DNA of 64,000 nucleotides from Odiellus spinosus. Its lineage: Eukaryota; Arthropoda; Arachnida; Opiliones; Phalangiidae. This document shows positions 1-64,000 of this stretch, piece after piece. The notes under the pieces were generated by a model. That model made no database searches, was not told the origin of the DNA, and saw only the letters and a list, made by a program, of their open reading frames with translations. Every line of letters starts with the position of its first letter. The stretch's first letter is position 1. The stretch lies in assembly GCA_963920705.1 (NCBI GenBank), contig OY987233.1, forward strand, positions 2,904,001-2,968,000. Reading direction: 5' to 3'. Made by a program: the position numbers and the translations under genes.

Positions 1-538
1 CAGAAGTTAAAGATTCCAATAAGTAAATTTTAACCCAATTTATTCGACCGGAATAACAACGGGAGTAACCTCTTAAATTTAGCCCCAAAAAAAAAATTTT
101 TTAAGAGACTGGTCCTTTAGTAAAAACCCTCCAGCGTGGTACGAACCAGCCGTACTAGATTCTCTTAGAGTTAGGGTTAGCGAACGGAAGGGGAAAAAAA
201 ATGAAATTGCCTTTTCAAGTACGTCATACGTAGCCGCGTGCGGAACTCTAATATAAGGGAGAAGGGATTTAGTGAAGTTGTCGAAACTTTTCCGTTCCCC
301 ACCAGCTTTTTGGAGCTTTTTTTCTTTTTCCTTTTTGCCTCATTCTCGTAAAGAAAAAGGAGAAAAACCCAACGAGATCGTGTGGAAAAGAAGAGAGTAG
401 AAGAGGAGAAAATATCGTACAGTAATCGATATTTTTCCGTATAGTGGTCCCTATTTTTTGGGGTTTTTTTTTTTGGAAGAAGTCGCGGTTGAAGCTAATA
501 GACCATAGGGCTAGAAAATATATAAATATATACACTAT
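1..538. other. Unassigned sequence left of the first MITE
   Basis: No gene or recognised repeat was found. There are purine-rich and pyrimidine-rich tracts near 300-480 and short frames interrupted by stops. Confidence 0.4.
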
Positions 539-912
539 CAAAAGTCTATCACTTTATTCCTTAAAAGTAAACAACTTCCCCTAGCTTAATACTATCAGCA
601 AAGGTCCAGTTTTACGTCTAAACCCATCACTTAATAATAGACAAAAAAGTCATCACCCCTGTCTGACTCAACTGATTTGGACTCTTAGTCGATATTTTGA
701 ATTTAAGCGGGCCGCGCAAGGCTATATTGTCTTCCCACAACTCCGAAATTTCTAAATAGAGTGGTACTTCCTCCGTTCATTATTTACACGGCAACTGCGG
801 CCGCTAGAGTGTCTCGAATCAGAATCTGCCAGTACATTTACCCGGACCTTTGCTGATAGTATTAAGCTACATGGCGTTGTTTACTTTTATGAAATAAAGT
901 GATAGACTTTTG
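539..912 (+). mobile_element. MITE family A, copy 1, both ends present
   Basis: Family A is a non-autonomous DNA transposon of about 375 bases. This copy starts CAAAAGTCTATCACTTTATT and ends with the reverse complement; inverted similarity runs about 68 bases inward through TAGCTTAATACTATCAGC. A GCGGCCGC site lies at 797-804, and + orientation is defined as having this site near the right end. There is no reading frame. Flanks do not show a clear TSD in this copy, but copy 4 has a perfect 7-base one. Confidence 0.9.
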
Positions 913-1110
913 ATATAAAGTTATAGATCCCCTATAAGGCAACCAACCAACCGATCTTCGTCACGTTTCAATCTTATGTTTTTTTGTTATTTATTATTAA
1001 ATTGAACCTATAGTTATATTTCTTGCGCTTATAAAGTCGTCAGGGGGTTGGGAAGAATATTATAATACGTGTAATGTACCCGTTCATATTACAATCTGAT
1101 CGTGAATCTC

Positions 1111-1138
<28 letters not shown>
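1111..1138 (+). repeat. Poly-A tract, 28 A
   Basis: An uninterrupted run of A lies 20 bases left of a family B element. No retroposon body with a promoter or reverse transcriptase was recognised upstream, so a retroposon tail is not supported. Confidence 0.8.
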
Positions 1139-1142
<4 letters not shown>

Positions 1143-1157
1143 AAAACAGAACACTTG

Positions 1158-1451
1158 AGCAACGGTCACACTAGCATTTCTTAGTCGATTTGAAACGGTA
1201 AAAATCAAACCGATATTCAAATCTCCAGGAATCGTTTTAAGCGTCGTATTCATGCATAATCTTTAAAAATCGATTTATCGTAACTTCATCTATCGGTTGT
1301 TGAAACTGAATCGGTACGAAACTGGTTCCCGAAGCAGTTTCGAGAAATCGAATCAAATCGATTCGTGAAAAGACGGTTTCCCGTTCACACGACTCTAGAG
1401 AAATATTTTGAACGGTTTAAATCGATTCTAAGGACTAGTATGAACGCGGCT
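1158..1451 (-). mobile_element. MITE family B, copy 1, complete
   Basis: Family B is a MITE of about 295 bases. One end is AGCCGCGTTCATACTAGG, the other reads GCTAGTGTGACCGTAGCT, giving an imperfect inverted repeat of about 18 bases. The body is rich in ATCGATT and AAACGGTTT motifs. + orientation starts with AGCCGCG; this copy is reversed. No coding capacity. TSDs, where readable in nested copies, are 3 bases. Confidence 0.88.
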
Positions 1452-2152
1452 TAATTTGCGTGTAAGACCCAGGAAACTGTAACTACGTTTCGGTGTAACT
1501 AAAAATAAAAGATCCCTGAGGATGGTCGGTAAAGTTTTTTTCTTTTTTGAAGTCAAAGAAGATGAAGAGAAAAAGGATTTAAAGGAGCTAACAATCGTCA
1601 TCGACCGAATCACTGCATGCTTCTAGATTTTAAGCGAAGAAGACGGCCTGAGCGATTCTTTTCAAGTCCACGAGGTTGCTAGCTTAGAGCCTCGACCGAG
1701 ATTTGAGCTTTATATCAAACTGGATTTTTTCTCCCTTTTTTTTTCGTTTTAGTTTTAGTTCTCGTAGCACGTACAACACGGCCTGAAAATCGCGAGATGC
1801 GAAATAGAAAAGTTAGGACTTTGAACTTCGTTAAAAAAAGTTGACTTTTTTGGGAAGGAGGTAGAGGGTTATTTCTACGAAAAAGAGATTTTTCGGAATC
1901 TGCCAAAAGAGCAAACGAGAAAGAACTATTAAATTGCCTCTGTCAGAAAAAGAACATTTTTTTTCTTTCTTCTTGGCATACACTAGCCAGATTCTTACGT
2001 AATGTTACCGTGTTCAATTTTTTTTAGTTACGAGAAAACTTGTTTTTGAGTCACTAATATCATCATGATCATGCTGTGTGAGAGGTTACTAAAGCTTAAA
2101 ACCATGGAGTAATAATAAAGGGACCTGTAACTTTATCCGTGGTTTTAATTCA
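1452..2152. other. Unassigned sequence
   Basis: Poly-T and poly-A rich sequence with several T or A runs of 6-9 bases. The short frames at 1428-1613 and 1715-1906 on the minus strand look like chance frames. No repeat family was recognised. Confidence 0.35.
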
Positions 2153-2260
2153 AGGGAGAATGCAGCCTAAAAACAAGTGTTTTTTATCGATTCATTATCG
2201 TTTAAATAGGCCTAATCCAACAATAAAAAAAAATACAAACAAATATTCAACTAGTTAAAT

Positions 2261-2541
2261 CAAGGAGGATCAGAGAAGGAGAGGAAATGTGGGGACGGCG
2301 CGGTTCCTACTGCGTCGGCCTAAACTCCCACTCTGGGAGAACGGGGGTAGAGACGTTTCGTGGTAAAATGTTGTCGCGTGGGTAAAACGAATCCTTTATG
2401 AGACGCGCTAGCTAGCGACCACGTGACAACAGTTTACCTCGAGAATTTCCTATCCCCCCTTTCCACCCGAGTGGGAGGTTGGCTCTTCTCTCTCTAACTC
2501 AACGCAGCCCCACATTTCCTCTCCTTCTCTGATCCTCCTTG
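2261..2541 (+). mobile_element. MITE family E, copy 1, complete with 7-base TSD
   Basis: The 281-base element starts CAAGGAGGATCAGAGAAGGA and ends with the reverse complement; the terminal inverted repeat is about 33 bases and weaker inverted similarity continues to the centre (GCTAGCTAGC near 2409). The TSD GTTAAAT is perfect on both sides (2254-2260 and 2542-2548) and interrupts the left arm of a family D element, so this insertion is younger than its host. Confidence 0.93.
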
Positions 2542-2629
2542 GTTAAATAAATTTAAAACTTACATGGAAAATAGGCTTAGCGGGATTCATAGAAATTCTG
2601 AATTTCTTGGCATTGATGGGTACAACTCA

Positions 2630-2770
2630 AGCTGCGTTTTTACTAAGCCTTGCAATCGATTTAAACTGTTTCAAATCGTTTCGCTAGAGTCGTGTAAACG
2701 AGAAACCGTCTTTTCTCGAATCGATTTGATTCGATTTCTCGCTACTGCTTCGGGAACCAGTTTCGTACCT
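2630..2770 (+). mobile_element. MITE family B, copy 2, right part missing
   Basis: The left half of family B, from AGCTGCG to the ACCAGTTTCGTACC motif, lies in the centre of family D copy 1. The right half is missing. The frame at 2564-2794 is a by-product of this element. Confidence 0.75.
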
Positions 2771-3016
2771 AGTATAAGGACTAGCGACTATTGATCATAT
2801 AAGAGCCATCGATCAATATGATTGGTTGCAAGACCTTATATGGAGAGTTTAAGTGATCTCCATGAATCCATTTAAGCCTATTTTTCTGGTAAGTTTTAAA
2901 TTTATTTTTAGTTTAATATTTATTTGAAAACTTTGTTTACTGTGGGATTAGGCCTATTTAAACGATAAGGAATCGATAAAAAATCCATTTGCTTTTAGGT
3001 TGCATTCTCCATTTAA

Positions 3017-3649
3017 TAAGTCGTCAGGTTCGCTAACTAGTGGCCCGACGACCCACCTTGTTTTATTTTCCTTATTTTCCTCTTCTTCGATAAGAGCCCT
3101 TTTTATTTGCCACCGCGTTTTACTATACTCGAGCCGAATCCATATGGCCCACCGATGACGACGGCAACTACCCAAAAATGAGCGAACCTCCCCCCAAATT
3201 GGATTTTTTTTTTTCTTTCTTCCTCGTTGGGTCTTTCTCCAATAGCAAACTCACGAGGGTAGTAGGTAGCTTTGGATAGCTAAAGTCTCTCAAACTTACC
3301 CCCATCGGTACCGTTATTAGGCAACTAGCTAAACCTTGGGCAAAAGGGGTAGGAATATTTTTAGGGCCATTCTCTAACAGCTTTCTTATAGGTCGTTAAA
3401 ATAATAGCCACACTATAAAAGGCCTAATACCGAAGAACCTATTTAGGCGAAGAGAGATAGCTCGTAAAATATGGAGAGTAAGAAAACGAAAGATGAAACA
3501 ACATTTTCTTTTTCTATATGATATTACGTTTATACGAAATGTTAGTGTTCTTAGATATATATTAAATGTACGGCGATTTTCTCTACCCTTCTCTTTGTTT
3601 TTCTTAATTTTTAAGCTTTACTTCTGTTCTAAAATAGTTTTATAAACCT
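3017..3649. other. Unassigned sequence
   Basis: No gene or repeat family was recognised. T-rich tracts occur at 3207-3223, and a short minus-strand frame overlaps 2954-3175. Confidence 0.35.
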
Positions 3650-3994
3650 CAAGTCTATCGGACCATTGTTCCTTTAACGACCCGTAGCTTAATACTATCA
3701 GCAAACGTCCGAGAAAATCTACGGCAGATTCTGATTCGAGACACTCTAACGGTCGCAGTCTCCGTGTAAATAGTTAACGGAGAAAGCGACACTCTGCCGA
3801 GGACTACAGAAGCCTAAATTCCGTCCCTCTCTCCCGACTAAAAATATCGTGGAAGAGTCCAAATCACTCGAGCAATTCAGGGGTGATGACTTTTTTGCCT
3901 ATTTTTAAGTGATATGCTAGGACGTAAAACTGGGCTGATAGTATTAACCTACGAGGCGTTGTTTAATTTTATGGAATAAAGTGATAGACTTTCG
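3650..3994 (-). mobile_element. MITE family A, copy 2
   Basis: The right end ATGGAATAAAGTGATAGACT is well preserved, while the left end is eroded (CAAGTCTATCGGACC). The core shows GATTCTGATTCGAGACACTC near 3728, the complement of the region around the GCGGCCGC site in copy 1. The core is shortened relative to copy 1. Confidence 0.82.
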
Positions 3995-4734
3995 ATTGAA
4001 AGATTTATTAAATGTATTTGAACAAAAATAGATTTTAGTTCACCTAAATATTATGGGCAAATATCATTGAAAATTAAAATGTTTTGCCACCAGCATTTCG
4101 TACAAAAAATGTTCTCCCAATTGCAATTGTACAGTATTGATAACATATAGGAGGCATTGCTCAAATTAATGAAATAATTGAGTTTAAAAAGGGTTACAGA
4201 AATATTCCAGATATAAAATTTTGTATGTCTACGTATAGAATTTGTAGAAATGTACTCAACCATCGTATATATATATTATATCTTTCACTTTTAGTTCCAT
4301 TGTGTTCATTTCGGTAAAGGCCATTCTTAGGGGTGAAAGGAGAACTTGGGCGGAGGAATAAAAGCCAAAGGGAAGACTCGATAAGTCGAAAAGACCTCGT
4401 CGTTGATATCGGTCCTCTGATAAAGATATTGGCGACTTCCTAGACCCGACACTCTTAGCCATCAGATCTCCACCCTAACACCCCCATCGCATCGCAGCTA
4501 TTCATCCCTTACTCTAGAGAATCTGAAGGCTGCAAAAAGAGTGGGGATATTTAGTAGGATCTAACCAGGTGCGGATGGAAGATGGGATACGTGGTCCTAA
4601 TCAGTTTGATATTTCAGTACGAGAATATCACCGAACTCGCTATTAGTTGCGAGTATAAAGAAACCTTAGGGATACCTGGTAAGTCTAGTTTTATAAGCGC
4701 TGACAACTCTGACTGATTACTGACTAAAGAAGAG
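3995..4734. other. Unassigned sequence
   Basis: No gene or known repeat was recognised. The minus-strand frames at 4051-4263 and 4256-4462 have no recognisable motif and are probably chance frames. Confidence 0.35.
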
Positions 4735-4740
4735 CCTTAA

Positions 4741-4790
4741 AAGATCGACAAGAGTGAAAAGGGAGGACATTAAAAAAGTTTTTCTGCCCT
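4741..4790 (+). mobile_element. 50-base unit R, first copy, between two TTAA sites
   Basis: This unit runs from AAGATCGACAAGAGT to TTCTGCCCT and is bounded by TTAA at 4737-4740 and 4791-4794. A second copy lies at 5208-5254. The two copies bracket family S copy 1, giving the order TTAA-R-TTAA-S-TTAA-R-TTAA. Confidence 0.65.
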
Positions 4791-4794
4791 TTAA

Positions 4795-5203
4795 AGGGAC
4801 CAGGAACCTGTTTTCAAAATATCTAACTTCTCTTAATTTAGTTAGATCAAGTCATTTGAAACAAATCTTCAAATATATGTTAGTTAGAAATATCAATATT
4901 TACCACTAATTGAAATGAATAAAAACATTTTCAAAATTATTCAATTTCAAAATAATTCAATGGCCAATCACCGTCAAGATGGAGTTTGAAACCAATTAAA
5001 GATGCACGCGACTCCAATAGAGTGTAACCATGGCAACGCTCACGCCAAAAATCTCGCGCCTCTAACGTTCTTTACCTTCAAACGGAATTAGGCCCGAATT
5101 AGGCTTAGCCTAAAATGAACCAAAAGAAGCTTTTCCGAGTATAAAATTGTTTATGGTATTTTCTATAGCTCGAAACTCTCCAAACCCAGATTTCCTGGCC
5201 CCT
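4795..5203 (+). mobile_element. TTAA-flanked element family S, copy 1
   Basis: The element starts AGGGACCAGGAACCTG and ends ATTTCCTGGCCCCT, the complement being AGGGGCCAGGAAAT. TTAA lies directly outside both ends (4791-4794 and 5204-5207). The interior has two CCAAT-type motifs (GCCAATCACC, ACCAATTAAAG). It is homologous over about 330 bases to 16795-17112. TTAA plus AGGGR again fits T2/Kolobok-type termini. No reading frame of note. Confidence 0.72.
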
Positions 5204-5207
5204 TTAA

Positions 5208-5254
5208 AAGATCGACAAGAGTAAGAGGAGGACATTAAAAAAGTTTTCTTCCCT
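5208..5254 (+). mobile_element. Unit R, second copy
   Basis: It repeats AAGATCGACAAGAGTAAG through TTCTTCCCT and is bounded by TTAA at 5204-5207 and 5255-5258. It differs from the first copy by a few substitutions and small deletions. Confidence 0.62.
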
Positions 5255-5258
5255 TTAA

Positions 5259-5810
5259 GGGAAAGATTTTTTCCTATATATCCCTTATACCCATTCTCGT
5301 TAAACCTCACTCCCGAGGTTGATCATGAAACTTTAGCACGTTTTGTAAGAGTCTATAGCCCTCTGTTTTCCCTTTCTTACTTCCCAAATATACTCTACGC
5401 AGAGACATACCTATACTTATAGGTGTACTTGCAATAGGGGAGGCTAGTTAGTAAAGCTCAGTCCTCTCTATCCTTTTAGGCTCCCATTTCCCCGAAAAAA
5501 GCCTCTCCTCCTACGCAAGATCGATTTTTGTATACTTTATCTTTTCTTATATTATCGTCGCTAGACGCTAGTGTTAGAATCTTCTAACTCTACCCACTAC
5601 TTAGTTCATTCTGTTTACGTCCTCATCGCGCTTTATTTAATATTTACCTTAAAAACATAGAGCACGAAGAAAGCTTACGAATCTAGGGAGCTAAAGTTCC
5701 TGCCGCAAACTTTCCATTTCCCTAGCCATTTACTAAATTGCGTTGAGAAACGTACTCATAAGAATTTAACTATATGTAAGCTTTGATTATATTGATGAAA
5801 CAATCGCGCA
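5259..5810. other. Unassigned sequence
   Basis: No feature was recognised in this pyrimidine-rich stretch. Confidence 0.35.
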
Positions 5811-6543
5811 ATGCTACGGTCACCCTAGCATTTCTTAATCGAGTTGAATCGGAAAAATCAAACCGGTATTGAAATCACCAGGAATCGTTTTAAGCCTCAC
5901 GTGTTTACGCATTATCTTTATAAATCGATTTATTGTAGCTTCGTCCATCGTTTGTTGAAACCGAATCGGTATGAAACTGGTTCATGACAGGCCTTGGAAA
6001 CGATTTAAACTGTTTCAAAACGTTTCGCTTTAGTCGTGTGAACAGAAAACCGTCTTTACTCGATAAGATTAGATTCGATTTCTCGAAACTGCTTCGGGAA
6101 CCAGTTTCGTACCGATTCGGTTGCAACAACCTGCAACAAATCGATTTATAAAGATAATGCGTGAACGCATGCCGCTTAAAACGATTCCTTGCGATTTGAA
6201 TATCGGTTTTATTTTACCGTTTCAGATCGATTAAGGAATGCTAGTGTGACCGCAGCTGACGTAATTTCGGGAAATCGGATCAAATCAATTCGAGAAAAGA
6301 CAACTTTCCGTTCACACGACTCTATCGAAACGTTTTGGAACGGTTTAAATCGATTCCAAGGCCTAGTATGAACGCGGCTCTATCGTTTGCTGAAACCGAA
6401 TCGGTACGAAACTGGTCCCCGAAGTAGTTTCAATAAATCGAATCTTAATGATTCGAGGAAAGACGGTTTCCCGTTCACACGACTCCAGTGAATCGTTTTG
6501 GAACGGTTTAAATCGATTCCAAGGTCTCGTATGAACGCGGATG
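5811..6543. mobile_element. Cluster of nested family B MITEs
   Basis: Four family B segments lie in series: a minus segment (about 5811-5990), a plus segment (about 5990-6258) ending GTGTGACCGCAGCT, the continuing minus segment (about 6267-6379) ending TATGAACGCGGCT, and a further minus half (about 6379-6541). The simplest reading is one B inside another plus a partial tandem copy. The frames at 5905-6129 and 6189-6371 are by-products. Confidence 0.78.
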
Positions 6544-7122
6544 AAATATTTGTAACGTTGTTTTAGTTTTGCTCCAGCTCAAGCTTGATTATTGTACAAA
6601 TTTCGGGTATGAACGAAGCTTGAAAAAGTTTTTCGTTGAAATACTATTCTCCTAATACATTTTTAATATTAACTTCTTTCCAACCCTTTCCTCCGAATTT
6701 CTTTATTCGCTTTTCACTTTTTTATTGGAAAGAGTTTACGATTTTTGCGACTTTCTTAAAATAAAATCTTTCCAGTACTATACCCTGGACTTGGATTGAT
6801 ATTCAGTTTTCACTTTTAGAAAAAGAAGCCAGAAAAGAAAATTTCCTTTTTTTTTTTTTTTTTGTTTCTTTCACCTCGGATTTTTTTTTTCTTTTTTTTT
6901 TTCTTTTACTCTTTTGCGAGTTGATTTATGTACCCGTGCTCTTCGCCAATATCAATTTTTTAAAGGAAAAAAACGGTCTAACTCTTATACAGTACGTGTA
7001 TGCAAAATTTTCACCAATACTGAAGAATTCATGCCAAGAAAGCAATACATACTAAGGTAAACTACTATACAAATAATTCTGGATACAAAAAAAAAATTCA
7101 CGATTGAAAGTTAAATTGGTAT
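6544..7122. other. Unassigned T-rich sequence
   Basis: Contains long poly-T tracts near 6847-6864 and 6881-6903. No gene or repeat family was recognised. Confidence 0.4.
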
Positions 7123-7500
7123 CAAAAGTCTATAACTTTATTCCATAAAAGTAAACAACGCACAGTAGCTTAATACTATCAGCAAAGATTCGGGTAAATG
7201 TACCGGCAGATTCTGATTCGAGACACCCTAGCGGCCGCAGTCGCCGTGTAAATAGTGAACGAAGGAACGACACTCTGCGGAGAATTCAAGAAGTTGGGAC
7301 GGAAGACAATATAGCCAAGCGCGGCCCGCCTAAATTCCGTCCCTCTCACCAAACTCAAAATATCGAGCTGAAGAGTCCAAAATCACTCGAGCCAGACAGT
7401 GTGATGACTTCTTTGACTATTAAAGTTAATATCTTCCGAGTCAAAATATCGTGGAAGAGTCCAAATCATTCGAACTAGACAGGGGTGATGACTTTTTTTT
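7123..7500 (-). mobile_element. MITE family A, copy 3, right end missing, internal duplication
   Basis: The left end CAAAAGTCTATAACTTTATT and most of the core are present, including GCGGCCGC near 7231. The block from CTCAAAATATCGAG to GATGACTT occurs twice (from 7354 and 7439). The right end is replaced at about 7500 by a family K fragment. Confidence 0.82.
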
Positions 7501-7509
7501 ACAATCATA

Positions 7510-7650
7510 ATTTTCCTCGCAATACAACGTCATCGCACTATGGTCGCGCGATTTCGCTATTGTATAGAGCCTACAATTGATTCTCGCACGTTCTGGCACC
7601 AGTTATAAGGTCACTTTCGCGCGGTCTATTTGGTAAAAGTACTTAATCCA
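7510..7650. mobile_element. Family K fragment
   Basis: This matches the right half of family K at 56495-56615, sharing GTCGCGCGATTTCGCTATTG, GTTCTGGCACCAG and AAAAGTACTTAATC. It is joined to a truncated family A copy. Confidence 0.65.
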
Positions 7651-7745
7651 TCTTTCACTTTCCATTTGAAATTAAAATATTTGTTAAAGAGACGAGTTTC
7701 AACGCCATCTAGTATTTTATTCACAAAACATAAATGTTTTACTTA
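7651..7745 (+). repeat. Dispersed repeat L, copy 1
   Basis: The block around AAAGAGACGAGTTTCAACGC and CATCTAGTATTTTATTCAC recurs at about 55280-55375 on the same strand and 36705-36775 on the opposite strand. Ends are undefined. Confidence 0.5.
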
Positions 7746-8415
7746 ACCCTTAAGTAAAGGAAGAAATCGCCATGAAAACGCACTCTACGAATATACAAGA
7801 GCAGTTGGCAACGACATTATCAAATTTAATATTTCGCATTGCGTATTGGCCTCAGCTTTGACTATTTTTGCGAACCGTTTTGGAAGGAAAGTATTGACTA
7901 AGCTTAGGTTACGTCGCTTTCTTTCAAACGATGGACTGAAATCCCCCTCCCTCCACAATAGCTCCACATTTTCTCTCAATTCGTGACTTTTCTTTTCTTC
8001 GACGCTCGTTAGGTTTTCTCTTTTTGATATTTTTTGGTTGAGTTTTTCATAAAATATAAAGAGACCGAATTTCCTTTTTTCATAAATGGATATTTTAGAT
8101 ATAGGCTGTATTTTCAGAAACTAATAAATAACAAGAAATCTGCTATAGGAATAATAGTCAATGGAACGTCTATCGGCGTAAGACCGGACTTATTTTAACA
8201 ATCTAAAATAAATAATTCTCTAGGTACGTCTGTCCTTGGGGAACGCTAAAATGTACAATATAAATGATAAACTACGTTGCAAACTCCGGTTGAATTTCGG
8301 TAATTATAAAATAATATTTAATCTTGTCCTGCCAAAAATTCATATTTTAATTTTAAATTATTAAAACATTTGAGTTTTTAGGTCTTCATCCATTAGGAAA
8401 ATGTAACGCAACAAT
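7746..8415. other. Unassigned sequence
   Basis: No gene was recognised. TCTCTAGGTACGTCTGTCC near 8217 and the AAACT(A/T)CGTTGCAAACTCCG motif resemble stretches near 59447 and 48670, hinting at an old diverged repeat. Confidence 0.35.
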
Positions 8416-8693
8416 AGCTACGGTACACTAGCGTATCTTAATCGGTTTGAAACGATAAAATCAAACCGATATTCATATCGGTAGGAATCGTTTTAACCGT
8501 CTTGCGTTCACACTTAATCTTTATAAATCGATTTATCATAGCTTCATCTATCGGTTGTTGAAGCCGAATCGGTATGAAACTGGTTCTCGAAGCGGTTTCG
8601 AGAAATCGAATCAAATCGATCCTGTTCACACGAGTCCAGTGAAACGTTTTGAAACGGTTTAAATCGATTCCAAGGCCTAGTATGAACGCGGCT
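8416..8693 (-). mobile_element. MITE family B, copy, nearly complete
   Basis: Starts AGCTACGGTACACTAGC and ends CCTAGTATGAACGCGGCT. A small internal deletion near 8618 removes part of the AAAAGACGGTTTCCC segment. Flanking triplets are AAT and AAA, close to a 3-base TSD. Confidence 0.87.
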
Positions 8694-10175
8694 AAATATA
8701 CAACTTCAACACAACTTTAGAGCAACCATCAATTGCTGTGGCAGCTATCAGGCTACCAAGCTCAACCAAATTTTCAAACCATTTTTCGATTTAATTTGAA
8801 AATGAAGGGTTGCTATTAAAACATCTAAAAATCACACAACCAAGAGTAGTCTATAAAATAATCAAATCATTGGGTTATCCTGTTTGGGGGAACCCAGGTG
8901 TAATGGGGATATATCTTCCAAATTTTTGAAAGAGCCATTTTTTGTAAATCCACACACGAAATCTGTTTTTAATTGTTTCCAATTTTCTAAAATTAATCAA
9001 AACACTTCAGGCTAAAGTAGTATAGAGTTCTACTTATTCTTCAACCATATCAGCCACTCACGAGGTTTTGTTACTACATTTACACGCGCTGTTATGGTCT
9101 TTAGAGGAAGCTTATGAACCCCAGATTTTCTTATTGATCTTTATCTATTAAGTTATGTGTCAATCATATAGAACTTTCTAACCCATATTCTCCCTAGCAA
9201 AACTTGACATTTCAAATAAATTTTGTTTATTTACTATCTATCGTTAAATGAAACGAAAACACCTCGCAAGTTCTTACACGCGTTGTCGTTGGAGCGCGAA
9301 TGATAGTGACACGATGGAAAAATTGATATATTTTGAAACCTAACGGCATTCGGGCTTGAAAAAAAAATAAAATAAAAAATACATAAACCATAAAATAAAA
9401 AAAAAAACTTTGCGTAAGTAGAGAAACAGGATAAGACATGTTGTATAAGAGCTAGTAAAACTCGTGGCGAGGAGTAAAAACGGAAGACTCGCGTGGAACA
9501 CGAAGATTAGGCTCTCTTTTAGGGTCTTGTGGCGGAAGCGTAAAGATTGTATACTCGCTAGAGAGAAAAGACGAGTCCAATAAGGGGGAAGAGCTAGTTG
9601 GAAGAGAAACAGAGAGAGAGTAGGACACCCCAGTTAGGTCACTCTATTTCTCTCGCTCTCATCCGGTGTCAGACGCCGGAACAAAACTTCTCCCTCCTAG
9701 GTTTGTGGCTGTGGGTGGAACGGATTTAAGAGGAAGAAGGGCGGATAGAGTCGCGACGTTCCGTCGATTTCAAAAACTGACAAACATCCGACAATTGTCT
9801 GATAGGGAGGCCGTTTGATGGATTTATCTTTCGAGGAAACGTCACCGCGCCGAAAGTGAAAGGCGAGAGATAACTCGCTCGGACGAGTTTTCAACGACAT
9901 ACGCTTTATTTTGCTAACGCGACTACTTTTAAAGGCGTATTTTTCGAGACCAAGGCCTAGCTGAGCCCCTATCTCTGTCCCGTAGAAATTCTAGATTTAT
10001 ATAGGGGTTAAAATATTCAAAGAGTTTCGCGACGTGTTTCGAAAAAGCGAAGGAGGGAGGGGAAATGCCAAGTTGGTATTTTATTCTCGCTTTTCTAGAG
10101 AAAAACTGAAGGGAAATTGCTTACTGTAACCGAAAAAAAGAGGCATTCTCATTTCTTTCCGAGTGGACGAACTAC
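8694..10175. other. Unassigned sequence with one dispersed repeat
   Basis: No gene was recognised. The part from about 9440 is richer in G+C and CpG with purine/pyrimidine tracts, as in other unique blocks here. Dispersed repeat Q lies at 9055-9168. Confidence 0.35.
9055..9168 (+). repeat. Dispersed repeat Q, copy 1
   Basis: Similar to 44872-44971: both have a TTAGAGGA(A/C)GCTTATGAA block followed by TTTATCTATTAAG and GTGTC. No termini were defined. Confidence 0.5.
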
Positions 10176-10368
10176 CAAAAGTCTATCACTTTATTCCATA
10201 AAAGTAAATAACACCCCGTAACTTAATACTATCAGCAAAGGTTCGGCAGATTCTGATTCGTAGACACTCTAGCGGCCGCAGTCGCCGTGTAAATAGTGAA
10301 CGAAGGAAGAACCACTTTTTGGAAAATTTCCAGAGGTTCAAATTCCGTCCCTCTCTCAAGACTCAAAA

Positions 10369-10446
10369 ACTCTCGGAAACTCCCCCGAACTCTCGGAAAC
10401 TCCCCCGAACTCTCGGAAACTCCCCCGAACTCTCGGAAACTCCCCC
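10369..10446 (+). repeat. 20-base tandem array S1, part 1
   Basis: About four units of ACTCTCGGAAACTCCCCCGA begin right after GACTCAAAA of family A. The array is interrupted at 10446 by a hAT-like MITE and continues at 10593. Confidence 0.95.
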
Positions 10447-10592
10447 CAGGGGCGTCGGAAGCGGGGGGGGGGGGGGGCAGGGTGGGCTCAAGCCCCCTCG
10501 ACCGTCGGATCTGGGGTAACCGAGCCCCATATAATTTGACCTTAGCCAACTTGTTCAGCCCACCCACTTAGTAATAACTTCCGACGCCCCTG
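10447..10592. mobile_element. hAT-like MITE with 8-base TSD
   Basis: The 146-base element has a perfect 15-base terminal inverted repeat, CAGGGGCGTCGGAAG, and the 8-base TSD ACTCCCCC (10439-10446 and 10593-10600). CAGGGGCG-type termini with 8-base TSDs are typical of hAT MITEs. It holds a run of 15 G at 10463-10477 and no coding capacity. It sits within the 20-base array. Confidence 0.9.
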
Positions 10593-10746
10593 ACTCCCCC
10601 GAACTCTCGGAAACTCCCCCGAACTCTCGGAAACTCCCCCGAACTCTCGGAAACTCCCCCGAACTCTCGGAAACTCCCCCGAACTCTCGGAAACTCCCCC
10701 GAACTCTCGGAAACTCCCCCGAACTCTCGGAAACTCCCCCGAACTC
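10593..10746 (+). repeat. 20-base tandem array S1, part 2
   Basis: About 7.5 further units of the same 20-base repeat; the first 8 bases are the TSD copy of the hAT-like insert. Minus-strand frames crossing here come from the repeat period and are not genes. Confidence 0.93.
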
Positions 10747-10760
10747 AACTCGCGCGAACA

Positions 10761-11210
10761 CTTTCGAATCCGTGAGAATTCGAACGAGCTCTTTCGAATC
10801 CGTGAGAATTCGCACGAGCTCTTTCGAATCCGTGAGAATTCGCACGAGCTCTTTCGAATCCGTGAGAATTCGCACGACCTCTTTCGAATCCGAGAGAATT
10901 CGCACGAGCTCTTTCGAATCCGTGAGAATTCGCACGAGCTCTTTCGAATCCGAGAGAATTCGCACGAGCTCTTTCGAATCCGAGAGAATTCGCACGAGCT
11001 CTTTCGAATCCGAGAGAATTCGCACGAGCTCTTTCGAATCCGAGAGAATTCGCACGAGCTCTTTCGAATCCGTGAGAATTCGCACGAGCTCTTTCGAATC
11101 CGTGAGAATTCGCACGAGCTCTTTCGAATCCGAGAGAATTCGCACGAGCTCTTTCGAATCCGTGAGAATTCGCACGAGCTCTTTCGAATCCGTGAGAACT
11201 CTTACAAATT
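10761..11210 (+). repeat. 30-base tandem array S2
   Basis: Fourteen units of CTTTCGAATCCGTGAGAATT + CGCACGAGCT, then a degenerate unit from 11181. Units differ mainly at one site (CGTGAG or CGAGAG): reading left to right T,T,T,T,A,T,A,A,A,A,T,T,A,T. As 30 is divisible by 3 and the unit lacks stops in several frames, open frames of 150-206 codons appear on both strands; they are not evidence of a gene. Confidence 0.95.
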
Positions 11211-11266
11211 TGGAAGAACTCTAAGTCAATTGGAACGAATTCGAACAACTCACACATGAACTCCAG

Positions 11267-11282
11267 GAATTCACGTGAATTC
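11267..11282. repeat. 16-base perfect palindrome
   Basis: GAATTCACGTGAATTC lies in the degenerate tail right of the 30-base array, inside family A copy 4. It may be a relic of diverged array units. Confidence 0.7.
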
Positions 11283-11395
11283 AGGTGTACACAAAAAAAC
11301 GAAGAGCCTATCCCTTCGGTTTACCCGGCCCTTTGATGATAATATTAAGCTACGGGGCGTTGTTTACTTTTATGCAATAAAATGATTTTCTTTTG

Positions 11396-11962
11396 GAACT
11401 ACCTATAACAGTGGAAATAAGAAAGAAAGAATAGAGGATAAAAAGCTAACATTGTATATATATCTCCGGTCGTTATTTACCGCTATCCCGGTAGAGGCTA
11501 CTTTACCTTATATCTTTTTCGTTTACCGATCATCGAGCTTCGAATATATGAGCCAAACAAAAGGCCGCGCTTTTTTCCTTAATGTTTATCGCTTCTTTTT
11601 TCCCCCATATACTTTTATTTCGTTATCAATAAACCCTAAATAACCTATATAACATTAGCTTCGATAACGACCAAGCGATCAAAAAAATAAGTTTCTTATT
11701 CTCATTTTTTTATTACACACCATCGAAACTATATCTTTATTTCATCTCCGAATGGTTTAACGCTATACCGTTTCAAGAAGTATTCGTAATCAAAGGCTTC
11801 AAACGCAACTGCGCTAGATTCAGGCCTTGTAAAAATTGATCGGAGAAATTAATCAAGAAAAATTGGAAATTTCTATAAGATGGTTTTTACATACGCGTGA
11901 CGTCAGTTTTACTTATCATTTCAATGTTATAATATAAAATAACGAAAGAAATTACTTTCCTA
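11396..11962. other. Unassigned AT-rich sequence
   Basis: No gene or repeat family was recognised. The frame at 11452-11643 has no recognisable motif. Confidence 0.35.
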
Positions 11963-11969
11963 TTGAGGA

Positions 11970-12350
11970 AAAATCTTATAATTTGGTCAAAAATGGTCCA
12001 AATTGCAAATAAATCAACTGAATTTGGTCAAAAAAGGTCCAAATTGCAAACAAATCAACAGAAATTGGTCAAAAATGGTCCAAATCGCAAACAAATCAAC
12101 AGAATTTGGTCAAAAATGGTTCAAATTGCAAACAAATCAACAGAATTTGGTCAAAAATCAAAAGAATTTGGTCAAAAATCAAAAGAATTTGGTCAAAAAT
12201 CAAAAGAATTTGGTCAAAAATCAAAGAGTTTGGTCAAAAATCAGAAGAATTTGGTCAAAAATCAGAAGAATTTGGTCAAAAATGGTCCGAATTGGAAAAA
12301 AAAAAAAATCAAAATAATTTGGTCAAAAATGGTACAAATTGGCCAAATAT
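11970..12350 (+). repeat. Tandem array W with 41-base and 21-base units
   Basis: Four 41-base units (AATTTGGTCAAAAATGGTCC + AAATTGCAAACAAATCAACAG) are followed from about 12143 by about six 21-base units (AATTTGGTCAAAAATCAAAA + G, some with CAGAAG), then a return to the longer form. The 21-base unit equals the 41-base unit with its middle removed. Inverted relatives (TTTGGTCGAATTTTGTTG) occur at 12430-12490. Open frames here are repeat by-products. Confidence 0.88.
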
Positions 12351-12710
12351 AATTCGACGAAAAAAACTTCAACTCAATAAAAATGGAATTTTTTTTAATT
12401 CCTTTGGTCCACTTTTGTTGAATTAAGGTTATTTTTTTTTTTTTTTGTCAATTTGGTCGAATTTTGTTGAAACTTTCCAATCTGACCAAATAAGAATTTT
12501 ATTCTTGGTTGGGAAGATCAATTTCTTTCGAATTGTATTTCAACATATTATTGCTGTCATCCAGGTAGTCGCCTTCACCCAGAACCTCGAAGCTATGTGG
12601 CTGGAACACTTTTACAGGCGCTAAGCAATAATACACGGAGTGTTTCCGACAAATGACCAAAAATACCTTGTTTTATTTAATTTTTAAATTTTTGACCAAA
12701 ATTAATGTTT

Positions 12711-13459
12711 CGGATTGTTCTTATCCCAATTATATAACTCGGATAATTATCTAGGATAAGCTGCCATATTCGAATAAAAATGTTTTTAATTTTATCTTTG
12801 GATACGTTTAGTGGAATGATAAACAGACTACTTTAATGCAAACGGATAAAATCCGAGATAATATCAGTAGCTCTACCCAATTAATAAAAGTTATATCAAC
12901 TCGCAAATAATGCATTAGCTATAACTCTGCTTGCTTTTAGCCAAAAAGGGTGATTTGCATGAATCTGGTTCTTTAAATATACATATATATATATAAAAAC
13001 GAAACCAAAGTCATAAGCCAATTTCACGTAATCGATATTATCCTTCCAGGCCATATAAATATCAGTTCGGTTCAATTTTTATTCAAGCCTCAGTCTCGCT
13101 TTTTCTTCGCTTTTCCTTATAACCCGAAGCTACCCCGATAACGGCTCATTTCTTTCGGAATGTATTATGGTAGAAGAACCATACTCGTTTCTCAAACTTA
13201 AAACGTAGTTTATAAAAGCGAAAAAGCCCTATTTTCAAATAAGAGTTTCAATCTATTTCAAGATTGTCAAGATAATATAGCCAGAATTGAACGTGGAGCG
13301 CTTTTTATAACCACTTTTTTTTTGGCTTATTTTAAGGTTTAACCCATAAAATGTCTTTGCTGGTGGTGCTTTTATATTGAAGAGTGACGATGTTGTCGTA
13401 GTTGAATTTGTTAAAACCAATTAAACAAAATAATGGAAATTGGAGGTTCATTATACTAA
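12711..13459. other. Unassigned AT-rich sequence
   Basis: No gene. The stretch 12840-12905 (AGATAATATCAGTAGCTC, ACCCAATTAATAAAAGTTAT) is weakly similar to the right edge of the fold-back at 20765-20815. Confidence 0.35.
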
Positions 13460-14038
13460 AGCTAAGGTCACACTAGCATTTCTTAATCGATTTGAAACGG
13501 TAAAATCAAAACGATATTCGAATCGCCAGGAATCGTTTTAAGCCGTGTTCATCTTTATAAATCGATTTATCGTAGCTTCATCTATCGGTTGTTGAAATGG
13601 AATCGATACGAAGACTTGTTCCCGAAGCAGTTTCGAGAAATCGAATCAAATCGATTCGAGAAAAGAATAGCTGCGTTCATACTAGGCCTTGGAATCGATT
13701 TACACCGTTTCAAAACGTTTCGCAGGAGTCGTGTGAACGGGAAACCTTTTCTCGAATCGATTTGATTCAATTTCTCGAAACCGCTTCGAGAAGCAGTTTC
13801 GTACCGATTCGATTTCAACAACCGATAGATGAAGCTACAATAAATCGATTTATAAAGATAAAGTGTGAACACCAGACGTTTAAAACGATTCCTGGCGGTT
13901 TGAATATCGGTTTCATTTTACCGTTTCAAACTGATAAAGAAATGCTATAGTGTGACCGTAGCTAATTTTTCCCATTCCCACGACGATATCGAAATGTTTT
14001 GAAACGGTTTAAATCGATTCCAAGGCCTAGTATGAACG
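13460..14038 (-). mobile_element. MITE family B, outer copy split by another B
   Basis: The minus-oriented element begins GCTAAGGTCACACTAGC, is interrupted at 13666 and resumes at about 13966 (TTTTTCCCATTCCCACGAC), ending CCTAGTATGAACG. The inner copy is in the opposite orientation. Confidence 0.87.
13669..13963 (+). mobile_element. MITE family B, inner copy, complete, 3-base TSD
   Basis: A full 295-base plus copy, AGCTGCGTTCATACTAGG to TAGTGTGACCGTAGCT, is inserted in another B. AAT occurs directly on both sides (13666-13668 and 13964-13966), which reads as a 3-base TSD against the host consensus. The frames at 13582-13872 and 13597-13950 overlap it and are not genes. Confidence 0.9.
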
Positions 14039-15906
14039 TTTTTCAGAATATTATCTCTAAGTCACATAACTTAAGGGATACGCTTGTAATACGGACTTTA
14101 CCATCTTGTTATCTTTTACTTTTTTTCCCTTGAAGCGTGGAAACTGCGAAGATTTAGCTTACTTTTTCTATCGGCCCTTTACAAAACCTCTTTTTCTGCC
14201 CCCAAACGCTCATCAAGGAACTCTCAACCCTCCCAACCCATCTTACTGACTATACCCGGTACTCGTAACCGTGAACGTAAAAGAAAGAGAATGCGAGCGA
14301 GAGAGAGGATGAGGATGATGGGGGAATACACCGACTAAGCTTATTTGGGTGAAATTAGGGTATCGGAAAGTGAAAGGACAAAGCCCTGTAAAAAGGAGGA
14401 TATGGAAGAACGGTAGAGTCGTAACGAAGGCGATGGGAGAAAGACTCTGAGAAAAGAGAGAGAGAGAAAACGGTTGGATGTTCTAAGGGGAAAACGAGGG
14501 AAATAAAAGCAAAGTCCAGAAGGGTTTCTCTCTTATACGATATACTGATATTATCGAATAGAGGGTACTTTCTTCCCTCTAGGAAAAGTCGTAAATTCGC
14601 TACCGTCTAGCTTACTCGTTAGGCTTAAGGCCTACCCCTCACTCACCCCCTTATCCTAACATCCTCGCCTTCCATACATAGTTCGTTTCAGCCCGAATTA
14701 CAACGTTCCAAGAAGTACATCGTACTAAGGTTACAGTTAGGTTTCAATGTCTAATGGACTTATTCATTGTACATCGCGGACGATTCTTTGTTACGCGAAG
14801 ACAAGTTATCGTTCTATTCCAGAAACAGAACTAAACAATACGTTGGTCGTATCTTTCACTTAGAGGGCTCTAGACTTTTTAGTAAACGTAACAATATTGC
14901 CTGTATACGATTAATACCGCGGGCTCCGTTTGAAATGAACCCTCAATTTAAAACGAACGAATGGGTAGGAAAGAAAAAGTTGTATTAGTCGAATAAAACC
15001 AATGTCTTTTATAACTTGACGGGGAAAAGTAGGTAACAGTCTAGTTCTAATCGCGAGAGGTCGGTTCACCATCCGCCTAAACCTAAATCCGAACGGACGC
15101 TAAGGACTAATAAGAATGTAACTCGGGATTAAAAATAAAGAAAAAGCGGATCTTGAACGACACGTTTTCGTTAGAATGGATGGCTCTATCACGATGGTTG
15201 CCGACCCAGCTCTGCCAATTTCCCTTCATACCCGATATAGCTTCCATCGCATTCCCGAAGTAGTTGATGGTGAGATCATTAGACGGAGGGGAAGAATCGA
15301 CCCCGTGAAACTAGAATGCGAATGGAATGGGTTCTCGGGCGATCCTCGCAAACCCTATAGAGGAAACGAATGATCGGAGCGGCTGTTTTCTTCTCATTTA
15401 GAAGCCGAGAGAAAATTTCTCTTTAATTGGCGATTTCGAGCTCGCACCTCCCCCTCAGATACGTAGGAAATTTTGGTCCGATTCGATAAAACGAGGGCAA
15501 CACCAATTTTATTTTAGGTGTTTCTCTTAATTTCTGGAGAGTTCTCTTTCTAAGCATTTCCTTTTTAACTTAATGATGGAGACTATTCTTAGAAACGTTT
15601 GACGTTTTAGCTTTCTAGATTTATACACGTGACGTTTTAAATGAGAAAAAAAAAAAACTTTACACTGATAAGGAGTTTGGAATTAAAAGTTCCCCAAGAA
15701 ACAAATGTTCACAATATTCTATTATACATTATATATATTCTCTTAATTTATTATGATTTTAATGTTTAATTAAATATTTTTAAATTAAAATTAATTGATT
15801 TATATTTAAAAAAATGATTTAAAAGCGAAATAGGAGTTTTCTCACGATTTTGAGAAACTCTATCCGTAAAGAACATAATCCAGTTGAAACCAAGTCTTAC
15901 TAATAT
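14039..15906. other. Long unassigned stretch, higher in CpG
   Basis: About 1.9 kb without a recognised repeat. It has purine-rich tracts at 14280-14500 and a short frame at 15176-15373 (65 codons) with no family resemblance. If any exon is hidden in this window, this is one of few places not taken by repeats, but no splice pattern or domain was seen. Confidence 0.35.
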
Positions 15907-16243
15907 CAGAAGCCGATGAAACCCTCCTTTGAATTCTATTACTCCCGGGTCTTGTCTACCCCTCTCTGTATGGGTTAGTTTCATTAAGGGCGATTCGTAC
16001 GCCACCTAATGGTAGATATTTTCGGAGCGGGAGTTCGTCGAGCGAATATCTCTAGCAGCCTTGGAGTTCGTCAAAAAAACGTCGTCGTTTGTGGAGAGAG
16101 AGAATTTCCAATTTTCCATAGACAGGGGGTATGAAGTAGGACCCCTCCGATCTCGTAAAATCGTGAATTTTACCCATACAGAGAGGAGCGCTATATGGAA
16201 CATTAGAGTAGTAGACTTCAAAGGAGGGTTTCATCGGCTTCTG
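15907..16243 (-). mobile_element. MITE family C, copy 1, 7-base TSD
   Basis: Family C is a 327-339 base MITE with a strong terminal inverted repeat, CAGAAGCCGATGAAACCCTC followed by CTTTGAA. This 337-base copy has a perfect 7-base TSD CTAATAT (15900-15906 and 16244-16250). + orientation is set by copy 2. Several short frames on both strands here are by-products. Confidence 0.94.
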
Positions 16244-16250
16244 CTAATAT

Positions 16251-16790
16251 TTAATAAGATATAATCTAAATTTTCATCAGCCCCATTCTTTTGAAGAATT
16301 ATCAAAAATATAAAGTACAAGAGATGCTCACGTCTCTGAATATTATCAATTAGACTAAATTATTATATTATAAACTGTATTTTTAAATCAGCCTCTTTTC
16401 ACCCATTTTTACGCAAAAAGAGGTATTAAAAATTAGTCTCTTTTACTCTGCCGAAAGATAGTCGACAAATCTTTTTTTGTTTTTTTTCAAGAAAAAAAAG
16501 GCTAATATATAAGGGTATAGTTGAGCTCCAAAGTCGCACGCAAAAAAGCGAAATTTAATTAGGTAAATTCTCTTTCCTATAGCTGAGTAATGGAAGAGAT
16601 TACGTTTTTCCCGAAATCACATTAGGGCCTACAAAGTGCCCTATCAAATACCTTCAACGCGGTGCTAGCGAAAAGGCCAGCTTTCCCTTCTTTTTACGAA
16701 AGAAAAAAATATTACTTCGCCTTTTTTGGCTTACCAAGCTAGGCAACTATGGGTTTAGAAAGAAAGAGAAGTCGCTTCTCTTAAAGTGAC
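16251..16790. other. Unassigned sequence
   Basis: No gene or repeat family was recognised; poly-T and poly-A tracts lie near 16471-16499. Confidence 0.35.
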
Positions 16791-16794
16791 CAAG

Positions 16795-17112
16795 AAACCC
16801 CCATTTCAAAAAGTCTAATTCTTCTCCAAATAAAGTGTTAGTTCGAAAAATCAATATTTAACCATCGAAATAAATAAACGTCAACTAAAAATTATTTAAA
16901 TTTCAAACCAATTCAATGGCCAATCACAATTAAAACCGAGTTTAAAGCCAATTAGGGTTCTCGTGCACGCGAGGCGCCAGCTCCGTTAAAGTATAATGAC
17001 CAGGTTCGCGCCAAAATCTCGAGTCTGGAACGTTCTTTACTTTCAAACGGAATTAGTCCCGAATTAGGCTTAGCTTAAAATCAACCAAAATAAGCTTTCC
17101 AAGTGTAAAAGT
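16795..17112 (+). mobile_element. Family S, copy 2, right end not found
   Basis: It starts AGTGACCAAGAAACC directly after TTAA (16791-16794) and is similar to 4795-5142 over its length, sharing TTCAATGGCCAATCAC, AACGTTCTTTAC and GAATTAGGCTTAGC. Similarity stops near AAGTGTAAAAG; the matching right terminus of copy 1 is absent. Confidence 0.68.
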
Positions 17113-17978
17113 GAATTATTTGATCGATACTAGATACAATACGTCATTTTATTTTAGTTATTGTTTATTTATAAGTGTCTAAGTTGTCTTTTGATTACTC
17201 GTAAAGCTTACGCGATTAACCCAGTTAAATGATTGGCTATTGCTGAATTACTTTTTTAAAATACAAAACTTTTATTTGAAAATCACTTTTGGACATCAAG
17301 TAGGTTCATTTATGACCAAATTTGTATTTTTATTCAATTTTTACTGTGTTTTCTACCCTAAAACCTGTTTAGAGCGAATTTCTCAAAAGCAGGTTTCGTG
17401 GTCCCTTTATATATTAGGCGGTTCCTTTTTTTTTTCGCTGAAGCGGCTATAGCACACCCCCGCCTCTCTCTTTCTCTCTCTTTAATACCTTCATTGCACG
17501 AATTTCTTTTATGTCTCGGCCGGCGCGACTTCATTACCCCTTATACGTGCCTCCTTTTACCACTTTTCCTTCGCTATCATTTCATTACAGCCGTAGAATT
17601 CAGCCTAGACAAGTGCGCAATCCTTTCTAAGTCGTTGAGAAAAACGTCTAGCTTAACGAGTTCCGAATTTCTGGACTCACAACCACCACCCTCATAAAGA
17701 CCCCAAGGTTCTGAAAAGGTAATATAAGCGAAATTTACATACCAAGACTTGTATGACAATTACTCCCCAAAAAAATGCTTTGTAAACAAGATTCGCGTCT
17801 CCGAAAACCCACAAATGTATTTAAACTTTTAAATCATATTATATTGTCTGAAGGTTAAAGTGCAAATTGATTATTTCAATTAATTTTAATTTTTAAAATT
17901 ATAAAAAATATTCCAGTTTTGTCATTTTTTCTATATTATATTTAGTCTAAGGGCGCAGCCTCCAAGTTACCGAGCAAC
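17113..17978. other. Unassigned sequence
   Basis: Short frames at 17240-17452 and 17398-17697 carry no recognisable domain; the second covers a pyrimidine-rich tract. No repeat family was recognised. Confidence 0.35.
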
Positions 17979-18304
17979 GATGATACCGTACTAAGTGATA
18001 ATCAAACTAGGCCTACGGCTCAGATATATGTGTATTATCTTATTTTTAAACAATGCTGTGCCATCAAGGTTCAACGTATAAGGCGTACTCATTGTCTATG
18101 CTTAGTTTTGTCGAATAATAATTAACTTTAAACTAATACGCTTTGATGATATACCGTACTAAGTCATAATCAAACTAGGCCTACGACTCAGACATACGCG
18201 GATTATCTTATTTTTAAACAATGATGTGCCCTCAAGGCTCAACGCGAAAGGCGCACTCATTGTTTATGCTTAATTATGTCGAATAATAATTAACTTTTAA
18301 CTAA
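17979..18304 (+). repeat. Direct tandem duplication of about 162 bases
   Basis: The block ATACCGTACTAAGTGATAAT to CGAATAATAATTAACTTT occurs at about 17979-18140 and again at 18144-18304 with roughly 10% differences. It carries ACTAGGCCTACG and TTATTTTTAAACAATG. It could be two units of a low-copy tandem repeat or an old local duplication. Confidence 0.85.
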
Positions 18305-19159
18305 TAATCAAGTAGTTTTAGTGTAAATGTTTTTGAAAGCTTACGTAAGTTGCAATCACTTTTATGAATTTGGCTCTAAATTGTCAAAATAAAAAAAAAT
18401 ATATGAATTGTTTCCTGATACAAAATTAATAAGTTCTGGACCTGTTTTTATTTCATAACATAATATTTTAAAGCCAAAAATGGGCATTAACAAACATTTT
18501 TCTACTCGTTAAAAGTAACAGAAAAATGTACTTGAATCTTGGAGTCCTTATTAGCCTTATTGTTTGACTATTCGTAGCTTCGATTTAAAGAGTACCTTTA
18601 ATAAGGTTTATTTCGGCCATTTTTTTTCATCGTCCCCGAAACCTTATTTCATTGTTGTGGGCCGCCAAGTTCCCTAAGTGTTGAAACTTAGAATTGATTC
18701 TGATCATAGACCTTGTTCGTTCGTCCGAAAAATTACGGATAATGGGTAGCGAAGGAGAAAGAAGTGATACGAGTATACGGCTTTGGATGAAGAGAATATA
18801 TACCTTTTAGGCTCTTTCTCCATTGGTTTTATTTTATTAAGCGCTATAACTATATATGGCTGCGCTAAGAGAGAAATTTTGGGCCAAGTAAGCTCCTTTT
18901 TTTACGGAAAACCTTCCCTTTTATTTTATCCATTAGAGCTGGGAGTTTTTTGGGTGGCCGGAAATATTAGTTGGGTAAGGAAAAAAAAATCTAATATTTT
19001 ATTCATTGATATCCAGATTGATGAATAAGGGAAAATTGGCAATTTTAATAGAATAATTTTTTTGAAGGGTGCTTAGTATTTTATGGGTTTTTTACCTCAA
19101 TATTTTAACTTTTGCCTTGTAATCATAAATTTCTATTTTAAGAAATTTATAATTGATAA
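18305..19159. other. Unassigned AT-rich sequence
   Basis: The frame at 18783-19028 (81 codons) has hydrophobic stretches but no recognisable family. No repeat was identified. Confidence 0.35.
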
Positions 19160-19166
19160 ATTTGAT

Positions 19167-19482
19167 CAAGAATCCATTAAGGTTCCATAAGAATATGGGA
19201 GTATAGCTTTAGCCTCTGGTACCATCCTCCCAAACTTTGTAACAAAAGTTCGTCTGCAATTTTCGCAACATTTGTACGCTTAGATCTTTTTTCGGTCGGC
19301 TCCATTTTTATTACCCAAAATATTATGTCAAAGTGATAATGGCGCGGGTTAATAATATAATGTCAGGAGCGATTTACTTGAAAAATCGATTCGAAGCAGA
19401 CGAACTTTTGCTACAAAGTTTGGGAGGATGGTTATTGAATCGCGGCCCTCCCATATTCTTATGGAACCTGAATGGATTCTTG
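19167..19482 (+). mobile_element. MITE family H, copy 1, complete, 7-base TSD
   Basis: The 316-base element starts CAAGAATCCATTAAGGTTCC and ends GGAACCTGAATGGATTCTTG. Inverted similarity extends about 95 bases, through CCATCCTCCCAAACTTTGTA. The 7-base TSD ATTTGAT is perfect (19160-19166 and 19483-19489). Confidence 0.94.
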
Positions 19483-19489
19483 ATTTGAT

Positions 19490-19874
19490 GAATAGTGGTC
19501 ATTAAAACGCATTAACTTCTATATATTTCGGCTATAAATTAAGTTTTATTTGGTTATCGCCTTGTCGCCTCCAAATATAGATAAGTTGGCGTTGAAAAAC
19601 TGGTACATTACCCCCAACTAATATCAATTTTTGTTGGTTTAAAGTAATATCTCTTAACAGTTTAGTCTTAACAATTAATCCTAAGATTAAATACCTGTAA
19701 AATATTAATAATAGAGAGTATAATGCTTATCTCATTCAGATGCCCTATTCAAAAAGGTTTGGACTAATTTTTATAAATTACACCTGTAGAAGTACCCCAA
19801 CCACTAGGCTCTGGTGTCCACGGAAAAGGCTAACCGATTCCACCTATTTATATCGAGTTACCAGCAAGTAGAAC
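19490..19874. other. Unassigned sequence
   Basis: No gene or repeat family was recognised between family H and the large fold-back. Confidence 0.35.
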
Positions 19875-20822
19875 TCGGAGGCGAATATCCATTATCTTCT
19901 GCTATTCGTATATTTTCAGATATTTTTAGTGCTCGGAATTTGTATAATTTTTATTAATTGGATACAATCTACCAAATTCTGATGTATATTATAGCTGTTT
20001 GAATAAAATTATTTTCGTGAAAAACAACGAATAAAAAGATGATTTAAAATCTTAGTTTCGTTGTTTTATTTATATTCTTCAAATTAAAAGTCAATTGGAA
20101 ATTTTTTTCTTATATTTTAGACTAATTCTGGAAACGCGAATTTTCTTATCCATCGTTATACGTTTGAATACGAGTAATTTGTTCGTAGATAAAGCGCGAA
20201 AGGCTTATCTTCGGGTAAACCTTATACGTTTAGTAATTATACGAATATTCAAATTTCATTGTTTTAATTACAAACAAATTATCCGAAAAAAAAATATCTG
20301 AAAATAAAAGAATAACAGAAGATAATGGATATCCGATTGCGAGCTCTAGATATTTTCGGATAAATTGTTTGTAACTAAAACAATGACATTTGTATATTCG
20401 TATAATTGTTAAACGTATAACGTTTACTCGAAGATAAGTCTTTGGCGCTTTATCTACGAACAAATTACTCGTTTTCAAACGTATACCGATGCCATAAATC
20501 AGTCTAAAATATAAGAAAAATATTTCAAATTGACTTTTAATTCGAGGAATATAAATAAAACAACGAAACTAAGATTTTAAATCATCTTTTGATTCGTTGT
20601 TTTTCACGAAAATAAATTTTGAATTTTTTTATCCGAACGTATAACGCGGATAATATTCAAAGATAAGGCCATTTTCGGCCTAAAATTGGATATGGATTAC
20701 GTTTTTTACTTTATCTTCGAATAAGTTAACTCGAATTAAAAGTAGTCTATTTTTATTCAAACAGATAATATACATCAGAATTTAGTAGATTTTACGCAAT
20801 TAATAAAAATTATGCGTATTCC
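19875..20822. mobile_element. Large compound fold-back element
   Basis: Arms 20011-20310 and 20320-20620 are near-perfect reverse complements (for example GTGAAAAACAACGAATAAAA against TTTTGATTCGTTGTTTTTCAC). An outer pair, 19938-20010 and 20751-20822, also pairs (TACCAAATTCTGATGTATAT). The centre GATAATGGATATCCG is again inverted at about 19880-19900. A block at 20624-20750 has no partner. Frames at 20095-20301 and 20230-20478 are arm by-products. No terminal TSD was recognised. Confidence 0.8.
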
Positions 20823-21399
20823 AGCTGTCTAACGGTACTTTCCTTGCTTAAAAAGCACTCCTTCGTACTTTTATTACTAATGCTGTTGCCATATTATTCG
20901 TGTATATATTTCATCGCGTAACATTCGAGCTCTGCTCCTCCGTACGTGATACAAAAAAAGATTCCTCGGAAGAATAAATCATTCATTCATTAGATATGAA
21001 TCATTTTTAATTCATCCGTAAAAAGCCTTAAAATTAAGAAACTTAGTATTTTATCCGACGCTTATAAGTTATTAACTCGTTCGCGAAAGGAAATCATTTC
21101 GTCTTAAACTCTTTCTTGGAGTTAACGCCCAAACGAGAAATCGCATTAACCCACAATGTTCAAAGTGAAGCCGTCTCTGATTTCTCACTCAATCCAAACG
21201 GAAGCTTCGTTTTTCGCTTTTTCAAAAGAATATTTCGATATCCAGACCCACCACTAAACAACGATGGATATGGGAATAATTAGGACCAGGGGAGTTCAGA
21301 AAATAATATTTAAAAAATCTACGAACACCAGAAGTGTGAGAAAAACTCCGTGTTAAAATCCCAGAAGGCTAGGTTAGGTTAGATTAAGTCTCTAGTCAC
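20823..21399. other. Unassigned sequence
   Basis: No gene or repeat family was recognised. Confidence 0.35.
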
Positions 21400-21650
21400 T
21401 ATGTCCAAGGTCTTATGGCATCAAACGCCGGCCTATTCTTTTAATATTAAAACATTACAAGCGCCGTTGAAGGCTGAAAAAATATGATTGGTCCAAATTT
21501 ATATTTACTTTAATAGAAATTTACCAAACTTTAGAAATTAATTTAAACACCAAAAACGTGTCTAAAAATTGTTTGGAAATTTTGAAATACGTTTTATTTA
21601 TTCCGAAAATAAATTCAAAAGCTGTTCCAGTTTTAGCTCCAAGTTTCCAT
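21400..21650. mobile_element. Fold-back MITE family G, copy 1, right arm only
   Basis: Family G is a fold-back of about 470 bases. Its centre is AATAGGCCGGCGTTTGATG and its complement; the arms carry CAAGCGCTGTTGAAGGCTGA and ATATGATTGGTCC, and the ends read TTTAGCTCCAAGTTTCCCT. This copy has the centre and right arm and ends at TTAA (21651-21654). The reversed end, TTAA-AGGGAAACTTGGAGC, is of the TTAAAGGRR type. Confidence 0.82.
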
Positions 21651-22093
21651 TTAAATAATTTAACATTTTCATTTTTTTTTAATGCCAGCCTCACTTTAAG
21701 AGAAAGAAGTGTAGAGTAAATTGTGTGAAAACGGATGTCAAATAGGAGAGCTTTTTACCGGCAGGATTGAGCAAAAAAGGTGAGTCTGAAATCATTAAAT
21801 ATAATTGGAAAATCTATATACCGCTTTTAATATTAATTTCGCCGCCTTCTAAAGGTTTTTTCTTTATATAACTAGATTAATTCATTAAGCCTACATCTAA
21901 AAATATTATCCACGATATTAGCCTATTAATACGAAGCGACAAAAATTTTCACATTTGACAAATATCTATAATTTGAGTTTTCATAAAATACTGTTATTAT
22001 CTAGGTCTTTGACAAAATGTGGGTTTGGTAATTGGACCATTTTACTCTCCCCACTATAACGCACCTTTTTCGGACACTATAATTTTAGATATA

Positions 22094-22389
22094 AGCCGCG
22101 TTCATACTAGACCTTGGAATCGATTTAAACCGTTTCAAAACGTTTCGCTTGAGTCGTGTGAACGGGAAACCGTCTTTTCTCGAATCGATTTGATTCGATT
22201 TCTCAAAGCTGCTTCGGGAACCAGTTTCGTACCGATTCGGTTTCAACAACCGATAGATGAAGTTACTATAAATCGATTTATAAAGATAACGCGTGAACAC
22301 GTGACGCTTAAAATGATTCCTGGTGATTTGAATATCGGTTTGATTTTATCGATTCAAATCGATTAAGAAATGCTAGTGTGACCGTAGCT
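22094..22389 (+). mobile_element. MITE family B, complete copy
   Basis: Runs from AGCCGCGTTCATACTAGA to TAGTGTGACCGTAGCT. The right junction passes straight into family D sequence (CAAGTGACTTTTTTTCGATT), the same junction as at 32215. The 115-codon frame at 22019-22366 and the reverse frame overlap it and are by-products. Confidence 0.9.
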
Positions 22390-22493
22390 CAAGTGACTTT
22401 TTTTCGATTCCTATCGTTTAAATAAGCCTTAATCCATCACTTCATAAAATTACAAACAAATATTAAACTAGAAATAAATTTAAAACTCGAGAA
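22390..22493 (+). mobile_element. Family D fragment, left arm
   Basis: CAAGTGACTTTTTTTCGATT to ATTAAACTAGAAATAAATTT belongs to the left arm of family D. The outer 25 bases of D are missing; their place is taken by the B element. Confidence 0.75.
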
Positions 22494-22600
22494 ATCTAAT
22501 GAAATCGATTCAAGAAAAGACGGTTTCCCGTTCACACGACTCTAGCGAATCGTTTTGAAACGGTTTAAATCGATTCGTAGGCCTAGTATCAACGCGGCTA
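22489..22600 (-). mobile_element. Family B fragment
   Basis: GAGAAATCTAATGAAATCGA to GGCCTAGTATCAACGCGGCT is the terminal third of a minus-oriented family B, fused to the D fragment. Confidence 0.75.
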
Positions 22601-22920
22601 TTGATTGGGATATCTATTCAGTAAACGGTATTGAATTCATTGTTAATCTCGCGAAATCCGATCAGGTAGCGTTAAGTAAAGCTCTAGTGTTTAGACAGTT
22701 TTAGGTTTAAACAATTAACACTATTACAATCAACTAGATACGGTCTGGGAGTTTTTTTGCGAGAGGAATAGCCGACATCGACGAGAGGTTGACGTAAATA
22801 TAGAGACGCCTCTCGTTAATAGGGACGATGTTTTTTTTTCTTTCTCCGTCTCTCTCAGTCTTATTAGAAGGAAGAGGAGTGGTCCGGTCGGTCGTGGGAA
22901 TTAATAAACCCCCCTCTCGG

Positions 22921-22984
22921 TATATATAGTGTTAGTCGGAAACGAACGATATCGGAGATACTCGAGAGCCTTTCGGTAAAGATC
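22921..22984 (+). promoter_or_regulatory. Possible core promoter (TATA plus DPE-like)
   Basis: TATATATAG at 22921 is followed about 59 bases later by AGATC (22980-22984), which fits the RGWYV pattern of a downstream promoter element, so a start near 22953 would satisfy both spacings. No initiator consensus and no downstream gene were seen. Weak; may be chance. Confidence 0.15.
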
Positions 22985-23133
22985 AACCGACCGAAACGAA
23001 TTCGCGGAGAGATAAACTCGACTGACTTTTGGCTGCTGGCAAACGCGAGATATCGACGAAGTTCTCCAACCAGAGTCTCAGTTATAGAACTTTATAGCAC
23101 TAGAGAGACACCAGTACACATACAACACGAGCC

Positions 23134-23200
23134 AGAGAGAGAGAGAGAGAGAGAGAGAATGAGAGAGAGAAAGAGGAGGAGGAGGAGGAGAAGGAGAGAA
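23134..23200 (+). repeat. GA-rich microsatellite
   Basis: A (GA)n run of about 24 bases is followed by GAGAGAGAAAG and (GGA)n units. It produces a poly-Ser/Leu-like minus-strand frame that is not a gene. Confidence 0.9.
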
Positions 23201-24358
23201 AGGTTTTCCTCTCGGCTTAAATCTTATACAGCAATTGAGTAATGAAAGCTTTATAGGTCTCACTCTATGGAATGTACTGCCCTTCCTACACCTATCCCCC
23301 GTTTTATTTAACCAGAGTTGGGGGGTCCTGGGGGAGAGGGGTACCCACACTTTACTCTCTCCCGAAAAAGGAAGATCTATAAGAGGAAAAGTTGCGTAGG
23401 CGTCTAGGCATGCCATAATTATTAATCAACTGCGCATGATCGACGAATCCTTCGTCACTCATCTATTGGTGAGCTGTGATCAAAACAAATTTAGGATTTC
23501 ATCTCTGTCAAAACAGTTCCAGCCGCTGTTTTCAAATCTTAAGTTCTTGGGATGGATAATTTTACAATTATTAGGATTTTCACTGTTTAAACACATTTCA
23601 CCACGGTGTTTCACCAACAAAAATCCACACGCGAGAGCATTATTCCAAAATCTAGGTGACGAATGTTTCCCTAGTCCTTTGGTGACATTACAATGCGATG
23701 GATTTTAAATTTCAAGTGAGTAAAAGTAAGTAAGCACACTCTTTTTATCCACTCTTTACCTCTATTTTTGTGGTAAATAATCTTAAAACTTAAACAGTTG
23801 CGTCAAATAGATGGGAGGAAAAGGTTGGGCGGTTGAATATCGATGCCGAAATTTTGGTTTTATAAGGTTTTATAAGGGTTGGCACGCAGCACCCTTCCTC
23901 TTATAGATCTTCCTTGTGGCGACCATTGCCTATCTCAATCGATTAACTCTATCTAACCCGTCGGCGCGAAAAGAGACGACGAAGCTGGCGCTCCCATTCC
24001 GCCCGGATAGTCGCTAGGTTTCGGGCGTGTGCCCACTGCACCCTCGCCTATTTACGTCGCTTCCCGAAAAGGATCATTTTCGCTAGGTCTCCCCCGGCCC
24101 CCCTTCTAAGTGCAGGATGTAATAACGCGTCTGAACCTCCTGAAAACCTTCCCTCCATTAGATCTATACCTATATATACCCCCGCTCCGGTCTATACGCT
24201 TCGCTCTATTATTTCGTGCCTAATATTATCGCCAAGCCGCCTATTATACCCTTGGACGAAATTACAAACCTCCCCCAATCTTTCTCTCTTTCTCTCTCTA
24301 TTTCTCTCGCTACGGAGAAATAAGGCAGAGGAATCACTGCATGGGTATATTACATTCA

Positions 24359-24801
24359 AGCCGCGTTCATACTAGGCCTTGGAATCAATTTAAACCGTTT
24401 CAAAACGTTTCGATAGAGTCGTGTGAACGGGAAACCGTCTTTTATAGAATCGATTTCATTTTCAATTTCTTGAAACTGCTTCGAGAACCAGTTTCGTGCC
24501 GATTCGGTTTCAATAACCGATAACCTGAATTCATACTAGGCCTTGGAATCGATTTATACCGTTTCGATAGAGTCGTGTGAACGGGAAATCGTCTTTTCTC
24601 GAATCGATTTGATTCGATTTCTCGAAACTGCTTCGGGAACCAGTTTCGTACCGATACGGTTTCAACAACCGATAGATGAATAAATCGATTTATAAAGAAA
24701 ATGCGTGAACACTTGACGCTTAAAACAATTCCTGGCGATTCGAATATTGGTTTTATTTTACCGTTTCAAATCGATTAAGAAATGATAGTGTAACAGTAAC
24801 T
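24359..24801 (+). mobile_element. Two family B MITEs head to tail
   Basis: A partial plus copy (24359-24523) ends at CAATAACCGATAA and is followed by a second plus copy (about 24524-24801) starting TTCATACTAGGCCTTGG and ending ATGATAGTGTAACAGTAACT. The first lacks its right half, the second its first few bases. Confidence 0.82.
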
Positions 24802-25383
24802 TTTATGACTCCCCTAAAGTATCCCTCCAAGATCTCACTCCACCTAGCTATTCGCCTTGTCTAAATATAGATTATTTTTAACCCCGCTTAAGGTAATGCG
24901 GGTAGGTTCAGCCACTTTTTCTCCGCGCCCCACGTTCTTCGTAATCATTTCTAGATTTCAATACTTAGTAAGCTAGTTGTTACCTTTAACTTAAACGTAG
25001 AAAATCAAAGTAAAAAGCACGCTTTTATATTCTTAATTGAAAAGTCAAACTGAGACCGACAACGTAGTTATTGGAATCGTATAAAAAAATCAAGTTTTTT
25101 TCTTTCACTCCAATGGTATACGACTTGGGAATTTCTGAATAGGTAGCGGTGCCCGTGAGCTAAGCTTATTACGGTGTTTTAACACGATTTCGACTGTGTT
25201 ACTGAAAGTGATTTTGGTCATGCTTTTTCTCTCCTTCCGATTCACTTGTAATGAAAGAATTCGCAGCAGCGCGAATAAAGCCGAGCTATCACAGCCTCTA
25301 TAAATTAATTTAATCATTTAGAAGGAAATGCATTGAAATTTCAGACTGATTCCGTACATAAAACGGTTCATTTATAATACAAA
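24802..25383. other. Unassigned sequence
   Basis: The 70-codon minus frame at 25105-25317 has no recognisable family. No repeats identified. Confidence 0.35.
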
Positions 25384-25670
25384 AGCTACGGTCACACTAC
25401 AATTTATTAATCCATTTCAAACGGTAAAATATTACCGATATTCAAATCGCCAGGAATCGTTTAAAGAGTCACGCGTTTCACGCGTTATCTTTATAAATCG
25501 ATTTATCGTAGCTTCATCTATCGGTTGTTGAAATCGAATCGGTACGAAACTGGTTCCCGAAGCAGTTTCGAGAAATCTAATCGAGAACAGACGGTTTCCC
25601 GTTTACACGATTAAGGCGAAACGTTTTGAAACGGTTTAAATCGATTCCAAGGCTTAGTATGAACGTAGCT
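25384..25670 (-). mobile_element. MITE family B, complete copy
   Basis: Runs from AGCTACGGTCACACTAC to CTTAGTATGAACGTAGCT. Flanking triplets AAA and CTA do not match, so the TSD has been lost. Confidence 0.88.
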
Positions 25671-25751
25671 CTATTATTATCACACGGGAGAAATTCTAAT
25701 TTGTAACTACAACAATAAACTTTTTCCCTCTTATAGTTTAAAATTTTTTAA

Positions 25752-26095
25752 ATTTAATTAAAATTAAACAGCTTTTGAATTTATTTACATATATTTTTCA
25801 CAATTTTTAGACACGTTTTTGGTGTTTAAATTAATTTCTAATGTTTGGTGAAATTTCTTTAAAAGTAAATATAAATTCGGACCAATCATATTATTTCAGC
25901 CTTCAACAGTGCTTGTAATGTCCTATAACATTAAAAGAAAAGGCTGGCGTTTGATGGCCAAGGTCTTAGACATCAAACGCCGGCCTATTCTTTTAATGTT
26001 AAGACAAGAGATTACAAGCGCTGTTGAAGGCTGAAATAATATGATTGGTCCGAATTTATATTTACTTTTATAGAAATTCTACCAAAATTATCAGT
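25752..26095. mobile_element. Fold-back MITE family G, copy 2
   Basis: Most of the left arm, the centre (AAACGCCGGCCTATTC) and part of the right arm are present; the left terminus is eroded and the right arm stops near TTCTACCAAAATTATC. Both arms carry ATATGATTGGTCCGAATT or its complement. Confidence 0.83.
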
Positions 26096-26504
26096 CTTAC
26101 TCTTTCTTAATATAGATAATTTATTTATATCAATCCTGAAAATACGCATTTAGAAACGAAAGCACTTTTAATCATGCTAACTAGAAATTATATAATCAAA
26201 CACGAACGTCTGATTAAATTAATAAATCACGTCGCTTAGTTATTCTAGACGTTAACCCTTATTTCAGAAACCTCGGGGTAAAATATAACGCTAGACGAAA
26301 ATGATTGGCTAATTTCGTAAGACCTTCAAAATATATATTGAATTAATTATTATATATTCTGACGCTTTAATTAAAAATTACTTTTATATAAGGATTATTT
26401 TCAACCAATTCCAGAATATATTAACCTAAAGAACTGGATTCAAATTGTTGTATCAGAAATGAGATGTTAATTCGGAAATTATGTTTGCTAAAATATATGA
26501 AAGT
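26096..26504. other. Unassigned AT-rich sequence
   Basis: Nothing recognised between two family G copies. Confidence 0.35.
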
Positions 26505-26865
26505 AAATATAAAATCGGACCAATCATATTATTTCAGCCTTCAACAGTGCTTGTAACGTCTTGTCTCAACATTAAATGAATAGGCCGGCGATTGATGACC
26601 AAGGTCTGTATCAAACGCTGGCCTATTCTTTTAGTTAATGTTCAGACAAGACAATACAAGCGCTGTTGAAGGCTGAAATAATATGATTGGTCCGATTTTA
26701 TATTTACTTTTACATAAATTTTACCAAACTTTAGAAATTAATTTTAACACCAAAAACGTGTCTAAAAATTGTTTAAAAATTCTGGAATACCTTTTTTAAC
26801 ATGGCGATTCCGAAAATAAATTCAAAAATACATTTTTAGGTCCAATTTTGCCTTAAACTTGCCCC
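26505..26865. mobile_element. Fold-back MITE family G, copy 3
   Basis: Starts within the left arm (AGTAAATATAAAATCGGACC), includes the centre (GGCCGGCGATTGATGACC) and the complete right arm ending TTGCCCC at TTAA (26866-26869). Confidence 0.83.
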
Positions 26866-27398
26866 TTAAAAACCCGTCTGAAAAACATTCTTATAGGTCA
26901 TTTCCAGTGCAAGGGTTTTATCCAAAAAAACAGTTTCTCAAAGCTAAAGGGTCCAAAAACATCTCCATGGATACGAGATATACGATAATACCTTTTTTCT
27001 CGGAATATTTGTCGCTAGGGTTTAGTATAACCCCTCTTCGGAGCCCCATGGTCCCCCCTCAGATTACTGGAAACAAAAGAAGAACACGTATGCTCACTTA
27101 GCACGATTATTTTTTATCACGATAATGGAGACTCGAAACATGTTGGAAGTGAGTAGAGAAAGACTCGAACCATGTTAATTTGTTAAAGATTATTTCCCTA
27201 TCGACGTTCTTAGTACAAAAAAAAAGACCACTACGCCTTATAATCCCTTTGTTCTTTAATGCCCGCGCCGCCTTTTTTTCGCTACATTTTTATACGCTAG
27301 TCTCTTTATTTCCTCTCGTATTTTTTTCCCCGAGAGAAATGCATCCGCGTTCATCCGATTAACGAATGGAATTAGGGTTCAAGAAGCGGATCTAACAA
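26866..27398. other. Unassigned sequence
   Basis: Frames at 26859-27101 and 27180-27362 carry no recognisable domain. No repeats identified. Confidence 0.35.
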
Positions 27399-27402
27399 TT
27401 AA

Positions 27403-27763
27403 AGGGAGAATGAAACCTCAATAGTAAGTGATTATTTATCAATTTCTTATAGTTTAAATAGGCCTAATCCAACAATAAAAGTTTTACAAAGAAATATAAA
27501 AATAGGCTTAGCTGAATTCATGGAGATTCTAAATTTCTTCGTATTGATGGGTCAGCGACATATCTAATGTTATTTGAAGTCTCATGGAGATCTCACCTTT
27601 GTTTATTGGTCGACTACACTTTAATGCGAAGAAATTCAGGATCAACTAAGCCTAATTTCTAGTTTAATATTTGTTTGTAATTTTGTTTTTACTGATGGAT
27701 TAAATATTTAAACGATAAGGAATCGATAAAAAAAATCACTTGTTGTTAGGTTGCATTCTCCCT
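27403..27763. mobile_element. Fold-back MITE family D, copy with TTAA on both sides
   Basis: AGGGAGAATGAAACC at the left and GGTTGCATTCTCCCT at the right are each directly bounded by TTAA (27399-27402 and 27764-27767). This is the clearest evidence for a TTAA target duplication in family D. The centre GGGTCAGCGACATATC is not paired. Confidence 0.92.
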
Positions 27764-27767
27764 TTAA

Positions 27768-28167
27768 ATAAAAGGTTTTAATGGAATCATTGGTATAAAA
27801 TTAAACCCGAATGATTAATTAAACCCAGAATTTGAATACATTTACTGCCACGGAATTTGTTGACAATTGAATCTTTTATTCCTAATTAACTTCCAGCCTC
27901 TTGGGAATTTTATACGAACCAAAATTCACTGTAAATAATATTTACTGGAGTTTTGCAAACATACCAGGTGATAAGAATATATTTGGTTAGTTTCGTTATC
28001 GTTTCCACCAATAGGGAAGTACATTGATTTTGTATAAAAAATCAAATATGGATAAAAATGGTCTAAATAGAAAATATCCAACAGAATTTGACCCAAATTG
28101 ACAAAAATCAAATAACCTGAATATAACAAAAGTGGTCCAAAATAAATTTAATTATAGACCCTAGGCC
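27768..28167. other. Unassigned AT-rich sequence
   Basis: No gene. The part 28030-28145 uses the same words (AATTTGACCCAAATTGAC, AAAGTGGTCCAAAATA) as tandem array W at 12 kb and may be a diverged relative. Confidence 0.35.
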
Positions 28168-28735
28168 TAAAGGGACAATCTGCGGTTTTGAAAGCCCCTC
28201 TAAAGTAGCCTTCTTTTCTAGCTTAGCAGACGACGTTGACCATAAACTGTACACTCAAAGCTAGGCTATGTGCACAAGGGAAGATGATGTTAAAGGGGAA
28301 AATTATTCTCCTTTAAAGTGGCCTTTTTTTATTCGCTTAGCAGACGACGTTGACCATAAGAAATTGTACAGTCAAAGCTAGGCTTTAAAGGGGAAAATTC
28401 TTAAGCAGATAGGACCTTTAAGGAGACTATATACGATTTTTAAACCTAATTTAAAGTCGCCTTATTTTCTAGCTTAGCCGACGACGTTGATCATAAATTG
28501 CACAGTCAAAGGGATGCTGTGTGCGTATGGGAAGATGCTTATAAAGGGGCACATTATAAAACAGATAGGGTCCTTTAAGGGGGTTATCTGCGATTTTTAA
28601 ACCTAATTTAAAGCCACCTTCTTTCCTATCTTAGCAGACGACGTTCACCATAAATTGTACAGTCGAAGCTTGGCTGTGTGCGTAATGGAAAGGGGAAAAT
28701 GTCAGAGCAGATAGGACCTTTAACGGTGCTGGGAA
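28168..28735 (+). repeat. Diverged tandem array V, about four units of 120-160 bases
   Basis: Each unit carries GCTTAGCAGACGACGTTGAC, AAATTGTACAGTCAAAGC and AAAGGGGAAAAT, with a variable 3' part (CAGATAGGACCTTTAAGG). The unit ends repeatedly read CCTTTAAAG or TTAAAGGGG, like the TTAAAGGRR termini of the TTAA families, so the unit may derive from such an element. Confidence 0.8.
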
Positions 28736-29401
28736 TGAGGAACGTCATGTTAAGCCTTTGCCTAATCTCTGAAACGTGACGGTTATAGATTTGAAACTAG
28801 CTAGAGTGAAGGAGTAAGGTATGGACTCTCCTATTTCCTCAAATTCGTCTACATATATATATATATATATATATTCTGTATGAATATCAATTGGCGTGAC
28901 CCGCCCGCTTAGTACTCGTCATTCTCTATATAATAATATCGTCGGAGCTGTCGAACGAGCACTAAATCAGTCTTGTAATGATTTGCCCAAAATTCCGTTG
29001 CTATAGTGTAATTGACCGTTGTTACGACGTAATGGCTTTGGATTGGGAATTCGCAATTAGGTTTCGCGCCCCCATGCACCCCGATAAATATTCAAAGCTA
29101 AATTAACCTTCCATAGATCTTTAACTGTAACGATTGGGAACAGACCAACTAATGAAGCTATCTACTACAGACCCGCCAAACATAGTTACCGATAACACGC
29201 CGTCATATGCTTATTTCAATTTGACGTAAAATATATTATAGATTTAATTTTATTGTAAGGTTGGATAAATTAAAATTTAACTCGGCTTCTGTCAAAATGG
29301 ATATAACGAATTTAAATGGAGTCTGAAGGAAAAATGGACAGCCCGTTCTTGTTAACATTAAAAACGGAGTCAAATATTTTCTACTCCACTTAATTACTCC
29401 A
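28736..29401. other. Unassigned sequence
   Basis: Contains an (AT)n microsatellite at 28852-28874. No gene or repeat family was recognised. Confidence 0.4.
28852..28874. repeat. (AT)n microsatellite
   Basis: About eleven AT units, uninterrupted. Confidence 0.9.
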
Positions 29402-29405
29402 AAAT

Positions 29406-29516
29406 TAAATGGAAACTTGGAGCTAAAAATAGAACAGCTTTTGAATTTATTTTTTGAATCACAATGTCAAAAAACGTATTCCAGAATTTTTAATCAATTT
29501 GTAGACACGTGTTTGG
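29406..29516. mobile_element. Family G fragment, left terminus
   Basis: ATGGAAACTTGGAGCTAAAA directly after TTAA (29402-29405), continuing to TTTGTAGACACGTG, is the left end of family G. The rest is missing. The 62-codon frame at 29417-29605 reads through it and is not supported as a gene. Confidence 0.75.
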
Positions 29517-30666
29517 CCCGAAATCAATTTGCCAAGGCCCGAAACGAATCAGGCTACGTATTTGTTTCAATTAAGGCTAACGTTGGAAAATTTTCCGGAA
29601 AATGAACGAGGCCTATTTTTCCGCTAACGAATTTTTAGTTTACTCCTGTTTTTTTCAAAATTATAATATTTTGTAGGGAAAGGCCTATTTAAAATCACAG
29701 TAAAAGCTAGGGGGGATCGTAGGCCTAGTGAATTCCGAAGAACGACGTTCGCTAGGTTCACTCTTCTCATTTGAATGGACTTATAAACAGTTTTTAGTTT
29801 TACTTTAGGCTACAGTTACAGTATCTACATATTGTGGGAAAGGAAACGACGTCATTCGTGTGATTCGACGCTTCGCGTGCGCCTCTTGTAGCACGAAGTT
29901 CCGTAAAATCTATCTAACCAACTTTCGCGCTGCAAGGTTCTAGAACAGAAGTTGAAGTTGAATCAGTAGCGAATTAGATTCAATTAAAAGTCTAGAACTA
30001 ATTTCTCTTGTTCTATGATTAACAATTTAATTTTCTAACAATTAAAAATTAAAAATATAAAATTTTCCGCGTTTTACTTTTTCTGGAAAATAAACAACAC
30101 TAATTTTAATTAAAAAGTGGAGTTTGTGTAATAGATTACGAAATTTTTGAATTTCGGTAGTGATATATTACTTTTCTTCCAGCTTACAAATTTAATCCAG
30201 GATTCGAATAATTTAGGATGTTACCTAATTCATTCGAAACCATACCAGTGGAGTTTATTCCAATACATATATATAGATATAGCTAAGCTTCTTTGATGAA
30301 AGAGGTTCGATTTATCAAAAGGAAAGGCCGAAATTCTTCGGCTAGAAAATAAAGCTTAGATCCTTTAAAATCTATACCATCTTTTCTCGGCAGAGTGAAC
30401 TCGATCTTAAGACGACATACCCCTGCTCCTTCGTATACAGTTTGATCCGAATATAAACTTTTCAAGGATTAAAGTTAACCCTCTTTGAGTTTTCCCTATA
30501 AGCTGGCGCTTTTCTCGAAACTCGTAATAGGACCTCGGTTTTCAAATCGAATTTACGTTTCAAATATAATTCCTTCAAATAGTATATTTTCTAAGGTCTT
30601 TTTGTAATAATCCTTAATGTAGGGGATTAATTTATCAATCAATTAGATTTAAACGTCTTGTATAAC
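29517..30666. other. Unassigned sequence
   Basis: About 1.1 kb with no repeat family and no convincing frame. The minus frame at 30283-30465 has no recognisable motif. Confidence 0.35.
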
Positions 30667-30673
30667 GTAATAC

Positions 30674-30989
30674 CAAGAATCTATTCAGGTTCCATAAGAA
30701 TATGGGAGGGCCTCGATTCAAAAACCATCCTTCCAAACTTTGTAGAAAAAGTTCGTCGGCTTCGAATCGATTTTTCAAGTAAATCGCTCCTGACATTATA
30801 TTATTAACCCGCGCCACTAACGACCTTGACATAATATTTGGGTAATAAAAATGGAGCCGACCGAAAAAAGATCTAAGCGTACAAATGTTGCGAAAATTGC
30901 GGACGATCTTTTGTTACAAAGTTTGGAAGGATGGTACCAGAGGCTAAAGCTATGCTCCCATATTCTTATGGAACCTTAATGGATTCTTG
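30674..30989 (-). mobile_element. MITE family H, copy 2, complete, 7-base TSD
   Basis: It is 316 bases, the same length as copy 1, in the opposite orientation. It starts CAAGAATCTATTCAGG and ends CCTTAATGGATTCTTG. The TSD GTAATAC is perfect (30667-30673 and 30990-30996) and differs from the Galileo consensus GTAGTAC by one base. Confidence 0.95.
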
Positions 30990-31077
30990 GTAATACTCTA
31001 TTATTATTAAATTAATATTTCCAAATTTCTGGAAATCACGAAATCACGGTAAGAGTTTATACTTCACTTACATTAAA

Positions 31078-31348
31078 GTTAAACTTGGAGTTAAAAATGG
31101 AACAGATTTGAATTTATTTTCTTATTTGAGAATTTTTTCAGAATCTTTAGACACGTTTCTAGTGTTTAAATTAATTTCTAAAGTTTGGTAAAATTTGAAT
31201 AAAAGTAAATAAAATCGGACCAATCATATAATTTCAGCCTTCAACACCACAAATGTGTTTAATAATTGTTTTAAAATTCTAGAATACGTTTATTGTCCTG
31301 GTGATTCCGAAAATAAATTCAAAATCATTTTTAGCTCCAAGTTTCCCT
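31078..31348. mobile_element. Family G, copy with central deletion and TTAA on both sides
   Basis: AGTTAAACTTGGAGTTAAAA at the left follows TTAA (31074-31077); AGCTCCAAGTTTCCCT at the right is followed by TTAA (31349-31352). The centre from GCCTTCAACA to the CACAAATGTGTTT part of the right arm is missing, leaving 271 bases. Confidence 0.88.
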
Positions 31349-31352
31349 TTAA

Positions 31353-31902
31353 TAAAAATTGTTTTTCCGGAATGAGAAAAGTTTCCTAATCGGTAAAAAT
31401 TTATAACCCGTGTCTAATATATGGGTGACCGTACCATGGAAGGCCAAAATTGTTTGGGGTATAAAATTCTACTTTCCTAGAACATGGTACCCCAAGTGTC
31501 TCTGTATATGAACCCAATCTTTCTCGGTTTTGAGAGAAGAGACTTAAAAGATCCAATTAGAAGACTCGGGCTTTTGTTCCCCTCATTATGACGGAGGTTA
31601 ATATAATTCACTAGTCTCTTGAATCTCTTCGAAGGGTCGTTACATCTCGGAGCTCTACTAGGCTACTATCCTAAGAAGACAAGAGTTTCCCGCGCGCGCG
31701 AGTAACGACCTGGAAAATCTCCGCTCTTGTATCTTCCCACATCCCTACGTTTTCTACAAAAGTCTTAAAAAGTTTCCCCCAGCCCCGCTGTATACCACCG
31801 TTAAGTAGCGTCTTCACTATCGCGTAATCTATAGCTCGAATATTTAAGAAACTTAACAAACTTTAAGTATCTCTATAAAGATGGGTAAAGTTTTGGGGTT
31901 TT
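31353..31902. other. Unassigned sequence
   Basis: No gene or repeat family was recognised; the minus frame at 31671-31859 has no recognisable motif. Confidence 0.35.
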
Positions 31903-31906
31903 TTAA

Positions 31907-32490
31907 AGGGAGAATGCAACCTAATAACAAAGCCGCGTTCATACTAGGCCTTGGAATCGATTTAAACAGTTTCAAAACGTTTCCCTAGCGTTCTGTGAAC
32001 GGAAAACCGTCTTTTCTCGAATCAATTTGATTCGATTTCTCGAAGCTGCTTCGGGAACCAGTTTCGTACCGATTTGGTTTCAACAACCGATACATGAAGC
32101 TACGATAAATCGATTTATAAGATAACGCGTGAACACGTGATGCTTAAAACGATTTGAATATCCGTTTGATTTTACCGTTTCAAATCGATTAAGAAATGCT
32201 TGTGTGACCGTAGCTCAAGTGATGTTTTTTTAACGATTCATGATTGCTTAAATAGACCTAATTCACCGGTAAACAAAATTACAAATAAATATTAATTTTA
32301 CCATCAATATTGGCTAAGCAAGATTCATGGAGATCACCTGAATTTCAAGCATTGAAAGTGTTAGCGACCAATAATCGAATGTTATTGGAAGTTTCATTGA
32401 GATCTTGCCTTAACGAAGGGAACTTTGATCATTGGTCGTTGACCCATCAATGCGAAGATCTCCGTGAATCCTGCTAAGCCAATTTTCCCG
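31907..32490. mobile_element. Fold-back MITE family D with family B inside, right end missing
   Basis: AGGGAGAATGCAACCTAATA follows TTAA (31903-31906). After AACAA comes a full family B (31931-32215), then D resumes (CAAGTGATG, TAAATAGACC, GATTCATGGAGATC, centre ATTGGTCGTTGACCC) and stops after TAAGCCAATTTTCC near 32490, before the outer right arm. Confidence 0.84.
31931..32215 (+). mobile_element. MITE family B in family D, 3-base TSD
   Basis: Runs from AGCCGCGTTCATACTAGG to CTTGTGTGACCGTAGCT. CAA stands directly on both sides (31928-31930 and 32216-32218); uninterrupted D copies have a single AACAAGTGAT here, so the TSD is CAA. Confidence 0.92.
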
Positions 32491-33272
32491 CGAATTTTCC
32501 GGAGCCTAGAATTCAAGGGGTAATAAAAGGGATAGCAAGACATTATCATGGAGTGAAACTGTTTTGCAACTACCCATGACTCCAAGCGGTCATCTTGTTA
32601 GTTTCATTAACAGCCTAGTACAAGTCGCGGTAAACTTCGTGTCTAATTGGGACCTTAGTTCTTTCACGAGTAATTTGCTTGCACAGAAACATTTGGTTTG
32701 AAAAGCCTGTTTGAGAAGTCTTCGATTTGGTTGAGGATAGATATACTAATTCTATAAATAAGCGAAAGATTTATCTTTGGGCAAGTATCCATCCATCTTA
32801 ACGTAAGTCACGTAACTATACAACGATTCCGAACCAGAACCGCGTGGGTCTAAATTGGGATTTAATTTGCTTCGTTCGCTTATAGTCCGAGTGCAAAATC
32901 TGTTTGAGAAGCCTTTGATTTTGATGACTCAATATGATTAGCCCATTATGATTAGGTATAAAAAATATTTACTTAATTTTTAAATTTAAAACTTCCCCCG
33001 CAGTTCTTATATCATTTCGTGAATCTGTTTTAAAATCTGCCTTATGGTGTAATTTACTGTAATAAAATATCAGTATAATCCCTTGTTAAATTATCATTAA
33101 GGTGAAATTCAGCGGTTAATTCAGAAATCGTGGTATTTTTGTGAGCTTATTAGAGAAAAAACAAAAGGCCGGCAAAATTAAAAACTAGAATAATGGAATT
33201 ATGTCATGAATTAGTTGTTTATTTCAAATTCTCTACGACAAATTAAAATGTAAGACTATTTTTGTAATTGTT
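32491..33272. other. Unassigned sequence left of the 23-base satellite
   Basis: No gene or repeat family was recognised; the last 40 bases are AT-rich with no trace of the satellite unit. Confidence 0.35.
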
Positions 33273-35008
33273 GCGCGATTGCGGGAGCGATTAAAGCGCG
33301 ATTGCGGGAGCGATTAAAGCGCGATTGCGGGAGCGATTAAAGCGCGATTGCGGGAGCGATTAAAGCGCGATTGCGGGAGCGATTAAAGCGCGATTGCGGG
33401 AGCGATTAAAGCGCGATTGCGGGAGCGATTAAAGCGCGATTGCGGGAGCGATTAAAGCGCGATTGCGGGAGCGATTAAAGCGCGATTGCGGGAGCGATTA
33501 AAGCGCGATTGCGGGAGCGATTAAAGCGCGATTGCGGGAGCGATTAAAGCGCGATTGCGGGAGCGATTAAAGCGCGATTGCGGGAGCGATTAAAGCGCGA
33601 TTGCGGGAGCGATTAAAGCGCGATTGCGGGAGCGATTAAAGCGCGATTGCGGGAGCGATTAAAGCGCGATTGCGGGAGCGATTAAAGCGCGATTGCGGGA
33701 GCGATTAAAGCGCGATTGCGGGAGCGATTAAAGCGCGATTGCGGGAGCGATTAAAGCGCGATTGCGGGAGCGATTAAAGCGCGATTGCGGGAGCGATTAA
33801 AGCGCGATTGCGGGAGCGATTAAAGCGCGATTGCGGGAGCGATTAAAGCGCGATTGCGGGAGCGATTAAAGCGCGATTGCGGGAGCGATTAAAGCGCGAT
33901 TGCGGGAGCGATTAAAGCGCGATTGCGGGAGCGATTAAAGCGCGATTGCGGGAGCGATTAAAGCGCGATTGCGGGAGCGATTAAAGCGCGATTGCGGGAG
34001 CGATTAAAGCGCGATTGCGGGAGCGATTAAAGCGCGATTGCGGGAGCGATTAAAGCGCGATTGCGGGAGCGATTAAAGCGCGATTGCGGGAGCGATTAAA
34101 GCGCGATTGCGGGAGCGATTAAAGCGCGATTGCGGGAGCGATTAAAGCGCGATTGCGGGAGCGATTAAAGCGCGATTGCGGGAGCGATTAAAGCGCGATT
34201 GCGGGAGCGATTAAAGCGCGATTGCGGGAGCGATTAAAGCGCGATTGCGGGAGCGATTAAAGCGCGATTGCGGGAGCGATTAAAGCGCGATTGCGGGAGC
34301 GATTAAAGCGCGATTGCGGGAGCGATTAAAGCGCGATTGCGGGAGCGATTAAAGCGCGATTGCGGGAGCGATTAAAGCGCGATTGCGGGAGCGATTAAAG
34401 CGCGATTGCGGGAGCGATTAAAGCGCGATTGCGGGAGCGATTAAAGCGCGATTGCGGGAGCGATTAAAGCGCGATTGCGGGAGCGATTAATTCGCGATTG
34501 CGGGAGCGATTAATGCGCGATTGCGGGAGCGATTAATGCGCGATTGCGGGAGCGATTAATGCGCGATTGCGGGAGCGATTAATGCGCGATTGCGGGAGCG
34601 ATTAATGCGCGATTGCGGGAGCGATTAATGCGCGATTGCGGGAGCGATTAATGCGCGATTGCGGGAGCGATTAATGCGCGATTGCGGGAGCGATTAATGC
34701 GCGATTGCGGGAGCGATTAATGCGCGATTGCGGGAGCGATTAATGCGCGATTGCGGGAGCGATTAATGCGCGATTACGGGAGCGATTAATGCGCGATTGC
34801 GGGAGCGATTAATGCGCGATTGCGGGAGCGATTAATGCGCGATTACGGGAGCGATTAATGCGCGATTGCGGGAGCGATTAATGCGCGATTGCGGGAGCGA
34901 TTAATGCGCGATTACGGGAGCGATTAATGCGCGATTACGGGAGCGATTAATACGCGACTACGCGAGCGATTACGGTGCGATTATTGATCGATTACGGTTC
35001 GATTAAAA
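33273..35008 (+). repeat. 23-base satellite array, about 73 units
   Basis: The unit is GCGCGATTGCGGGAGCGATT + AAA. From 33273 to about 34490 units look identical. At 34491 one unit reads AATTCGCG, then units change to the GATTAATGCG form up to about 34952. In the last part GATTACGGG replaces GATTGCGGG at 34773, 34842, 34911 and 34934, so three units make a 69-base higher-order repeat. The end (34953-35008) is degenerate: GCGATTACGGTGCGATTATT. The unit holds two GCGATT copies 11-12 bases apart. There are no CRISPR-like spacers. Confidence 0.97.
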
Positions 35009-35599
35009 AATGACTAGAAAGGTGGTTATGCCTGAATATACTCTTTGCAAAAATGATTACAGACCCATTAAGTAATAATTTCAGTCAGAGTCTACAACAA
35101 TTACAACCCCAGGCCCTTCTTGGAACCCTGAAAACGCAACTTTTTTCGAAGATACAACTTTAATCTTAATGTTTTGGACCCCCGGCTGGCATTTTCTAGA
35201 AATCCTACTGCACGACTCATTGAGTTTGACTAACTATATGTTATACGAAAATGCCATTAAGTTTAATCTTTTAAACGGGGTCGACCATTAAAATCGGATT
35301 TTGTAGTGTCCGTTAGTTGGAGAATGAGAAAAATATTCTTCTACTTTATTTTCGTATATACGAACGTGATTAATTGAGAAAGAAAAAAACGGCCTTTTCG
35401 TTTCGATTTCTTTTCTTTCATTCTACTAAAGCGCGGATCCAATAAACTTGATTAGAAAAAAAAAATAAAAATCAGGAAAAAAGGCAGATCTAAGGGAATA
35501 AGAATTGTAGGTTACTACACCAAAGAGAACATTGAAAAGGAGTTGCGAGTTGTTCCAAAATATCTAAAAAAAAATGTTATTTTTAGTCGATTTGGAATC
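35009..35599. other. Unassigned sequence
   Basis: No gene or repeat family was recognised. Confidence 0.35.
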
Positions 35600-35603
35600 T
35601 TAA

Positions 35604-35755
35604 AGGGAAACTTAAAGCTTAAATTTATTTTCGGAATCAACGTGTCAAAAAACGTATTCTTGAATTTTTACAGAATTTTTAGACACTTTTTGGTATTGAA
35701 ATTAAATTCTAAAGAGTGGTAAAATTTGAATTTCAACAGCGCTTGTTATGTAAAC
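35604..35755. mobile_element. Family G left arm fused to family A
   Basis: AGGGAAACTTAAAGCTTAAA follows TTAA (35600-35603). The left arm runs to TTTCAACAGCGCTTGTTATG and then passes into family A sequence (GGTTCGGGTAAATGTACC). Confidence 0.78.
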
Positions 35756-36094
35756 TTAAAAGGTTCGGGTAAATGTACCGACAGATTCGTATTCGAGACA
35801 CTCTAGCGGTCGTAGTCGCTCTATAAATAGTGAACAGAGAAATCGCCACTCTTTGGAGAAATTCCGGAGTTGGGGGGGGGGGGGGGCAATATAGGCAAGC
35901 GCGGCCCGCCTAATTCCGTCTCTCTCTCCTGACTCAAAATATCGAGGAAGACTCCAAATTACTCGAGCCAGACAGGGGTGATGAATTTTTTGGCTATTTT
36001 TAAGTGATGGGCTATGACGTAAACTGGACCTTTAATGATAGTATTATGCTACGGGGCGTTGTTTACTTTAATGGAATAAAGTGATAGACTTTTG
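35756..36094 (-). mobile_element. MITE family A, copy 5, left end missing, G-run expansion
   Basis: The core and right end are intact (TGGAATAAAGTGATAGACTT); the left about 65 bases are missing at the junction with family G. At the site that reads GGAGTTGGGAGGGAAGAC in other copies this one carries a run of 15 G (35872-35886). Confidence 0.85.
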
Positions 36095-36101
36095 GTAATA
36101 G

Positions 36102-36438
36102 CAGAAGCCGATGAAACCCTCCTTTGAAGTCTACTACTCCAATGTTCCATATAGCGCTTCTCTCTGTATGGGTAAAATTCACAATTTTACGAGTTAGAAG
36201 GGGTCCTACTTCATCCCCCCAGTCTACGGACAATTGGAAATTCTCTCTCTCCACAAACGACGACGTTTTTTGGACGAACTCCAAGGCTGCTAGAGATTTT
36301 CGCTCGACGAACTCCCGCTCCGAAAACATCTACCGTTAGGAGGCGTACGGATCGCGCCTTTTGAGAATAACCCATACAGAGAGGGGTAGACAAGACCCGG
36401 GAGTAATAGACTTCAAAGGAGGGTTTCATCTACTTCTG
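36102..36438 (+). mobile_element. MITE family C, copy 2
   Basis: Complete 337-base copy, eight bases right of family A copy 5. Flanks GTAATAG and GTAAAGG agree at five of seven positions, consistent with a decayed 7-base TSD. The frames at 36063-36329, 36124-36339 and 36211-36429 are by-products. Confidence 0.9.
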
Positions 36439-36445
36439 GTAAAGG

Positions 36446-37034
36446 TAATATTATCCAGGAAGCCTATATCTTCTATTATTTATCCAAGTTTTGATCTTCA
36501 ACTCTTTCCATATATACTCCCTAGAAACATGGACTTAAGTTCTTGATCGATCCTTTTTGAAGGAAGCTGAGGGGTTTGGTTGGGAGAAAGTGAAAAATGT
36601 TTCTTGGATTACAAGTTTCAGTTCGTGTGTGGGTCTAAAGCGTACTCCGGAGAAATACTTTTTTATATCATACGCTTGACAGAAGTATATAAAGGTTAAG
36701 AGAGAAAGTAAAATATTTTTTAGTTTTGTGAAAAAATACTAGATGGCGTTGATACTCCTCTCTTTAAAAATCTTATCATTTAAATTTTTATTCGCTAAAC
36801 CAATAGTTAAATATAGGGAGCAAAAAAACACGCGAGATGACGTCAATAGCCCTTAAAAGGAACCTTATTCTTTCTTTTTATCGTCACCCTAATCTCAATT
36901 GGGACGTCGATTTCCCGAAACCGCGATTTTCTAACGGTAGCGACATCTATGATCTTTGCTCGTAAACTAACGAAAATACGCTTTATTCTAATTTTAAAAT
37001 AGTTAAACATTCATTAAATACTTCATTCGAATCA
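36446..37034. other. Unassigned sequence with repeat L in reverse
   Basis: 36705-36775 (AAAATACTAGATGGCGTTGA) is the reverse of repeat L seen at 7.7 and 55.3 kb. Otherwise nothing was recognised. Confidence 0.4.
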
Positions 37035-37267
37035 CAATTAATTAAAGGCTGGTTTTCATTAGGCTATATTTCACGTAATCAGAAAAATAAATCCGTAGAA
37101 CTTGACGGAAAAATCCGCGACGCAAACCGTTTTCACTTACGCGCGGAAAATAGCTCCCGCCTTCCGCTAGTGGCGCTTGAGAGAAATTCGGACGCGAAAA
37201 CTCCAAGGTCGTCGCCTCTAGCGGCGAGTCTAGCCTTTATTAATCAAAATGGCGAACAACGAAGACT

Positions 37268-37684
37268 CAGGGTTGCAACAAAATTCCCTGACTTTTCCAG
37301 GTTTTCCCTGACCAATTTAAAGGTTTAAATTAGTAGAACTCCAAGGTTGCTAGAGATTGGCGTGGGAACTCTTCCTTGTGTGAATCACATCTCACCAAAA
37401 ATAGGTGTTCTGTTTCGACAGTATATTCATAAAAAAACGCGCTTTTCTCAATAGGAACTCTCCATAAAAGTTTTGAAGGCTCTGATCCCATATAATAAAT
37501 TTTTACACATATTTATGGAAGCCTCCCTGGTCTAACTGAATCCACACTATGAGATTCCACAATTTTATTTTTGGATAACATGAAAATTCCCTGACCTTTG
37601 GACAATTTTAAAATCCCCTGACTTTTCAGACCAATTTTGAAATTCCCTGACTTTTCTAGGTTTTCCAGGTCTGTGGCAACCCTG
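37268..37684. mobile_element. CAGGGTTGC element (hAT-like termini)
   Basis: Starts CAGGGTTGCAACAAAATTCC and ends GTGGCAACCCTG, with ATTCCCTGACTTTTCCAGG repeated at both ends. These termini resemble common hAT MITEs of invertebrates, but the flanks GAAGACT and GAAGTGT suggest a decayed 7-base rather than an 8-base TSD. No coding capacity. Confidence 0.75.
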
Positions 37685-37735
37685 GAAGTGTTTGAGGATT
37701 TTTCTTGGGCTTATTTTAATTTAATCAGAAGCCGA

Positions 37736-38062
37736 TGAAACCCTCCTTTGAAGTCTATTACTCCCGGGTCTTGTTTACCCCTCTCTGTATGGGTTAGTTT
37801 CAAAAAGCGCGATTCGTACGCCTCCTAACGGTAGATATTTTCGGTGCGGGAGTTCGTCGAGCGAATATCTCTAGCAGCCTCGGAGTTCGTCAAAAAAACG
37901 TCGTCGTTTGTGGAGAGAGAGAATTTCCTATTTTCCGTAGAAAGGGGGTATGAAGTAGGACCCCTCTGATCTCGTAAAATTAGGAATTTTACCCATACAG
38001 AGAGGCGCGCTATATGGAACATTAGAGTAGTAGACTTCAAAGGAGGGTTTCATCGGCTTCTG
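37736..38062 (-). mobile_element. MITE family C, copy 3, 7-base TSD
   Basis: Complete 327-base copy starting CAGAAGCCGATGAAACCCTC, with a perfect 7-base TSD ATTTAAT (37729-37735 and 38063-38069). It lies inside element N. Confidence 0.94.
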
Positions 38063-38456
38063 ATTTAATTAATACGGTAATGGCAAAAAACAACTTTGAA
38101 CATAAGAATCTAGGACTCCTGACTTCTTCTACAAACAAATTATTCGATCGTTTCGCCATTAATTTCAATTAAATAAATAAAACCAAAACTTTAGCTAAAA
38201 ACACGGCACGAGGCGACAGGAAATCCCCTTGGAAACATTTTGATCACGTGAGATGCCTACGACGTCACGACCTCACGTTTTCCTATTGTTTAACGCTTTC
38301 CTTTATCACAAAAAATATGTAAAAATAGTAACTCAATTCCGCGCAAGGTGGCTGAAAAACGCGCGAATTTGCGGAAAGTTACCTCTGAAAAAAAAAGCGG
38401 CGTTGGCCTAATTCCGTCGCGTTTTTGGCTAATGAAAACCGGCCTTAAACAATTAA

Positions 38457-38974
38457 TTCATGAAATACTTCAATTATTCTAGTTTCAAATGGCGCAAACT
38501 GTTTATTTTTGACGAGCTTTCGTTGTTACGTTTAATAGTTCACAAAAACAAAAAGTCCAAATTGTTCCACTAACGTGAATTACAAATCAAATACACTTGT
38601 ACAAACATGAAATGAAGGATATGTATATTTTCATTATGCTAATAACTCTAAAATATGATAGTTATGTTTCTAAAATTACGTTTGTTTCAGAATGAATCGA
38701 AACTATTCTATCACTAGGCAAATTCAGCATTAATTTCGAGGGAACGGGTGCAATATGACAAGCAGACACTCAAGAATTAAAGGTTATAGAATCTTAAACT
38801 CGCACTTTGTCAGAGGAACAGACAAACGTTTATTAAACTACAGTCATCTTCAAATGTCGGTAAGACTGTCCTTGAATTTAAGCTCTTATAGTTATGTTGT
38901 AGGAATGAACAGCGTGTAATATAGACTGAAACTGACGTAATAAACGTAACAACGGGGCTTTGCTCATAGGTCAA
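38457..38974. other. Unassigned AT-rich sequence
   Basis: No gene or repeat family was recognised. Confidence 0.35.
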
Positions 38975-39156
38975 ACGAAGAAATTCAGAATAAGCCTATT
39001 TTAAACTAGAAATAAATTTAATAAAAAAAAATAGGCTTAGCTGGATTCATGGAGATTCTGAATTTCTTCGCATTGAAGGGGTCATCGACCAATGAGCGTA
39101 GTCTAGTCGTTAAGGCGAGATCTCCACGAGTCTTCCAATAACATTCGATTGGTTCT
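38975..39156. mobile_element. Family D fragment, central part
   Basis: AATAGGCTTAGCTGGATTCA, TTCTTCGCATTGAAGGGGTC and the central ATTCGATTGG belong to family D. The left arm is collapsed and the right is replaced by family B sequence. Confidence 0.75.
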
Positions 39157-39423
39157 TAATCGGTTTGTAACGGTAAAATCAAACCGATATTCAAATCGGC
39201 AGGAATCGTTTTAAGCGTCACGGGTTCACGAATTATCTTTATAAATCGATTTATTCATCTACCGGTTGTTGAAACCGAATCGGTACGAAACTGGTTCCCG
39301 AAGCAGTTTCGAGAAATCGAATCAAATTGATTCGAGAAAAGACGGTTTCCCGTTCACACGACTCTATAGCGAAACGTTTTGAAACGTTTTAAATCGATTC
39401 CAATTCTTAGTATGAACGCGGCT
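39157..39423 (-). mobile_element. MITE family B, left end missing
   Basis: Runs from TAATCGGTTTGTAACGG to TTAGTATGAACGCGGCT. The first about 17 bases are missing at the junction with family D. Confidence 0.82.
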
Positions 39424-39838
39424 ATAGTGTGAACGTAGCTATTGTTTTCGCGTGACTTCACGCTAGTCAAGAAGTCAAAACAAATCTCATCGTAACACGT
39501 TTTTTGCCTCCAAAATTCAAAAATCCCAAGCGAGCAGTACATATTGATTTAGTGAGGAAAACTTTCTGACGATACTGATCTAGTTATACTACATTCTGCA
39601 ACAAAAGTAAATTGCAAAGTGTTCTAGATCTAAAGCGCCTATACGCAGACGTCCCTGTCCAATCCAAACAACTTAAATATTTAACGAAGTTTGAAAAGAG
39701 AAAGAGAGACATCACATTGGCAAAACCTTGGAGAAATTATCCGACTGCTTCAGCTTTTACACTTTAAGCTGTGTTCACACTAAAGACTTTGAAACGGTTT
39801 GAAAAGGTTAACTGGCAATATTAATTAAAGCCGCGTTC

Positions 39839-40310
39839 ATAGGCCTCGGAATCGATTTAAACCGTTTCAAAACGATTCCCTAAAGTCGTATGAACCAAGG
39901 TTAGTAAAGAGACAGGTTAGGCAGATTCTGACGTCAGCCGGAAGTTACCTAGCGCGCAGCCATCTTCCAAATTCCTTTGACAATTGCTAGATGGCGGTTT
40001 ATATTGTAATTACGGCGGGAATTTCAAACTAATATCCAATATGTTGTTTCCAATGAACGTCAAAGGAATTTGGAAGATGGCTGCGCGCTAGGTAACTTCC
40101 GGCTGACGTCAGAATCTGCCTAACCTGTCTCTTTACTAACCTTGGTATGAACGGGAAGCAGTCTTTTCACGAATCGATTTGATTCGATTTCTCGAAACTG
40201 CTTCGGGAACCAGTTTCGTACCGATTCGTTTCAACAACCGATAGATGAAGTTACGATAAATCGATTTATAAAGATAACGCGTGAACACCGCTTAAAACAA
40301 TTTCCTGCGA
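39839..40310 (+). mobile_element. MITE family B split by family I, right end missing
   Basis: AGCCGCGTTCATAGGCC starts the element; family I (39896-40144) interrupts it at GTCGTATGAAC; it resumes with GTATGAACGGGAAG and stops near AATTTCCTGCGA, where a family K fragment begins. Confidence 0.83.
39896..40144 (+). mobile_element. MITE family I, copy 1, 8-base TSD
   Basis: The 249-base element has a perfect inverted repeat of about 86 bases starting CAAGGTTAGTAAAGAGACAG. The 8-base TSD GTATGAAC (39888-39895 and 40145-40152) is part of the host family B. The unpaired part is AATTGCTAGATGGCGG to CCAATGAACG. Confidence 0.95.
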
Positions 40311-40400
40311 TATATGACGTAGTTTAATTCTGGAACGTAAATTAACGATAATTTCCATACTAAAGGTGGCGGACTTTCTGGATTAAGTACTTAAAAAGCT
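40311..40400. mobile_element. Family K fragment, left terminus
   Basis: TATATGACGTAGTTTAATTC to TGGATTAAGTAC matches the left part of family K at 56349 and 45890. It is joined directly to family B. Confidence 0.7.
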
Positions 40401-40635
40401 TGTTAAACATCGCAAAATCTTTATAACCTATACTACGCTATGTTACAAACAAATATTTATGTATTCGTATTAAAAAAAATTGTACGTTAAACATTAGATC
40501 TGAATCTACAAATGTCAACATAGACCCCTCTCTTACAACAATAACTGGAGACTGGGACTATTATTGAACGATTTTAAACAACAACATGCATTATTTATAC
40601 AGTTTATTCCACCATGTATACTGGACAGGGAGTAG

Positions 40636-40992
40636 CAAAAGTCTATAACTTTACTCCATAAAAGTAAACAACGCCCCGTAGCTTAATACTATCAGCAAAG
40701 GTCCAGATTTAGATCATAGCTCATCACTTAAAAATAGACCAAAAAGTCATCATCCCTGTCTGGCTCGAGTGATTTGGACTCTTCCTCGATTTTTGAGTCG
40801 AGAGAGAGGGTCGGAATTTAGGCGGGCCGCGCTTGGTTATATTGTCTTCCCTCCCAACTCCGGTATTTCTCCGCAGAGTGTCGCTTCCTCCGTTCACTAT
40901 TTACACGGCGACTGCGGCCGCTAGAGTGTCTCGAATCAGAATCTGCCGGTAGTTTTAAGTTTACTTTTATGGAATAAAGTGATAGACTTCTG
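40636..40992 (+). mobile_element. MITE family A, copy 6
   Basis: Complete ends (CAAAAGTCTATAACTTTACT and GTGATAGACTTCTG). A deletion of about 45 bases removes the inner part of the right inverted repeat. GCGGCCGC lies near 40915. Confidence 0.88.
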
Positions 40993-41464
40993 ATTTTATT
41001 AATACCTATCTAATTATATCTAAAAAATGTAGTTTTAATTCTTGGACAATGGTTGGATCATATTTCTACGAATTATAAGTCAACTGACTAGATTTTAGAA
41101 ATTTCTGGTCGAATAAATAAAAATTTTGTTATCATTTTTTCGTCGCTGACGCTAAAATTTTATACCCGAGTGGTACGTGTGCCCTAATTAAGGTAAATAA
41201 TTTTGTTTTAAAAATGTTCCTGGCTCGCGACGAAAGAGTTCAGCCTCGTGGGGAAGCCTTAAGTTACGGTCGTGATAATTTTGTTACAAGGAAGAGAGAG
41301 CCCAAGGCTCGGGCGAAACGCAACGACGCAAAATGTTAATCGCCGCGGACCCCCAACTGGTCGTTAAGGTTTTCCCGTGAACATTCGGCCGGGATAAGCG
41401 ACTTTGGCTTCATTTCGGGAAAAAGGTGTCTAATTAGGCGTAAACGTCATCGTGACGCGTTAAT

Positions 41465-41488
41465 CCAATAATAACCATTTATAAAAGG
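41465..41488 (+). promoter_or_regulatory. Possible core promoter: CCAAT plus TATA box
   Basis: CCAAT at 41465 and TATAAAAGG at 41480-41488 are preceded by ACGTCATCGTGACG at about 41445, a CRE-like motif. The motif quality is good, but only a 28-codon frame follows and no transcript can be inferred. Confidence 0.25.
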
Positions 41489-41583
41489 CGCACGCTCTCG
41501 CAAAGTTATACGAATAAAAGACGGAGACGAAAACTAAATTAGCAACTTTTTGGATGACATTTACATATAATAAATTATATATC

Positions 41584-41680
41584 CTAAAGTTGGATGCACA
41601 CAGATCTATTTTCATACTCACGCGCTCATACAAGCGAGTGTGAAACGCGTGAAAATAGGTCTGTGTGCATCAGGCTTTAG
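41584..41680. repeat. 97-base hairpin
   Basis: CTAAAGTTGGATGCACACAG pairs with CTGTGTGCATCAGGCTTTAG; the stem continues through TCTATTTTCA. Single copy here; may be a short MITE. Confidence 0.75.
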
Positions 41681-41943
41681 ACTCACCCCTGAATATAGCA
41701 ATGAATTCGTAGAAACTTTAATATTTCGAGTCACGACGCATGCACGGTTTGATTTTGCGAAGCCATAAGTCTATTATTATCTCTTAAGTATAGTCAGATG
41801 ATAATTCTATTTATGAGAACAGAAGCCAATGTACTCCCTCCTTTGAAGTCTATATTATAATCTAATGTTTCATATATAGGATTAATCTCTGTCGGGGTAA
41901 ATTTTCTTCTTTTTAGAGGCCTGTATATACCTCATATTGGAAA

Positions 41944-42408
41944 AGGGAAACTTGGAGCTAAATAATGAATATCTTTTGAATATATTTTCAGAATCACAAT
42001 GTCAAAAAACGAATTTCGGAATTTTTTACGAAATTTTAGACACGTTTTTGGTGTTAAAATTAATTTAAGTTTGGTAAAATTTGAATAAAAGTAAATAAAA
42101 AATCGGACCAATCATATTATTTCAGCCTTCAACAGCGCTTGTAATGTCTTAACATTAAAATAATAGGCCGGCGTTTTATAACCAAGGTCTTAGGAAGCAA
42201 ACGACAGCCTATTCTTTTAATGTTTAGGACATTACAAGCGCTGTTGAAGGCTGAAATAATATGATTGGTCCGATTTCATATTTACTTTTATAGAAATGTT
42301 ACCAAACCAAATTAATTTAAACACCAAAAAGGTGTCTAAAAAAATTGATTAAAATTCACAAATTCGTTTCATGGCATGTTGATTCCATTTTTGGCTCCAA
42401 GTTTCCCT
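41944..42408. mobile_element. Fold-back MITE family G, near-complete copy
   Basis: Starts AGGGAAACTTGGAGCTAAAT and ends GGCTCCAAGTTTCCCT at TTAA (42409-42412). The left TTAA is not preserved. Centre ATAGGCCGGCG and the complement of CAACAGCGCTTGTAATGTC are present. The 93-codon frame at 42345-42626 starts in its right arm. Confidence 0.9.
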
Positions 42409-42755
42409 TTAATTTTGGAGTGATTAAGCGGATTAGAAAATATATGACTGGCCAGAGAAATGGAATTTTTAATTACTGGATTAATATTTTATCAGCAAAA
42501 TCGGGCTTTCAATTTTTCCTTCAAGTTCCCTTTAAAACTAATTCTCAACTAAATTCCCAAGCCTATATAACGAATAATAGAAAATTCTTGGTACGATTTT
42601 CCCAAATTAAATTTTGGCCAAATTAGATTACTAGGAACTGACTCGCTCTTCTGTTTAACGATGGTCGGTTTTCGACGCCGGTGATCCGATTCTGTGAGCC
42701 GAGAAAAATAATCCTCCGATTTTCCCGGGTTTCGTGCGCTAGTATATAGTAAAAG

Positions 42756-43036
42756 CAAGGAGGATTAGACAAGGAGAGGAAATGTGGGGCTGCGTTGAGT
42801 TAGAGAGAGAAGAGCCAACCTCCCACTCGGGTGGAAAGGGGGGATAGGAAATTCTCGAGGTAAACTGTTGTCACGTGGTCGCTAGCTAGCGCGTCTCATA
42901 AAGGATTCGTTTTACCCACGCGACAACATTTTACCACGAAACGTCTCTACCCCCGTTCTCCCAGAGTGGGAGTTTAGGCCGACGCAGTAGGAACCGCGCC
43001 GTCCCCACATTTCTTCTCCTTGTCTAATCCTCCTTG
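42756..43036 (-). mobile_element. MITE family E, copy 2, complete, 7-base TSD
   Basis: It is 281 bases, the same length as copy 1, in the opposite orientation. It starts CAAGGAGGATTAGACAAGGA and has a perfect 7-base TSD GTAAAAG (42749-42755 and 43037-43043). Confidence 0.95.
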
Positions 43037-43043
43037 GTAAAAG

Positions 43044-43649
43044 GAAGCTATATGTTGAGTATATGGCGGGAAAATTGTGGTTAAAGGTTTAATAGAGAAG
43101 GGGGAGCTTCGACGTAAAGCCTGTCGTCGAAACTAGCGGGAGGTAATCGGGTAGACAGACGCTTTTCCCACGAAACTCCCTTTATAAACTCGTATATCGT
43201 ACAGGGTGTGACATTCAAAACCTAACAAAACAGCCTATGGTCAGCCGTCCTAAATCTGAACGCTTCTATTTCTGAACACTTTCGTTTAAAAATCTATAAC
43301 ATAACTTTGGTTGGGTCTATTTAATGATGGAAGGGCTCATTTTGTAGATTAAGAATGGGCCTATTCGCGGAACGCAACTTCGACACTCTAGGAAAAGATT
43401 CGGAGAAGATACGGCCCTAATTAGCCAACCGCGACAATTAGCCTAATTAATTAGACCCTTTTTAAGGGAATGTTTCTCTTTGCCGTCCGGGTAATAAGGT
43501 TTTACGAGTTTCGGAAAACTCGCGGGCTTACGCGCTCGATTCCGTCGTAAAGTTTGAGTTTCCCGCTACAAAATAAACTTCTCAAATCCAGAATTTGGCC
43601 ACAAAATCTTCGCGAAAACGAAATTTAAAAATATGTCTAAGAATTTCTA
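43044..43649. other. Unassigned CpG-rich unique block
   Basis: No gene or repeat family was recognised. Confidence 0.35.
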
Positions 43650-44072
43650 ATTCAGAACGGCGCATTAAAATATAAGAAAAACTTCCAAAAATTGCTAAAG
43701 GAACCACTTCAACACCTCGAATCGAGAAATGGGTGTCACCAATGGATTCCTTGGCCGAATTTACCTATGAAGAGGTGCAATTAGCTCGCTCGAGCCAGTA
43801 TTTGCGTAGTTATCGACGAGTTCCTTTGAAATGATGATTCCAAAGCACTGCTTAATTTTTAAATCGACAATATCTTCGCAAATACTAGCTCAAGCGCGCT
43901 AATTCCGCCTAATAGTGGTTAAATTCGGTCAAGGAATCCATTGGTGACACTCATTTCTCGATTTGAGGTGCGAAAGTGGCTCTTTTTGCAAATTTGGGAA
44001 TTTTTTTATAGGTTAAAAAAGAGAGTTTAGATTTAGGGGTGTTCAGAAATGGAATCGGGGCGTTCAGAATTA
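43650..44072. mobile_element. Fold-back element T
   Basis: Arms about 43691-43805 and 43873-43985 pair well: TCGAGAAATGGGTGTCACCA and CAATGGATTCCTTGGCCGAA on the left find their complements on the right. Weaker inverted similarity extends outward through ATTCAGAACGGCGC. Termini and TSD are not resolved. The minus frame at 43951-44166 is partly in the right arm. Confidence 0.72.
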
Positions 44073-44502
44073 AAATCGTTCGCTCAGAAATAGAAGTCGC
44101 TACTTTTGTCTTTAAAACCGCGTCCGCGTCAAAAGTACGCGTCATGGAATGACGAAAATTGCGCACAGTGGTCCGCGACTAGGCCTATTCAAACTTGATA
44201 TAAGAATGTTAACTTCGTCGTTAAAAATTCCATTGCAATCGATATCTCGGATTTCTTAAAAAGCGTTCAGAGATAGGCGACGCTAACCTAGATATCCTTT
44301 AACAAAATGAAATTAAACCGAATTATTATGCTCCGAATAATTTTGACGTCTCGAAAACCAATTTGAAAGAATTCCTAGTAATATAATTTATACTTCAAGC
44401 ATATCCAAGAATTTTAAAAGTGCTCTTTGAAACAATCTTTGAATAATTTAAAAATTGATAGAAACATTTCCTGAAACCTCTTCCATGGACTAAGAACACT
44501 AA
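44073..44502. other. Unassigned sequence
   Basis: No gene or repeat family was recognised. Confidence 0.35.
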
Positions 44503-44790
44503 AGCCGCGTTTGTACTAGGCCTTGGAATCGATTTGAACCGTTTAAATAAGTTTTTATAGAGTCGTGTGAAAGGAAAACTGTCTTTTCTCGAATCGATTT
44601 GATTCGATTTCTCGAAACTGCTTCGGGAACCAGTTTCGTACCGATTCGGTTTCAACAACCGATAGATGAAACTATGATAAATCGATTTATAAAAATAACG
44701 CGTGACGCTTACAACGATTTCTGGCGATTTGAATATCGGTTTGATTTTATCGTTTCAAATCGATTAAGAAATGCTAGTGTGACCGGAGCT
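44503..44790 (+). mobile_element. MITE family B, complete copy
   Basis: Runs from AGCCGCGTTTGTACTAGG to TAGTGTGACCGGAGCT. Frames at 44395-44658 and 44599-44802 are by-products. Confidence 0.88.
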
Positions 44791-44871
44791 ATAAACTACT
44801 AATATACGAATAATTTTTGAATTTCATTTTAAAATATTTATACAATTAATTATTCAAACTACGAGAGGTAG

Positions 44872-44971
44872 AAGTTTTGTTAGTAATTTTGTTAGTTTGC
44901 CGTTAGAGGACGCTTATGAAAGGCATTTTTTTGTTATTCATCTTTATCTATTAAGATAGGTGTCCACTAAT
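44872..44971 (+). repeat. Dispersed repeat Q, copy 2
   Basis: Shares GTTAGAGGACGCTTATGAA and CATCTTTATCTATTAAG with the copy at 9055-9168. Confidence 0.5.
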
Positions 44972-45262
44972 TATTAATATTCCTTAGTTTCATAACCAGT
45001 GGAAGAATTAATTTTTCTCGTGAATATGAAAAGACACCTTTATAATATGAACCACAAGTATTTTCCCATAGAAACTATGCATATTTAGTCTATGATATAA
45101 CCTACTTCTGAATTTCTAAAAATCTTGCTTATGTATATCCTACAGGTCTTAGAAACCTCCAAGGAGCTAAGAGTTAAGTCAATAAATAAATTTCAATAGA
45201 TAGTTTCTTGGACATTAAAATTTCATATTGCCGAAAGGTATATGGAAATTTCAGAAACTTAA

Positions 45263-45711
45263 AAGGGAGAATGAAAGGCCAAAACAACATATTTTTAATC
45301 GATTAAGAATGCTAACATAATGAGAAAAACAATAATATAACTCATCAAAAATATTTCGTTATTTTATAATCAATTTCCAAAGTTCCGATGATAAGCCTAG
45401 GCTGCCTAGCTCGGTGATCTAGGCGAGCACGAGCCGTATTTTTTTAATATTCCCGTCTGATCTAGTCGCCAATCACGAGCGAGTACGCGTATTTTAAAAA
45501 TACGCGTACTCGCTCGTGATTGGCGACAAGAACAGCCGCGAATATTAAAATAATAGCTAGGAAGCCAAGGCTTAGCATCTGCAAGTTTCGGAACTTTGGA
45601 AATTGATTATAAAATAACGAAATATTTTTGCTGAGTTATATTATTGTTTTTCTCATTATTTTAGCATTATTAATCGATTAAAAATAGCTTGTTTCGGCCT
45701 TTCATTCTCCT
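45263..45711 (+). mobile_element. Fold-back MITE family F, copy 1, TTAA on both sides
   Basis: Starts A-AGGGAGAATGAAAGGCC and ends GGCCTTTCATTCTCCT, bounded by TTAA (45259-45262 and 45712-45715). Arms of about 200 bases include AATCGATTAAGAATGCTA and TTGATTATAAAATAACG. A perfect 63-base palindrome lies at the centre. The first 10 bases are the same as family D. Confidence 0.92.
45465..45527. repeat. Perfect 63-base palindrome in family F
   Basis: Two 31-base arms around a single A: GTCGCCAATCACGAGCGAGT onward on the left, its complement on the right. The homologous region of copy 2 (52361-52425) has mismatches. Confidence 0.95.
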
Positions 45712-45739
45712 TTAAAAGTGAGGCTTTCACCATTTTAAT

Positions 45740-46062
45740 CCAATGCCTATGGATTATATTTATAGTTTTATCATACTATTAAAACAACATATTCGAAATT
45801 TTATACCTCTGAGTTGAAGCGTTCGAAAGAAACTTCAAAATGAAAATGTCAAAAATAACTAGGTCATTTTATTTACCGATATATGATGTAGATTATTTCT
45901 GGAACGAAATTAATCTTAATTTTCATGCGAAAGGTAGTTGACTTGATCTGGATTAAGTACTTTTACGAAAAATACCGTGCGAAAGCTAGCTTATCACTAG
46001 TGTAAGAACTATAGGCTCTATAGCGAAATCACGTGACCGTAGTGATGACGTAGTATTGCGAG
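45740..46062. mobile_element. Family K, copy, right part missing
   Basis: 45740-45830 is the reverse complement of 56700-56785 (TTTTATCATACTATTAAAAC). The part from CGATATATGATGTAGATTAT matches 56347 onward through ATTAAGTACTTTTACGAAAA. It breaks off after GTAGTGATGACGTAG. Confidence 0.75.
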
Positions 46063-46346
46063 GAATTTTGATTTTAAATTTTTCGAAAATGGCGATTATA
46101 AAATATGTATTTATACTGTCGCTGTAATTTTGTTCTATGACATATGTATATATATTTTGAATCGTTTTTTAACGATCTTTCCGAAAATATGACTAAATTT
46201 TTACTTGAAGTTTATGAAAAACGGTGACTTTAAAACAGAGTTGTCTATAATTAAATCAGTAATGTTTCAACCAAATTAAATCAAAACAAGTCCTAGACTT
46301 GTATTTTATATATTTCTATATTATTTTTTTCTTCTCTATCTTTTGA
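46063..46346. other. Unassigned AT-rich sequence
   Basis: Nothing recognised. Confidence 0.35.
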
Positions 46347-46700
46347 CAAAAGTGTATCACTTTATCCCGGGTAAATGTACCTTCAGATTCTGATACGAGA
46401 CACTCTAGCGGCCTCAGTCGCCGTGTAAATAGTGAACGGAGGAAGCGACACTCGTTGGAGAAATTTAGGAGTTGGGGGAAGAAAATATAGCCAAGCGCGG
46501 CCCGCCTAAATACCGTTCCTCTCAGACGACTCAAAATATGGAGGAAGAAGAGTTCAAATCACTCGAGCCAGACAGGGGTGATGACTTTTTATGGCTATTT
46601 TTAAGTGATGGGCTATGACATAAAACTGGCCCTTTACTCATAGTATTAATTAATTAATTAATTTACTCATAGTATTATGGAATAAAGTGATGGACTTTTG
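46347..46700 (-). mobile_element. MITE family A, copy 7
   Basis: Both ends present (CAAAAGTGTATCACTTTATC, AAAGTGATGGACTTTTG); the inner part of the left inverted repeat is deleted. The right side carries a short ATTA repeat (46646-46661) and a duplicated TTTACTCATAGTATTA. Confidence 0.86.
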
Positions 46701-47234
46701 ATTATAAAATCTCAGTTTATTTGGGGGGGGTTTAAATTCCGATATTAAGCGTTACACCCTGTATATACCATCAGTACGAGCGAGTAATGGAAAATACTTA
46801 GCCGTTCTAAATGTAGATTAGATTTTGGTTTAGCCCAGCACGCTTCCTCCCCATCGCTAGCGGATTTTGGAAAATTGGAAGAAATTGAGCGAGAAGCAAT
46901 CCGTAGAAAGGGCCAACTCTCTCTCTCTCGATTCGGTATGACCCCGACGCCCTTTCTCGCGGTCGTCTGATTTGCATGATGTGACGACCTAGTTTATATA
47001 TCATCAACGAACTCCACCCCCTCCTCAATTGATAATATTTTTCCTATCCTCAATCGACCATAAATAGTCCAAATTTCTTCCTCAATTTACTGGATCTTTT
47101 CGCGGTGAGGCCTGAGAAGTGGATATCAACAGAAGTAAATATCAAGAAGTAAGTAGGCATCTATTAACTTAAGAAGGATACGTCCCTTGAACCTAATAAA
47201 ACGAACAAGCGCCACAAAATTTTGAATTAAAGCC
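46701..47234. other. Unassigned sequence
   Basis: The minus frame at 46807-47028 has no recognisable family. No repeats identified. Confidence 0.35.
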
Positions 47235-47508
47235 AATAGATAAATATATAAAAGGGAGGAGTCCTTTTTCGTAAGTTGAGCGTCGACGTCACCTGTGACG
47301 TTTCTTGTACAGAAAGACGGCGCCCGCAGTCAGAATGACAAAATTCTAAAGATCTCTAGTTTTACTCTCAAGCTTAACGCCTGCTTTCTCCGCGCCTGCG
47401 TTCTTTTTACATCCGGAACTCTAGGGGATGAGTGACGTCTACAGTGACGCGGCCGCTAAACTAACAAGTTGATCAAGCCGAACTGAGCTTTTTATATATT
47501 TACCTATT
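47235..47508 (+). mobile_element. MITE family J, copy 1
   Basis: The 274-base element has ends AATAGATAAATATATAAAA and TTTTATATATTTACCTATT. The core is GC-richer, with TCGACGTCACCTGTGACG and GTGACGTCTACAGTGACG. Copy 2 at 55862-56135 has the same length in reverse. No clear TSD. Confidence 0.88.
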
Positions 47509-47970
47509 AGAGAGAGGTAGCCTTTCTAATGACCAAAAGTGCCAATAGTGGAAGCTGGAAGATTTTTCACGGGTAAGATTAAAAACACTCAAGTTTTTAC
47601 GTGTTATTCTACCTGAAAAAGGAGATCTCCTTTTAGACTTTCATTGTCCATTAATAGAGAAAAAAAAAAAAAAAAAAAAAAAAAAATTGCTCCATTTCTT
47701 TTATTTTTCGGACCAGCTTCTAATACATTTATTTTATTTATTTTTGGGGATAGCGCACTGTTTTTCGTAATAAATTGCGTCTTTTTGTTTCTTTCTTTAA
47801 ATATAAGGTTTTATGAGCGCATATATTTTTATTCATGGGTAGGTCCACTAGCCTACGAGGTCTTTAACTGCTTTTTATCAATTTGAGTCATGTTTTCACA
47901 TTACAACTATACTCCACTTGGAAAGTTGAATAAACTGAGGAGTTAGAAAATTATCTTTTTGAATTTATAT
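47509..47970. other. Unassigned sequence with poly-A tract
   Basis: An A27 run lies at 47660-47686. The frame at 47644-47886 starts in this run and reads hydrophobic AT-rich DNA; not supported as a gene. Confidence 0.4.
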
Positions 47971-47974
47971 TTAA

Positions 47975-48130
47975 AGGGAGAATGAAACCTAACAACAAAT
48001 GATTTTTTTATCGATTCCTTATCGTTTAAATAGGCCTAATCCAAAAGTAAAAAAAATTACAATCAAATATTAAACTAGAAATAAATTTAAAACTTTCTCA
48101 GGAAAATAGGCTTAGCTGGATTCATGGAGA
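47975..48130. mobile_element. Family D left arm fused to family A
   Basis: AGGGAGAATGAAACCTAACA follows TTAA (47971-47974). The left arm continues to GCTGGATTCATGGAGAT and then switches to family A at GCCGTGTAAATAGTG. Confidence 0.85.
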
Positions 48131-48400
48131 TGCCGTGTAAATAGTGAACCGATTAAGCGCCACACTTTGGAGAAATTCCGGAGTTGAGAGGGAAGACAAT
48201 ATAGCCAAGCGCGGCGCGCTTATATTCTGTCCATCTCTCCCGGCTCAAAATATCGAGGAAGAGTCCAAATTACTCGAGCCAGACAGGGGTGATGACTTTT
48301 TTTACTAGTTTTTAGTGACGGGCGTTTACCTGGACCTTTGCTGATAGTATTAAGCTACGGGCAGTTGTTTACTTTTATGGAATAAAGTCATAGACTTTTG
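48131..48400 (-). mobile_element. MITE family A, copy 8, left part missing
   Basis: Begins inside family A at GCCGTGTAAATAGTGAACC and keeps the right end AAAGTCATAGACTTTTG. The left 100 or so bases, including the GCGGCCGC site, are missing. Confidence 0.85.
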
Positions 48401-48811
48401 GTCTATATTTATACAGACAAGATTTTACGGTATATTTTCTTACCAAATAGAAAGTACACGCCCACATCGGGCATATAAAACCATTTTATGTTTCCAAAAG
48501 GATAGGCATTATCTTATAGTTCTTTTCCATCGTTCCTAGTTTTTTATTTCTCTTATTAAGAAAAGGATATAAAACGTATTTAAAGGGTTAGTTAATCCAA
48601 AAGTAAATGATTTGATATTTTAATTAAATTTCACTCAAAAAACTGATAGAAGTTAGATGAACTATATTAAACTTCATTGCAAACTCCGCTTAAGTTTTTA
48701 TTCCAAAAAAGAGTTCATTTAAAACTTCGATTAAACATACAACACAATTTAATTATTAAATTATTTAGAGATTAAATATTTGGAAATTATAAAGTTAATG
48801 TAAGAACCAAT
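48401..48811. other. Unassigned AT-rich sequence
   Basis: No gene. CTTCATTGCAAACTCCGCTT near 48676 resembles 8274-8292 and may be an old repeat. Confidence 0.35.
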
Positions 48812-49097
48812 TTTAAAAATAGCCAAAAAAGTCATCACCCCTGTCTGGCTCGAGTGATTTGGACTCTTCCACGGGAGAGAGGGACGGAATTTAGGCGGGC
48901 CACGCTTGGCTATATTGTCTTCCTCCCAACTCTTGAATTTCTCCGCAGAGTGTCGCTTCCTCCGTTCACTATATTTACACGGCGACTGCGGCCGCTAGAG
49001 TGTCAGAATCTGCCGGTACATTTACCCGAACCTTTGCTGATAGTATTAAGCTACGGGGGTATTGTTTACTTTTATGGAGTAAAGTGATGGACTTTTG
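48812..49097 (+). mobile_element. MITE family A, copy 9, left part missing
   Basis: Starts inside at AAAATAGCCAAAAAAGTCAT and keeps the right end AAAGTGATGGACTTTTG. GCGGCCGC is at about 48989. The 77-codon frame at 48854-49087 is a by-product. Confidence 0.86.
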
Positions 49098-50237
49098 ATG
49101 AAATCGATCACGCTTATGAAACTATCTATTTGCTTTTGATACATATATATTTTCCCTTTTTCGAAAACAGTATCGACATCGTCTAAACTGAATCCTTTCA
49201 TTTTTATATTTAGTTACGTTTCCTCTTACTTGTCACGTGTCAAAAACTTAAAAGGTAAGAGCAAAAATGGGGGGGGGGGGGGGAATCCAGGGAAAATTTA
49301 GGGAAATAGAGGATAGAGAGGGGAGAAGGAATCTGCCAAAATATTGGATTAGTCGGGACTTAAGCTTCGGTACACTAGTTTTCCCCCGAGGGGACTAGAA
49401 AATGGATGAAGCCTCGGCCTGAATCTATAACGTCCAAAATGACGCTGTCTAAGTTCTCGTATTATTCAAGCGAGTCCGTCCCAGCAAAAAGGGTTAATGT
49501 CGTAAAAAGGCGGGAAAAATTTAGCGCCAAAGTAGACATCGTTTTAAATTAAGAAAGTCGTTCGTTCTCAGGTAATGACGCGATTTTTAACGGCCTCGTT
49601 TTAAAAAGAATGAACAAGAGAAAGAAGAAAAAAAAATCTATTAGTTCTGCCTCAGTTTTTAGAAAATAAATTTTCACCACAATGAGACAGTGGGAGAGGG
49701 GTTTTTCTTGGAGGAACTATAGAGGGTAAGACTCTTCATTTACATATGCTCTCATAGAATGAACAAATAGGCTTTACCGATGAGGAAAAAAATCTTCTAA
49801 TTTGGTCTATAGACCATTCAAGCAATTGCTAAGCAACTAGAGTTTGAGTTACAGCAAATGGTTGAGTTTTAGGCGATTTTTGGGCGATGTTTGAGCAACT
49901 CTTCTTTACGATTTTCAAGCTATTTTTATATAATTTGTAGTGATCACAAACCCGCCAAACAGTAGCCTCTAACGTATAATCTAGGCGGCTGCAACGGCTT
50001 CCCCAAGATAATGTTCATTAAAACTTATTTTTGTAATATACGAATCGAAATTTTTCATATTATATATAGTTTCGAAGGCATTAAACGAAAATTAAAATAT
50101 ATTCATCAAAAATTCCAAGATGAAAAGTACGCTGTAGTACATAAAATGCCTCATGAATTCTCCAATACGAGATGGCGCAAGTGAGCACAAAGAATTTTTC
50201 CAAAAACTGGTCATATGATCCAGAGTCTATCCCTCTT
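49098..50237. other. Unassigned sequence left of the 21-base array
   Basis: Contains a run of 15 G at 49269-49283. No gene or repeat family was recognised. Confidence 0.4.
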
Positions 50238-51182
50238 ATTTTACAAGCGGCTGCCCAGATTTTACAAGCGGCTGCCCAGATTTTACAAGCGGCTGCCCAG
50301 ATTTTACAAGCGGCTGCCCAGATTTTACAAGCGGCTGCCCAGATTTTACAAGCGGCTGCCCAGATTTTACAAGCGGCTGCCCAGATTTTACAAGCGGCTG
50401 CCCAGATTTTACAAGCGGCTGCCCAGATTTTACAAGCGGCTGCCCAGATTTTACAAGCGGCTGCCCAGATTTTACAAGCGGCTGCCCAGATTTTACAAGC
50501 GGCTGCCCAGATTTTACAAGCGGCTGCCCAGATTTTACAAGCGGCTGCCCAGATTTTACAAGCGGCTGCCCAGATTTTACAAGCGGCTGCCCAGATTTTA
50601 CAAGCGGCTGCCCAGATTTTACAAGCGGCTGCCCAGATTTTACAAGCGGCTGCCCAGATTTTACAAGCGGCTGCCCAGATTTTACAAGCGGCTGCCCAGA
50701 TTTTACAAGCGGCTGCCCAGATTTTACAAGCGGCTGCCCAGATTTTACAAGCGGCTGCCCAGATTTTACAAGCGGCTGCCCAGATTTTACAAGCGGCTGC
50801 CCAGATTTTACAAGCGGCTGCCCAGATTTTACAAGCGGCTGCCCAGATTTTACAAGCGGCTGCCCAGATTTTACAAGCGGCTGCCCAGATTTTACAAGCG
50901 GCTGCCCAGATTTTACAAGCGGCTGCCCAGATTTTACAAGCGGCTGCCCAGATTTTACAAGCGGCTGCCCAGATTTTACAAGCGGCTGCCCAGATTTTAC
51001 AAGCGGCTGCCCAGATTTTACAAGCGGCTGCCCAGATTTTACAAGCGGCTGCCCAGATTTTACAAGCGGCTGCCCAGATTTTACAAGCGGCTGCCCAGAT
51101 TTTACAAGCGGCTGCCCAGATTTTACAAGCGGCTGCCCAGATTTTACAAGCGGCTGCCCAGATTTTACAAGCGGCTGCCCAG
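50238..51182 (+). repeat. 21-base tandem array, 45 units
   Basis: The unit is ATTTTACAAGCGGCTGCCCA + G, repeated exactly 45 times (945 bases) with no variant seen by eye. It is open in all three plus frames; one, 50172-51221, would give 22 residues, then 45 heptads ILQAAAQ, then 12 residues. Since all frames are open by period, this is weak evidence for coding. Right of the array TTTATTTGTTTTTCAG|GTGT resembles a splice acceptor. Confidence 0.97.
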
Positions 51183-51814
51183 ATTGTTTATTTGTTTTTC
51201 AGGTGTATACGGTTATGGTAACAACAACTTAGCTTAAATTGCCTTCAAACGGTCGGCTACTCCCTCTAAAATTCCTCCAAGATATTTCTAAATTAAAGCA
51301 CTCTCTTTCGTAAATTTTTTTTTCGCTATCCCGTGAAACTTATTAAAAACGCTTAATTGAAACAAATTACTTTCAAATTGCGGCGAGCTTTATAAAAATG
51401 AAGCTTGGACGAAAATTACAAAAGGAGGAAAAAAAGCTTAAACACTAATTGAGCTCCTTTTCTTAATTGTTTGCAACTAGTAATTAAAAACGTGTGGTTT
51501 TTCTCAATTTGGGTTTTTTTTTTTTTTTTTTTTTTTTACTTTCTGGTGTTGCTCCTTTTACATATTTAGGTCATTTGTAAAACGTCAGGATATAATGGTT
51601 ATAACGCTAAAAGAAAAATTAGTTCATAAAATATTCATAGCATTTTTATGGTTAGTAAATAAACTACCTTTTTGAAAAAAAAAATAATTATAATAATAAT
51701 AATTAAGAAAACAAAAAGGATAATGGAAAATCAATTTGTTTAAATTTTAACAGATATGTTTTTGCATCCATAAGGAATATAGGTCTACAAATAAAAGCAT
51801 TGTTCATATTAGTA
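51183..51814. other. Unassigned AT-rich sequence
   Basis: Contains poly-T at 51517-51538 and A/T-rich low-complexity sequence near 51676-51720. No gene recognised. Confidence 0.4.
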
Positions 51815-52156
51815 CTCCACTAATTAATTTACAAATAAATATTAAACTAAAATTTAATTTAAAATATGCTTAGCTGGATTCATGGAGATCATGAATTTCT
51901 TGGAATAAAAGGGTCATCGACCAATAAGCAAAGGCCCGTCGTTAAGACGAAATCTCCAATAACATTCGATTGGTGGATGACCCTTCAACCAGATGAAATT
52001 CCAGATCTCCATGAAACCAGCTAAGCCTATTTTGATGGTAATTTTTAAATTTAGTTTAATATTTGTTCGTAAATTTTTTCACTGATGAATTAAGCCTATT
52101 TAAACAATAAGAAATCGATTAAAAAAAATCACTTGTTATTAGGTTGCATTCTCCCT
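51815..52156. mobile_element. Fold-back MITE family D, left end missing
   Basis: The inner left arm (CTTAGCTGGATTCATGGAGA), centre and full right arm end at CATTCTCCCT, followed by TTAA (52157-52160). The same TTAA is the left flank of a family F element. Confidence 0.86.
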
Positions 52157-52160
52157 TTAA

Positions 52161-52633
52161 AGGGAGAATGAAAGGCCAAAACAACCTATTTTAATCGATT
52201 AAGAATGCTAAAATAATGAGAAAAACAATAATATAACTCAAAAATATTTCGTTATTTTATAATCAATTTTAAAAGTTCCGATGCTAAGCCTAGGCTGCCT
52301 AGCTCGGCGAACTAGGCTAGCACGACCTGTATTTTTTTTTACTATTCGCGGCTGTTCTTGTCGCCAATCACGAGCGAGTACGCGTATTTTTAAAATACGC
52401 GTTCTCGCTCGTGCTTGGCGACTAGATCAGACGGGAATATTAAAAAAATACGGCTCGTGCTCGCCTAGATCACCGAGCTAGGCAGCCAAGGCTTAGCATC
52501 TGCAAGTTTGGAAACTTTGGAAATTGATTATAAAATAACGAAATATTTTTGGTGAGTTATATTATTGTTTTTCTCATTAATTTAGCATTCTTAATCGATT
52601 AAAAATAGGTTGTTTTGGCCTTTCATTCTCCCT
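52161..52633 (-). mobile_element. Fold-back MITE family F, copy 2, TTAA on both sides
   Basis: Starts AGGGAGAATGAAAGGCC and ends GGCCTTTCATTCTCCCT, bounded by TTAA at 52157-52160 and 52634-52637. The asymmetric centre is inverted relative to copy 1. The 66-codon frame at 52281-52481 is a by-product. Confidence 0.93.
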
Positions 52634-52637
52634 TTAA

Positions 52638-53058
52638 CGCAAAAGCTCAATTCTTCGATTGAAAACGCGCCTTTACAAATCTAGAGAGAGAGAGTGCGGT
52701 ATAGGAGTTCGTAAAGGAAATATATATTGATATTGTAGGTAGTTTAGAAAATTTTCGAAAATTAACGATCAGTCGAAAGGGGAATAAAATTCCTGGGAAC
52801 AAAACAGATGCGACGTACACGAAAAGGAAGAAACGAGTTGACAGTCCCAACAAGTACCGTAAATATAGGAGCAAGTATCAGAGGCAGAAGGTACATGACA
52901 AGGAGAAAGAGAGAGAGGAAGGGAGAAGATAAAACATTTATTGCGTTTTATGTTTCTACTTGAAAAATTTAGTGAAATTTAGTTAAGCTTTATTATTTTT
53001 ACTCACCCCTAAAGAAAACATGTGGAGAAATTATTACATTACGAATTTTGTGTAGAAT
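52638..53058. other. Unassigned sequence
   Basis: No gene or repeat family was recognised; the minus frame at 52647-52874 has no recognisable domain. Confidence 0.35.
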
Positions 53059-53439
53059 CAAAAGTCTATCAATTTATTCCATAAAAGTAAACAACGCCCC
53101 GTAGCGTAATACTATCAGCAATGGTCCAGTATTACGTCATAGCCCATCACTTAAAAATAGACAAAAAATTCATCACCCCTGTCTGGCTCGAGTGATTTGG
53201 ACTCTTCCACGGTATTTTGAGTCTGGAGAGATGGACGGTATTTAGGCGGGCCGCGCTTGGCTATATTGTCTTCCCTCCCAAATCGGCGGAATTTCTCCAA
53301 AGAGTGGCGTTTCCTCCGTTTACTATTTACACCAAGTGTCTCGAATCAGAATCTGCCGGTACATTTACCCCGAACCTTTGCTGATAGTATAAAGCTACGG
53401 GCGTTGTTCACTTTTATGGAATAAAGTGATAAAATTTTG
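53059..53439 (+). mobile_element. MITE family A, copy 10, near-perfect 7-base TSD
   Basis: Full length with ends CAAAAGTCTATCAATTTATT and ATAAAGTGATAAAATTTTG. Flanks GTAGAAT and GTAGAGT agree at six of seven positions. The GCGGCCGC segment is deleted. Confidence 0.92.
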
Positions 53440-53619
53440 GTAGAGTGTGTATGTAATAAGGAAAAAGCTAGCGAGATGGTATATTTGTGAGCTTTTTCCG
53501 GAATAACTAAATAGAATAATTGAAATATGTTATGAAATAGTTTTTTAACTACTTGAAAGTTTCAAACCATAATTTAAAAATTATCCCAACAACAATAATG
53601 ATATTATAAAAGAAGTTGT

Positions 53620-53985
53620 GGTTGCGACGTCTTGTTCAAATGTTGCTAACTACGTCACGAAATCACGTGAGCAGAGAAAATTTCAGTCCCACTTCTCGTG
53701 GCCGATTGACCACCCCTGGTCGCTCTTTTGTTAAGTTTTAAGGTTTATTGACCCAACAGCGGTACTGCTACAGATGTTCGCTGACTACAAACGCGTAAAA
53801 AGATAAGAAAAACCAGTGAAAGTGGTCACCACTACTATGATAGGGGAAGCTACTTTGAACCTATAACAAAAGAGCGACCGTGCACGCGCACCTGGATATA
53901 GAAAAAATAACCTTAAGAAATGCTCGTTGCTCACGAGCGCTAGAGCTTTACGAGCTATTACGTAGCTGATGACGTCGACGGCAAC
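53620..53985. repeat. Inverted-repeat block U
   Basis: A perfect 16-base inverted pair, GGTCGCTCTTTTGTTA (53719-53734) and its complement (53874-53889), encloses about 140 bases. GTTGCGACGTC at 53622 and GACGTCGACGGCAAC near 53969 suggest outer arms. Single copy here. Confidence 0.55.
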
Positions 53986-53989
53986 ATGC

Positions 53990-54627
53990 CGTAAGTAAGC
54001 TCCTCCTCTTTTACAATATCATCTATTGCAATGTTTCTAAAAAAACAATATTCCAATATTTCAATAAATTAATGAAAAATGTTTTGGGGGTTTTCTGTAG
54101 TGATCACTATGCAGTAAACAAATTAGATTGGGAAAGTAATAAACTGTCTTTACTATCTTGTTTATTTTTTTCGCGAAAAACCAAAAGATAGATTGTAATT
54201 CTGAATTAAAAATCCTTTGACAGGAGGGATTATTTTCGAAGCACCCGATATTTAGTTGAAGATTATACGAGGGGAGAAAGAGGAATAAATAGGTTGTTAA
54301 GAAGAAAAATTAACTCTAAGTTTGAAATAAAGTTTTTGATAACCACGGATAATACGCGGATAAAAGAGAATATTATAGTATTTGACAGATAAACCAAGGG
54401 ACCGAATAATCCCCTTTTCAATTTATATTATTGAAAAGATTATATATAATTCCCCTTTCAAAGTTTCGAATTAAAAATCGATAAGCCACTAATAGTTTCA
54501 AGTTTAAATTTTAAAAAATATTATCCAAGTTACAAACTAAAACAAAATGGAATTTATTTTCAAATCGAAAGGGACTAGGGAACTAAATAAAAAAATTGCT
54601 ATCAGGGTTATTTCTGTGTGATATTAG
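53990..54627. other. Unassigned AT-rich sequence
   Basis: Nothing recognised. Confidence 0.35.
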
Positions 54628-55000
54628 CAAAAGTCTATCACTTCATTCCATAAAAGTAAACAACGCCCTATAGTTTAATAATTTCAGCAAGGGTCCGGGT
54701 AAATGTACAGGCAGATTCTGATTCGAGACACTCTAGCGGCCGCAGTCGCCGTGTAAATATTTAACGGAGGTGTCCCTCTGCGGAGAAATCCCGGAATTGG
54801 GGGGGGGGGGAGATAATATAGTCAAGCGCGGCCCGCCTAAATTCCATCCCTCTCTCCCGACCAAATTACTCGAGCCAGACAGGGGTGATGACTTTTTGTC
54901 TATTTTTAGTGATGGGATATATCGTAAAACAGGACTTTTGCTGATAGTATTAAGCTACGGAGCGTTGTTTACTTTTATGAAATAAAGTAATATACTTTTG
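54628..55000 (-). mobile_element. MITE family A, copy 11, G-run expansion
   Basis: Both ends present (CAAAAGTCTATCACTTCATT, AAAGTAATATACTTTTG), GCGGCCGC near 54736. A run of 12 G (54799-54810) sits at the same internal site as the G15 run in copy 5. Confidence 0.9.
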
Positions 55001-55861
55001 ATTTACTTTATAGTTGCTATTTGTTAAAAAAAAATTAAAGAAGCTAACATACAGGGTTTGATCTACTAATGTATTTTCAATAAGACGCCTGTAGAAGTGT
55101 TTTACCAGTCGTGCAATAATGCCCAAGGGAGAGCTAACATTCAGGATCAATTCGGAGCGGGTTTGCTTTGGTTTGTAAACCTTGCGCGGTCTTTTTCGCA
55201 AAAGTACTTCATCTAGAAAGAATTAGGCTTACATTGACGTCATCTCAAATGTTTATTTTGAACTCCTTATATCCATCACTTTCTATTTGTTTATCGAATA
55301 AAATTTGAAATGAAGAGACGAGATTTCACGCTTAGTATTTTTTTCACAAAATAGAAATCCTTTTACTTCCCTCTTAGAGATTTCTAAATGTTAAACCAAC
55401 ACATCCACCCACATTTTATATCTAAAACCTTCGTTACCGCGACTTGGGATTTTGCGACAGAGTAGAAGCGGTGCACGAGATACCAAGCTTAATAGAGTAT
55501 CCCCGCACCCCATCTCCTTACACTCCACTTTTCGCATTTACATAAGATTGGTTAACTCGACGTCGCCTTAAACCTAATCCAATTTGGGTACAATGCATCG
55601 GCAGATTTTTTCCCCTTCTCTATCTCGATTCTATATCTCTTTTTGTAAACTATATTCGATGGCGAAGTTACAACGTAGTGCAAGCGGGGGAAATAGTAAA
55701 AAATAATGCTTTTCCACGTGTATATTTCATATTAACTGTAACAAATGGTATAGACTTATTTGTATATACGAGTAAACCCAATTAATGAGAAATAAAGGGG
55801 GAAAGGAATTTAAATAGTAAGTTTAAAGTCAAGGTGCCACAATTTTGTTCAAATTTCTAAG
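55001..55861. other. Unassigned sequence with repeat L
   Basis: 55280-55375 matches repeat L (GAAGAGACGAGATTTCACGC, TAGTATTTTTTTCACAAAAT). The minus frame at 54950-55201 and the rest show no recognised feature. Confidence 0.4.
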
Positions 55862-56135
55862 AATAGATAAATATATAAAAAGCTCAGTTCGGCTTGATCA
55901 ACTTGTTAGTTTAGCGGCTGCGTCACTGTAGACGTCACTCATCCCCTAGAGTTCCGGATGTAAAAAGAGCGCAGGCGCGGAGAAAGCAGGCGTTAAGCTT
56001 GAGAGTAAAACTAGAGATCTTTAGAATTTTGTCATTCTGACTGCGGGCGCCGTGTTTCTGTACAAGAAACGTCACAGGTGACGTCGACGCTCAACTTACG
56101 AAAAAGGACTCCTCCCTTTTATATATTTATCTATT
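55862..56135 (-). mobile_element. MITE family J, copy 2
   Basis: The 274-base reverse counterpart of 47235-47508, starting AATAGATAAATATATAAAAA and ending TTTATATATTTATCTATT. Its last base directly adjoins a CAGGGCTCCCAG element. Confidence 0.9.
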
Positions 56136-56258
56136 CAGGGCTCCCAGCCCAAAGTCCACAAAATATTATAGGTATTATAGGTCCAAAATGCCAAAATTAT
56201 AGGATATTATAGGTCCACCTGGGAATTCTAGGTATTTACAGGTACTCTGGGAGCCCCG
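56136..56258. mobile_element. Possible hAT-like MITE (CAGGGCTCCCAG)
   Basis: CAGGGCTCCCAG at the left and CTGGGAGCCCCG at the right pair with one mismatch. The interior is AT-rich with repeated ATTATAGGT. No TSD is visible, so the assignment is tentative. Confidence 0.55.
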
Positions 56259-56299
56259 TGAATAAAATTTTTAGTTAAATCATTTGATTTTATACCACA

Positions 56300-56785
56300 A
56301 AATTAACTTCAAAATGAAAATTTAAATAATATATTAATTTTTGGTTCGATATATGATGTAGTTTATTTCTGGAACGTAACTTATGATAATTTTCATACGA
56401 AAGGCACATTTGACTTGATCTGGGTTAAGTACTTTTACGAAAAAAACCGCGCGAAAGCAACATTATCAACTGAAGCCAAGCGTTGTGATGACGTCATCAA
56501 TAAGGTCGCGTGATTTCGCTATTGTATAGAGTCTAGAGTTGATTCTCGCGCGTTCTGGCACCAGTAATAAGGTCGCTTTCGCGCGGTATTTTTCGTAAAA
56601 GTACTTAATCTAGATCAAATCAACTACCTATCGTACGAAAATTAAGTTTAATTTCGTTCCAGAAATAAACTATGTCATATATCGGAGCCTATATTTTTTA
56701 AACATTTTCAATGCTGAGGTTTGAAATTTTGAACATGGCGTTTTAATAGTATGATAAAACTAAAAATATAATCTAAAGGAATTCG
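56300..56785. mobile_element. Fold-back family K, longest copy
   Basis: The left CGATATATGATGTAGTTTAT and the right ATAAACTATGTCATATATCG pair, as do GAAAGGCACATTTGACTTG and its counterpart near 56615-56632. Outside these, 56700-56785 is the reverse complement of the left flank of the 45.8 kb copy, so the element extends to about 56785. The centre has TGATGACGTCATCA. Confidence 0.8.
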
Positions 56786-56902
56786 AAAAAAATGTTAAGT
56801 TTGCGCCTATTGACGTTTTCCACGCAAACATTATTTACTGCGCATTTTTCTTTCCAACGTTCCAAACTTTACTGAGTGATTGCGCCCACTATCTTCCACT
56901 AG

Positions 56903-57165
56903 AGCCGCGTTCATACCAGGCCTTGGAATCGATTTAAACCGTTTCAAAACGTTTCGCTAGAGTCGTATGAACGGGAAACCGTCTTTTATCGAATTTATTT
57001 GATTCGATTTCTCAAAACTGCTTCGGGAACCAGTTTCGTACCGATTCGGTTTCAACAACCGATAGATGAAGCTACGATAAATCGATTTATAAAGATAGTG
57101 CGTGAACGCGTGACGCTTAAAACGATTCCTGGCGATTTGAATATCGGTAACCTATTAAGAAATGC
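56903..57165 (+). mobile_element. MITE family B, right end shortened
   Basis: AGCCGCGTTCATACCAGGCC to ATTAAGAAATGCTATA; the inner part of the right end is deleted. It is followed tail to tail by another B. Confidence 0.86.
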
Positions 57166-57169
57166 TATA

Positions 57170-57447
57170 AGCTACGGTCTTAGCATTTCTTAATCGATTT
57201 GAATCGGATAAAATCAAACTGATATTTGAATCGCCAGGAATCGTTTTAAGAGGTGTTCACGCGTTATCTTTATAAATCGATTTATTGTAGCTTCATCTAT
57301 CTGCTGTTGAAACCGAATCGGTACGATACTGGTTCCCGAAGCAGTTTCAAGAAATCGAATCAAATCGATTCGAGAAAAGACGCTTTCCCGTTCTCAAACG
57401 TTTTGAAACGGTTTAAATCGATTCCAAGGCCTAGTGTGAACGGGGCT
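57170..57447 (-). mobile_element. MITE family B, complete reverse copy
   Basis: AGCTACGGTCTTAGC to CCTAGTGTGAACGGGGCT. With the preceding plus copy it forms an inverted pair of about 545 bases. Confidence 0.87.
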
Positions 57448-58090
57448 ATATTAACTAAAGAGTAAAGCTCTACTCGCGGTGGTGGGCGCAGAGGCTATTT
57501 ATACAAAACGTAATTTAAATAAATGGCAACACTTTCGAGTCAGTTTTGGGGAAGTGAGGTTTTGGCGAGGGGATTCTCTGAGCCTAGTTTCCTATCTCGT
57601 AAGGTATATACCTTCTCCGTTTCTATCACAAAAACCCCTATAGACGACTCTGATAAAATCAATAATCCAATATATTACTAGGTTAGGTGTCTTTCCCTAT
57701 AAAATCACCCACTTCCATCCCTACACCCCTTTTTCTTCTTTTGAAAGGGTTTTTATCTTCTTTTTTTTCCCCTTTTTTTAGGGAAACTGAGCTAAAGATA
57801 GCATAAAAGAGGAGGCTACGACCTGTAGCAAATTCAACGTCATTTTGGGGAGATGGTTTGATAGGGGTCATACCCCTCGGAATTTTTATATATATAGTAA
57901 TATTGGGAAAACGAGAGAAGTTACTTGAAACGATGCTTGAATGGTTTTGTAAAGGAATATATATTTATGGTGTTAGCTTTCTCAATTTATACGTTTTATT
58001 TCATAGAAATATTAGGCATATATATATATATATATATATAATTTTTATTAATTATATTAAAAATATTATTTGCTTAAAACGGGTTATTTA
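57448..58090. other. Unassigned sequence
   Basis: The frame at 57858-58136 (92 codons) crosses an (AT)n microsatellite at about 58018-58042; the minus frame 57683-57871 covers a T-rich tract. Neither is supported as a gene. Confidence 0.4.
58018..58042. repeat. (AT)n microsatellite
   Basis: About 12 uninterrupted AT units. Confidence 0.9.
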
Positions 58091-58853
58091 CAAAAGTCTA
58101 TCACTTTATTACATAAAAGTAAACAACTACCCGTAGCGTAATACTATCAGTAGAGGCCCATTTTTACGTCATAGCTCATCACTTAAAATTATATAAAAAG
58201 TTATCACCCGTGTCTGCCTCAAATGATTTGGACTCTTCCTCAATATTTTGAGTCGGGAGAGTGGGGCGGAATTTAGGCGGGCCGCGTTTGACTATATTGT
58301 CTTCGGTTTGCGTCCTCTTGCGCAGTTTCCCACTTGCGCATTTTCATTTGCGCAGTAGCCATTTGCGCATTTCCATTTGCGCGGTTTGCCATTTGCGTGG
58401 TTTGCCATTCGAGCTGTCCACAAGAGGGACAGGCTAGTTCGAGTGATTAACTAACCAAACCTAACATAACCTGCAAATGAACAGTGTGCAAATGAAAAAA
58501 GCGCAAATGAAAAACTGCGCAAATGAAAAACTGCGCAAATGAAAAACTGCGCAAATGAAAAACTGCGCAAATGAAAAACTGCGCAAATGAAAAACTGCGC
58601 AAAAGGAAATGCGCTTGTGGGAAATGCGCAAAAGGGAACTGAGCAATTGGAAACTTACCTTTTCTTCCCCCAACTCCAGGAATTTCTCCGCAGAGTGGCG
58701 CTTCCTCCGTTCACAATTTACATGGTGACTACGGTCGTTAGAATGTGACAGTGTCACGAATCAGAATCTGCCGATACATTTACCCTGACGTTTGCTGATA
58801 GTATTAAGTTACGGGGCATAGTTTACTTTTATGGAATAAAGTGATAGACTTTG
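58091..58853 (+). mobile_element. MITE family A, copy 12, split by a fold-back with tandem arms
   Basis: Left end CAAAAGTCTATCACTTTATT; family A continues to TATATTGTCTTC at 58304, then a foreign block (58305-58663), then A resumes with CTTCCCCCAACTCC and ends AAAGTGATAGACTTTG. CTTC on both sides may be a 4-base duplication. Confidence 0.88.
58305..58663. mobile_element. Foldback-type insert with tandem repeats in its arms
   Basis: The left arm has about six TTTGCGCA-type units (58313-58405), and the right arm has six perfect 16-base units GCGCAAATGAAAAACT (58501-58596) plus variants, so the arms pair. The middle reads CGAGCTGTCCACAAGAGGGA and ACCAAACCTAACATAACC. Arms built of short tandem repeats resemble Foldback elements of Drosophila. 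The minus frame 58461-58757 is a repeat by-product. Confidence 0.75.
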
Positions 58854-59540
58854 GGAAACAAATTTAACTTCATTTTAAATTATATTTAGAATTTGGGTTA
58901 AGCACTAATTGAGTTTAATTATTCAAGTAACAGGTTCACAAAAACATCCGTGATTTCTGAATAAACTTCACCCTTAATAATTACGAACTGAGTGAGTATA
59001 CGACACTAAAAATAGGATTGATGCTACTAGGCATCTTTTACAATTTTGTCAGGTTGTAATCCTACTCGATTGGTTAGGATCTTCGTGGATTTCTCGCTTC
59101 CGCGAAGCGCTTCGCTATCACCGTGAATTTTAATGACTTTTAGAATAAAGAAGAAAAAAAAAATATGTTCGTTGAAGCTTGAAATCCTCGTCTCTACCCT
59201 CATCACCCAACGATTGCTAAAAGCTTTAGCATCGTGGGGTCCGCGAAGAAGCCAAGTTTTTAAACTCAATTTATTTGCATCCCAATTTTTTTTTTTTTTT
59301 TTTTTTTATTTTTTTCAGAGATGGATCATAAGGCTTAAGAGGCAAAATTTCTCCGAAACCTAGGATGAGATGAAAGGTGGGTTTTCATGTTTTGCTTATG
59401 ATGTATTAAGCCTATAATGAACTCATCTAAAATATGTAATTCACTAGGTACGTCTGTCTGTCTGTCTGGAATGCTGAAATACACACGAAAACTTAGATGC
59501 ACTATGATAAACTTCGATATAAATTGAATTTGCATATTTA
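58854..59540. other. Unassigned sequence
   Basis: A perfect 14-base palindrome GCGAAGCGCTTCGC lies at about 59102-59115 and a poly-T tract at 59287-59307. TCACTAGGTACGTCTGTC at about 59442 recalls 8217. The overlapping frames at 59027-59269 and 59133-59363 show no recognisable domain. Confidence 0.35.
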
Positions 59541-59856
59541 TTTTAAATTGAATTTATTTTCGGAATCACCATGACAAATTTTTTGGAATTTGTAGACACG
59601 CTTAATGTGTTTAAATTAATTTCTGTATCGTAAATTTTAATAAAAGTAAGTATAAATTCGGGTTAATCATATTATTTTAGCCTTCAACAGTGCTTGTAAT
59701 GTCGTAACATTAAAAGAATAGGCCGGCGTTCGATGCCTAAGACATTGGGCATCAAACCCCGTCCTATTCTGTCAAGGTTAGTATATTACAAGCACTGTTA
59801 AAGGCTGAAATAATATGATTGGCCCGAATTTATATTTCCATTAAGTAAATTTTACT
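59541..59856. mobile_element. Fold-back MITE family G, both outer ends missing
   Basis: Left arm from TTTATTTTCGGAATCACCAT, centre AATAGGCCGGCGTTCGATG, right arm to ATATGATTGGCCCGAATTTA, where it breaks off. Confidence 0.82.
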
Positions 59857-60231
59857 GCCGACTTTGAATTAAATTAAAGCTTATGTGAAGATTGTCAGAA
59901 AATATTCACGTGAAAATTCAACTTCAAAGCGATGGCCGATGAAAAATAAGGGGTGTATGAGAAAATTGAGGTGATAGGGAGCCGCTGGTGATCAACTTTT
60001 TAGAAAATGGGATGAGGATGAAAAGGGATGAAGATTGAAATAAAAAGAATGTTGAACGAAAAGGGGCTAAAGAAGTCGGCTTCGAGAGAGTGCTGGTTAT
60101 AAAGCTTTGGCTTTTTCCCTTCCCACTCGTCAGGCTCTCGACAGATTTGCTCCTGTTTGAGTAAACAGATTTTTGTATCGCCGGAAAAATTATGGTCTAA
60201 AGGTTCTTTCACAAACCCCAAACAAACGGAC
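59857..60231. other. Unassigned sequence
   Basis: No gene or repeat recognised; the minus frame 60000-60395 runs from here into family A and its poly-A tract. Confidence 0.35.
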
Positions 60232-60345
60232 GGTGTAAATAGTGAATGGAGGAAGCGCCACTCTTTGGAGAAATTGCGGAGTTGGGGTGGGGAGACAATA
60301 TAGCCAAGCGCGGCCCGCCTAAATCCCAACACTCTCTCTCGACTC

Positions 60346-60376
<31 letters not shown>

Positions 60377-60520
60377 GGGGAAGAGTCCAAATCACTCGAG
60401 CCAGACAGGGGTGATGACTTTTTGGCTATTTTTAAGCGATGGGCTATGACGTAAAACTGGACCTTTGCTGATAGTTTTAAGCTAAGAGGCGTTGTCTACT
60501 TTTTTGGAATAAAGTGATAT
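60232..60520 (-). mobile_element. MITE family A, copy 13, left part missing, poly-A expansion
   Basis: Begins at GGTGTAAATAGTGAATGG and ends near AATAAAGTGATATT. Where other copies read GACTCAAAATATCG this one has a run of 29 A (60346-60374). This is the same internal site at which the satellites of copy 4 begin. Confidence 0.87.
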
Positions 60521-61161
60521 TTTAATTCAGTTTATTTCATTTGGACTTTTTTAGCCTAAATTAGTTGATTTCTGCTCATTGGGTAAGCTAATATTAAACA
60601 TTTCCGACGAAGTGTATAACTCAGATTATCTTTCATATTATTAATTTTCACGCAATATATAAATTAAAAAAACTTAAGTTTTAGTTTACTAAATCGTTTT
60701 AGAATGGCTCTGCCATCTTCTATTATTAAACTATAAATTCCTTCAGCACCATAAACACTCGAGACCAATTAAAATTTTCTAAATATATTTTAATACCATC
60801 TATATTAAATTTTCAGACGAAAAAAAAAACGAAAAACAATAGCCCCCATATATTTCGCGAGATCAAAAATTTAATTAAATAGGCCGTGGTACTAAAACCC
60901 TAGAGTATTATAGAGCTTGTAAAGCGATTTTTCTTCTTTTTCCCCCCAGTTTCCTTAATTCCCTATGCCACCTCTCTCCGTCTAGGAACCCCTAAACTTT
61001 TAATGAGACGGAATATACCGCAATTCGATCTTGTCTATTAAATGTTCTTAAGCAACTCCCTCCCCCACTGAAGTTCTCCCAGCGACTCCGCTTCTTCTTT
61101 CACATCCCTTCACCATGGAGGAACTAAAGATGGAGTCACAGACTAAATTCTTCAGATTTAT
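60521..61161. other. Unassigned sequence
   Basis: No gene or repeat family was recognised. Confidence 0.35.
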
Positions 61162-61664
61162 CAGAAGTCTATCACTTTATTCCATAAAAGTAAACAACGC
61201 CCTGTAGCTTAAAGGTCTATGATTTATTTTGCCTCTCACCCGCCTGTTTCACTGGAAGTGGGCTCACTTTCTGAGCTTCCCCTTGGAAAGCGAGGCAAGA
61301 GAAAGCCTGGAGGGTGAGTTTGTTTCCAGGGTGACAGGCAGAAGTAACCCTAGGCCTTCAATAATATCAGCAAAGGACCAGGTAAACGTACTAGCCCATC
61401 ACTTAAAACTAGCCAAAAAAGTCATCACCCCTGTCTAGCTCGAGTGATTTGGACTCTTCCTCGATATTTTGAGTCAGGAGAGGGACGGAATTTAGGCGGG
61501 CCGCGCTTGACTATATCGTCTTCCCCGCAAATCCGGAATTTCTCTCCATTTACACCATCTGGGGCCGAGAAAGTGTCTCGTATCAGAATCAACCCGAACC
61601 TTTGCTGATAGTATTAAGCTACAGGACGTTGTTTACTTTTAAGGAATAAAGTGAAAGACTTTTG
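61162..61664 (+). mobile_element. MITE family A, copy 14, with a foreign insert
   Basis: Left end CAGAAGTCTATCACTTTATT, right end AGTGAAAGACTTTTG; flanks GATTTAT and GTCTTAT agree at five of seven positions. A block of about 148 bases interrupts the left inverted repeat between TAGCTTAA and TAATATCAGC. The GCGGCCGC region is deleted to GGGGCCGAG. Confidence 0.87.
61213..61360. mobile_element. Insert in family A copy 14
   Basis: Composition is unlike the surroundings (CCCGCCTGTTTCACTGG, GAGGCAAGAGAAAGCCTGG). TGCCTCTCACCC at 61230 pairs with GGGTGACAGGCA ending at 61340 with one mismatch, suggesting a small inverted-repeat element; 15-20 bases each side remain unexplained. No TSD found. Confidence 0.5.
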
Positions 61665-61976
61665 GTCTTATAAAGGCGACCTAGTTCGGCTTGATAGTTA
61701 AAAACAAATACTACTTCAGTTATGTTAGAACCAACCTATTCTGTATACGTATTTTTCTAGTCCAACGACAAAATGGGTTAGAATTAAAAACTAGTTGTCG
61801 TTTATGACATCTGTTAAAGCCGACGGGTAGGGGTAATTTTTTTTTGTTAAGGAGATTCAATAGTTAGTTCATAGTTACAAAACCTAAACCGATTTCCAGC
61901 CTTTTGAAGAATCAAATTGAATATTGAAGATAGTATTTATATTTGTTGATCAAAGATCTACACGGGCAAGGTTAGT

Positions 61977-62531
61977 AAAGAGACAGGTTAGGCAGATTCT
62001 GACGTCAGCCGGAAGTTACCTAGCGCGCAGCCATCTTCCAAATTCCTTTGACAATTGCTAGATGGCGGTTTATATTGTAATTACGGCGGGAATTTCAAAC
62101 TAATATCCAATATGTTGTTTCCAATGAACGTTGCCAGGTGGCACTTAGTAATTCGATTGTCATATAGCGTAGGTAACGCTTTAACATACGTTTCACTATA
62201 ATCAAGCATAAATATATATATATATATAATTTATATATATATAATTTATATATATATAATTTATATATTATAATTTTTAAGCAGACGCCGGTCGTTCAGT
62301 TTAGTTCAGTTCAGTTCGTATTCCACTCAGTCGCTTGAGTCGGCTTGACCTTAATGCCACCTGGCAACGTTCATTGGAAACAACATATTGGATATTAGTT
62401 TGAAATTCCCGCCGTAATTACAATATAAACCGCCATCTAGCAATTGTCAAAGGAATTTGGAAGATGGCTGCGCGCTAGGTAACTTCCGGCTGACGTCAGA
62501 ATCTGCCTAACCTGTCTCTTTACTAACCTTG
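61977..62531. mobile_element. MITE family I, copy 2, long fold-back, 8-base TSD
   Basis: The ends CAAGGTTAGTAAAGAGACAG match copy 1 and the TSD TACACGGG is perfect (61969-61976 and 62532-62539). Unlike copy 1 the arms pair for about 165 bases, to GTTGCCAGGTGGCA. The unpaired centre (about 62145-62350) holds an AT microsatellite and TTCAGTTTAGTTCAGTTCAG. Confidence 0.95.
62210..62275. repeat. AT-rich minisatellite in family I
   Basis: Repeated AATTTATATATATAT units of about 15-17 bases follow an (AT)n run. It lies at the centre of family I copy 2 and may favour cruciform extrusion. Confidence 0.85.
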
Positions 62532-62539
62532 TACACGGG

Positions 62540-63435
62540 AAACCCCAAAATTTATAAATTGGCCTTTCTAAACCGGTTCAAAACCGGTTTGGTATGATCG
62601 TAGATTTGTAGAATTATCAATCAGCTACTCCCTCTACAGTTCCTCCGAGCCTTCACTCTTGAGGGAAAAGGAAACGAAGAGAGAATAGCATCCGCGTACG
62701 AGACTCCGAGAAACTTACAGGAAAACTCTTTTAGTATTACAAGTTCTTCCTTCTCGGTATTTCTCTTTCAATACCGAGAACCAGGCGAGGATTGTACCAC
62801 GAGTAAAGCTCGAATAGCGAAAAAATAAGCGCAAGGAGTTTTGTAAACTAAGAGTGATTGCTTTAACTATATATGTACGTTTCTATCGTCTCTCGTACTT
62901 TTCCTTCGACGTGTAAGCATCAATGCGTATCTTCTGGAAGAGCATCGCGAAAGGAAGCTCGGGAAAAAGAGCCCGAAGATGTACGAAGTTCGTTTCATCC
63001 GCGATGTTTGATACTAAAATCTATATAACGCTACCAACATTAAGCTTCGAGAAACGAGTGGCGCGTTATCTACGCGATTGGGGATAAGTTGGAAATGAAA
63101 TGAACTTCGTATAAAAAGGGGGATAGAGGGCCCAGGCAATGACGCGTATTTAGTGAAGCGTAAAAATGATTGCAGTCCTGACTAAATTGATTGGGAATAA
63201 GGAAGGTTCGGGGGTATAAGGGGTGAGTAAGGAAAAACTCAACGAACCTAAGGATTCGCTTTCTTATTCCTTATTCCTTACAATAATACTTCATAAGTAT
63301 CTTCCTCTTTATCGTAAGACCTATAGCTATCGTATCTACTTATACGAAGTAAAGCGTACTTAAAGGGATAATAGTCTCTGGAAACAAGTTATTTTTAATC
63401 GATTTAGACAACCAAAACGGGTATGTAGGTATATT
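62540..63435. other. Unassigned CpG-rich unique block
   Basis: No gene found. A 9-base-stem hairpin (CTCGGTATT/AATACCGAG, 62753-62778), the inverted pair AAACCGGTTCAAAACCGGTT near 62571, and a solitary TTAA-AGGGATAATAG terminus followed by a family F-like TTATTTTTAATCGATTTAGA (63359-63415) were noted. Confidence 0.4.
63110..63118 (+). promoter_or_regulatory. Possible TATA box
   Basis: TATAAAAAG followed by a G-rich stretch. No initiator consensus or reading frame downstream; likely chance. Confidence 0.12.
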
Positions 63436-63774
63436 CAGAAGCCGATGAAACCCTCCTTTGAAGTCTACTACTCCAATGTTACATATAGCGCTCCTCTCTG
63501 TATGGGTAAAATTCCCAATTTTACGAGATCGGAGGGGTCCTACTTCATACCCCTCTGTCTACGGAAAATTGGAAATTCTCTCTCTCTCCACAAACGATGA
63601 CGTTTTTTGGACGAACTCCAAGGCTGCTAGAGATATTCGCTCGACGAGCTCCCGCTCCGAAAACATCTACCGTTAGGAGGCGTACGGATCGCGCCTTTTG
63701 AGAATAACCCATACAGAGAGGGGTAGACAAGACCCGGGAGTAATGACTTCAAAGGAGGTTTTCATCGGCTTCTG
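63436..63774 (+). mobile_element. MITE family C, copy 4, 7-base TSD
   Basis: The 339-base copy starts CAGAAGCCGATGAAACCCTC. The 7-base TSD GTATATT is perfect (63429-63435 and 63775-63781). Frames at 63458-63676 and 63545-63730 are by-products. Confidence 0.94.
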
Positions 63775-64000
63775 GTATATTTCAATGAGCAACGCTATTT
63801 TAAAACCAAGTGTAAGAAATAATATAGACATATGTCGGTGATACGTTGTCAAAAATTAGCCTGGGGTCTCCTAAAGACCCTACACTTTACCTCTACCCTG
63901 TGTAGAGTCAGTGACCTTATTTTGTTAACTCGTAAAGTTACTACGCATTAAAAATTTGCTATTGTCAGACGGTGTTTTCATTTGCGTGTAAATATCTAAC

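Follow-up and report, generated by a model that had tools for sequence, protein, structure and literature searches.

Inverted ends that start with CA are a feature of the P superfamily of transposons, and the Drosophila P element has such ends. As tabulated in PMC3276498, the P element makes an 8-base duplication at the target GTCCGGAC; in the account of PMC7776569, its THAP transposase makes a 17-nt staggered cut, a distinguishing feature of P transposases, and its palindromic target extends 3 bases past the duplication. Galileo, as described in PMC4168063, makes mostly 7-base duplications at a palindromic target with T at position 2 and A at position 6 (T2 and A6) that reaches past the duplication, prefers GTANTAC and carries long, repetitive inverted repeats. 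For 1360/Hoppel, 274 of the 279 sites tabulated have 7-base duplications and the target is GTTNAAC (PMC3276498, Tables 3 and 4). P-MITEs of Anopheles gambiae are, per PMC1562414, short, non-autonomous elements with inverted repeats that are moved by P transposases; they make 8-base duplications, have end regions in common with a known P master and reach 44 to 571 copies, compared to 3 to 41 for coding elements. Pdre2 starts with CATACC (PMC10983969).

Here we analyzed four MITE families, A, C, E and H, in a stretch of 64,000 nucleotides of the Odiellus spinosus genome (contig OY987233.1, positions 2,904,001 to 2,968,000; hereafter the window) and in copies from the genome. An earlier note on this DNA had described eight elements with CA...TG ends and perfect 7-base target duplications. 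On re-reading the window, all eight duplications were exact, all eight elements (A, C, E and H) start with CA and finish with TG, and the letter counts given for the duplications were right (T2, A6, a first purine and a last pyrimidine, each in 7/8). The copies in the window, including one C copy missing from that list, and a further MITE family are:

539 to 912, plus strand: A family copy, 374 bp; duplication unrecognizable, 4/7 mismatched
2261 to 2541, minus strand: E MITE copy 1, 281 bp; subfamily with TCAGAG in the ends; flanking duplication GTTAAAT
10176 to 11395, plus strand: A element copy 4, 1220 bp; duplication GAACTAC; 20-bp and 30-bp minisatellites inside
15907 to 16243, plus strand: C MITE copy 1, 337 bp; duplication CTAATAT
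19167 to 19482, minus strand: H MITE copy 1, 316 bp; duplication ATTTGAT
30674 to 30989, plus strand: H MITE copy 2, 316 bp; duplication GTAATAC
36102 to 36438, minus strand: C MITE copy 2, 337 bp; decayed duplication GTAATAG/GTAAAGG, 2 mismatches; the copy missing from the earlier list
37726 to 38062, plus strand: C MITE copy 3, 337 bp; duplication ATTTAAT
39896-40144 and 61967-62531: MITE family with 8-base duplications, from the 5-to-9-base duplication scan
42756 to 43036, plus strand: E MITE copy 2, 281 bp; subfamily with TTAGAC in the ends; duplication GTAAAAG
53059 to 53439, plus strand: A family copy, 381 bp; duplication GTAGAAT/GTAGAGT, one mismatch
63436 to 63774, minus strand: C MITE copy 4, 339 bp; duplication GTATATT

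All four families have strong inverted repeats and varied 7-mer targets. No tandem repeats were found in the window copies of C, E and H, and the E MITE is an imperfect palindrome over its whole length (68% against its own complement). An exact 7-base duplication flanks 82 of 92 full-length copies of C, E and H pooled (8 of the 92 from the window), a sample that is biased to the best-scoring copies and in which H is represented by four; by family, the window and fetched loci gave 47/47 for E, 32/41 for C and 3/4 for H. As a control, the scan at duplication lengths of 5 to 9 bases also recovered the 8-base family in the same window, and thus the method does not impose a length of 7. The 7-base duplications of C, E and H are not due to chance. 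For A, nine paired ends, some of which may combine ends from different copies, gave one exact duplication, three with one mismatch and five with at least two mismatches; family A is older.

Across the 82 sites, the target is a weak 13-bp palindrome that extends past the duplication, with T(-3) at 65%, T2 at 75%, A6 at 75% and A(+10) at 65% after strand symmetrization. T occupies position 2 in 62/82 sites and A occupies position 6 in 61/82 (binomial P 4e-15 and 2e-14, respectively, against the AT content around the sites), and the 7-base palindromic target recurs in copies from across the genome. The resemblance to Galileo proposed in the earlier note is a loose one: the mostly 7-base duplication and the T2/A6 palindrome reaching beyond it agree with what PMC4168063 describes, but the consensus here is RYWNWRY with T(-3) and A(+10), not GTANTAC, and 8/82 sites match at least 5 of its 6 defined positions. 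C, E and H (~280-345 bp) also contrast with Galileo in size and structure, the window copies having no long, internally repetitive inverted repeats; A copy 4, with its 1220 bp, does contain minisatellites. With 1360/Hoppel, as tabulated in PMC3276498, the families share the 7-base duplication, T2 and A6, a likeness at the level of the target. They resemble the A. gambiae P-MITEs as portrayed in PMC1562414 in being short and non-autonomous with inverted repeats, and differ from them in the 7-base duplication, in the ~1,860 copies reached by E and in that no master was found among the loci examined.

P transposase domains are abundant in this genome. All 150 scored matches to the P transposase RNase H domain (PF21787) were above the cut-off (386 first-look candidates), and so was the THAP domain in 4/6 P ORF pieces examined; no Pfam THAP match came up in the N-terminal stretches fetched for the 727-aa and the 626-aa P ORF. 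One complete P element (C2:31541208-31545155, with its RNase H match at C2:31542880) has inverted CATAGCCGCC ends of the CA...TG form and the duplication ATTAAAT. Two other P families start with CATAGACTAAG and CATGGACTC, boundaries that were set by comparing two copies each, and 3/4 of their flanking 7-mers have Y2 and R6. Inverted CA ends are common to all four MITE families and the three resolved P-element ends, but the latter all start with CAT whereas the MITEs start with CAA or CAG. A 14-mer-pair end search on 12 P loci returned mostly chance pairs, and the 727-aa element alone was closed at both ends; the 801-aa P family has a 5' boundary at position 803 without a CA start, and the fetched stretch stops short of the 3' end in the 856-aa and 626-aa families.

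Two MITE ends also occur at a distance of 18-46 bp, as short palindromes that are putative excision scars; 12 such sites belong to E, 40 to C and 6 to H. Within a search range of 18-48 bp, the E sites span 18-30 bp (none at 31-48) and the C sites 20-46 bp, and reversed-pattern controls gave 0 for both. The H sites are six overlapping opposite-strand pairs with spans of 28, 34, 34, 34, 38 and 44 bp, located by coordinates without letters. End stubs measure 7-16 nt in the readable sites (6 E sites and 4 distinct C sequences, one imperfect E scar at C3:19692463 being excluded from the E count), which fits the 17-nt staggered cut that PMC7776569 presents as distinguishing P transposase. Taken together with the palindromes of all three families, three of the six H sites spanning 34 bp, these stubs are indirect evidence that a long staggered excision cut leaves end stubs in C, E and H. 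The 3' flank has Y2 and R6 in 6/6 E sites. In addition, the 856-aa P family contains two 31-bp end-stub palindromes flanked by the exact 7-base duplications CTTCTTA and TTCTTAC; matching duplications on both sides were seen in these P-element scars only, the E flanks being read on the 3' side. Putative C scars peak at 31 and 37-38 bp, not 34, and 21/40 are above 34 bp, so that filler DNA or longer stubs would be needed for these. No A, C, E or H scars were found in the 358,809 bases examined.

These palindromes could instead be internal-deletion derivatives or tiny mobile elements. Three C sites (C1:1532724, C1:1540107 and C2:26146784) are identical over 28 printed bases, all with a 37-bp span, and the same 18 bp were read at three E sites; thus, some sites may be copies of each other, and most C sites and every H site are known as coordinates only. 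On the other hand, the E sites all stay at or below 30 bp despite the search to 48 (P 3e-5 if spans were evenly spread), the sites with letters show several kinds of junction, including ones that overlap by 1-2 bases, and a P element contains two such structures, each between matching 7-base flanks. We consider it unlikely that the palindromes arose in this way and retain excision as the preferred reading. A P transposase encoded elsewhere would pair the two CA...TG ends of the MITE, cut exactly at the element's 3' ends and, on the other strand, ~17 nt inside, and the element would insert over a 7-base stagger at the weak palindromic target (T at -3, T2, A6 and A at +10). The inner stubs would stay on the donor break, and the two 3' overhangs may then rejoin, often at short complementary stretches, to give palindromic scars of 18-46 bp. 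In this scheme we infer the identity of the transposase, the exact stagger of 17 nt and the route of rejoining. The THAP transposase and the 17-nt cut of the Drosophila P element, as set out in PMC7776569, would account for the stub scars; the palindromic target extending past the duplication is a further likeness, and the 8-base duplication at its own target (PMC3276498) is a difference.

Duplications within the 7 or 8 bases of P elements, a palindromic target with T2 and A last but one that reaches past them, and inverted ends starting with CA all point the same way. A, C, E and H are very probably new non-autonomous MITE families in the 7-base-duplication branch of the P superfamily, whose movement would depend on a THAP/RNase-H P transposase encoded elsewhere; the placement of A is provisional, from its ends and few duplications only. 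CA ends are also common among hAT elements, and a hAT lineage that unusually duplicates 7 bases might be envisaged; hAT excision, however, is not known to leave 10-17 nt of the inverted repeat, whereas end stubs are present at E and C sites. T2 and A last but one do occur in hAT targets, e.g., that of hobo, GTNCGNAC (PMC3276498, Table 4), but hobo duplications are 8 bases in 1,196/1,198 sites tabulated there, compared to 7 bases in 47/47 for E and exactly 7 in 82/92 overall, and we judge a hAT origin very improbable. Membership of a different superfamily that makes 6-7 base duplications, such as Dada with the length given in PMC3706591, is hardly credible: in that account small RNA genes are the targets of Dada, and its U6 and U1 families have no terminal inverted repeats, unlike the strong inverted repeats and varied targets of A, C, E and H.

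The earlier note had further proposed that one P-like transposase moves all four families. P-type mobilization is supported by the genome-wide 7-base palindromic target, the P domains, the P element that combines CA ends with a 7-base duplication, and the readable stubs of at most 16 nt; a single enzyme is not, given that E ends are unlike those of A, C and H, that CAT stands against CAA/CAG and that the partner search was negative. C and E do share a duplication length and a motif, H having too few copies for judgment, and the ends of A, C and H are alike: across their first 13 bases the matches sum to 25, where shuffling gives a mean of 15.2 (P 0.00045, in a test picked after the ends had been seen). 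E ends, however, agree with those of the other three families at 2-6 of 13 positions, about the shuffled level, and this target could be the product of any one of the many different P sequences in the genome. Scores of 7-8 of 13 were obtained for other combinations too, the 626-aa P end matching E at 7 positions and the 8-base family at 8, and thus end comparison is a weak guide. One and the same transposase for all four is doubtful, with the odds well against it.

A search for a P/THAP transposase with A, C, E or H ends found none among the loci and pattern matches examined. In the 2.2 kb upstream of 20 P loci, the match list (seven rows, six sites) held five A-, C- or H-like sites only (up to 3/16 mismatched), all within transposase frames. 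These include a C-like end before a P ORF (locus L083, position 735, 15/18 letters), which lies inside a 781-aa frame without an inverted partner and was attributed to chance, and four A- or H-like sites that were rejected as partner ends; the sixth site (locus L086) matches the 8-base family and not A, C, E or H. A degenerate-pattern scan upstream of the 20 loci gave 1 match for A/C/H and 0 for E, where shuffled patterns gave 3.05 and 2.35. Contig 1 supplied the first 100 E ends, namely 43 pairs with spans of 275-292 bp and 14 ends without a partner; 14/14 of the latter were full-length E MITEs, the second end being taken as mutated. An E pair 2.7 kb from the P match at C1:8059673 was rejected as a partner because its 281-bp span makes it a MITE. 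Patterns of 12-mers with a non-MITE interior gave 55 matches for E, 127 for C and 107 for H (reversed controls 17, 9 and 40), and a stricter E pattern gave 0; among the matches listed (E 55, C 100, H 100), none lay within 6 kb of the 150 PF21787 places. Inward-facing C ends 7.8 kb apart (C15:4649586 and 4657367) were dismissed as an element, the left end being itself a 38-bp palindrome. E-like starts recurred as CAAGGAGGATCAAACC at four places and CAAGGAGGATCATTG at two.

One family has multiplied recently in the genome. The E copies number ~1,860 as counted by ends, and E copy 2 has 100% identity to each of the 40 genome copies that score best. E is a candidate P-MITE with recent or ongoing mobility. 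Tentatively, a separate P-type end group with CAA/CAG ends and a 7-base target may be active here; in this reading many E copies are identical over 281 bp, no full-length element bearing E ends would survive, and E would probably be driven in trans by a P transposase with different ends.

Duplication length and ends often serve to place a MITE in a superfamily when its master is not known. Excision scars add a second, independent test, in that P-type cutting should leave at most 17 nt per end, which can be counted in an assembly. If the flanks confirm this, scars would provide a way to recognize P-type MITEs with a lost master from sequence only, and the cutting stagger may become readable for P lineages never examined experimentally.

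Families C and E are well supported as P-superfamily MITEs of the kind that makes 7-base target duplications, and H and A less well so. The eight window elements and the 7-base duplications quoted for them in the earlier note were all confirmed as described. Repeats are abundant in the window, where several of the 11 open frames found (minimum 110 aa) fall within minisatellites. The minisatellites include:

33273-34972: 23-bp unit repeated 73.9 times with 99% matches, in the window's stretch of highest GC skew
50238-51185: 21-bp unit repeated 45.1 times with 100% matches, contained in a pair of overlapping open frames of 349 and 340 aa
10368-11198: minisatellites of 20 bp (100% matches) and 30 bp (96% matches), inside A copy 4

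Scanning the window for duplications 5-9 bases long brought up a MITE family with 8-base duplications too, so the 7-base length belongs to A, C, E and H themselves. This other family (39896-40144 and 61967-62531) has ends CAAGGTTAGTAAAGAGACAG, duplications GTATGAAC and TACACGGG, and 165-bp end segments that are identical between its two window copies.

The genome was then searched (443 Mb, 286 contigs), with the best 40 of 2,426 (C), 615 (E) and 1,209 (H) candidates scored. The copy sample comprised 30 C and 30 E loci, each with 1,500 bases either side, 14 later E ends, the window, and copies lying incidentally inside these stretches; duplications were counted only in copies reaching both ends, leaving out locus L009, which is the window's own copy. 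Every full-length E copy sampled across the genome (47/47) has an exact 7-base duplication, as do 32 of 41 full-length C copies (one mismatch in 4 more, at least two in 5) and three of four from H (one mismatch in the other). Family A is old; its nine paired ends include one exact duplication, three with one mismatch and five with at least two.

Across the whole genome the exact 19-base E end has 1,857 + 1,860 occurrences (control, 0), and E numbers about 1,860 copies or somewhat above. The best 40 of 615 matches to the TTAGAC E copy were all 100% identical over 281 bp, indicating that E spread recently; two forms, differing jointly at two positions, occur among 100 ends listed. One E copy (L050, G000:C2:24481456-24481736; G000 is this assembly, and numbered C labels before coordinates are its contigs) is inserted in repeats of ACCTAACCTAAC, the arthropod-type telomere unit. 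As the target is itself a repeat, the flanks of this copy match for 12 bases.

The palindromic 7-base target that the earlier note expected from many copies emerged from 82 exact sites, with both strands counted, as a 13-bp palindrome reaching 3 bases past the duplication on each side. T2 and A6 each stand at 75% (the remainder mostly C2 and G6) and R1 and Y7 at 70%, with R preferred at -1 and T at -3 (65%), mirrored at +8 and +10; beyond -3/+10, information is at most 0.02 bits per position. The geometry is that of the P element, which has a 14-bp motif around an 8-base duplication, according to PMC3276498 and PMC4168063. The same papers give T2 and a last-but-one A as common to P, 1360, Galileo and hobo, so the motif by itself does not separate P from hAT; the length of 7 favours 1360/Galileo-like P elements. 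The proposed likeness to Galileo holds for duplication length and T2/A6, and not beyond those. P-MITEs are already known from Anopheles, where PMC1562414 describes 8-base duplications, in contrast to the 7-base ones here.

P transposases are present in the genome: the RNase H domain PF21787 has at least 150 matches, every scored one above the curated cut-off (best 150 of 386 candidates). A THAP domain scored above cut-off in 4 of 6 ORF pieces scanned, and pieces from the 727-aa and 626-aa ORFs matched no family in the domain scan. We examined 2.2 kb on the upstream side at 20 P loci and 1 kb on the downstream side at 12; for three, the ends of second copies were added. One element could be closed at both ends:

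C2:31541208-31545155: P element, 3,948 bp, 727-aa open frame, inverted CATAGCCGCC... ends, duplication ATTAAAT (T2, A6)

At least one P element in this genome therefore makes a 7-base duplication beside CA ends. Two further P families start CATAGACTAAG and CATGGACTC, the boundary being where two copies stop matching, and are flanked by the 7-mers GTCTGTC, ATATTAT, GTGTGAA and ACTACAC. Three places (G000:C1:3543467/3549399, C1:7186502/7192434 and C45:1397525/1391642) each have two P domain matches with a spacing of about 5.9 kb, and we propose that these mark either a duplicated unit of larger size or a compound element.

A single P-like transposase for all four families, as suggested earlier, is not supported, the E ends being unlike those of A, C and H. 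The latter three are alike over their first 13 bases (25 summed matches vs a shuffled mean of 15.2, P 0.00045, in a test picked after the ends were seen), whereas E matches them at 2-6 of 13. The three P-element ends share 8-9 of 13 among themselves, but one of them has 7 in common with E as well. These end comparisons weakly suggest that the MITE ends fall into two or more groups. No autonomous partner with A, C, E or H ends was found upstream of the 20 P loci, among the first 100 E ends, or where listed E, C and H end-pattern places were compared with the 150 PF21787 places. Four places (C2:18909487/18916165, C4:12477699/12484377, C6:21160321/21167000 and C11:21490158/21496836) carry two same-orientation H-like 12-mers at a distance of 6,678-6,679 bp, perhaps the terminal direct repeats of some other, unrelated element. 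A near-identical repeat starting CAAGGAGGATCAAACCAC (C2:32536912, C6:3811095, C15:3311322 and C15:3379152) has 12 bases in common with the E end and is a candidate relative.

Putative excision scars were also found. The P family with an 856-aa frame, of which L104 and L117 are identical copies, holds two 31-bp palindromes in its 3' part. Each is the family's end plus the inverse, and they are flanked by the exact 7-base duplications CTTCTTA and TTCTTAC; one retains 17 nt of the 5' end, and the boundary of the other is ambiguous, from 17 to 21. Drosophila P transposase cuts one strand 17 nt inside the ends, a trait that, according to PMC7776569, sets it apart from other characterised cut-and-paste elements. 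On these grounds we searched the genome for an end, 0-30 bases and the inverted end. With reversed-pattern controls of 0 genome-wide, E gave 12 two-end sites of 18-30 bp (none at 31-48) and C gave 40 of 20-46 bp, peaking at 31 and 37-38, with 19 of at most 34 bp. For H, coordinates of 100 of 107 places listed include six overlapping opposite-strand match pairs spanning 28, 34, 34, 34, 38 and 44 bp; those spanning 34 bp may all three be copies of a single site.

Letters were used for six E sites (4 among the 12; the other 2 with a right stub, or end remnant, under 9 nt) and four distinct C sequences. Stubs there measure 7-16 nt; the patterns called for the end's first 12 bases and excluded MITE letters farther inside, which biases left stubs to lengths between 12 nt and the low or mid twenties. 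In four of the six E sites the junction is an overlap of 1-2 bases, and all six have Y2 and R6 in the 3' flank, the side read. Three more E sites read CAAGGAGGATCCTCCTTG, as would be expected if two overhangs annealed at GATC. Some of these short palindromes may instead be copies of one another, and the C lengths, which have no peak at 34, count against P-type scars. Read as putative scars, such sites, occurring genome-wide, add to the usefulness of these P-MITEs.
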